Shown: in pieces, positions 1 to 34,580 of the stretch
Position numbering within the stretch: position 1 is the stretch's first letter
Layout: each line of letters starts with the position of its first letter
DNA from: Vulcanimicrobiota bacterium
Lineage (GTDB): Bacteria; Vulcanimicrobiota; JAJTBE01
Reading direction: 5' to 3'
DNA: 34,580 bases
NCBI GenBank assembly: GCA_021107945.1
Contig: JAIORV010000102.1
Location: forward strand, 1-34,580
Notes under the pieces: generated by a model
What the model saw: the letters and a program-made list of their open reading frames with translations, nothing else
The model's database searches: none
Told to the model about the DNA's origin: nothing
Made by a program: the position numbers and the translations under genes

Positions 1-14
1 AGCCATTCTCTCTC

Positions 15-34
15 CACCACAATAAATTGTGGTG
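15..34. repeat. Perfect 8-bp inverted repeat (hairpin) at the window edge
   Basis: CACCACAA and TTGTGGTG are separated by a 4-base loop (TAAA). It could be the transcription end of a gene lying left of the window, but no long T-tract follows, so a terminator role is not shown. The rest of 1-306 is AT-rich. It holds one 61-codon open frame (125-310) with no family resemblance that overlaps the asparaginase ribosome binding site; I do not call it a gene. Confidence 0.3.
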
Positions 35-306
35 TTGTTCTAAAAAACAATTGCGATGTTATTCAAAAATTAATAGTTGCATTATTGTCAATGCACTCTA
101 AATATCACATCCACTTCCATATAAATGTATATAAAGATTAGATATTTTATGGAGGTAATCATCAATCCCGAATGCAATCTCAACGCGCTTGTAGGAATAT
201 ATGACGGATACAAAGAAAATATGACCCGGGTGGTTACTCAAAATGTCCATAAAACCACACTGAAACCTTTCGGAAAAAATGTATTAATAAATTTATGGAG
301 GTATAT

Positions 307-1413
307 ATGAAAAGGCGGTATTTGCAGTCAATAATTGGAATCTTACTCTTGTGTCTTCTTCTCACAGGTCAGCTTCCATGCAAAGAAGAAAAACCAGAAG
401 TAATAGTTATTGCAACGGGCGGGACAATCGCATCCGTAAAAGGAGAAATGGGGCTTCGTCCTGCATACAAGCCCGAGGAGTTGATTAGGGCGGTTCCGGG
501 GCTTGATAAATATGCGAAGTTGGAAGGCAAGCTCCTGCTAAATCTCGATTCTACTAATATGCAGCCCCGGGATTGGGTGCTTATCGCAAAAGAGGCAAAA
601 AAAGCACAGGACGAGGGGCTCAGGGGAGTTGTAATCACTCACGGGACCGACACGATGGCTTACACCGCATCAATGCTGTCGTTTATGATAAAAAATCCAA
701 AAATCCCAATCGTATTGACCGGGGCGCAAAAATCCATAGGGGCAAAAAACAGCGACGCTCCGGGGAATCTCACAAACGCTGTCCAGTTCGCCGCGTATGG
801 TCCTCCCGGTGTCTATGTCGTTTTCGGCGGCAAGGTGATCCGGGGCGTCAGGGCAAGCAAGATGCATACCGGCGCGTTTGACACATTCCAGAGCATAAAC
901 GCGCCTTATGTGGCGGAATTTGTCGATGAGGGCAATCCTGAAGCGTTTTCAAAAATGCTGCCTGTGAAGAAAATTTCATGGCCCAAAGAGAAAAAGGATT
1001 CAGGCAAGACAATCCTTGATACAAAGATAGATGCAAATGTGCTCATAGCAAGACTCTCACCGGGATTCAAACCGGAATGGCTCAGGAAATATTGCAATCC
1101 GGGGCAAGTTCAAGGCTTGATAATCCTGGGATTCGGAACAGGAAACATCCCAAACCGCATTCCCCTCAATCTTTTACCCGTCATAGCAGAATATAAGAAA
1201 AAAAACATCCCCGTTGTAGTGATGAGCCAATGTCCGTACGGTCCCGTTGAGATGGGGGTTTACGAAGTAGGAGAAAAAGCCGCCAGGCTGGGCGTAATCC
1301 CCGGAGGCGATATGACAAAGGAAGCCGCGATCACAAAGCTGATGTGGGTATTGGGTCATACGAAGGATCCGGATGAGGTGAGGGAGTTGATGGGGAAAAC
1401 ACAGGACGGATAA
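307..1413 (+). CDS. L-asparaginase family amidohydrolase with N-terminal export signal
   Basis: Hydrolyses L-asparagine to aspartate and ammonia. The start at 307 is chosen because GGAGG (297-301) lies 5 bases before this ATG; an in-frame ATG at 295 overlaps that site. The first ~25 residues are two Arg/Lys followed by a Leu-rich hydrophobic stretch and Cys25, so the enzyme is probably exported or membrane anchored. The residue before the Cys is Pro, which is poor for a lipobox. The two asparaginase signatures are present: TGGTIAS (nucleophile Thr near residue 40) and THGTDTM (111-117, with the Thr-Asp of the second triad). TGAQKSIGAKNSDAPGNL and the C-terminal CPYGPVEMGVYEVG region also fit. 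At 368 aa it is near the usual ~330 plus a signal peptide. It stands alone; the next gene is 457 bases away. The TAA stop lies inside a dispersed repeat (1408-1423). Confidence 0.9.
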   Translation: MKRRYLQSIIGILLLCLLLTGQLPCKEEKPEVIVIATGGTIASVKGEMGLRPAYKPEELIRAVPGLDKYAKLEGKLLLNLDSTNMQPRDWVLIAKEAKKAQDEGLRGVVITHGTDTMAYTASMLSFMIKNPKIPIVLTGAQKSIGAKNSDAPGNLTNAVQFAAYGPPGVYVVFGGKVIRGVRASKMHTGAFDTFQSINAPYVAEFVDEGNPEAFSKMLPVKKISWPKEKKDSGKTILDTKIDANVLIARLSPGFKPEWLRKYCNPGQVQGLIILGFGTGNIPNRIPLNLLPVIAEYKKKNIPVVVMSQCPYGPVEMGVYEVGEKAARLGVIPGGDMTKEAAITKLMWVLGHTKDPDEVRELMGKTQDG

Positions 1414-1423
1414 CGGAAGTCAG
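1408..1423 (+). repeat. Dispersed 16-bp repeat overlapping a stop codon
   Basis: GGATAACGGAAGTCAG is identical to 6417-6432. Here it supplies the TAA stop of the asparaginase gene. Related GGATAACG strings occur on the minus strand around 20258-20276, where they supply the metG stop. Confidence 0.7.
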
Positions 1424-1444
1424 TTATCAGAGTTGAATTATTAA

Positions 1445-1514
1445 AACCACGAAGCCACGGAGGGCACGAAGTTTTTATGTTAATTGTCTCCGTGATCTTC
1501 GTGTCTTCGTGGTG
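1445..1514. repeat. Hairpin repeat of the ACCACGAAG family
   Basis: Outer arms ACCACGAAG (1446-1454) and CTTCGTGGT (1505-1513) are exact inverted repeats, and the inner parts (CACGGAGGGCACGAAG against CTCCGTGATCTTCGTG) also pair imperfectly. The motif is relatable to the CACCGCAGAG hairpins elsewhere in the window. It lies just after the asparaginase stop and could also act as a 3' mRNA structure. Confidence 0.65.
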
Positions 1515-1594
1515 AATATATATCAGGATTCATGCAATTATGGGTCTTGATAATAATTCTAAAGGACATTTCATACTTTTATTAAAGTACTTTG

Positions 1595-1648
1595 TTGTTA
1601 ACATCAATTTGTTAATGCCGATTGTTAACATCAATTGTTAACATCAAT
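1595..1648 (+). repeat. Three direct copies of a TTGTTAACATCAAT 14-mer
   Basis: Exact copies at 1595-1608, 1622-1635 and 1635-1648; the last two share one base. Each contains GTTAAC, a palindrome. The flanks are AT-rich. The cluster lies between the asparaginase hairpin and the inverted-repeat element upstream of the zinc-ribbon gene. It could be a protein-binding array or part of a repeat; nothing in the sequence decides this. Confidence 0.6.
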
Positions 1649-1674
1649 ATCGGTAAGGGGACAAATATTTATAC

Positions 1675-1840
1675 TTTTCAGACCTCTCTTGCGGGGAGAA
1701 CTCTTCGACCCCGGTTTCATGCTGTTTTCAGGCTGGTCAGGAGACCAGCTCTACCCAACTAAGTGCTATCTGATAAACCCTTAACTGAACACGAGTGGGA
1801 AAACCGTACCCCAACCAGAAAGTGTGGTCTGAATAATTAC
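1675..1840 (-). mobile_element. MITE-like element, longer relative of the 32325-32429 unit
   Basis: Read on the minus strand this element starts with TATTCAGACC (1826-1835) and ends with GGTCTGAAAA (1675-1684). Its core has the GTAG header followed by GCTGGTC-TCCT-GACCAGC, then GCATGAAACCGGGGT. The same order of motifs is found at 32325-32429. Between the left terminus and the core this copy carries about 55 extra bases. The flanking GTAATTATTCA 11-mer is also shared (1830-1840 here on the minus strand, 32320-32330 on the plus). No coding capacity, so any movement would need a transposase supplied elsewhere. Confidence 0.6.
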
Positions 1841-1870
1841 CAAAAATCTTTTTCACCCGGAGGTGTAATT

Positions 1871-2434
1871 ATGACCGTATGCCCTCATTGTAAGGAAAAA
1901 AACATTGTCAACTCGAAATTCTGCCAAAATTGCGGAAGACCGCTTTCAGACGACATTCCCTCGTACCTCTATCCGGAGGATGAGGATTTGTGGGAAAAAG
2001 TAAAAGAATTCGGAAAAGATTTAAAGAAAAAGATTACAGAAAAGAACTACAAGGAGATACTTTCCGATCAGAGCAATCCTGTTACAAACATATTTATCAC
2101 ATTTGTGGCATGGATTATTCTTCGAATGATCGGTATTTTGCCCTTCGTCATCATCGTGAGAATCCTCGCTTTCCTGATGCACCCCGTGGGGTTGGTGTTC
2201 TCGCTTGCCGTTACATACGTATATTCAATGCACAGGGAAGAGATAAATAAACGTATCGATGAGATCAAGGAAATGGATCATGTTGCTACATTACGAGAGC
2301 TTATCGACACATATTACAAACCCGGCAAGGAAGAAAAGGAAGAGAAGGAAGATAAGGAAGTTAAGGAAGTTAAGGAAGTTAAGGAAGATGTAGGAGAGGC
2401 AAAAAAGGAAGAAGAGAAAGAAGAAGATAAGTAA
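1871..2434 (+). CDS. Zinc-ribbon membrane protein with Lys/Glu-rich tail
   Basis: Function unknown. The start at 1871 follows GGAGG (1859-1863); the reading frame is open further upstream, but that part lies in the repeat element and lacks a ribosome binding site. Residues 4-22 form a two-knuckle zinc ribbon (C4-x2-C7 ... C18-x2-C21-G). Two hydrophobic segments follow (about residues 70-120), then a highly charged tail of Lys-Glu repeats encoded partly by tandem 9-bp units (2353-2391). The zinc ribbon closely resembles the N-terminus of the kinase at 10422, so the two may dock to related partners; that is inference. The TAA stop is part of the recurrent 11-mer GTAATTATTCA (2431-2441). Length is 187 aa. 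Not in an obvious operon. Confidence 0.75.
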   Translation: MTVCPHCKEKNIVNSKFCQNCGRPLSDDIPSYLYPEDEDLWEKVKEFGKDLKKKITEKNYKEILSDQSNPVTNIFITFVAWIILRMIGILPFVIIVRILAFLMHPVGLVFSLAVTYVYSMHREEINKRIDEIKEMDHVATLRELIDTYYKPGKEEKEEKEDKEVKEVKEVKEDVGEAKKEEEKEEDK

Positions 2435-2483
2435 TTATTCAACTCCCTGAAATGCTTGTGATTCTATAGGGAGGAATTTATAA

Positions 2484-2550
2484 TAAATCACAGAGAAGCA
2501 CGGAATACAAAGGCATTCTTTTAATTCTTTGTGGTCTTTGCGGTGAATAA
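2484..2550. repeat. CACAGAG / GCGGTGA hairpin repeat
   Basis: The left arm TCACAGAGAAGCACGG and the right arm CTTTGTGGTCTTTGCGGTGA pair imperfectly across an AT-rich centre. The right arm matches 26322-26341 (TCTGTGGTCTTTGCGGTGA). It fills the spacer just upstream of hutU and ends about 30 bases before the hutU ribosome binding site. Confidence 0.6.
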
Positions 2551-2594
2551 ATAAAAAAATTTAAGCGAAAAAGAGGACTGAGGAGGCTTTTAAT

Positions 2595-4256
2595 ATGACG
2601 CTTGTCGGCGCAAGAAAAGTGTCGGCTCCGCGGGGCACGGAAATCTCCTGTAAGGGATGGCCCCAGGAAGCGGCGATGCGTATGCTTATGAATAACCTTG
2701 ACCCGGAAGTGGCGGAGAAGCCTGATGACCTTATTGTCTATGGAGGCACAGGCAGAGCCGCCAGGAACTGGGCGTGTTTTGATGCAATAATCGAATCCCT
2801 GAAAAACCTTGAGAATGACGAGACCCTTCTTGTTCAATCGGGAAAGCCCGTGGGAATTGTCAAAACTCACGATAAAGCTCCCCGGGTGCTTATTGCAAAC
2901 TCAAACATCGTCCCACATTGGGCGAACTGGGATTACTTTAATGATCTTGAGAAAAAGGGACTTATAATGTATGGCCAGATGACGGCCGGCTCATGGATAT
3001 ATATCGGGACGCAGGGCATACTCCAGGGAACTTATGAAACCCTTGCCGCCCTTGCCAGGAAGCATTTTGACGGAAGTTTGAAAGGCAGGCTTGTTCTTAC
3101 CGCCGGTCTTGGAGGTATGGGAGCGGCGCAGCCCCTCTCGGTAACAATGAACGAGGGTGTCTGCCTTGCGGTGGAAGTTGATCCCGATAGAATAAAGAGA
3201 AGGCTCGAAACAAAATACTGCGACCGTGCTTTCGATGACCTGGATGAAGCTCTAAAGATGGCGATGAAATTCAGGGAGAAGAAACAGCCTGTGTCCATCG
3301 CCCTTTTGGGCAACGCCTCGGATATACTTCCCGAGATACTAAAGCGCGGAGTAGTGCCTGACGTCGTGACAGATCAGACCTCCTCCCACGATGAACTCAA
3401 CGGGTATGTCCCCGGTATGATGAGCTATGAATCTGCGTTGAAATTGAGAGAGAAGGATCCTGTTGAGTACAAGAAAAAATCTCTGGAATCGATCGCCAGG
3501 CATGTTGAGTCCATGCTGGAATTCCAGAAGAAGGGGAGCGTTGTTTTCGATTACGGCAACAACATCCGCCAGCAGGCTTTCAATGTGGGCGTCAAGAATG
3601 CGTTTGACTTCCCCGGTTTTGTGCCGGCGTATATCCGCCCTCTCTTCTGTGAGGGCAAGGGCCCGTTCCGCTGGGCGGCGCTATCGGGAGATCCGGCAGA
3701 TATCCACAGAACCGACAGAGTAATACTGGAAGAGTTCCCCGACAACAAGCCCCTGTGCCGCTGGATTCGTATGGCGGCAAGGGACGTGGCATTCCAGGGT
3801 CTTCCCACCCGCATATGCTGGCTTGGTTACAAGGAGAGGGATCGAATCGGTCTAATCTTCAACGACCTGGTCAGAAAGGGTGAGATTTCCGCTCCCATAG
3901 TCATAGGAAGAGATCATCTTGATTCCGGGTCGGTCGCTTCTCCTAACCGTGAGACCGAGGGAATGAAGGACGGTTCCGATGCAATCGCCGACTGGCCGAT
4001 ATTAAACGCGCTTTTGAACGCCGTGTCCGGAGCTCACTGGGTGTCATATCACCATGGCGGCGGCGTGGGAATAGGATACTCTTTACATGCCGGGATGGTT
4101 GTTGTCGCCGACGGAAGCAACGAGGCGGACTGGAGACTGAGGACTGTTCTGACCAATGACCCTGCAACGGGTGTCATAAGGCATGTTGACGCCGGATATG
4201 ATCTTGCAATCAAGACCGCCCGGGAAAAGGGCGTTGAAATACCGATGATGAAATAG
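2595..4256 (+). CDS. hutU: Urocanate hydratase
   Basis: Converts urocanate to imidazolonepropionate with tightly bound NAD+, the second step of histidine degradation, in the cytoplasm. The 553-aa length is typical. Family blocks are present in order: [31 protein letters not shown], the Gly-rich NAD-binding [26 protein letters not shown], the conserved Cys region [17 protein letters not shown], and near the C-terminus [24 protein letters not shown] (2581-2586) is placed 8 bases before the ATG. No hutH, hutI or hutG lies nearby, so the rest of the pathway must be elsewhere. A methyltransferase gene follows after 22 bases and may be co-transcribed. Confidence 0.97.
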
Positions 4257-4278
4257 CTGGATAATCTGAGGTGATGAA

Positions 4279-4980
4279 TTGGATCGGGAGACCCGGTGGG
4301 ATAATTTCATACAGGAAAACCTTGTCCGCGAGATGGAAAAACTTAATTTCATTTCTCCACTTGTGGTTGAATTCGCCGATTTAATCAAAAGTGACGAATC
4401 CGGCAAAATCCTGGATCTGGGCTGTGGACTGGGGAGACATATGCATTACCTGTCCCACAGGGGGTTCAATGTTCTGGGGTTTGATATTTCGGAGAAAACC
4501 CTTATGCGGGCAGAGGAATTGGCAAAGACGGCGAATCTGAAGCTTGATTTCGTCAGGGGAGATTACATGGATCTTCCGTTTCACAATGGGGTTTTCCAGG
4601 GAGTCATATCCATATCGACCCTGCATCATGATTTCCCCGACAGCATTTACAGTGGTTTCAGGGAAATCAGGAGGGTGTTGAACTTTGGCGGTTATTTTGC
4701 ATTAGATCCTTTATCGGTAAATGACGGGAGATTTGGACAGGGAAGAGCACTTGGAGAGAAGCTTTATATTATGCACAAAGTGCCTCATTATTTTTTCGAG
4801 GAAGATGAGCTTCTAAATCTGCTGGAGAGACTCTTTTTTAAAGTTGTGGTAATGAAAAAATATTCAAATAAAATAGAAGGGGCAGATGGAAAAATCACAA
4901 GTGAGAGATTCCACGTTATTGCCAGGAAGACTCGCAGGAAACGAAAGTACATACCTCCTCTCCGTCATATGTTGTTATGA
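4279..4980 (+). CDS. Class I SAM-dependent methyltransferase
   Basis: Substrate unknown. The 233-aa protein has the SAM-binding motif I ILDLGCGLGRHMHYL (about residues 45-60), the acidic end of the second strand in VLGFDIS, and a motif IV-like ISISTLHHDF. This is the Methyltransf_11/25 type of Rossmann fold. The start is TTG at 4279, preceded by GAGGTG (4269-4274); an ATG at 4274 is out of frame. Lying 22 bases after hutU it is probably translated from the same transcript, though a functional link with histidine degradation is not evident. The C-terminus is basic (RKTRRKRK). Confidence 0.85.
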   Translation: MDRETRWDNFIQENLVREMEKLNFISPLVVEFADLIKSDESGKILDLGCGLGRHMHYLSHRGFNVLGFDISEKTLMRAEELAKTANLKLDFVRGDYMDLPFHNGVFQGVISISTLHHDFPDSIYSGFREIRRVLNFGGYFALDPLSVNDGRFGQGRALGEKLYIMHKVPHYFFEEDELLNLLERLFFKVVVMKKYSNKIEGADGKITSERFHVIARKTRRKRKYIPPLRHMLL

Positions 4981-5011
4981 GCCTGTTTGGAAAATAATGT
5001 CTTGTTATTTG

Positions 5012-5076
5012 GGCGGCGAGACGCCACCCCCACCCCCACCATTATCACAATGTCGGTAGCTGTGGCGTCTCGCTGC
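5012..5076. repeat. GC-rich palindromic repeat, copy 1
   Basis: Arms GCGGCGAGACGCCAC (5013-5027) and GTGGCGTCTCGCTGC (5062-5076) are inverted with one mismatch and enclose CCCCCACC runs and TGTCGGTAG. The unit is found in the opposite orientation at 10012-10072, sharing AGCTACCGACATTGT and ATAATGGTGGGGG on that strand. It has the GTAG header (5056-5059) next to a palindrome, as in REP elements. Located in the spacer between the methyltransferase and the first YbjN-like gene. Confidence 0.75.
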
Positions 5077-5127
5077 AGAATAATGTTTATTAGAAATAGT
5101 TAATCATATTAAGCCGGTGAATTTATC

Positions 5128-5688
5128 GTGAATTTTAATCGAGAAAAAGAAAACGATACTCAGTCAGCAATGAAGAAAAAACTGGCGAAGATAATCAGTC
5201 AGTTTTCAGAAAAAAGAGAAATGAATGTAGGTGAGATTGAGGACGGATTTGTTCTTGATATTCCTGTTGAGTATAAATCAATAGCCAAACATTTACTTCC
5301 CGGCAAGGAAGTAAGACACCAATTTGTGTTTGTCACCGGCAATCGAAAAATGTCCAATGGTAAAGAGATTTATCAGATATTTACGGTATGCGCTCCGGAA
5401 GAAGATACTTTTTATCGAAACGCTCTCTTTCTGAACGCTAATCTCACATTTGGAGCGTTTGCCATTGCCGATGTGGAAACGATATCAAGTGACTTGAAAA
5501 GAGAGGTCCTTTGTCTGCCCACCGGCGAAGTTAGAGTTGCCCAGGTAAAAAAAGAGAAGTGTTTTGTGCTGGTGGATACATACATGGTAAGCGAGGCCGA
5601 TGCAATTCAAATGGAAGCTTCCATAATGACTATTGCAAAGGCGGGAGATAAACTTGAAAAAATGCTTATGAAGGAAGATATCAGGTAG
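5128..5688 (+). CDS. YbjN/CesT-like protein, first of a tandem pair
   Basis: Function unknown. GTG start at 5128 with GGTGA (5116-5120) before it; an ATG at 5170 is possible but lacks a ribosome binding site. The 186-aa protein shares blocks with the next gene: DGFVLDIPVEY, QFVFVTG, FTVCAPEED.FY, ALFLNANL.FGAFAI, FVLVDTY and a C-terminal helix IAKAGDKLEKML. The order (beta strands ending in a long amphipathic helix with a 'lone Asn/Leu ... gaFai' block) resembles YbjN and type III secretion chaperone-like folds; this is inference from pattern, not a search. Compared with its paralog it carries an extra ~25-residue hairpin (ISSDLKREVLCLPTGEVR) before FVLVDTY. No signal peptide or membrane segment. 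Confidence 0.7.
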   Translation: MNFNREKENDTQSAMKKKLAKIISQFSEKREMNVGEIEDGFVLDIPVEYKSIAKHLLPGKEVRHQFVFVTGNRKMSNGKEIYQIFTVCAPEEDTFYRNALFLNANLTFGAFAIADVETISSDLKREVLCLPTGEVRVAQVKKEKCFVLVDTYMVSEADAIQMEASIMTIAKAGDKLEKMLMKEDIR

Positions 5689-5694
5689 AGTATT

Positions 5695-5765
5695 TATTCA
5701 GATCGTCCACTGTAGGAGAGGCTTCCAGCCTCGATATTCGAGGCAAGACGCCGCTCTTACATTAC
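5695..5765 (+). repeat. GTAG-headed REP-like palindrome between tandem paralogs
   Basis: Begins with TATTCAGATC, then CACTGTAGGAGAGGCTTCCA and GCCTCGAT. The header GTAG is followed by a GAGGC-TTCCA-GCCTC stem-loop. A diverged copy lies at 27678-27727 (GCAGGAGAGGCTTCCA). A second small palindrome, TCGATATTCGA, follows. Confidence 0.65.
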
Positions 5766-5793
5766 AGTCAAATAACAGTAGGAGGTAATTAGC

Positions 5794-6333
5794 ATGGTTG
5801 ACGTCTGCGCGGAGAAATATTTTCAGAAACTCACTGAAATTGTTCAAGAATTTGCCGGTAAAAATCAATATGAAATCAGCGAAATTGATGATGGCTTCGT
5901 TCTCGATATTCCCGTAGAATATGAAGTTTTCGAAGACGAAGAGGATATTATAGATGACCTTGATTCATTAGAAACTGAACTGCCGATGGATATTGAAATC
6001 CCGGACAATATCAAATCAAAAATTGAACATAGACGACAATTTGTTTATGTCACAGGATACCACAAGGGCCCTGACAACGAGGACATGTTCCAGGTCTTCA
6101 CTGTCTGCGCTCCTGATGATGAGAGGTTTTACAAGAGTGCGCTTCTCCTGAATATGAACCTGCCGTTTGGGGCAATCGCCCTGTCAAATGTGGAGGGCGA
6201 GACATATTTTGTGCTTGTGGATACTTATCTTGCCGAATCCGTCACCGCTGAAGAATTGAATGCGTCAATCTCCACACTGGCAAGAGCCGGGGACAAAATG
6301 GAGCGCATGCTGATCGGCGATGATCTGGCATAA
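5794..6333 (+). CDS. YbjN/CesT-like protein, second of a tandem pair
   Basis: Function unknown. AGGAGG lies 8 bases before the ATG. The 179-aa protein aligns with the preceding one along its length: SEIDDGFVLDIPVEY, RRQFVYVTGYHKG, FTVCAPDDERFYKSALLLN, LPFGAIALSNV, YFVLVDTYL and ARAGDKMERML. It differs by an acidic insertion of roughly 25 residues after DIPVEY (EDEEDIIDDLDSLETE) and lacks the hairpin insertion seen in the first copy. The pair looks like a gene duplication followed by divergence of loops while the core stays fixed. No export signal. If the CesT-like fold is right these could be adaptor or chaperone proteins, but no secretion gene is near. Confidence 0.72.
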   Translation: MVDVCAEKYFQKLTEIVQEFAGKNQYEISEIDDGFVLDIPVEYEVFEDEEDIIDDLDSLETELPMDIEIPDNIKSKIEHRRQFVYVTGYHKGPDNEDMFQVFTVCAPDDERFYKSALLLNMNLPFGAIALSNVEGETYFVLVDTYLAESVTAEELNASISTLARAGDKMERMLIGDDLA

Positions 6334-6339
6334 GGAAGT

Positions 6340-6585
6340 TGGATGATGGAAAATGGAAATTGGAAATGTAGGAGGGACGTCCCCGTCCCGATAACGGATG
6401 ATGGAATGCGTAAGCCGGATAACGGAAGTCAGAAGTGAGACTGTCGAATAATTGTTTTTTTCATCGCAGAGGAGAAGTAAAGAAAAATGGCTATTTCTCT
6501 GTGGCCTCTGTGGTAAAATAATGGTCTTAAAAATCTCGGTTATCTCCCATTTCCCATTATCCATTTTCCATCTTCCTTCTTCTAC
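6340..6585. repeat. Composite cluster of four repeat families upstream of radA
   Basis: In order: GATGGAAAATGGAAATTGG type (6342-6362); a GTAG-headed palindrome (6367-6397; GGGACG-TCCC-CGTCCC stem, continuing to GATAACGG); GGATAACGGAAGTCAG (6417-6432, identical to 1408-1423); a CGCAGAG ... CTCTGTGG hairpin (6465-6516); and TCTCCCATTTCCCATTATCC (6548-6567), the complement type of the first. Only the last ~20 bases before radA, with GGAGG, look like ordinary leader. Confidence 0.7.
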
Positions 6586-6602
6586 TATGGAGGACATAAA
6601 AT

Positions 6603-7979
6603 ATGGCAGGAACAGGAAAAAAATTTATATGCCAGGAGTGCGGGGCGGTTTATCCAAGGCTGCAGGGGCAATGCTATCACTGTGGTGCATGGAACTCGGT
6701 GGTCGAAGAGATAGAAGAAGGGAGGGAGCGAAAAAATCTCATGGGATTTTCGCCGGGGAAGATTGATCCCACCCCGATTTCCGGAATTGAAACAACCGAC
6801 ACAGACAGGATGAAAACAGGAATCGGTGAGTTCGACAGGGTAACCGGCGGAGGTATAGTACCCGGATCACTGATATTAATCGGTGGAAATCCGGGCATCG
6901 GCAAGTCAACACTTCTTCTTTCCGTCTCAGACAGCATCGCAAGAAGGCATGAAAAAACAGTCCTGTATGTAACGGGTGAGGAATCGCTTCATCAGATCAA
7001 GATCAGAGCGAAAAGAATGGGGATCGAGTCCGACAATCTTCTTGTTTTTCCGGAAATAGAGCTTTCCCAAATTTTATCTCAAATTACCACTCTCAAGCCT
7101 GCCCTTGTTGTAATTGATTCGATACAAACAATGATTCATCCCGGCATCGAGAGCGCGCCGGGCAGTGTATCACAGGTAAGGGAATGCGCCGGACTTCTAC
7201 AGCAGGTATGCAAAAAATCAGGGATCCCCATCATCCTTGTGGGACATGTGACGAAGTCGGGAGCAATAGCCGGCCCCATGGTAATGGAGCATATTGTCGA
7301 TTCCGTTCTGTTTTTTGAAGGAGAAAATATAAGGGATTTTCGCATACTGCGCGCCCTTAAAAACAGGTTTGGCTCAACCCAGGAAATCGGCGTCTTTACA
7401 ATGGAAGTCGCGGGGCTAAGGGAAGTTGAGAACCCATCTGAATTCTTCCTTTCACATCACTTGAGGGAAACATCAGGCTCCGTTGTCGTTCCGGTTGTTG
7501 AGGGAACAAGGACAATATTGGTGGAGATCCAGGCTCTTGTAACCAAGTCGGGGTTTGGAATGCCCGCCAGAAGAGCGACAGGTGTCCCGGTAAACCGGGT
7601 GTCGGTTCTCCTTGCCGTTCTGGAGAAACGGGCAGGAATGCTCCTGGGCGGGAGCGATGTTTTTGTTAACGTTGTGGGAGGGGTTCAGGTTGATGAGCCT
7701 GCAATAGACCTGGGGATATGCCTTGCCGTTATATCGAGCCTGCGTGATCGCCCTATGCCGCCCGCCACATGTGTTGTGGGAGAAATAGGACTTGGGGGAG
7801 AGGTAAGGGGAATCTCCAGGGTTGAGAACAGGATCAGGGAATGCCTGAAAATGGGATTTGAAAAAATTGTACTGCCGGAGACAAATGTAACGGAAAATCT
7901 GAGAAAAAATGAAATTCAACTCTTAAAGGTAAATACTCTGAGGGAAGCAATAAGCAAATCACTGACTTCATCGCAATAA
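6603..7979 (+). CDS. radA: DNA repair protein RadA
   Basis: RecA-like ATPase that promotes branch migration during recombinational repair. The 458 aa and domain order are canonical: N-terminal C4 zinc finger (C10, C13, C24, C27), Walker A GGNPGIGKST (about residues 94-103), Walker B-like LVVIDSIQT, the RadA-specific KNRFG motif (about 253-257), and a C-terminal Lon-protease-like domain (VNVVGGVQVDEPAIDLG ... GEIGLGGEVRGI) without a need for protease activity. GGAGG at 6588-6592 precedes the ATG. The MATE exporter follows after 51 bases on the same strand. Confidence 0.97.
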   Translation: MAGTGKKFICQECGAVYPRLQGQCYHCGAWNSVVEEIEEGRERKNLMGFSPGKIDPTPISGIETTDTDRMKTGIGEFDRVTGGGIVPGSLILIGGNPGIGKSTLLLSVSDSIARRHEKTVLYVTGEESLHQIKIRAKRMGIESDNLLVFPEIELSQILSQITTLKPALVVIDSIQTMIHPGIESAPGSVSQVRECAGLLQQVCKKSGIPIILVGHVTKSGAIAGPMVMEHIVDSVLFFEGENIRDFRILRALKNRFGSTQEIGVFTMEVAGLREVENPSEFFLSHHLRETSGSVVVPVVEGTRTILVEIQALVTKSGFGMPARRATGVPVNRVSVLLAVLEKRAGMLLGGSDVFVNVVGGVQVDEPAIDLGICLAVISSLRDRPMPPATCVVGEIGLGGEVRGISRVENRIRECLKMGFEKIVLPETNVTENLRKNEIQLLKVNTLREAISKSLTSSQ

Positions 7980-8030
7980 ATGCAGGAGAATGATTAATAC
8001 TTTGAATCAAATAATGAGGACTACCACCGG

Positions 8031-9383
8031 ATGAAATCGGGTTATAAATATAAATACCTCACACAGGGTAATGTTTCCAGCAGTCTCTTGAAACTCGCAC
8101 TTCCCTCGATGTTTGCCCTGGTTTTACATAATGTATTCGGACTTGTTGACATTTATTTTATAGGGAAACTGGGCAGTGAGCAACTTGCCGCGGTGGCGAT
8201 GAGTAGTCTTCTGGTAAGGTTTATTATTACCTTTGTATTCGGAGCTTCGCTTGGCACGGTAGCCCTGGTTTCGAGATTTCAGGGAACCGGTAATAGAGAA
8301 AAGGCAAGTGATGTGGGCAGGCAATCGGTTTACCTTGCATTTCTTCTCTATATTATTGTTGCAACGTTAATTAATATTGCCCTGGAACCCCTGCTTGTCT
8401 TTCTCGGAGCAAAATCCTCATTTTTACCCAATGCCCTTGTATATGCCCGGATAATAATTTTCGGCAGTATTATCCTGTTCATCAGCAGCGCAATAAATGC
8501 ATTCCTCAGAGGCAGCGGTGACGCGATGACCCCGATGTGGGCGCTTATTATTGCAGTTGTGCTAAATGTCATACTTGATCCTATCTTTATCTTCGGTTAT
8601 ATGGGGGTTCCAGCTCTCGGAGTTGCCGGATCGGCAATTGCAACCGTCATATCACGGGCGGTGGGAATGCTGTTCCTCATTTATCATATATTATTCAGCA
8701 AAAGAGAGCTTTCATTCTCAATTTTTCCTGTGAAGCCAGATTTTTCTATAATGTGGCGAATACTTCGAATCGGGGTATTCGGTTCAATACAGGGAATGGT
8801 CAGGAATCTCTCCTCTCTTGCGCTGGTGAAGATAATCTCGGAATACGGCACAGCGGTCATTGCCGCGTATGGCGTGATCGTCAGACTCAGAATGTCCGTA
8901 CTCCTGCCGATAATGGGTTTGAGTATGGCTACAGCGATAATGGTGGGACAAAACCTAGGAGCGGGAAAACCGGAAAGATCAAATAGCGCGGCCTGGCTTT
9001 CGATTGCGTATGGAGAAATTCTGATGCTTGTGGGTATGGTGTTATTCTTTTTTAAGGGTGGAGATTTCGTTTCTTTCTTCAATAAAGATCCTGATGTGAT
9101 TGCAAACGGCGCGCTCTATTTTCATTACTTCGCTCCGGCACTTATTTTGGCTTGTGTTTCAATTATTCTGGAGAGGGCGTTAAGCGGCGCGGGCGACACT
9201 ATTTCACCGATGATAATCACAATTGTTTTCACTCTTTTCCTGAGAATCGGACTCGCTCTTTATCTCAAGAAATTTCTCGGATTAGATGGAGTATGGATTG
9301 CATGCGCAATATCAATCGTTATTCAGGGACTGGTGACCGCAGGATGGTTTAAAATGGGTTTCTGGAAGAAAAAGAAAGTCTAA
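8031..9383 (+). CDS. MATE family efflux transporter
   Basis: Inner-membrane antiporter of the MATE/MOP superfamily, exporting cationic or drug-like compounds using an ion gradient; substrate unknown. The 450 aa length and about 12 hydrophobic segments fit. The N-terminal half has GLVDIYFIGKLGSEQLAAVA and FLRGSGDAMTPMWALI, and the C-terminal half repeats the pattern with ALSGAGDTISPMIITIV, showing the two-fold symmetry of the family. Upstream sequence has only a weak GAGGA motif (8017-8021). It lies 51 bases after radA and is probably read through from it. Confidence 0.93.
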   Translation: MKSGYKYKYLTQGNVSSSLLKLALPSMFALVLHNVFGLVDIYFIGKLGSEQLAAVAMSSLLVRFIITFVFGASLGTVALVSRFQGTGNREKASDVGRQSVYLAFLLYIIVATLINIALEPLLVFLGAKSSFLPNALVYARIIIFGSIILFISSAINAFLRGSGDAMTPMWALIIAVVLNVILDPIFIFGYMGVPALGVAGSAIATVISRAVGMLFLIYHILFSKRELSFSIFPVKPDFSIMWRILRIGVFGSIQGMVRNLSSLALVKIISEYGTAVIAAYGVIVRLRMSVLLPIMGLSMATAIMVGQNLGAGKPERSNSAAWLSIAYGEILMLVGMVLFFFKGGDFVSFFNKDPDVIANGALYFHYFAPALILACVSIILERALSGAGDTISPMIITIVFTLFLRIGLALYLKKFLGLDGVWIACAISIVIQGLVTAGWFKMGFWKKKKV

Positions 9384-9640
9384 GCAGTGTCCAAAAAACC
9401 TTATACTGCAGATTTACTATAAACCCTAAAAATGTATTTGGAATTCTACAATTACCGTATAATAGCTTATTATCGGTAAAAGAGTGCATTTCTCGTCAAC
9501 ATAAAACCATATCGGAGAATGCCTGAAATATGATGTGCATAATTTGCAGTAAATCCTGCCTACAGTAGATTCTCTGTGCCTGCGCTGAACTTGTTTCAGT
9601 GTCCTCTGTGGTGAAAAAATACGTGCATATTGTACTATCC

Positions 9641-9690
9641 GTTTATCAGGATGAGGACATCCCTCCTACAGATTCGGGCTGCTTTATCAG
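9641..9690 (-). repeat. GTAG-headed REP-like palindrome, near-identical to 28785-28834
   Basis: On the minus strand it reads CCCGAATCTGTAGGAGGGAT and continues through a GGGATG-TCCT-CATCCT hairpin to GATAAAC. Over 38 bases it differs from 28797-28834 at one position, and the homology extends about 12 bases further upstream. The two copies are 19 kb apart. Confidence 0.8.
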
Positions 9691-9833
9691 TTTTCCGAAT
9701 CCCTTTGTGGTCCCTGAAAACGAGTTCCCTGAAATAAATTCAGGGCAGGCAGGGCAGGCTTTTGCGGTAAAAAAATGTCATCAAAGATTAGGGTTTTAAC
9801 CGGGGAAAGAAGGGAATAATTGCCCCCCAGTTT

Positions 9834-9960
9834 GTCCCATGAGAATAACCCCCGGTTTTAACCGGGGGAAAGAAAGGAATCCTACCTCCCTTACTTTCTT
9901 AGCCACTTCAGTGGCTTCCCTGTAAGGAATGCAGGAAGGGCAACCGCTCCCCATCTTCAA
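9834..9960. repeat. CCCCCGGTT palindrome repeat unit
   Basis: Contains CATGAGAATAACCCCCGG, the 9-bp-arm palindrome at 9849-9868, then GCCACT-TC-AGTGGC (9902-9915) and TTCCCTGTAAGGAATGCAGG. The first part is found again (reverse orientation) at 20058-20095 and at 28873-28912. The second part corresponds to GACGCTTCAGCGTC at 28940-28953. Confidence 0.65.
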
Positions 9961-10011
9961 AAAAAGATCTTGGACTATAAACTGTTCTATAATTAAAGAT
10001 GTCCATTTCTT

Positions 10012-10072
10012 CTGCGGCGAGACGCCGCAGCTACCGACATTGTTATAATGGTGGGGGCGGCAGACCGCCGCC
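10012..10072. repeat. GC-rich palindromic repeat, copy 2 (inverted relative to 5012-5076)
   Basis: CTGCGGCG-AGA-CGCCGCAG is a perfect 8-bp stem with a 3-base loop, followed by CTACCGACATTGT, ATAATGGTGGGGG and a GGCGG-CAGA-CCGCC stem. In copy 1 the equivalent stem keeps pairing through G-T pairs only, so this copy has the stronger structure. Confidence 0.75.
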
Positions 10073-10421
10073 CAATCAACGAAAATTCTTGTAGGAGTGG
10101 TATCTTGAAAATCAAGGTTGTCAGTCTATCTTGTGTTAGGGGCTGAATAATTTGAAGCATAGAAATTAAATTATTTTATAAAAAGTCTTTGTTTTATCAA
10201 TCATACCAAGACTTCAAGCGGATTTACGCGATTGAAATTATAATATTGTTGAAAATTTTCTGAAATATCACAGATGTTCTCTGTTCACATGATGATAAAT
10301 GAAGGATAATTGAAGTGGCAGGTGAACTTATTTAGGGTTAGAAATTGGGTTTATTAACTCAATGGCTTGTTTGTTGTTATTGGATTTAAGTTATTTTTAT
10401 CAAATTATTTTGGTGTAATAT

Positions 10422-13400
10422 ATGGAATGTTCTCATTGTGGCACAAAAAATAGAGGAACGGCAAAATACTGCCTGGGTTGTGGCGGAATGCTTGGTGAAG
10501 CCAAGCCTGCGACACAAGAGGTTGAGTTTTCTGCTTCCCCAAAAATAAAAAAAGCGTCCAGTCCACAGATTATTCAAAAAGGACGCTATCTTGTTATTCA
10601 AAAGCTGGGCTCCGGTGGAATGAGCAGGCTTTATCTCGCGCGTGATACAAAAATGGATTTTAATGTAGTTGTGAAGGAAATGTCTCCGCCACAAAATTAC
10701 CCGGAAAAAACCAAGTATTTTCTGGAAAAATTCAAAAATGAAGCTAAAATGCTTTACCGCTTGAGACATAGGGGAATACCAAGAGTTACCGATTATTTCG
10801 CCGAAAGTGATAAATATTATATGGTGATGGAGTATATCGAGGGAGAGAATTTTGGTGATATACTAAAAAATCGAACTGTACAACAGATTTCAATAGAAGA
10901 AATGTTTAACTGGATGGGGAGGATCCTGGAGATTCTCAAGTTTTTGCATAGTCAAAATCCTCTCATATTTCATAGGGATGTTAAGCCTGCAAATTTTATG
11001 CTTAATTCAAATGGAGACGTCTTTCTTGTGGATTTTGGCGTTGCGAAAGCTATCATGCCGGATGAAGCCCATACGGCTATCGGGACCATTGGTTATGCAT
11101 CGCCTGAACACTATACCGGGAAGTTTATCAAATCCTCCGATATATATAGTCTTGGAGCTTCATTTCACTATTTGCTCACAGGTGACAATCCACGATATCG
11201 CACACCTTTCGATTTTCCAACTCTGTCATCTTACAGGAAAGATATCACAAAAGATATTGATGAAATTTTCAACAAGATACTTGATAAGGATTCAAAAAAA
11301 CGTTATCAATCGGTGGAAGAATTGCTGGAAATTTTTTCAAAAGCAAAGAGAAGATACTTTAATTTGAAGGAAGCCAAGATTATATCTATTCATCCGTCAG
11401 AGACTGAAATTCCTGCAGGTGAAGAGGAAGTTGAATCAACAGGAGACGTTATTCCGCCGCCAAGAGAAACGAACAGACTTATGCTTCCCATTATGAAAAA
11501 ATCCAGGCGTCCGTCAAAACAAGCCTTCAAAAGAAAACTCAAGAATTCCGGCGAAAAACTTGGCAAGAAATCAGACATGGAAGTTACTCTGGTTGTTGGT
11601 GCGGAAACAAAAGAAAAATCGGGAATAGCTGCCATTAATGATGACGATACTATTGTTGATCTTAAAGGGACAATAAAAGAAGAGCAGATACCGGAAGCAC
11701 CGGCGGTGGAAAAACCTGACGCAAAGAAAAAATTTGACAAGGCAAATCAAGGGAAATACTTTGAAAGTATAATTGCGGTGGAACCAATAGAACTGGAAAA
11801 ATCCGGAATTATTTCTCAAAAAGCGGAAGAAGTGGTTGAAGAAGCGGCTGTTGAAACTCCGCCCCAGAAAGCAAAAGAAGAGAAACAAACGAAAGGGCGT
11901 CTCTCCCAAACGAGAAGCGGGAAAGTATCAAGTTCCCGCCCGCCTGCAAGGGGAAAACAGAAGAGGTATCCAATACCAAACACTCCGCAGGCTTCTTCTG
12001 CTATTGCCAAAAAAGGTGGACCCCAAAAAAAGGAAATAATATCTTCAAAGCAATCTAAATATGTTGCTCCTGCACCCGGGAGAATCCCTATAAAGGTTGA
12101 TAAAAGGGACCTACCGGAAAGGCCAAGTCAAAAACGTCTCACACGACCTGTTGTAAAGAAAACACCGGAGGCCGAGAAAGGAAGAACCGCAGAGGAAGAA
12201 ATAACTCCTGTTCAAATAGATCAATCTCAAACTCCCGACTATCAAAAAACAAGAATAACATCTTCGAGAGAGTTTGATGAGTTCTCGGAGATCGGCACGG
12301 CAGGTAAAATATGGAATACAATCAAGCGGAACAAGCTCCTGGTTGCATTGATAGTTTTGTCCTTCATTTTGTTGGTCGGCGGGGTTGCTTACGTGGCTGT
12401 AAAGAGTGAAAAATCCAAAAAACCTAAGCCTTCACCGACAAAGGTTCTTCTTGATCCTGAGTTTGAATCATTATTACAAAAAGCTAGAAGAGAAAATGCC
12501 CTTGGAAATGCAGGCGAGGCAATAAAATTATACTCCCGGTTGGTCAAGGATAAGTCTGACTTTGCTGAAGCTTATCTTGAGCGAGGTATAATCTACTTTA
12601 ATAAAGGCAATTATAATAAGGCATATACTGATTTCGAAAAAACAATTTCCCTGGATTCCAAGAAGACAAAAGCTCATTTTTTCAAGGGGAAGATAGCTCT
12701 TAAAAAAGGTGATAGTAAAGGTGCTTATGCGGAATTCAGCATTTCGATCAACCAGGAAAAGGAAAACATCGATGCATACTATTACAGGGGAATAGCCTTG
12801 CTGAGAAAAGGAGATTATTCCAGAGCTATTAGCGATTTTGAATCGGTGAGGCATAAAGACGCCAGCTACAAAGGTCTGAGTAAGCATCTTGCCCAATCAT
12901 ATTACATGCGGGGAAAGGAAGCCCTGAAAAAAGGAAAATATGACGGGGCTATACTTGATTTCAAAGAAACCTTAAAGGCGTCATCGGGCAAGAAAGAAGT
13001 AATAAATGGACTGATAAAAGCATATTTGAGTCGCGGTACGAAAGATTTTAAAAATAAAGATTACAATTCCGCGATTGATGATTTCAACGCCCTGTTAGCT
13101 CTCGATAAAAGCAATAAAGATGCCAAAAAGAAGCTATTGAAAGCCCATTTTGCCAGGGGGAAGAAACGACTCAATTCGAAGAACCCTCAGGGTGCAATCA
13201 AGGATTTCAATATAGTTTTAAAAGAAGAGCCTGGGAATATTCAAGCGCTTTTTGCAAGAGCCGGAGCTTATGCGGCAAGGAATGAAACTACAAAGATAAT
13301 AGTCGATCTTAAAAAAGTGCTTTCTATTGACCCAAAAAACAAGAAGGCAAAGACTGAATTGATCAAGGCTCTATATGAGCAGGGAATGAAATACGAGCAG

Positions 13401-14084
13401 GAAGAAAAATATCGAAAAGCTATACCTGCCTATGATAATATAATCAAACTGGACCCAAAAGCAGTTGATGCATACAGACTGAGGGGGGGAGCATATTCGA
13501 GAATGGGACAGTTGAACAGAGCTGTCGGTGATTTCAAGGCAGCATTGAAGCTCAACCCTGAGCATGTTGAAACAAAGCAGGACCTCTCAAGAACTCTGGG
13601 TAAGAGAGCCAGAAAACTTGCCAGGTCGGGTAATTTCAGAGATGCTGTTGTCGATGTTGAAATTGCTTTAAAATTGTCTCCATCCGATAAATCCATCCAA
13701 AAAGAATATTCCCGAATAATGACCAAGATGGGAGAAAAAATGCTCAAGAACAGAAATCCTCGGAGATCCATCAGGGCATTTTCAAAAGCATTGAAGTATG
13801 ACAGGGAGAATAAATTTGCATTTATCTATAGGGGAGGAGCATACCTCCTAATGAATAAGACCGAGCTTGCTCTGCGAGATTGCTGGAAAGCAATTGAGCT
13901 TGACAACGATTTTGCACTTGCATACTTGATCAGAGGGGATACGTATTTCCAGAAGAAAGATGTGAAAAATGCACTTAATGACTGGGAGCAAGTTATAAGA
14001 CTGTTGCCAGGATCGAATCTGGCGAAGCAAGCAAGAAAAAGGCTGTCCTCTTTACCCGCGCATGTTGTTCCACCTTCCAGATGA
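10422..14084 (+). CDS. Zinc ribbon - Ser/Thr protein kinase - TM - TPR protein
   Basis: Eukaryotic-like (Hanks-type) kinase of 1220 aa. N-terminal zinc ribbon: C3-x2-C6 ... C17-x2-C20. Kinase domain about 54-310: Gly loop LGSGGMSRLYLA, VVVKEM with Lys85, HRDVKPANF (Asp186, Lys188, Asn191), VDFGVAK (Asp204) and GTIGYASPEHY, so all catalytic residues are intact. Residues 320-630 are a long charged Pro/Lys-rich linker. One TM segment (~638-659) separates it from about 14 TPR units (~684-1210), probably extracytoplasmic. The design suggests a sensor whose outer TPRs bind protein or peptidoglycan partners; this is inference. The upstream ribosome binding site is weak (GGTG). The TGA stop lies in a GAGAAGTGGGA repeat and the lipoprotein gene converges on it 37 bases away. 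Confidence 0.9.
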   Translation: MECSHCGTKNRGTAKYCLGCGGMLGEAKPATQEVEFSASPKIKKASSPQIIQKGRYLVIQKLGSGGMSRLYLARDTKMDFNVVVKEMSPPQNYPEKTKYFLEKFKNEAKMLYRLRHRGIPRVTDYFAESDKYYMVMEYIEGENFGDILKNRTVQQISIEEMFNWMGRILEILKFLHSQNPLIFHRDVKPANFMLNSNGDVFLVDFGVAKAIMPDEAHTAIGTIGYASPEHYTGKFIKSSDIYSLGASFHYLLTGDNPRYRTPFDFPTLSSYRKDITKDIDEIFNKILDKDSKKRYQSVEELLEIFSKAKRRYFNLKEAKIISIHPSETEIPAGEEEVESTGDVIPPPRETNRLMLPIMKKSRRPSKQAFKRKLKNSGEKLGKKSDMEVTLVVGAETKEKSGIAAINDDDTIVDLKGTIKEEQIPEAPAVEKPDAKKKFDKANQGKYFESIIAVEPIELEKSGIISQKAEEVVEEAAVETPPQKAKEEKQTKGRLSQTRSGKVSSSRPPARGKQKRYPIPNTPQASSAIAKKGGPQKKEIISSKQSKYVAPAPGRIPIKVDKRDLPERPSQKRLTRPVVKKTPEAEKGRTAEEEITPVQIDQSQTPDYQKTRITSSREFDEFSEIGTAGKIWNTIKRNKLLVALIVLSFILLVGGVAYVAVKSEKSKKPKPSPTKVLLDPEFESLLQKARRENALGNAGEAIKLYSRLVKDKSDFAEAYLERGIIYFNKGNYNKAYTDFEKTISLDSKKTKAHFFKGKIALKKGDSKGAYAEFSISINQEKENIDAYYYRGIALLRKGDYSRAISDFESVRHKDASYKGLSKHLAQSYYMRGKEALKKGKYDGAILDFKETLKASSGKKEVINGLIKAYLSRGTKDFKNKDYNSAIDDFNALLALDKSNKDAKKKLLKAHFARGKKRLNSKNPQGAIKDFNIVLKEEPGNIQALFARAGAYAARNETTKIIVDLKKVLSIDPKNKKAKTELIKALYEQGMKYEQEEKYRKAIPAYDNIIKLDPKAVDAYRLRGGAYSRMGQLNRAVGDFKAALKLNPEHVETKQDLSRTLGKRARKLARSGNFRDAVVDVEIALKLSPSDKSIQKEYSRIMTKMGEKMLKNRNPRRSIRAFSKALKYDRENKFAFIYRGGAYLLMNKTELALRDCWKAIELDNDFALAYLIRGDTYFQKKDVKNALNDWEQVIRLLPGSNLAKQARKRLSSLPAHVVPPSR

Positions 14085-14119
14085 GAAATGAGAAGTGGGA
14101 AAAGGGAAGTGGGAAAAGT
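14081..14119. repeat. GAGAAGTGGGAAAAGGG repeat between convergent genes
   Basis: Purine-rich GATGAGAAATGAGAAGTGGG followed by AAAAGGGAAGTGGGAAAAG. Reverse-orientation relatives lie at 6548-6580, 26095-26142 and 28981-29008 (TTCCCACTTCCCACTTCTCA). It includes the kinase TGA stop and fills the whole gap to the next stop codon. Confidence 0.6.
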
Positions 14120-14121
14120 CA

Positions 14122-16428
14122 CTATTTATTACCGATACCATAAAAATACCCATCCTCACCACCGATAAGAATGACTCCCGTTCTTGAAATAACAGGCTCC
14201 GCCCTGAAATGACCGCCCATTTTATCCATACGCCATCGAATATCTCCATCAGGATTCATTGAAAGAATTCCGTCATCCGGAGCTACATAAATATTTCCTC
14301 TGCTATCCACTATGGGGGATGATTTTACCCGCTTTGCAATTTTCTTCTTCCATTTCAAACTGCCGTCGGGATTCAACGCCGCAAAAACCCCATCAACCAC
14401 TATAATGTAAATCGTGCCATCCCTTGCAAGGGCAGGGTTTCCCATAACCTCGTCATGGAACCTGTGCTTCCATTTCAGCTTTCCCGATGAATTGACCGCA
14501 AAGAGATACCCGTCCTCGGATATTATGTAAACATCGCCGTCGGGAGATATTACAGGCGAGAAGTCTCCCATTTCATAGCCGGCTTTGAATTTCCAGTCCA
14601 AAGTCCCGTCAGGCTTTACTTTATACAGAAACGTATCATTTGAGCCGATATAGATATTACCCTTATTGTCTATAGCCGGCGAGGAAAACAGTATCCTCTT
14701 TTCTGTCCTGAAATTCCATATCTCTTTTCCATTTTTGCTCAATGCGTGAATGGCATAATCCTCGCAGGCTATGTATAACCTGTCGTTGAGAATGGCGGGA
14801 GAGGATGACGTCTCGGCAGGCAGCTTATATGTCCATTTCTTCTCACCTGAGGAGTCAAGCGCTACAACCTCCCCGTTATCGCAGGCGACAAATACAGTGC
14901 CGTCGGAGTCTATGACCGGTGATGAATATATCCATGAGTCCATCTTGATTTTTTTCCTGATTTTCCCGTCAGCCTCGATGATAAATAGAGAGCCGTTCAG
15001 GTCGCCGAATATTATTCCGCCGTCGGGTAAAACTGCGGCGGATCCCCGGATCTCACCATCCGCCTTGATTTTAAAAAGTAATTCAGGCTTGTCGGGCCCC
15101 GATGCAAGCGTTCTGCCGGTGTTTTTCAAATCAAAACGGTATTGAAAAGCTTTTTTGTTGTTTTTTTTATCGGTATCCGCAATACCCGTGTTTTCTTTAT
15201 TTCCTATACAGTAAATCTTGCCTGATTCACTTCCGATATATAACCTTTTATCGGGGGCTGTCACAGGGTATGTGAGAAATCTATCGTTTTTAAATTTCAT
15301 AGTCCCTGATTTATTTCCATCTATATCAAAAATATGCAAGGCCTCTTGCCCCGATATGTATATTCTTGATTTTTTATCTATCGTGATTCCACCCGACACT
15401 TCCTTTTCAACCCATTTTTTCCACCTGAGCTTTCCCTCTGCGGTGTATGAAAGGAGAACGCCGTCAACGGCAACGGCATATAGATTGCCCCGGTCATCGA
15501 GGGACATTGGGGCGAATATCTCTTCATGTACTTTTATCGCCCATCTTTCTTTGCCCGCGGGATCAAGGGAAATAATTCTGTCGTCGGGTGTTGTGAAATA
15601 TATATTGCCCGACTCATCACAAAGAGGCGGGGAATTGAATGATGTTTTATCCTCAACCCGATATTTCCAGCCCTGATTTTTATTAACTCCCACGGAATAT
15701 ATAAAATGATCCTCATCCCCCAGGAGAATGTTTCCGTTTTTCAGGAGAAGAGGAGAAGAGGCGATTATCCTGTTCCCTACCACAATTTTTTTCATAACTT
15801 TCCCGCCAGGGGAAAACCCGTAAAGATACCCGTCTTCCGAGCCTGTATATATAATCCCACCTGATATTGTCGGCGATGAGGATGCCTCGCCGGGAAATTG
15901 ATGCTTCCATAGAATATCCCCGTTTTTTGATAAGGCGACAAATTTACCGTCGTCACATCCCACATATATATTGCCGTTTGATGCTATTGCGGCGGTGGAG
16001 TCCACCCAGTCATCAAGCTTTGTTTTCCACAACAGCTTTCCCACGGGGGAAACGGCATAAAAATTGGAATCACTGCTCCCGAAATATATATTGCCTTCTT
16101 TGTCTGTTACAGGGGCAAACTCTATTTTCCCTCCGGTTTTGAATTCCCATATTATGTCAAGCCTATCAGGTCCCTCAACGAAGCTTCTCCCGGAGTTCCT
16201 CAGGTCAAACCTCGCCTTTGGGGCGGCTGATTTCATGAGGGATATTACATCTTTTTCGTTATTACTTACTTTGCGAGGAGAAGGAGTGCTTCCGGAATAC
16301 ACATTCACGTCAGGCTTTTTCTCTATCTCCGATTTTCTTGCTCTTGATTGACAACCGGTTGTAAAAACAAGAAGAATTAAGGCAAACATGGAAATATACT
16401 TTAAATGATTCATGATGATTATTCTCAT
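14122..16428 (-). CDS. Lipoprotein with two tandem PQQ-like beta-propellers
   Basis: Role unknown; probably a scaffold or ligand-binding protein outside the cytoplasmic membrane. The start at 16428 has GGAGG 10 bases before it; a second ATG at 16413 is possible. A hydrophobic segment ends in VFTTGC (Cys26), a good lipobox. The rest is a series of BamB/PQQ-type blades with the pattern 'spav...dGniYvGs.dg.lyal...G...W...'. The protein is internally duplicated: ARFDLRNSGRSFVEGPD (about residue 72) recurs as YRFDLKNTGRTLASGPD (about 428), and each half ends in IGNK (about 410 and at the C-terminus). That is one whole propeller duplicated, 768 aa in total. It starts 2 bases after the stop of the molybdenum hydroxylase gene, so translation is likely coupled. 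Confidence 0.85.
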   Translation of the reverse strand: MRIIIMNHLKYISMFALILLVFTTGCQSRARKSEIEKKPDVNVYSGSTPSPRKVSNNEKDVISLMKSAAPKARFDLRNSGRSFVEGPDRLDIIWEFKTGGKIEFAPVTDKEGNIYFGSSDSNFYAVSPVGKLLWKTKLDDWVDSTAAIASNGNIYVGCDDGKFVALSKNGDILWKHQFPGEASSSPTISGGIIYTGSEDGYLYGFSPGGKVMKKIVVGNRIIASSPLLLKNGNILLGDEDHFIYSVGVNKNQGWKYRVEDKTSFNSPPLCDESGNIYFTTPDDRIISLDPAGKERWAIKVHEEIFAPMSLDDRGNLYAVAVDGVLLSYTAEGKLRWKKWVEKEVSGGITIDKKSRIYISGQEALHIFDIDGNKSGTMKFKNDRFLTYPVTAPDKRLYIGSESGKIYCIGNKENTGIADTDKKNNKKAFQYRFDLKNTGRTLASGPDKPELLFKIKADGEIRGSAAVLPDGGIIFGDLNGSLFIIEADGKIRKKIKMDSWIYSSPVIDSDGTVFVACDNGEVVALDSSGEKKWTYKLPAETSSSPAILNDRLYIACEDYAIHALSKNGKEIWNFRTEKRILFSSPAIDNKGNIYIGSNDTFLYKVKPDGTLDWKFKAGYEMGDFSPVISPDGDVYIISEDGYLFAVNSSGKLKWKHRFHDEVMGNPALARDGTIYIIVVDGVFAALNPDGSLKWKKKIAKRVKSSPIVDSRGNIYVAPDDGILSMNPDGDIRWRMDKMGGHFRAEPVISRTGVILIGGEDGYFYGIGNK

Positions 16429-16430
16429 CT

Positions 16431-18839
16431 TTATCCGTCCTCCGCCGTCAACCTCCTCAATACTACATCCGCACTTATGGGCAGATTGTTAAAATCAATT
16501 CCCAGCGCGTCATGCAGGGCGCTTGCATACGCCGGGGCAATGGCGACCGTCGCATGTTCGGCGAGAGGTCTTGCGCCGTAAGGGCCGTCTTCCTGGGGAG
16601 TTTCCAGGAATATTACTTCGATATCGGTATCCTCCAGGTCTTCCAGCGTCGGGATCTTGTAATCGGTCAGGTTGTCATTCCTCACAACTCCCTCGTTTGA
16701 ATAAATGAGCGTCTCGTTCACCGCCGCGCCGAAAGCCTGAACCATTGCGCCTATGATCTGACCTCTTGCAAGCATCGGATTGATAACCTTGCCCACGTCT
16801 ATCGCCGTTACCATCTTGTTTATTTTCACGTCTCCCGTGAGACGGTCAACGGTTATATCAAACCCCTGGCATCCGAATGTCCATTCCGCCGCCGCATTGC
16901 CCTGACCGGTCTCGGCATCGTGATAAACAACCCTCGGTGGTAAAAAGTAGCCTGTCCCGGTAGCCGGTCCTCCTATCGCCATGCCGTTCTCATAAGTATA
17001 TCCCATAACCAGGGCAGACAGGGGAAGGCAGAGGTCTTTTTCCGGGACAAAGAAATTTGTGCCGTCATATTGAATCTCATTAATGGAATCAAGCCCCCAG
17101 ACCGTCGCCGCAAGCTCTTTTATCTGCTTTATCGCCGTCCGACACGCTCTCATCACGGCGTTCCCTGCCATCCAGGTCGTTCTGGAAGCTACGGTCTGCC
17201 AATCGTATGGATGTCTTTCGGTGTCGATGGTCATCGAGAGATGTACTTTATCGACAGGAATTTTCAATGTCTCCGCGGCAATCTGTGACAATGCCGTTGT
17301 CGATCCCTGCCCCATGTCGGTAGCGCTTATCTGTAGATTCACACTGCAATCCTCATTGAACCTGAGTTGTGCCATTGACGGGGCATTTGTAGCCATGACC
17401 GGGGATTTCATTAACGCGGAAAGTCCCTTGCCCCGGACAAACCTGCCGTCATCCTTCTCTTCTTCCGGAACATCTTTCCATTTATCAAGCTCAAGTGACC
17501 GGGCAACTTTCTTGATGCAACCTGCAAGATCGCCGTTGTGTTTTTGTATGACCTGCCCTATAGCGTTATCCTTACCGGGACCAAGGCAGTTCTTCAACCT
17601 GAACTCAACGGGGTCAAGCCCCATCTGCTTCGCTATTATATCTATCTGTCTCTCAGCCGCCCAGTGTCCCTCGGGATGACCGTAGCCCCTGAAAGCTCCC
17701 ACAAAAGGCAGGTTGGTATAGACGGCGCGGGAGTCAATCCACACATTTGGAATATGATATGGTCCGGTGGAATTTTGTCCTCCGCCTACAATAACATTGA
17801 TGCAATATTCGCCATACGCGCCGGCGTTAAAAGCAAGGTCAACCTTTATTGCGGTTATTGTGCCGTCGTTCTTTACACCGGTTTTCATTATTACATGGCA
17901 TCCCCTGCCCAGGAGCGACCCGTAGAACATCTCCTCACGCTCCAGAATTAGCCTGACGGGGCGGCCTTTAACAAATTTTGCGATATACGCCGTGAGAGGC
18001 TCAATCGTCACATCCGATTTCCCCCCGAATCCACCGCCGATGTAGGGAACAACCACTCTCACTCTTGAATGATTCATCTCGAACAATTCCGCCAGCACAT
18101 GTCTGACAAGAAATGGAGACTGAGCGGAGGCATACAAAGTCAGACTTCCATCGTGCTTCCAATATGCAATACACCCATGCGGCTCCATCTGGCAATGGCT
18201 TATATGAGGATATGAAAATTTATTCTCGAAAATCCTGTCGGCATCCTCAAATCCCTTCCCGACATCCCCTTTTCTTACCTTGAAATGGTGGTAAATATTC
18301 GTCCCCGGTATCGGACAGTATGTCTTGAGGCATCTGTAATCGCGAAGATCCTCATGAATCACCGGAGCATCGGGTTTCATGGATTCTCTCACATCAAACA
18401 CAGACTCTTCCGGTCTATATGTAACCCTTATCAATTCACATCCCCGCGATGCTATCTCCGGCGTCTCTGCAACGACCGCCGCCACAGGCTCGCCGACAAA
18501 TCTTACTTTCGTGTGCGCCATCGGCGGTTGATCATTTATACACTCGCCGATGAGTTTGCCCCGAAGATCCTCCCCGGTTACAACAGCCCATACGCCTCTC
18601 AAGGCCTTCGCCGCTCCCGTATCAATCTCGAGAATATCGGCATGGGCATGGGGTGAACGTAGAATTTTTGCGTGTAACATCCCGGGAAGCTTGAGATCTC
18701 CGATGAATTTACCTTCCCCGGTTACCTTGTCAACGCCGTCCTTGCGGGGAATCGATTTACCCACCGCCCTGTAATCTTCTTTTGATGGAACCTTGCAATG
18801 TTTATTCTTTGGCAAAATCGTTCTCAAAATAATCACCAC
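16431..18839 (-). CDS. Xanthine dehydrogenase/aldehyde oxidoreductase family, molybdopterin-binding subunit
   Basis: Molybdenum hydroxylase large subunit, oxidising a purine, aldehyde or N-heterocycle with water-derived oxygen; the exact substrate cannot be read. The 802 aa cover the usual a/b-hammerhead (GKSIPRKDGVDKVTGEGKF to about residue 150) and the two Mo-cofactor domains. Motifs: YIGGGFGGKSD, FRGYGHPEG (the FRGFG-like active-site loop), TDMGQGSTT, and PYGARPLAE with the expected catalytic Glu near residue 760. The start is uncertain: GTG at 18839 or 18836, no clear ribosome binding site. The [2Fe-2S] and FAD subunits that normally accompany it are absent here, so it is an orphan. The lipoprotein propeller gene follows after 2 bases. 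Confidence 0.9.
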   Translation of the reverse strand: MVIILRTILPKNKHCKVPSKEDYRAVGKSIPRKDGVDKVTGEGKFIGDLKLPGMLHAKILRSPHAHADILEIDTGAAKALRGVWAVVTGEDLRGKLIGECINDQPPMAHTKVRFVGEPVAAVVAETPEIASRGCELIRVTYRPEESVFDVRESMKPDAPVIHEDLRDYRCLKTYCPIPGTNIYHHFKVRKGDVGKGFEDADRIFENKFSYPHISHCQMEPHGCIAYWKHDGSLTLYASAQSPFLVRHVLAELFEMNHSRVRVVVPYIGGGFGGKSDVTIEPLTAYIAKFVKGRPVRLILEREEMFYGSLLGRGCHVIMKTGVKNDGTITAIKVDLAFNAGAYGEYCINVIVGGGQNSTGPYHIPNVWIDSRAVYTNLPFVGAFRGYGHPEGHWAAERQIDIIAKQMGLDPVEFRLKNCLGPGKDNAIGQVIQKHNGDLAGCIKKVARSLELDKWKDVPEEEKDDGRFVRGKGLSALMKSPVMATNAPSMAQLRFNEDCSVNLQISATDMGQGSTTALSQIAAETLKIPVDKVHLSMTIDTERHPYDWQTVASRTTWMAGNAVMRACRTAIKQIKELAATVWGLDSINEIQYDGTNFFVPEKDLCLPLSALVMGYTYENGMAIGGPATGTGYFLPPRVVYHDAETGQGNAAAEWTFGCQGFDITVDRLTGDVKINKMVTAIDVGKVINPMLARGQIIGAMVQAFGAAVNETLIYSNEGVVRNDNLTDYKIPTLEDLEDTDIEVIFLETPQEDGPYGARPLAEHATVAIAPAYASALHDALGIDFNNLPISADVVLRRLTAEDG

Positions 18840-18840
18840 C

Positions 18841-18869
18841 GTTATATAGATAACTAATTACTTCAACAA
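18841..18869 (-). promoter_or_regulatory. Possible sigma70-type promoter for the molybdenum hydroxylase gene
   Basis: On the minus strand TTGTTG (18869-18864) and TATAAC (18846-18841) are 17 bases apart. Transcription would begin about at the proposed GTG start, implying a leaderless mRNA or a start codon slightly downstream. Weak -35 box, so tentative. Confidence 0.25.
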
Positions 18870-18952
18870 ATAAGCGTTACTGCCTTCTATTTGGAATATA
18901 TCATCATGAGGAAAATACATGCCAGGACTTATGCAATTGTTATTCATTCTGA

Positions 18953-19195
18953 GCATGCAAACTGTCATTCTGAGCGGATCAAGAATGAATTACTTAACTC
19001 CGACAACTTCCTCAAAGACGGGATTTTCTTGATCTACGGAGATTCACATAGCGAAGAATCTCTTGAACATTTGAACAGATGAGATCCTTCGCTGATCAAT
19101 ATATCGGAGATAAGTAAAATCCATTCTTGCCAAAGTTGATCCAGTAAAGCAAAGTGATCGTATTCCGCTCAGGATGACAGCGTGGACGACTCTCT
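18953..19195. repeat. Nested-palindrome element of the GTCATTCTGAGCGG family
   Basis: The left outer arm TGTCATTCTGAGCGG (18963-18977) is matched in inverted form by CCGCTCAGGATGACA (19167-19181). Inside, GCGAAGAATCTC (19052-19063) pairs with GAGATCCTTCGC (19081-19092). The left half is repeated near the window end (34439-34530) with shared TTCCTCAAAGACGGGATT-like sequence. Open frames through it are repeat-derived. It occupies most of the 404-base gap 18840-19243, in which I see no gene. Confidence 0.7.
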
Positions 19196-19243
19196 TACGG
19201 GAGATCCTTAGTCGGGATGAAGATAATCGCTCAACCTCCATTA

Positions 19244-19996
19244 TCAACTCTCCAGAATAAAACAACCCGTAAATTCCACATTGCCCTTGGGTCCCTTTAT
19301 CGGTGATTCTGTAACGCCGATGCACTTGAATCCCAGTAATTCCGTGAACCGTACTATGTCATCAACTACGGATTTTCTTATGTCGGCATCCCTTATAATA
19401 CCTTTCCTGCAATACTTACGCTCCGCTTCAAACTGCGGCTTTATAAGAGGAATGAATATGCCTCCCGGTTTCAGGAAATCTTTTAACAGCTCGATTACCT
19501 TTTTTAAGGAGATAAAAGACAAATCCGCCGTTATAATATCAACTTTTTCAGGGACGTGCTCATTCGACAGATACCGGACATTGCACTTTTCCAGAACAAT
19601 GACCCTTTCGTCATTTCTCAGCTTATAGTCTATCTGTCCATGCCCCACATCAATCGCATATACCTTTTTTGCTCCCATCAGCAAAAGACAACTGGTGAAG
19701 CCGCCCGTTGACGCGCCGGCATCAATGCAGGTTTTTCCTTTTACATCAATATGGAATTCATCAATCGCCTTCTCAAGCTTCAAGCCTCCCCTGCCTGAAT
19801 ATGGGTGAGGAGGCTTGATCAGAGTTATTTCAACGTCTTCAGGAAAAAATGTTCCGGACTTGGTTGCAATCCTATCCGCCACTTTAATTATTCCTGCCAT
19901 AATCATAGCCTGCGCCTTGCTCTTTGTGTCGGCGAAGCCATTGTTTATGACAAGATTGTCGAGTCTTTGTTTTTTTGTTTTCTTCGTGTTTGACAT
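19244..19996 (-). CDS. tlyA: TlyA family RNA methyltransferase (S4 plus FtsJ-like domain)
   Basis: Likely 2'-O-methylates cytidine in rRNA using SAM, as known for TlyA. The 250-aa protein has an N-terminal S4 RNA-binding domain (QRLDNLVINNGFADTKSKAQ) and an RrmJ/FtsJ-type fold: VDKT-like region replaced by GKTCIDAGASTGGFTSCLL (SAM-binding motif), VYAIDVGHGQ, ADLSFISLKKV and PLIKPQFEAER, carrying the K-D-K-type catalytic residues of this group. The ATG at 19996 is chosen; a GTG three codons upstream (20005) is possible and neither has a strong ribosome binding site. It is on the same strand as metG, 275 bases downstream of it, with a repeat cluster between. Confidence 0.92.
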   Translation of the reverse strand: MSNTKKTKKQRLDNLVINNGFADTKSKAQAMIMAGIIKVADRIATKSGTFFPEDVEITLIKPPHPYSGRGGLKLEKAIDEFHIDVKGKTCIDAGASTGGFTSCLLLMGAKKVYAIDVGHGQIDYKLRNDERVIVLEKCNVRYLSNEHVPEKVDIITADLSFISLKKVIELLKDFLKPGGIFIPLIKPQFEAERKYCRKGIIRDADIRKSVVDDIVRFTELLGFKCIGVTESPIKGPKGNVEFTGCFILES

Positions 19997-20011
19997 GGTA
20001 CTCACTATCGG

Positions 20012-20262
20012 GAAGACGCTGAAGCGGCTAAAGGAGTAAAGGGGAATAGGTTCCTTTCGTTCCCCCGGTTAAAACCGGGGGTTAATCTCATGGGAGGTTT
20101 AAAAACCTCCGTTACAATTAAATCTGATGCGAGATATGAGAGGCAGAAGACTAAATCCGTTTTCCGTTCTCCGTTTATCGGGACGGGGACGTCCCTCCTA
20201 CAGATCTGACATCCGACATCCGACCTCCGACCACCGACCACCGACATCTGACCTCCGTTATC
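20012..20262. repeat. Composite repeat cluster between metG and tlyA
   Basis: In order: AAGACGCTGAAGCGGCT (relative of 28940-28956); CCCCCGGTTAAAACCGGGGG (20062-20081) with CTCATGGGAGG and GGTTT-AAAA-ACC palindrome (20085-20105); a TGAGAGGCAGAAGACTAAAT block (20136-20155), inverted copy at 23502-23532; a GTAG-headed palindrome on the minus strand (20175-20210) identical over 36 bases to 24351-24386; and a tandem array of 7-bp CGACMTC-type units (about 20207-20256). GTTATCCG copies follow and run into the metG stop. Confidence 0.75.
20175..20210 (-). repeat. GTAG-headed REP-like palindrome, identical to 24351-24386
   Basis: Minus strand: GTCAGATCTGTAGGAGGGAC continuing through GGGACG-TCCC-CGTCCC to GATAA. 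All 36 bases match the plus-strand copy at 24351-24386, about 4.2 kb away and in opposite orientation, so these two copies are recent or kept identical. Confidence 0.85.
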
Positions 20263-20271
20263 CGTCCTTCG

Positions 20272-21819
20272 TTATCCGTTTTCCATCGTCTCTATCCTTG
20301 GGAAAAGGGGGCTCTGCATCTTTACTGTCTGCCCTGCAGGGAAGAGCCCGATATTGACTGAATCAAATTTCTTTTTCCTGAGAATATCCCTGAAACCCAA
20401 TCTTCTCCACATTTTAATTGCGGTACGGGGCACAAACGGCATTACAAGGACGGTTATTATCCGTAAATAATCCATAAGTGTGTAAAGAGTCGTGTTTAAT
20501 TCTTCCTTATCTTCCTTCTTGTAAAGGTCCCAGGGAGCTTTATTATCTATATATCTGTTCAATTCTCCGACCAGATCCCAGAGGGATATAAGAGCTTCTC
20601 TGAACTCCAGCTTATCCATCAATTTTTTATACTCTTTCTTGACTTCCTTGAACACCCTTGCAAGATTCCTTTCGCGCGACCCTAACTTTCCTCTTTCGGG
20701 AACCATGCCGTCACAATATTTTATTGTCATCGAAATTGATCGACGGAAGAGGTTTCCAAGGTCATTTGCAAGCTGATTATTAAATCTGCTCGTCAGCCTT
20801 GGTATGGAAAACTCCAGGTCATCCCCGGGAGATACTTCTCTGAGGAAGTAGTATCTCAGGGCATCGGAGCCGAATTCATCGACTATTTCCACCAGATTTG
20901 TCGATCCATGCAGGGAGCGGGAAATTTTCTTGCCCCCTGATATGACCCAACCCTGAGAAAAGATTGTCCCTGGAAGCGGTATTTCAAGCGCAAAACAAAT
21001 TGCGGGCCATATTATCGTGTGGAAGTTGACCATGTCCCTTCCTATTATATGGATATCGGCAGGCCAGTATTTTTCGAACTCGTCCGATCCATATCCCACG
21101 GCGGCTATATAATTAAGAAGGGCATCCAGCCAGACATATATTTTGAAATCAGGGTCTGAAGGTACGGGAATTCCCCATATAGGCCCTTTTCTTGTAATAC
21201 ATATATCTTCAAGCTCTCCCCTCAGGGTATCAATAGTGTTCTTCATACATTCCTCCGGTTTTATAAAACCGGGGGTTTTCTCAAGGTAATCCAATATTTG
21301 ATTCCTGTATTTTGAGAGTCGGAAAAAGTACCCTTGCTCTTTAACTCTTTTTACAGAGTGCCGGCATTCCGGGCGTGGGCATCTTTTTCTCTCAACCATT
21401 GATTCAGGCCAGAATGTCTCACATTCTATGCAGTACCATCCTGAAAATTCGCCTGTATATATGTCTCCTTTTTCTAACAGCTTCTCAAATATATTCTCAA
21501 CAATTTGTATATGCCTATCATCAGTTGTCCTGACAAAATCATCATATGAAATCTGCAATTTTTTCCATGCCGTGATAAAATCTCTTACCATTCTATCAAC
21601 AAATTCCTGTGGTGTTTTTCTGTGTGATTTTGCCGCTTCCTGAACCTTTTGGCCATGCTCGTCACTACCGGTTATAAGATGAACGCTGTCTTCCACCATT
21701 CGCCTGTATCTTGCACAACAATCGGCCATAATTGTCGCATAACCTGCGCTGAGGTGCGGAATCTCGTCGGGATAATAAATAGGTGTGGTTACAAAATATG
21801 ATTTGGTATTTTTTGACAT
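20272..21819 (-). CDS. metG: Methionyl-tRNA synthetase with atypical HIGH and KMSKS motifs
   Basis: Charges tRNA-Met with methionine. The 515-aa protein follows MetRS closely: FVTTPIYYPDEIPH, ITGSDEHGQKVQEAA, TTDDRH, a zinc knuckle (CIEC ... CPRPEC), the WGIPVPSDP and YVWLDALLNYI blocks, HIIGRDMVNFHTIIWPA, and an anticodon-binding helical domain with NRYIDNKAPWDLYKK. No C-terminal EMAPII-like tRNA-binding domain. The two class I signatures are changed: HIGH reads H22-L-S-A25, and KMSKS reads KISRS (near residues 296-300), both in a fully open frame. Either this is a diverged but working enzyme or a second, repurposed copy. ATG at 21819 with GAGGG 8 bases upstream. The TAA stop lies in a GGATAACG repeat. 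Confidence 0.9.
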   Translation of the reverse strand: MSKNTKSYFVTTPIYYPDEIPHLSAGYATIMADCCARYRRMVEDSVHLITGSDEHGQKVQEAAKSHRKTPQEFVDRMVRDFITAWKKLQISYDDFVRTTDDRHIQIVENIFEKLLEKGDIYTGEFSGWYCIECETFWPESMVERKRCPRPECRHSVKRVKEQGYFFRLSKYRNQILDYLEKTPGFIKPEECMKNTIDTLRGELEDICITRKGPIWGIPVPSDPDFKIYVWLDALLNYIAAVGYGSDEFEKYWPADIHIIGRDMVNFHTIIWPAICFALEIPLPGTIFSQGWVISGGKKISRSLHGSTNLVEIVDEFGSDALRYYFLREVSPGDDLEFSIPRLTSRFNNQLANDLGNLFRRSISMTIKYCDGMVPERGKLGSRERNLARVFKEVKKEYKKLMDKLEFREALISLWDLVGELNRYIDNKAPWDLYKKEDKEELNTTLYTLMDYLRIITVLVMPFVPRTAIKMWRRLGFRDILRKKKFDSVNIGLFPAGQTVKMQSPLFPRIETMENG

Positions 21820-21850
21820 CAGGCTTTCCCTCTCTAAATAAACTGGATCT

Positions 21851-21879
21851 ATTATATAGTAGGACTTTTCTTTGTTTAA
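21851..21879 (-). promoter_or_regulatory. Possible sigma70-type promoter for metG
   Basis: On the minus strand a perfect TATAAT (21856-21851) lies 17 bases after TTAAAC (21879-21874), a weak -35 box. A start site near 21844 would give a ~25-base leader containing the GAGGG ribosome binding site. Confidence 0.4.
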
Positions 21880-22010
21880 TATTCATTTCCCTTGTTTTTA
21901 CTCCATTTCAAATAATTTAACACAGCGGCCATAACAGAAGGAATAATCAACTGATTTCTTGAAAATAAAATCGATAAATATATTATATCTCTCGGAAAGA
22001 GGTGCTGTTA

Positions 22011-22592
22011 ATGGAAGCGGTCAGAAAGATTTTAAACATCTTGTTCTGGATAATATTTATAGGTGGTCTTATCTTTTTACTTATCTTGGTGATTGGCGGG
22101 GCATTTCCCATAAACTGGGGGACTTCCGGCCAAACAGCGAAATTTGATGTTGCCAAGCTAGGATGGGAATTAAACGATCCCTCCAATGGGACGTTTACCA
22201 TTGTGCATGATGAACAAAAGAAAAAAGTAGGATGGGGAGCACTGCAATTTGATTATAAATATAAGGATAAGCCGCGGCCGGGCTTCCATTCAACAGCATA
22301 TGAAATGGAGGGACTTGTTGATATCAAGTTCTGGATGAAAGCAAGAAAGCCCTGTATCTGGAGAGTTCAGATAAAGAGGAAGAGTGACGGAAAGTTATTC
22401 TATCGCACCTTCAGAATCGGGACCAAATGGAAAGAATATACCGCCAATCTTTACGAAATGAGAGACGAGGCCAGGTATAAAGGTAAATTTAGCAAAAATG
22501 ACCTGAAAAAGTGGGTCAATTTCATTGATATCTCAAACAAGAGCAGTGGAGCTAATACAATATGGGTTGATAATATAGTAGTCAGGAAATAG
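22011..22592 (+). CDS. Membrane-anchored protein with galactose-binding-like beta-sandwich
   Basis: Function unknown. ATG at 22011 with AAGAGG 8-9 bases upstream; a GTG at 22002 overlaps that site. Of 193 aa, residues ~8-33 form one TM anchor (ILFWIIFIGGLIFLLILVIG), leaving the rest outside. The outer part has the strand pattern of carbohydrate-binding/CIA30-like jelly-roll domains: GWGALQFDYKYKD, VDIKFWMKARKPCIWRVQIK, FRIGTKWKEYTANL and the terminal IWVDNIVVRK. This fold call is inference from pattern. The tatD gene begins 9 bases after the stop, so the two are probably co-transcribed from the divergent region facing metG. Confidence 0.7.
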   Translation: MEAVRKILNILFWIIFIGGLIFLLILVIGGAFPINWGTSGQTAKFDVAKLGWELNDPSNGTFTIVHDEQKKKVGWGALQFDYKYKDKPRPGFHSTAYEMEGLVDIKFWMKARKPCIWRVQIKRKSDGKLFYRTFRIGTKWKEYTANLYEMRDEARYKGKFSKNDLKKWVNFIDISNKSSGANTIWVDNIVVRK

Positions 22593-22601
22593 AATATCTC
22601 T

Positions 22602-23378
22602 ATGTATATTGATACACATGCACATATAAATGATGAAGCTTATAATAATGAGTCTCCGGAGAATCTGCTTAAAAGAGCGAAAGAAGATGGGGTTAAATAT
22701 GTCATAGCGCCCGGGGTCAACATTGAATCTTCCCGTCAGCTTAAGGATTATTCGGAGAAGTTCCCCGGTGTCTTCTTTGCCTCCGGTATTCATGCACATG
22801 AAGCCTCGAAGTTTTACGAGAAGGATTTTCTGGAAATTAAGCATCTCCTTGAACACCCGAAAGCGGTGGCAGTTGGCGAGGTTGGCCTTGATTATCATTA
22901 TGAATTCAGCTCGAGAACTTTACAAAAACACGTGTTAAGTCGGTTTCTGAAACTTGCAATCAGCATTGATATGCCTATGATTATACATTGCAGGGAGGCA
23001 GAGGAAGACTTTTATTCGATGTTGAAGGAAATGCCAAAAATTCCAAGGGGTGTAATTCATTGCTACACCGGCGATGTCAAGTGGGCGAAAAAATTTCTTG
23101 ATATGGGATTCTACCTTGGCTTCACCGGAATAATCACATTCAATAAATCAGAAGAGATGAGAGATGTGGTGAGAAATACGCCAATAGACAGGATCCTCAC
23201 TGAGACCGATTCACCATACATGACCCCTTCTCCCCGTAGAAAAATCAGACCCAATGAGCCCCGGTTCGTTACTTTTGTAGCAGATAAGATAGCTGAAATA
23301 AAAGGTCTGAAGAAAGAAGAGGCACTGCCTGTTTTTGTGAAAAACGCAGAAAAGTGCTTCGGAATTGAATTGAAATAA
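22602..23378 (+). CDS. TatD family metal-dependent hydrolase (DNase)
   Basis: Amidohydrolase-fold nuclease with two metals; TatD proteins act on DNA ends and some relatives on D-aminoacyl-tRNA. The 258 aa are typical. Metal and active-site residues are visible: H6-x-H8 (THAH), E93 in VGEVGLDY, H129 (IIHCRE), H153 (VIHCYTG) and D203 in LTETDSPYMTP. The ATG directly follows the previous gene by 9 bases without a clear ribosome binding site, consistent with coupling. In many bacteria tatD follows metG; here metG is divergent and next but one, a loose echo of that association. Confidence 0.93.
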   Translation: MYIDTHAHINDEAYNNESPENLLKRAKEDGVKYVIAPGVNIESSRQLKDYSEKFPGVFFASGIHAHEASKFYEKDFLEIKHLLEHPKAVAVGEVGLDYHYEFSSRTLQKHVLSRFLKLAISIDMPMIIHCREAEEDFYSMLKEMPKIPRGVIHCYTGDVKWAKKFLDMGFYLGFTGIITFNKSEEMRDVVRNTPIDRILTETDSPYMTPSPRRKIRPNEPRFVTFVADKIAEIKGLKKEEALPVFVKNAEKCFGIELK

Positions 23379-23400
23379 TGGAGAGCGGAAGAATAAGTGA

Positions 23401-23552
23401 TTTTTTCACCGCAGAGTTCGCGGAGGACGCAGAGGGAAATAGGATGATAGAATAAGGATAAAGGAGGCAGGAGAACGGATGACAGATGACGGCGAACGGA
23501 GAATGGATTTGGTCTTCTGCCTCTCATCTCTCGCTTCTCGCCTCTCGCTTCC
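23401..23552. repeat. Repeat cluster upstream of acsE
   Basis: TTTCACCGCAGAG with TTCGCGGAGGACGCAGAGGG (23406-23437; a single arm of the CACCGCAGAG family), then GGAGAACGGATGACAGATGA (23471-23490) and CGGAGAATGGATTTGGTCTT with CTGCCTCTCATCTCTCGC (23497-23534), an inverted relative of 20128-20170, followed by TCTCGCTTCTCGCC-type sequence. Only the final GGAGG (23558-23562) belongs to acsE. Confidence 0.65.
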
Positions 23553-23567
23553 AAAACGGAGGTCAAT

Positions 23568-24344
23568 GTGTTTGTAATTGGCGAAAGAATAAACGGAATG
23601 TATAAAGCTGTGAGGGAAGCTATATCGCAGCAGAATTCGGACTTTATAAAAGACCTTGCAAAAGAGCAGATTGCCGCAGGCGCCGACGCCCTCGACATAA
23701 CCGTCGGACCGGTCAAAGGCGATGCAAAAGAGTATATGAAGTGGCTTGTCAATACCGTATCCTCCGCCGTTGATGCCCCCCTTTGCATTGACAGTCCCCA
23801 TCCTGATATTATCGAGGTTGGCGTAAAAGAGGCAACCGGCAGGACAATAATAAACTCGCTCAAAAAATCGCCGGAGCATCTGGAAAAACTGATTCCACTT
23901 GCAAGGGATAATGAATCGGATCTAATATGCCTGCTGATGACGGACAGCGGAATTCCCCACGATATTAACGGAAAGCTTGAAGTCGCGGTGGAGCTTATTG
24001 AAGCAGTGATGATGGGCGGAGTTGAGCCTTCACATATATATTTCGATCCCATCCTTCTCCCCGTGAAAAATGCCCAGAAAGATGTTGCCGACACATTTGA
24101 GCTTATGGATCAACTCAGAATATTGACCGATCCCCCGCCGAATATGATTGTGGGATTGTCGAACCTGAGCCAGAAAGCTAAATACAGAAGTCTTCTGAAC
24201 CGCACATATTGCACTATGGCGATGTCCCATGGACTGACGGCGGCAATAGTAGATCCCCTTGACGAGAAGCTCATGAAATCGATAAAGACAGCGGATATCT
24301 TGCTGGATAGAGAATTGTATGCGAAATCGTACTTGAAAGGGTGA
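23568..24344 (+). CDS. acsE: Methyltetrahydrofolate:corrinoid/iron-sulfur protein methyltransferase
   Basis: Transfers the methyl group of 5-methyltetrahydrofolate to the cobalt of the corrinoid iron-sulfur protein in the Wood-Ljungdahl pathway. The 258 aa match the ~262-aa MeTr family from end to end: GERINGM at the start, AGADALDITVGP, and the folate-binding and catalytic residues D75 (CIDS), N96 (IINS), D160 (YFDP) and N199 (GLSNLS) at the same positions as I recall for the Moorella enzyme. Start is GTG (23568) with GGAGG 5 bases before it. The partner genes (acsCD, acsB, cooS) are not in the window. Alternative: a methyltransferase for another corrinoid protein of the same family. The TGA stop is 6 bases before a repeat unit. 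Confidence 0.88.
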   Translation: MFVIGERINGMYKAVREAISQQNSDFIKDLAKEQIAAGADALDITVGPVKGDAKEYMKWLVNTVSSAVDAPLCIDSPHPDIIEVGVKEATGRTIINSLKKSPEHLEKLIPLARDNESDLICLLMTDSGIPHDINGKLEVAVELIEAVMMGGVEPSHIYFDPILLPVKNAQKDVADTFELMDQLRILTDPPPNMIVGLSNLSQKAKYRSLLNRTYCTMAMSHGLTAAIVDPLDEKLMKSIKTADILLDRELYAKSYLKG

Positions 24345-24350
24345 ACGGAG

Positions 24351-24386
24351 GTCAGATCTGTAGGAGGGACGTCCCCGTCCCGATAA
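24351..24386 (+). repeat. GTAG-headed REP-like palindrome, identical to 20175-20210
   Basis: GTCAGATCTGTAGGAGGGAC onward with the GGGACG-TCCC-CGTCCC stem. It fills the gap between the converging acsE and serine hydrolase genes, and its stem-loop could mark their mRNA ends. Confidence 0.85.
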
Positions 24387-24408
24387 TCGCAAACAATTGA
24401 AATCCACC

Positions 24409-25500
24409 TTACATAAAATCAAATACTTTTTTAGAAATGTTGGCAAAAACTTGTTTCGCCAGGTTCTCGTTCGTGACATTCTTGCTCATCAATATGAGAA
24501 TGTATGGAGCCCCCTTGACAGGATAAATTATTCCGCAGTCGTGCAGTATGCCTGACAATCCCCCCGTTTTATGGGCGCATTCCACACCATTAGGCAGGTA
24601 TTTCGGAATCATATCTTTTCTCTTTTGATCCTTGAGGATAATTAGCATCTTTGCCCGAACCTTACCATCGATCTTTTCTTCCTCGTATAGTTCTTTAAGA
24701 ATAAAAAACATATCCTGCGGTGTGGTGTAATTGTCCTTTCCCCTGTCGATCTCTTCAAATGCATATATTTTCCTGCGCAGTGTCGTGTCTTTCATTCCAT
24801 GCTCTTTTGTAGATTTTTCGATTTCCTCCATTCCCGCAAGTTCAATCAACATATCCGTTGCGGTATTATCGGAGTCTATAATCATAAGCTCAATTAGTTT
24901 TGAGACTTTCCATTTAGAACCTGCTTTCCTGTTCTTCAAGACACCGGAACCGCCTACTTTGTGGGAATTCTTCAACACTACAACATCATCTTCCGTTATT
25001 TTTCCATCCCGTATTTGATTATAGACCTCCAGCATTATAGGAATTTTAATCAGGCTTGCAGATTCAAATACCTCGCCGGCATTTATCTCAATTCTTTCGC
25101 CTGTCCCCGTCTTGTATAAGACCAGCCCGACTTTGCCGGGGAATTTTTTTATTCTTTTCTCTAATTCTTTCTTAAGTTGTTTCATTTTTATTTTTCGTTT
25201 TTCAAGCTTTTGGGATTCATTATTAGCCCTTTTTGCCACAAAAGGATCGTTGTTGTGCGCGTCCTCTTCATCCGTCCTCTTTTTTTCTGTCCGGGAAGGA
25301 GTTGTCGTATTATGAGAACTTGAACTGCCGGCTAACCCCGTGGCATTGTTTAATATCTCTTCAGGACCGATAAGCCTGCCCTGCCTCCAGGGTTTTGATA
25401 ATATGAATAAAGCAAACGAAATCGCAATAACAAGAATGACATAAACCAGAGCTTTATACCTTCCATCGGGCAATTTCGTCTCTTCAGATTTGTTTTTCAT
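24409..25500 (-). CDS. Membrane-anchored class A beta-lactamase-like serine hydrolase
   Basis: 363 aa. An N-terminal TM helix (~17-36) is followed by a polar linker (40-100, Ser/Thr then Lys/Glu rich), and a penicillin-binding/beta-lactamase fold domain from about 115. The three hallmark motifs are present: S149-L-I-K152 (nucleophile and Lys), S210-D211-N212 and K311-T312-G313. A clear ExxxN omega-loop is not evident (the region reads YAFEEIDRGKDNYTTPQD), so beta-lactam hydrolysis is uncertain. A peptidoglycan-related peptidase or esterase outside the membrane is as likely. It lies 59 bases downstream of the NusG-II gene on the same strand, suggesting one transcript. Confidence 0.85.
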   Translation of the reverse strand: MKNKSEETKLPDGRYKALVYVILVIAISFALFILSKPWRQGRLIGPEEILNNATGLAGSSSSHNTTTPSRTEKKRTDEEDAHNNDPFVAKRANNESQKLEKRKIKMKQLKKELEKRIKKFPGKVGLVLYKTGTGERIEINAGEVFESASLIKIPIMLEVYNQIRDGKITEDDVVVLKNSHKVGGSGVLKNRKAGSKWKVSKLIELMIIDSDNTATDMLIELAGMEEIEKSTKEHGMKDTTLRRKIYAFEEIDRGKDNYTTPQDMFFILKELYEEEKIDGKVRAKMLIILKDQKRKDMIPKYLPNGVECAHKTGGLSGILHDCGIIYPVKGAPYILILMSKNVTNENLAKQVFANISKKVFDFM

Positions 25501-25559
25501 ATAAGAAACCTTTCTAACTTGACAGATTATTATAATCTTGCAATTTTATCCATGTCCTG

Positions 25560-25949
25560 TTACCTGGATATAGCGTCCACTTCTCTGTCCTTCCCGGGTT
25601 TTTCCTCTATTATTATAAATATTTTTGAAGGAAGGCATACGATATATTCTCCAGGCTCGTCAATGGGTCCCATTCTTGTGCACCATTTATCGGGACATGT
25701 TGATTCTATAATCCTGACACGTCCATCGTTTACTTTTACCTTTACCGTGCCGCATTTTGTTTTAACATCGAACTTTGCACATTGAAGGGAATATACCTTT
25801 TTCCTGCCGTCCGCATATATAACAAGGCTCTTGCTTTCAACTTTTTTATGAAGAAAGATAAACGACAATATTATGCCGATGATTGATAGAAGGATTATAA
25901 TTATATCATATTTCCTGAGTCCCAACGGTGATTTATCTCTTTCATGCAA
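25560..25949 (-). CDS. NusG domain II-containing membrane protein
   Basis: 129 aa with a TM helix (about 14-33) and a C-terminal NusG_II domain. The domain is recognised by CPDKWCTRMGPIDEPGEYIV followed by CLPSKIFIII, matching the family's C-P-D-x2-C ... G-x-I ... G-x2-I-x-C-L-P pattern; the Cys residues may form a disulfide. Despite the name it is not a transcription factor; it resembles extracytoplasmic proteins often encoded near Rnf or ApbE-type genes in anaerobes, a link not seen here. Start is TTG at 25949; an ATG nearby is out of frame. Followed by the serine hydrolase gene. Confidence 0.85.
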   Translation of the reverse strand: MHERDKSPLGLRKYDIIIILLSIIGIILSFIFLHKKVESKSLVIYADGRKKVYSLQCAKFDVKTKCGTVKVKVNDGRVRIIESTCPDKWCTRMGPIDEPGEYIVCLPSKIFIIIEEKPGKDREVDAISR

Positions 25950-26419
25950 AAGTCCTGGATCTCCATCTTGCTTAAGACCTTTGGATTCATCTGATTTAGT
26001 ATTTGTTTTTCTATCTCAAACAAATATGCCCTTCCCTTTTGTTTATAATTTAGCAGTTTGTCATTGCAGGGAGGCGAGAAGCAAGAAATGAGGACTTCCA
26101 TTTCCCATCTCCCTTTTCCCATCTCCCTTTTCCCACTTCCCGTATTGGCAGGGTTTCTAATGCTGAAATTGAATTTGTTAACAGGGAGAGGTTCGTTGTA
26201 ATTATTCACCGCAAATAGATTTTACAAACTATATTTAACCAAATTAGTTTTGCCGTCAGAGATACATTTTACAATCGGAAATACGACCGTTGGTCTATAA
26301 ATCCCTTGAACCCTCTGTGGTCTCTGTGGTCTTTGCGGTGAAAAAAATGCGAAATAATCCCGGAGTTTCAATGTATTTATAAAAGGGGAGCATATTGTAT
26401 CTCAGAAGGAGGCAGAAAT
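25950..26419. other. 470-base intergenic region: repeats and serpin leader
   Basis: A minus-strand open frame (26209-25901) crosses it and overlaps the NusG-II start by 49 bases. Its front half is repeat sequence, so I do not call it a gene, though the last ~55 codons look less repeat-like. Repeats: GGCGAGAAGCAAGAAATGAGG (26073-26093, split here only as a description) leading into TTTCCCATCTCCC units (26101-26142), then the inverted-repeat element 26198-26346. The last 70 bases form the serpin leader with GGAGG. Confidence 0.6.
26198..26346. mobile_element. MITE-like element with TTCACCGCAAA terminal inverted repeats
   Basis: TTCACCGCAAA (26205-26215) and TTTGCGGTGAA (26332-26342) are exact 11-bp inverted termini around ~116 bases. 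The left end is preceded by the shared GTAATTATTCA (26198-26208). The right arm also carries CTCTGTGGTCTCTGTGGTC, relating it to the CACCGCAGAG hairpin family. No coding capacity. Confidence 0.6.
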
Positions 26420-27640
26420 ATGAAAAGGTTAATCACTCTTATACTTGTTTTGTCGTTTATTATTGTGGGAATATCGTCGCCTGCTTTGGCGGAATCAAAG
26501 GATGTGAAAGCTGTTGTGAAAGGAAATAACGAATTTGCTGTCGCTATTTACAAAAAACTCTGCTCCGGGAAGAAGGGAAACCTTTTTCTGTCACCATACA
26601 GCATTTCAACTGCGTTGGCGATGACATACGGCGGCGCGAGGGGAAATACGGAAATACAAATGGCAAAAGTACTCCATTTCACACTTCCACAAAACAAACT
26701 CCACCCGGCATATGGAAGCTTGATACATGGTCTTAATGAAAGGGGAAAAAAGGGAGATTACAAGTTAACCGTTGCAAACAGATTATGGGCGCAGGAAGGA
26801 TACAAGTTCCTGAATTCCTTTTTGGTGTTGACTGAAAAATATTACGGGGCCGGGCTTCAATTACTTGACTTTCAAAATGCTCTGGAAAAATCACGAGTCA
26901 CAATCAACACCTGGATTGAGAAAAAGACAAACGGAAAGATTGTGGATCTTATAAAGCGCGGAGCGGTAAATAAGATGACCAGGTTGGTTTTAACCAATGC
27001 CATATATTTTAAAGGTGAATGGCAGGACAAATTCATGAAAGAAGCTACAACAAAAGCTGATTTCCATGTTTCCGCCAAGAATAAGATAAAAGTCAATATG
27101 ATGAGAAAGGTAGAGCATTTCAAATTTGCGAAATGCAAGGGGTTCAAGGTTGTTGAAATGCCATATAAGGGAAGGGATATTTCGATGATAGTCTTTCTCC
27201 CCGACAAAATTGACGGCATCAATTCCCTTGAGAAGTCGATGAATGCGGGAAATCTCGATAAATGGATTTCCAAACTGAAATATGAGCGTCTAAGGTTGTC
27301 ATTTCCAAAATTCAAAGTTACATCCAGTTTTCTGCTTGGAAAAGCTTTAAAAGGGATGGGAATGCTCCTGCCGTTTTCCGGAGATGCAGATTTCTCCGGC
27401 ATGACAAAACAGGAAACAGTTTTTATCTCCGAGGTCATTCACAAGACTTTCGTCAAAGTTGACGAAGCCGGCACAGAAGCCGCCGCCGCAACTGCCGTTA
27501 TTATGGCAGGATCCGCCGCGCCCTCAAAGGAGCCTGAGGTGTTTAACGTCAATCGTCCATTTGTTTTCATGATAAGAGATAATAAGTCGGGAAGCATACT
27601 TTTTATGGGAAGAGTGATGAAACCCGATCCGGCGAAATAA
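26420..27640 (+). CDS. Secreted serpin (serine protease inhibitor)
   Basis: Suicide inhibitor of serine or cysteine proteases. The 406-aa protein starts with a classical signal peptide (MKR, hydrophobic core, cleavage after ALA near residue 24). Serpin blocks follow: NLFLSPYSISTALAMTYGGA, TINTWIEKKTNGKIVDLI, LVLTNAIYFKGEW, VVEMPYKG and near the end NRPFVFMIRD with ILFMGRV. The hinge VDEAGTEAAAATAVI (about 347-361) has small residues at P12-P9, as inhibitory serpins require. Counting from Gly351 as P15 puts P1 at Ser365 (MAGS-AAP), hinting at a protease that cuts after small residues. Strong ribosome binding site (AAGGAGG). Flanked by repeats and convergent with the PilZ gene. Confidence 0.95.
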   Translation: MKRLITLILVLSFIIVGISSPALAESKDVKAVVKGNNEFAVAIYKKLCSGKKGNLFLSPYSISTALAMTYGGARGNTEIQMAKVLHFTLPQNKLHPAYGSLIHGLNERGKKGDYKLTVANRLWAQEGYKFLNSFLVLTEKYYGAGLQLLDFQNALEKSRVTINTWIEKKTNGKIVDLIKRGAVNKMTRLVLTNAIYFKGEWQDKFMKEATTKADFHVSAKNKIKVNMMRKVEHFKFAKCKGFKVVEMPYKGRDISMIVFLPDKIDGINSLEKSMNAGNLDKWISKLKYERLRLSFPKFKVTSSFLLGKALKGMGMLLPFSGDADFSGMTKQETVFISEVIHKTFVKVDEAGTEAAAATAVIMAGSAAPSKEPEVFNVNRPFVFMIRDNKSGSILFMGRVMKPDPAK

Positions 27641-27677
27641 ACGGAGTAAAGGATAATGAATCCCATTTGAATTAAAG

Positions 27678-27727
27678 TAACTATTCTGAACCCACACTGC
27701 AGGAGAGGCTTCCAACCTCGATTCGCG
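27678..27727 (+). repeat. REP-like palindrome, diverged copy of 5695-5765
   Basis: TATTCTGAACCCACACTGCA followed by GGAGAGGCTTCCAACCTCGA and TTCGCGGC. The header is GCAG instead of GTAG and the stem has one C-A mismatch, so this looks like a decayed copy. It lies between the convergent serpin and PilZ genes. Confidence 0.55.
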
Positions 27728-27735
27728 GCTCAATT

Positions 27736-28608
27736 TCAGAGATAATTCTGCTCTGATCTCCTTTTTCTTGTTGTATCGAAAATTTCTAAAGGCAGTTCTT
27801 TTATTATCTTCTGATCAAGTTCACCTGATATTGCCTTGTCAATGTATATATTTATCCTGCCTTGATCTTCTTCTCTTATATCTATGAATTGAATTCCCGC
27901 AAGAAACTGTCCGTATGATGTCTCTTTCTGCCATGCAATTCTTGATGCTAAATAAATTGGTGTCTCATCGAAATCCAGCATGATCTTCATATTGATCTTT
28001 TTGTCGAATGGAAGGGGAAATGGATTGGAAATACGCATGCCCTGAGCGCTTAAATCAAGGGTCAATGTATGGAATTTGTCCGTCTTTGCCTCGATTTCCA
28101 TTTCAACGGGCAATACCCGATTCAGACGATATGATCTGCGTTTCCCTTCCTGCGTGTGAACGCTCATGAATTCATCAATTGATTTGACAGTTTTTTCCGG
28201 AGGATTAAGAAATTGGATGCCAATTATGTTTGTGCCGCCAAACATTTTCTTTTTCCATACGCCCCTGACATCAGTGTCAAGAGGATCTTCCACATCAAGA
28301 GTTAGATTAATATGAAACTTGCAGTCAACGGGTAAGTCCAGATCCGTTGTTATTTTCATGCCGCCCTTTGATATGTCAACAATGTAAAAGTATATCGGTA
28401 CAACATCAAGTCCTTCGCCAATCAGACCACTGAATATTTTATTAAGCTTTAAAGCTTTACGTACCGACTTGCGACGTTCCTGCGTAACCTCTCCACTCGA
28501 ATCCCGGACTACCGCCGGAGCTTTCCCGGATTCTGACTCTTCAGGTCTAACTTCTTTCTGGGTAATACCAATTATAGGAGAATTTTTCTGGATTATCTCT
28601 TCTGACAT
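27736..28608 (-). CDS. Tandem PilZ-domain protein (cyclic-di-GMP receptor)
   Basis: 290 aa with two PilZ domains, each carrying both c-di-GMP-binding motifs. Domain 1: R46-KSV-R50 and D78-IS-KG-G83. Domain 2: R157-RSY-R161 and D185-LS-AQ-G190. Each is followed by the beta-barrel strands ending in IIGIQFLNPP and LAGIQFID. The first 40 residues are a polar, probably flexible leader. No membrane segment or output domain, so it presumably acts by binding a partner (motility, secretion or polysaccharide machinery), none of which is encoded nearby. GAGGTG lies just upstream of the ATG. Monocistronic as far as the window shows. Confidence 0.92.
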   Translation of the reverse strand: MSEEIIQKNSPIIGITQKEVRPEESESGKAPAVVRDSSGEVTQERRKSVRKALKLNKIFSGLIGEGLDVVPIYFYIVDISKGGMKITTDLDLPVDCKFHINLTLDVEDPLDTDVRGVWKKKMFGGTNIIGIQFLNPPEKTVKSIDEFMSVHTQEGKRRSYRLNRVLPVEMEIEAKTDKFHTLTLDLSAQGMRISNPFPLPFDKKINMKIMLDFDETPIYLASRIAWQKETSYGQFLAGIQFIDIREEDQGRINIYIDKAISGELDQKIIKELPLEIFDTTRKRRSEQNYL

Positions 28609-28784
28609 GGGAACACCTCTTGAAATTAATGACTTTATTTATCTTTGATATTCATCAGCAAAATCCTTTCCCGATAGGGAAATTAGGAATTTTACCTCTG
28701 AGGAAATTAGGAAATCAGGAAAACGGAATATGGATAGCGGATCGCGCAGGACTGATGTTTTTTTTTACAAAGAATTTCAGAGAA

Positions 28785-28834
28785 TTGATAAAGTAGCCCG
28801 AATCTGTAGGAGGGATGTCCTCATCCCGATAAAC
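28785..28834 (+). repeat. GTAG-headed REP-like palindrome, near-identical to 9641-9690
   Basis: CCCGAATCTGTAGGAGGGAT onward, with stem GGGATG-TCCT-CATCCC. Compared with the 20175 and 24351 copies (GGGACG/CGTCCC) both sides of one base pair have changed together. Confidence 0.8.
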
Positions 28835-28850
28835 GAAGGCAGAATCTCTG

Positions 28851-28873
28851 GTAGCGGAGGTTTTCAAACCTCC
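28851..28873 (+). repeat. GTAG-headed palindrome with GGAGGTTT arms
   Basis: GTAGC followed by GGAGGTTT-TC-AAACCTCC, a perfect 8-bp stem. A related inverted form (GTAACGGAGG header on the minus strand) is at 20081-20113, in both places next to CATGAG and the CCCCCGG unit. Confidence 0.7.
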
Positions 28874-29128
28874 CATGAGAATAACCCCCGGGATTTATCC
28901 GGAGGAAGAAGGGAATACACACAACCCTCGCTGCTTCAGACGCTTCAGCGTCTTCCCGGAAGGAAAACAGAGATCTCGCCTCTCAATTCCCACTTCCCAC
29001 TTCTCATAATACCGATACCACCGAACCCAGCGGTTAATTATTGCTCTGGCATGAAATAATAATCGCATATATTTCATCTATAATAAGTATGAGGTAAAAA
29101 GAAGGTGAATATATGTAATTAGAGTTTG

Positions 29129-29157
29129 TTTACCATGGGAAGAAAATTTGTTATAAT
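29129..29157 (+). promoter_or_regulatory. Sigma70-type promoter of the second kinase gene
   Basis: TTTACC (29129-29134) and a perfect TATAAT (29152-29157) are separated by exactly 17 bases. Transcription would start near 29163, leaving only about 10-16 bases before the TTG start, which contain GGGA. Confidence 0.55.
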
Positions 29158-29172
29158 GGGGAAAAGGGATGA

Positions 29173-31128
29173 TTGGAATTGAAACAGGCGCAAAAACATG
29201 ACATAGACGAGGTTATTCTGGAGAAATACAAGATCCTCGACTTCCTCGGAGAGGGCGGGCTTGCCTATAATTACCTGGCAAGAATGCTGAAGCCTCCTTA
29301 TATCAGAGTTGTTATAAAGCAGACCAAGCGAAAACAAGAGTTGGATGGGGAGATTTCCGAAGATCGCTTTCAGATGGAAAGGGAATACAGACTCCTCTCA
29401 GAGTTAGATCACCCGGGAATACCAAGAGTTTTTGAAATGTTTGAAATCGATAATATCCTGTATTTTGCCAGAGAATATCGTGAGGGCACGCTATTCACCG
29501 ATCTTATAGAAGAGGGAATGAAACCTGCCGCTATTGAGAGCGCCGCCTGGCATATTCTGAATCTGCTTGATTATCTTCACGACAGGGGAATTGTTTATCG
29601 CGACCTGAAACCCTCAAATTTTCTCCTGGATAACGATGACAGGGTTTTCCTTTTTGATTTTGGAACGGCAAGGTTTCACAAGCCCGGCAAGGAGAAGGAC
29701 ACAATAGCACTTGGGACTCCAGGCTTCGCCGCGCCGGAGCAATATGGAGCAAGGCAGACGAAAACAACCGCGGATATATATAGCTTTGGGGCAGTTCTTT
29801 ATTATATGATAACAGGCGATAACCCGGAGAAGAGACCTTTTGAAATCGGGAGCGAAAAAAATCTTGAACAGAAGATTTCTGAACTCCATTTAAGGTCTGT
29901 ATTGAAAAAATGCCTTGAGCTTGATCCTGAAAAAAGATACAACAGCATATACCAGTTACGCACGGGGCTGAAAAACAATAAAACTCTCGGAAAACCTCGT
30001 TTGGTTTATATGAATGTATGGAGTGGCAACAAACAAAGGTTTGGCTTCAGTAGGTTGAAAATTAAATCGAGTGCCGTATTGGTTCTGTTTGCACTTTTCC
30101 TGCTTTTCTGGCCTATCCTGTCGGAATTCACAAAAAAAACCCCGTCGAAGATCCCGCCTCCTGATTCACAATATTCCCAAGAGAAGTTAAAAGATGCTGA
30201 CAAATTAGTAAGCATGGGAGTTGAATATGCCAATAAACATCAGTGGGATAAAGCGTTAAAATATTTTGAAATGGCGGCGGAAAAAGATCCAAAATCAGCC
30301 AATGTCAGGTACAAACGCGGAGTCGCCCTCTATTATACAGGGAATTTCCAAAAGGCAATCAAGGATTTTGATTTTGTCATAGAAAAAAGCCCCGGGTTTG
30401 AATGGGCTTATGCATACAGGGGTTTGTGCAAGGATAACCTGGGAGAAATGGAGTCAGCGATTTCAGACCTTGATAATGCGTTGAAAATTAAAAGCTGGCC
30501 CAATGGATATATGTTCAGGGGTATAGTCTATTCTCACATGGAAGAATATGAAAAGGCGATAGCAGATCTCGAATATGCAAAGAAGCTTGAACCAAAGCTT
30601 GAAGCGGCATATTCCAACCTTGCTCTTGTTTATTTATATATGGGTGAATATGAAAAAGCCCGGAAAAACATTGACACATCAATCAATCTTGCCCCAAGGT
30701 TTCATTTTAACTATATGCTCAGGGGTTGGCTCGATATCTTCGAGGGTAAGGAAAAAGAAGCGGTCGCCGAGTTGGAGCAGGCGCTTTACCTCAAGGATAA
30801 TTATTCCGATCCACATTGCGCCCTGGGTTTCCTTGCAATGGCGAAAGGTGAGGAAGTAACGGGATTATATCACCTGAACAAGGCGATTTCCAGGTGTCCG
30901 GAAAATTCCGATCCCTACTACGTCAAGGCTTTGTATTACCATGAACGAGGTGACAAGGACAAGGTTTCTCAAGATATCCAAAGAGCTGTTTCACTGGATA
31001 AAAATCAGGCAGGGAAGCTGTGGTTTGAATCGGCGGCAAAACATGCAAAATGGGAGCCGGCAAGAAAAACCGCAAGAGAAATAGTCAAGCTTATTAATCA
31101 AAATAATAATACTAAAAAGACATTTTAA
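29173..31128 (+). CDS. Ser/Thr protein kinase - TM - TPR protein
   Basis: Second Hanks-type kinase, 651 aa. No ATG precedes the kinase fold, so the start is TTG at 29173 (or TTG 29179). Kinase domain about 19-285: LGEGGLAYNYLA loop, VVIK with Lys49, Y142-R-D144-L-K-P-S-N149 (HRD has become YRD), FDFGTA (Asp162) and GTPGFAAPEQYG. Catalytic Lys, Asp and Asn are kept. A TM helix (~300-319) is followed by about eight TPR units (~340-620), probably outside the membrane. It shares this plan with the kinase at 10422 but lacks the zinc ribbon and long linker. The stop is directly followed by the MFS start codon (0-base gap), so the two are translated as a unit. Confidence 0.9.
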   Translation: MELKQAQKHDIDEVILEKYKILDFLGEGGLAYNYLARMLKPPYIRVVIKQTKRKQELDGEISEDRFQMEREYRLLSELDHPGIPRVFEMFEIDNILYFAREYREGTLFTDLIEEGMKPAAIESAAWHILNLLDYLHDRGIVYRDLKPSNFLLDNDDRVFLFDFGTARFHKPGKEKDTIALGTPGFAAPEQYGARQTKTTADIYSFGAVLYYMITGDNPEKRPFEIGSEKNLEQKISELHLRSVLKKCLELDPEKRYNSIYQLRTGLKNNKTLGKPRLVYMNVWSGNKQRFGFSRLKIKSSAVLVLFALFLLFWPILSEFTKKTPSKIPPPDSQYSQEKLKDADKLVSMGVEYANKHQWDKALKYFEMAAEKDPKSANVRYKRGVALYYTGNFQKAIKDFDFVIEKSPGFEWAYAYRGLCKDNLGEMESAISDLDNALKIKSWPNGYMFRGIVYSHMEEYEKAIADLEYAKKLEPKLEAAYSNLALVYLYMGEYEKARKNIDTSINLAPRFHFNYMLRGWLDIFEGKEKEAVAELEQALYLKDNYSDPHCALGFLAMAKGEEVTGLYHLNKAISRCPENSDPYYVKALYYHERGDKDKVSQDIQRAVSLDKNQAGKLWFESAAKHAKWEPARKTAREIVKLINQNNNTKKTF

Positions 31129-32313
31129 ATGAAGAATAAAAACAACTCTCTTTTTTCATCAATATATATTCTTGTAGGTGTAGCCAATTTTTTTATTATG
31201 ACAGGAAGTCAGATGATTAATATTCTCTATCCCCTGAAGCTTCAGGATATGGGGAAAGACGATACGCAGATTGGGTACATTATGGGGATTTTTGCTGTTG
31301 CGGGATTCATTTCAAGGTTCGTTGCAGGGCACAGGATTGACAAAATGGGCAGGCTTTTTTTTATCAGGCTGGGAGCGTCACTTTTAGTTTTATGTGCGTT
31401 TCTATACTCAATGCCCATTACAAATGATTTCTATATAATGTTTATCAGGATTATTCACGGATTTGCCTGGGGAATATATTTCGTTGCAATTTTTACCTGG
31501 ATCGCGGATTATGCGCCTGAAGGCAGGATGGCGGAAGCAATAGGGATTTTTGGAATCTCCGGACTTCTGACAATAGCATCTGGCCCCTACCTGGGTGAGT
31601 TAGTTCTAAGACATACATCGAATAACTTCGTGATACTGTTTATGTCAGCATCTGTAGTAGTATTGACGGGAATTATTCTCTATGACAGGGTTAAAGATAT
31701 AAATGCGGGGGAAGCTGTTAAGCTGGACGGAGGCATGAAAGAGGTTCTTAAAAACAGAAAAATCTATCCGGCTCTTTTCATATCTATCTTGTTTGGTCTC
31801 GGTATATCTCTCATATATACTTTCATGGCTCCATTCGCCAGGGAGGTCAAAATCGGGACTGTTGCACCTTTCTTTACAGCATATACAGTTGGGGCTATAA
31901 TCTTCAGACTCTTTTCAGGAAAAATTTCCGACATGAAGGGAAGAGCCTCGATGATAATTCCCGCTCTTCTTCTTATTTCAATTACCCAGTCATATTTATT
32001 CAGAATGGACAGTGTCACATCATCAATCATAATGGGCTTCCTGCTGGGAAACGCTCATGGCATGAGCTACCCGGCATTAAATGCATTTATATTTGACATT
32101 GTGGGAAAGGAGCGGCGAGGCGCAGGAATGGGACTTTTTACCGCATCAGTTGATATCGGGTACTTTATCGGTTGTTTTCTTTTTGGATATATCGCCGATT
32201 GCGGCGGGTTCGGATATATGTATTCGGTATCATCAATTGTAATAATGTCGGGGCTTCTTATATTCATGATCTGGGTAGAAATGATGAGAAAGGATGTTTC
32301 CCGGGACCATTGA
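31129..32313 (+). CDS. MFS transporter
   Basis: Major facilitator superfamily permease, 394 aa with about 12 hydrophobic helices; substrate unknown. The loop between helices 2 and 3 reads GHRIDKMGR, the MFS motif A, and a weaker counterpart (SGKISDMKGR) follows helix 8, showing the two-fold repeat. The ATG begins at the base after the kinase stop codon, so expression is tied to the kinase; the transporter could be a kinase target, which is inference. Drug or metabolite efflux is the usual role for this size class. Confidence 0.9.
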   Translation: MKNKNNSLFSSIYILVGVANFFIMTGSQMINILYPLKLQDMGKDDTQIGYIMGIFAVAGFISRFVAGHRIDKMGRLFFIRLGASLLVLCAFLYSMPITNDFYIMFIRIIHGFAWGIYFVAIFTWIADYAPEGRMAEAIGIFGISGLLTIASGPYLGELVLRHTSNNFVILFMSASVVVLTGIILYDRVKDINAGEAVKLDGGMKEVLKNRKIYPALFISILFGLGISLIYTFMAPFAREVKIGTVAPFFTAYTVGAIIFRLFSGKISDMKGRASMIIPALLLISITQSYLFRMDSVTSSIIMGFLLGNAHGMSYPALNAFIFDIVGKERRGAGMGLFTASVDIGYFIGCFLFGYIADCGGFGYMYSVSSIVIMSGLLIFMIWVEMMRKDVSRDH

Positions 32314-32319
32314 ATTTTG

Positions 32320-32429
32320 GTAATTATTCAGACCACCCCACTATTTGGGTAGAGGCTGGTCTCCCGACCAGCCTGGGAACGGCATGAAATCGGGGTTGGG
32401 AAACCCCTCCTACAGAATGGGTCTGAATA
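32320..32429 (+). mobile_element. 105-bp MITE-like element with 10-bp terminal inverted repeats
   Basis: TATTCAGACC (32325-32334) and GGTCTGAATA (32420-32429) are exact inverted termini. Inside are GTAG (32349-32352), the perfect stem GGCTGGTC-TCCC-GACCAGCC (32354-32373), GGCATGAAATCGGGGTTGGG and CCCCTCCTACAG. The 11-mer GTAATTATTCA (32320-32330) overlaps the left end. A longer relative lies inverted at 1675-1840. It splits the kinase-MFS pair from the downstream methyltransferase and VWA genes. Confidence 0.7.
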
Positions 32430-32454
32430 CATAAGAATTTTGTGTGTGATATTT

Positions 32455-33177
32455 ATGAAGTTTATAAAAAAATTATTTGAATCAATTGAGCTTGTTTTTA
32501 TTGGATTTGGAAACCTCTTTTACAACCTGGGGTTGACGCTTTATGAAACTTTCCTTTTTGGCTCAAAATCCTGGTGGTGGAAAATAAGATTTCAATATTT
32601 TGTCAATTATATATTTTCCCGGACAAACTGGATTGTCAGGAGAGAGAGCGGCGAGTTCGATTATCCCGAGGAGAATTTCATATATGGCGAGACTCCCTGT
32701 TTTACTATAAAACAGATTCTTGAAGCAATTGATTGTCAACCGGGGGATCTTTTTATTGACCTGGGTTGTGGAAGGGGCTTGACTGTCTTTTATTCTCATT
32801 TCCTTAAAGATATGTCCGCCCACGGCTACGAGATTTTGCCGGCTTTTGTAAGGAAAGCAAGAAAAATTGCCAATTCAATTGGGGATAAGAATATAAAGTT
32901 TTTCGAGAAGGATATCCTGACAGCAGACTTGTCAAGTGCAAAGATTATTTATATCGCCGGAACGACATTTCCCGAGGATTTCATTCAAAAGCTGAACCAA
33001 AAATTGAGGGATGCGCCGCCGGGATGTCATATTGTCACCCTTTCTTATAATCTCCCTAATAAATATTTCAATCTATATCGTGAAATGGTTTTGTATTTTA
33101 CCTGGGGAAAATCTCATGTTTATTTTCATAAAAGAAGAGACAAAAAGACGGTTGCAAAAAGGGAAAGAACTCAATAA
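32455..33177 (+). CDS. Class I SAM-dependent methyltransferase, possibly membrane associated
   Basis: Substrate unknown; 240 aa. ATG at 32455 is chosen, since the in-frame TTG at 32440 lies at the repeat edge; neither has a clear ribosome binding site. A hydrophobic, aromatic N-terminus (residues ~5-60, including WWWKIRFQYF) may lie along the membrane. The SAM motif I is FIDLGCGRGLTVFYSHF, followed by HGYEILPAFVRKARKIA and KNIKFFEKDILTADL. Spacing of these motifs is similar to that of small DOT1-like or generic Rossmann methyltransferases. The VWA gene follows after 42 bases on the same strand, so a shared transcript is likely. Confidence 0.82.
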   Translation: MKFIKKLFESIELVFIGFGNLFYNLGLTLYETFLFGSKSWWWKIRFQYFVNYIFSRTNWIVRRESGEFDYPEENFIYGETPCFTIKQILEAIDCQPGDLFIDLGCGRGLTVFYSHFLKDMSAHGYEILPAFVRKARKIANSIGDKNIKFFEKDILTADLSSAKIIYIAGTTFPEDFIQKLNQKLRDAPPGCHIVTLSYNLPNKYFNLYREMVLYFTWGKSHVYFHKRRDKKTVAKRERTQ

Positions 33178-33219
33178 AACGAATTTTATAAAGTTAATTA
33201 AAATATAAAGGGGTTTTAT

Positions 33220-34404
33220 ATGAAAATCCTCAGAATAAAAATAATCGTAATCGCGATGTTTTCGATTCTCTTTTTTATAGCAGGTGGAGAAATTGCCCGT
33301 TCCCAGACCTCTGAGAGGGCTATTCTAAAATTGAACCGCACAGATTCTACGCTGTATCCCACTAATTTTCTCAACATAACGACCATCGGCAAGGAAGGTA
33401 AGCCTATCGAGGGGTTGAAATCTGAGAATTTTCAGGTCTTCGAGGATGGCAAGGAGCAAAAAGTCCTCGATGTCGTCCAATCCGACGAAAAAGGCACAGC
33501 GATAAACGTGGCGCTTGTGATAGACACAAGCGGAAGCATGAATCCCGCCATGGAGGATACAAAAAAAGCGGCGACCGCATTCCTGGAATATCTTTCACCT
33601 CAGGACAAAGTGGCGATAATCAGCTTCTCCAATATATATACCCTGCAGTGTGATTTCACCGGCGACAGGGAAATATTGAAATCGGCAATAAAAGAATTGA
33701 AGCCTCGCGGAGGAACCGGACTTTATTATTCCGTTCATCAAACCCTGGGGATTTTTGACAAGGTTGAAGAGGGAAACAGGGCGATTATTGTCCTGACCGA
33801 CGGCAGAAATAATATGCCCGGCTCGATAGAGCAGTGTATCGATAAAAGCAGGTTTAACGGCGTTCCTGTATTTACAATCGGACTGGGACCGATGGTGGAT
33901 AAAGCTTCACTCTCGCACCTTGCATCGGAAACCGGGGGGATATTCAGATTCGCGCCCACATCAAGCGAGTTGGAGGAAATATACAAATCTCTTGCAAACC
34001 AATTGAAAAAGCAGTACTGGGTCAAATATAAAGCATCGCCACAGCACTGGCCAAAAACCCAAGTAAAAGCATCGGTAAAATTACAGAAAGTCCCCGGAGC
34101 GGCGGGTCTGGAAAGCCTCCTGACTTACGTGGTCCCCCTGCAATGGTGGAAGCTTATTACAGCATACATACTAATCGAACTCGCTCTAATTTTCCTCACA
34201 TATTTCCTGTTCAAGCTATTCTGGAGAAAAATGAACATGGACCCCGTAGCGGCAACAAGACTGTCAATTATTATCCTGATGGTACTTACGATAGTATGGT
34301 TCACTTTGATGTTTGTACGGTTTGTACCAATCTGGCTTTTCCTCCTGATAGCTTTCGGACAATTAATAATACTGTTCATTCCCATAAAGCTGATGGCGAA
34401 GTGA
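33220..34404 (+). CDS. VWA-domain membrane protein
   Basis: 394 aa. An N-terminal hydrophobic signal or anchor (~5-22) is followed by a small beta domain (LYPTNFLNITTIG ... FEDGKEQKV, ~40-85) typical of 'VWFA-related' proteins, then a von Willebrand A domain (~95-265). The MIDAS metal site is complete: D102-T-S104-G-S106, T166 in GGTGLY and D194 in LTDGRNN. Three TM segments close the protein (~310-334, 347-367, 369-390). VWA domains bind partner proteins through the metal; the partner is unknown. GGGG-rich ribosome binding site before ATG 33220. It may work with the kinase two genes upstream, but that rests only on gene order. A repeat starts 8 bases after the stop. Confidence 0.88.
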   Translation: MKILRIKIIVIAMFSILFFIAGGEIARSQTSERAILKLNRTDSTLYPTNFLNITTIGKEGKPIEGLKSENFQVFEDGKEQKVLDVVQSDEKGTAINVALVIDTSGSMNPAMEDTKKAATAFLEYLSPQDKVAIISFSNIYTLQCDFTGDREILKSAIKELKPRGGTGLYYSVHQTLGIFDKVEEGNRAIIVLTDGRNNMPGSIEQCIDKSRFNGVPVFTIGLGPMVDKASLSHLASETGGIFRFAPTSSELEEIYKSLANQLKKQYWVKYKASPQHWPKTQVKASVKLQKVPGAAGLESLLTYVVPLQWWKLITAYILIELALIFLTYFLFKLFWRKMNMDPVAATRLSIIILMVLTIVWFTLMFVRFVPIWLFLLIAFGQLIILFIPIKLMAK

Positions 34405-34412
34405 AGGGATGG

Positions 34413-34545
34413 GTAATTATTCAGTCCCCCGGGATTTCTTGTCATTCTGAGCGGAATACGAAAGATTTGCTTTACTCCGATGACTTTCTCAAAGACGGGA
34501 TTTTCTTGTGTCCAGGGATTGACATAGCGAAGCTTGCTATAATGT
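34413..34545 (+). repeat. Half copy of the GTCATTCTGAGCGG element
   Basis: Starts with GTAATTATTCA (34413-34423), then TGTCATTCTGAGCGG (34439-34453) and a stretch parallel to 18963-19063 (CTCAAAGACGGGATTTTCTT, then ACATAGCGAAG). The inverted right half is missing or lies beyond this point; the final ~35 bases show nothing recognisable. Confidence 0.65.
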
Positions 34546-34580
34546 AGTAGGATATTTCAGGTGGAAGTAAAAAGTGGCTA

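Follow-up and report, generated by a model that had tools for sequence, protein, structure and literature searches.

The closest described relatives of the elements reported here are the GTAG-1 REPs of Pseudomonas, Xanthomonas and Thioalkalivibrio, in which an unpaired dinucleotide and a 3-nt tail distinguish GTAG-1 from GTAG-2 (Di Nocera et al. 2013, PMC3733652). Work on E. coli and on group-3 RAYTs has established that the folded single strand is recognised by the enzyme, that GTAG helps to choose the cleavage site, that cleavage takes place at CT and that a covalent phosphotyrosine is formed; the dissemination of REPs is described in the same paper as poorly understood (PMC8266576). The REP-A family of the present genome (frame: GTAG-GA, 6-bp stem, TCC(C/T) loop, stem, GAT) is like GTAG-1 in its unpaired dinucleotide after GTAG, conserved 3-nt tail, 6-bp stem and short loop, and in having stem subfamilies that differ by paired changes. 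It is unlike GTAG-1 in its stem and loop sequences, in the heptad arrays around its units and in its host, which lies outside the Proteobacteria; moreover, REP-A units are single or tandem, whereas GTAG-1 families often form dimers or clusters. The RAYT-A proteins share with the Group 3 or subclass 2.5 TnpA-REP proteins (PMC8266576, PMC6006769) the DHIH, WQ and Tyr-x3-NP motifs, a D at the position of E. coli E100, and an association with short perfect-stem REPs, and they are 27-35% identical to plasmid-borne gammaproteobacterial members of that group. Unlike Group 3, RAYT-A is present in three copies in this one genome, and its host is outside the dominant taxa (Xanthomonads, Pseudomonads). 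The format of the system is that of GTAG-1 REPs with group-3-like RAYTs; the REP-RAYT kind is already known, and its host here is an uncultivated lineage, one genome of which holds a complete system of this kind, comprising two lineages of RAYT and several families of REP.

The window, i.e. the whole 34.6-kb stretch of DNA that was analysed, is contig C58 of an assembly of 5.56 Mb that is 98.6% complete. A scan for GTAG followed by 0-4 nt and a perfect stem of at least 5 bp detected 11 GTAG-headed hairpins, compared with a mean of 0.73 and a maximum of 3 in 30 dinucleotide shuffles; the GTAG-headed palindromes that a preliminary description of this DNA had placed in the spacers are therefore real. 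The coordinates given there were good to about 30 nt. The true GTAG starts of the units listed in it are at 5712, 6368, 24360 and 28806 (+) and 9669 and 20201 (-) for family A and its sister type Ap, at 28851 (+) for D, at 5056 (+) and 10034 (-) for E and at 32349 (+) for C. Three units were absent from that list, namely those at 32413 (-), with the stem GGGGTT/AACCCC, and 1754 (-), and one at 27699 (+) whose head is GCAG. The features of the window are:

1732..1754, - strand: C-like unit
5056..5078, + strand: E unit GTAG-CTGTGGCG-TCT-CGCTGCAG, paired tail-to-tail with an inverted unit at 5011-5034
5712..5735, + strand: REP-Ap unit, GAGGCT-TCC-AGCCTC
5737..5761, - strand: decayed inverse partner of the Ap unit, recognised from intact Ap/F heterodimers elsewhere in the genome
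6368..6392, + strand: REP-A unit GTAG-GA-GGGACG-TCCC-CGTCCC-GAT, from the window scan and genome-wide pattern matches
9645..9669, - strand: REP-A unit, GGGATG stem, last base a wobble (CATCCT)
10012..10034, - strand: E unit GTAG-CTGCGGCG-TCT-CGCCGCAG
20177..20201, - strand: REP-A unit, GGGACG stem, within a heptad array
24360..24384, + strand: REP-A unit, GGGACG stem
27699..27722, + strand: decayed Ap unit, GCAG head
28806..28830, + strand: REP-A unit, GGGATG-TCCT-CATCCC
28851..28873, + strand: D unit GTAG-C-GGAGGTTT-TC-AAACCTCC, at the head of a composite of 110-130 bp
32325..32429, no strand assigned: complete element, 105 bp long, whose ends TATTCAGACC/GGTCTGAATA form a perfect inverted repeat around a C + A heterodimer
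32349..32373, + strand: C unit GTAG-A-GGCTGGTC-TCCC-GACCAGCC
32389..32413, - strand: unit of a REP-A subfamily, GGGGTT-TCCC-AACCCC, paired with the C unit

The paired change between GGGACG/CGTCCC and GGGATG/CATCCC, to which the preliminary description had drawn attention, is genuine and is one among several, the other paired stem types being GGGGTT/AACCCC, GGGATT/AATCCC, GAGGCT/AGCCTC and GTGGCA/TGCCAC. All units had been read there as one REP system. The assignment to the REP kind holds, but the single system does not, the listed units representing at least four distinct families; a single family was discarded as an explanation, since distinct types are seen in the stems, the spacers and the preceding dinucleotides. 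The remark that no RAYT gene lies in the window was borne out, and no Y1 transposase was found on contig C58.

Across the genome, totals were obtained by pattern searches of the whole assembly, and statistics from a sample of 835 kb (the window together with 40 stretches of 20 kb each, some 15% of the genome), which is non-random: the stretches were picked by contig, two of these because they carry RAYT genes. REP-A has 339 strict matches genome-wide, versus 0 for the reversed pattern (pairing was not demanded by the pattern), and REP-B, GTAGC-GCGGGTTT-TT-AAACCCGC, has 112 copies. In the sample, a hairpin follows 8.3% of GTAG occurrences, compared with approximately 1-3% for the other tetranucleotides tested. 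REP-A is mostly intergenic, with 10 of 75 copies inside ORFs in a sample that is 83% coding, and divergent spacers house just 3 of the 61 intergenic copies. Among neighbours less than 200 bp apart there were 11 tandem A-A pairs and no inverted A-A pair, the arrangement by which REPINs are recognised.

What is conserved in these units is the pairing, the head, the loop and the tail, and the stem sequence varies. Full pairing was seen in 96 of 106 copies selected by head and tail. Twenty distinct stems pair at 0.86, with the best-pairing frame chosen where loop length was ambiguous, versus 0.554 +- 0.043 when the 3' halves were reshuffled, and 0 of 2000 reshufflings reached 0.86. In a gapless alignment of 24 distinct units from three genomes, 94.4% of the cells are paired (76.4 when shuffled) and 27 changes are double-sided (8.4 when shuffled), and pairing falls to 26-52% when the partner is slid by 1-3 columns. 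The GA dinucleotide and the GAT tail are invariant in these 24 rows, which is partly a selection effect, the search pattern having required both.

There are 12 Y1_Tnp genes in the genome, none within the window. RAYT-A is encoded by L009 (contig C1, 39.2 kb), L007 (C1, 58.6 kb; one in-frame TAA) and L011 (C21, 33.9 kb), and RAYT-B by L010 (C66) and L012 (C7). REP-A units in inverted orientation are found on both sides of L007, L009 and L011; the units on either side of L010 are REP-B and all point the same way, and a single REP-B unit lies upstream of L012. L011 is flanked on both sides by its own variant with a 3-nt loop, GGGATG-TCT-CATCCC, of which there are 7 exact copies in the whole genome, two of them these flanks, which is what joint movement or co-evolution of a gene with its cognate hairpin would lead one to expect. 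The four RAYT proteins tested (P0001, P0002, P0003 and P0006) reach 93-140 bits with the NCBI model REP_Tyr_transpos, whose cut-off is 80; the longer L008 type is slightly below the cut-off for REP-associated tyrosine transposases, and the L005 type passes the IS200 model and not the REP-associated model. The HIH/HLH motif and the Tyr are invariant in the RAYT alignment, and the solved chain nearest to the RAYT proteins is TnpA-REP 4er8. None of the 12 Y1 genes is a RAYT flanked by units of family C, D or E.

When a genome collection was scanned for near relatives of RAYT-A, proteins were detected in a Chloroflexi MAG (L013, 49% identity) and a WOR-3 MAG (L014, 43%). Both genes have hairpins of the same frame on both sides, in one orientation and with other stems, TGTAGGAGAGCCTTTCCAGGCTCGA and TGTAGGAGGGGTTTCCTAACCCCGA, and copies of the frame number 25 in the Chloroflexi genome and 60 in the WOR-3 genome. 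RAYT-A is absent (E <= 1e-20) from 148 other genomes of the same phylum, none of which is related to the genome of the window more closely than at phylum level, and these 148 genomes contain one frame match in total. Upstream of a distant RAYT gene on a Pseudomonas plasmid lies GTGG-GA-GCGAGC-TT-GCTCGC-GA, with the frame as in REP-A. In a tree of 14 rows with long branches, RAYT-A is grouped with the Chloroflexi and WOR-3 proteins (93/95), and this group is joined with gammaproteobacterial and Chlorohelix proteins (84/91); RAYT-A is placed nearer to the Pseudomonas and Pseudoalteromonas proteins than to E. coli TnpA-REP, which falls outside. The tyrosine motif of RAYT-A is YCHENP, as against the published group 3 motif YI[VI]ANP. 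Related RAYTs in three phyla are found with the same hairpin frame and different stems, and the patchy distribution suggests horizontal spread.

The Ap/F and C/A units form inverse heterodimers with GTAG outside. Three intact Ap/F pairs (in L034, L035 and L045) are inverse at a fixed spacing of 48, as expected of REPINs. The resemblance of Ap/F and C/A to REPINs (Bertels and Rainey 2011, PMC3116915) lies in the inverse pairing with the GTAG ends outward; they depart from REPINs in being heterodimers of two stem types, some within a TIR-bounded element, and REP-A itself is not paired. D units lead into a composite of 110-130 bp in which there is a second hairpin; E units form dimers, tail-to-tail, whose spacer is conserved. 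In Ap/F, C and D the arrangement resembles heterodimers of the REPIN type, and such hybrid composites have a precedent in the long terminal inverted repeats of Pseudomonas, where degenerate GTAG-1 units are joined to unrelated hairpins (Di Nocera et al., PMC3733652). The TATTCAGACC inverted repeat flanks no Y1 locus. Loosely matched TATTCAGACC pairs (58) are hardly above the reversed-order control (44), and therefore only near-perfect pairs enclosing GTAG units are taken as real.

REP-A units are embedded in a degenerate 7-bp repeat, CGGANNN, phase-locked on both sides. The period-7 autocorrelation of REP-A flanks is 0.45 on both sides compared with 0.28 in REP-free spacers, rising at multiples of 7 only; among the GTAG families the signal is essentially specific to A, that of D being weaker and upstream. 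Within 21 nt of the hairpin, 62 of 77 GGA triplets upstream and 84 of 107 downstream are in one phase relative to it, and after removal of copies with similar flanks (66 to 43) the in-phase counts are 69 of 104 and 69 of 98. The signal of individual copies is partial (clear on at least one side in 24 of 43, on both sides in 9). Excision of 28 nt restores the heptad register and excision of 24-27 or 29-31 nt does not, with the proviso that lengths of 28 plus or minus a multiple of 7 would restore it equally. The strand of the array is that of REP-A in 55 cases and the opposite in 2. The 835-kb sample also contains 66 intergenic heptad arrays without REP-A; GGATCT, suggested as their common end, was present in just 4 of the 66. 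A search for empty sites by joining flanks returned only other heptad arrays and tandem copies, and no empty site, and a literature search on heptad repeats linked to REPs turned up no relevant paper in the library searched.

We consider it very highly probable that the units of the window are REP elements, i.e. non-autonomous single-strand mobile DNA served by RAYTs encoded elsewhere in the genome. Points that weigh against this are the single or tandem arrangement of REP-A in place of REPINs, the in-frame TAA of L007, the lack of a flanked RAYT for families C, D and E, and the outcome of the empty-site search. The preliminary description had proposed to count the hairpins genome-wide, to examine covariation and to search for RAYT genes flanked by the same palindromes, and had named the lack of RAYT and covariation as the contrary outcome. 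That outcome did not arise: GTAG hairpin copies run into the hundreds, the stems covary beyond controls, and this genome has RAYT genes flanked by REP-A or REP-B palindromes. The REP/RAYT interpretation is supported in amended form, with several REP families and at least two RAYT lineages. From the cognate pairs of RAYT and hairpin, the conserved head, loop and tail, and the covarying stem, we infer that the RAYTs move the REP units. By analogy with the characterised enzymes, a RAYT (HUH, one tyrosine) would recognise GTAG, the loop and the folded stem on one exposed strand and cut at the dinucleotide adjoining the GTAG head; its tyrosine would hold the 5' phosphate, and the unit would be rejoined elsewhere. 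CT directly precedes GTAG in 47 of 75 REP-A copies and 9 of 10 Ap copies, and AC in 21 of 23 REP-B copies; the CT is consistent with cleavage at that dinucleotide, and REP-B, with the other dinucleotide (AC), has a RAYT lineage of its own. If the hairpins were instead terminators or RNA-stabilising elements under host selection, the RAYT link being secondary, their location in spacers, their rarity in divergent ones (3/61) and the maintenance of pairing would be accounted for, but the unpaired GTAG-GA head and GAT tail are conserved as much as the stem, there is no U-run rule, both orientations occur in unidirectional spacers, the same units stand on both sides of RAYT genes, and three phyla show frame and RAYT together, the two being also missing together, which makes this explanation highly improbable. 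Almost no credence is given to the GTAG units being ends of decayed IS200/IS605 insertion sequences and not REPs: IS200-like Y1 transposases exist in the genome (L001-L005), but no GTAG hairpins lie beside them, and the flanked genes are RAYT-type, scoring above the REP-associated cut-off and below the IS200 one.

The phase lock of the heptads is the part of the system most worth following, since a repeat context of this kind, seldom available for REPs, might act as an internal ruler from which the ends of a moved unit, its strand preference and its target could be read. The simplest reading of the heptads is that GTAG...GATAAA was inserted precisely and strand-specifically behind the CT of CGGATCT. 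In this geometry REP-A would be a 28-nt unit set directly 3' of CT, often the CT that ends the heptad; it would be inserted by the RAYT without target duplication into a genome-wide degenerate heptad, the arrays would be landing pads, and their register would measure the ends of the moved unit. We hold this fuller model, drawn from sequence patterns, tentatively and at slightly less than an even chance. There is also a substantial minority chance that the heptads grew around REP-A by hairpin-promoted 7-nt slippage, or that REP and heptads spread jointly, the phase lock then being no trace of insertion. The lock fades past about 40-60 nt on each side, periodicity is found in 39% and 34% of REP-A flanks and in 2% of REP-free spacers, and 28 is itself a multiple of 7, all of which would suit outgrowth or joint spread. 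Against it stand the 66 intergenic arrays of the same heptad without REP-A, the strand bias (shared 55, opposed 2), which is what strand-specific insertion into a target would give, and the register, which is restored by removing 28 nt and by no other length in the range 24-31.

In the WOR-3 genome, too, the REPs have a period-7 repeat next to them, with a different sequence (AATGTTN) and a weaker signal (0.34).

Degenerate 7-bp repeats of the form CGGANNN occur in spacers across the genome, and 138 arrays of them were counted in the 835-kb sample (non-random, chosen by contig), versus 0 in a shuffled control at equal threshold. The arrays frequently adjoin REP-A, the main GTAG-headed hairpin family, at a fixed phase, and others are found without it. 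The spacers also hold a recurring composite of three hairpins and repeats of the type TTTTTTCACCGCAGAG...GCAGAGGG. The E-type hairpin forms tail-to-tail dimers, which recur many times in the genome and share a conserved spacer containing ...CACCATTATAACAATGTCGGTAG....

Repeats in the window
20110-20290, 6335-6440, 1393-1441: CGGANNN heptad arrays
28851-28960, 9835-9920, 20010-20095: three-hairpin composite, 110-130 bp (GGAGGTTT, CCCCCGG...CCGGGGG, GACGCTTCAGCGTC)
5011-5078, 10012-10070: E-type tail-to-tail dimers
32325-32429: element with TATTCAGACC inverted ends
18963-19031, 34440-34508, 19106-19179: TGTCATTCTGAGCGG... repeats, 69-74 bp, mutual likeness 72-86%
2526-2551, 6496-6521, 9596-9620, 23401-23436, 26311-26346: TTTTTTCACCGCAGAG...GCAGAGGG type

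The TATTCAGACC ends bound an element of 80-105 bp enclosing REP heterodimers, with further copies at genome loci L026:13704-13808, L057:14276-14377, L035:12887-12968 and L023:3003-3082; a transposase with such inverted ends was looked for and none was found.

Five Y1 proteins of the window's genome, G000 (L001-L005, on contigs C73, C54, C83, C30 and C149, respectively), carry the Y---Q--HH signature of subclass 1.2, which is mostly restricted to Cyanobacteria and Bacteroidetes (PMC6006769). The flanks of all five genes were inspected and contain no GTAG hairpins.

In the WOR-3 MAG (G150) that encodes the RAYT-A relative L014, REPINs combine a CGACT-stem unit and a GGGTT-stem unit at a spacing of 69 (loci L064, L069, L072). 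Its GGGGTT-TCCT-AACCCC unit is letter-identical to one subfamily in the window's genome, which may reflect mis-binning or a recent transfer. In the Chloroflexi MAG (G149) encoding another relative, L013, the REPs join TGTAGGAGACCCCTTCTGGGGTCGA to TGTAGGAGAGCCTTTCCAGGCTCGA at ~110 bp with GTAG outside (L082, L084, L089, L097).
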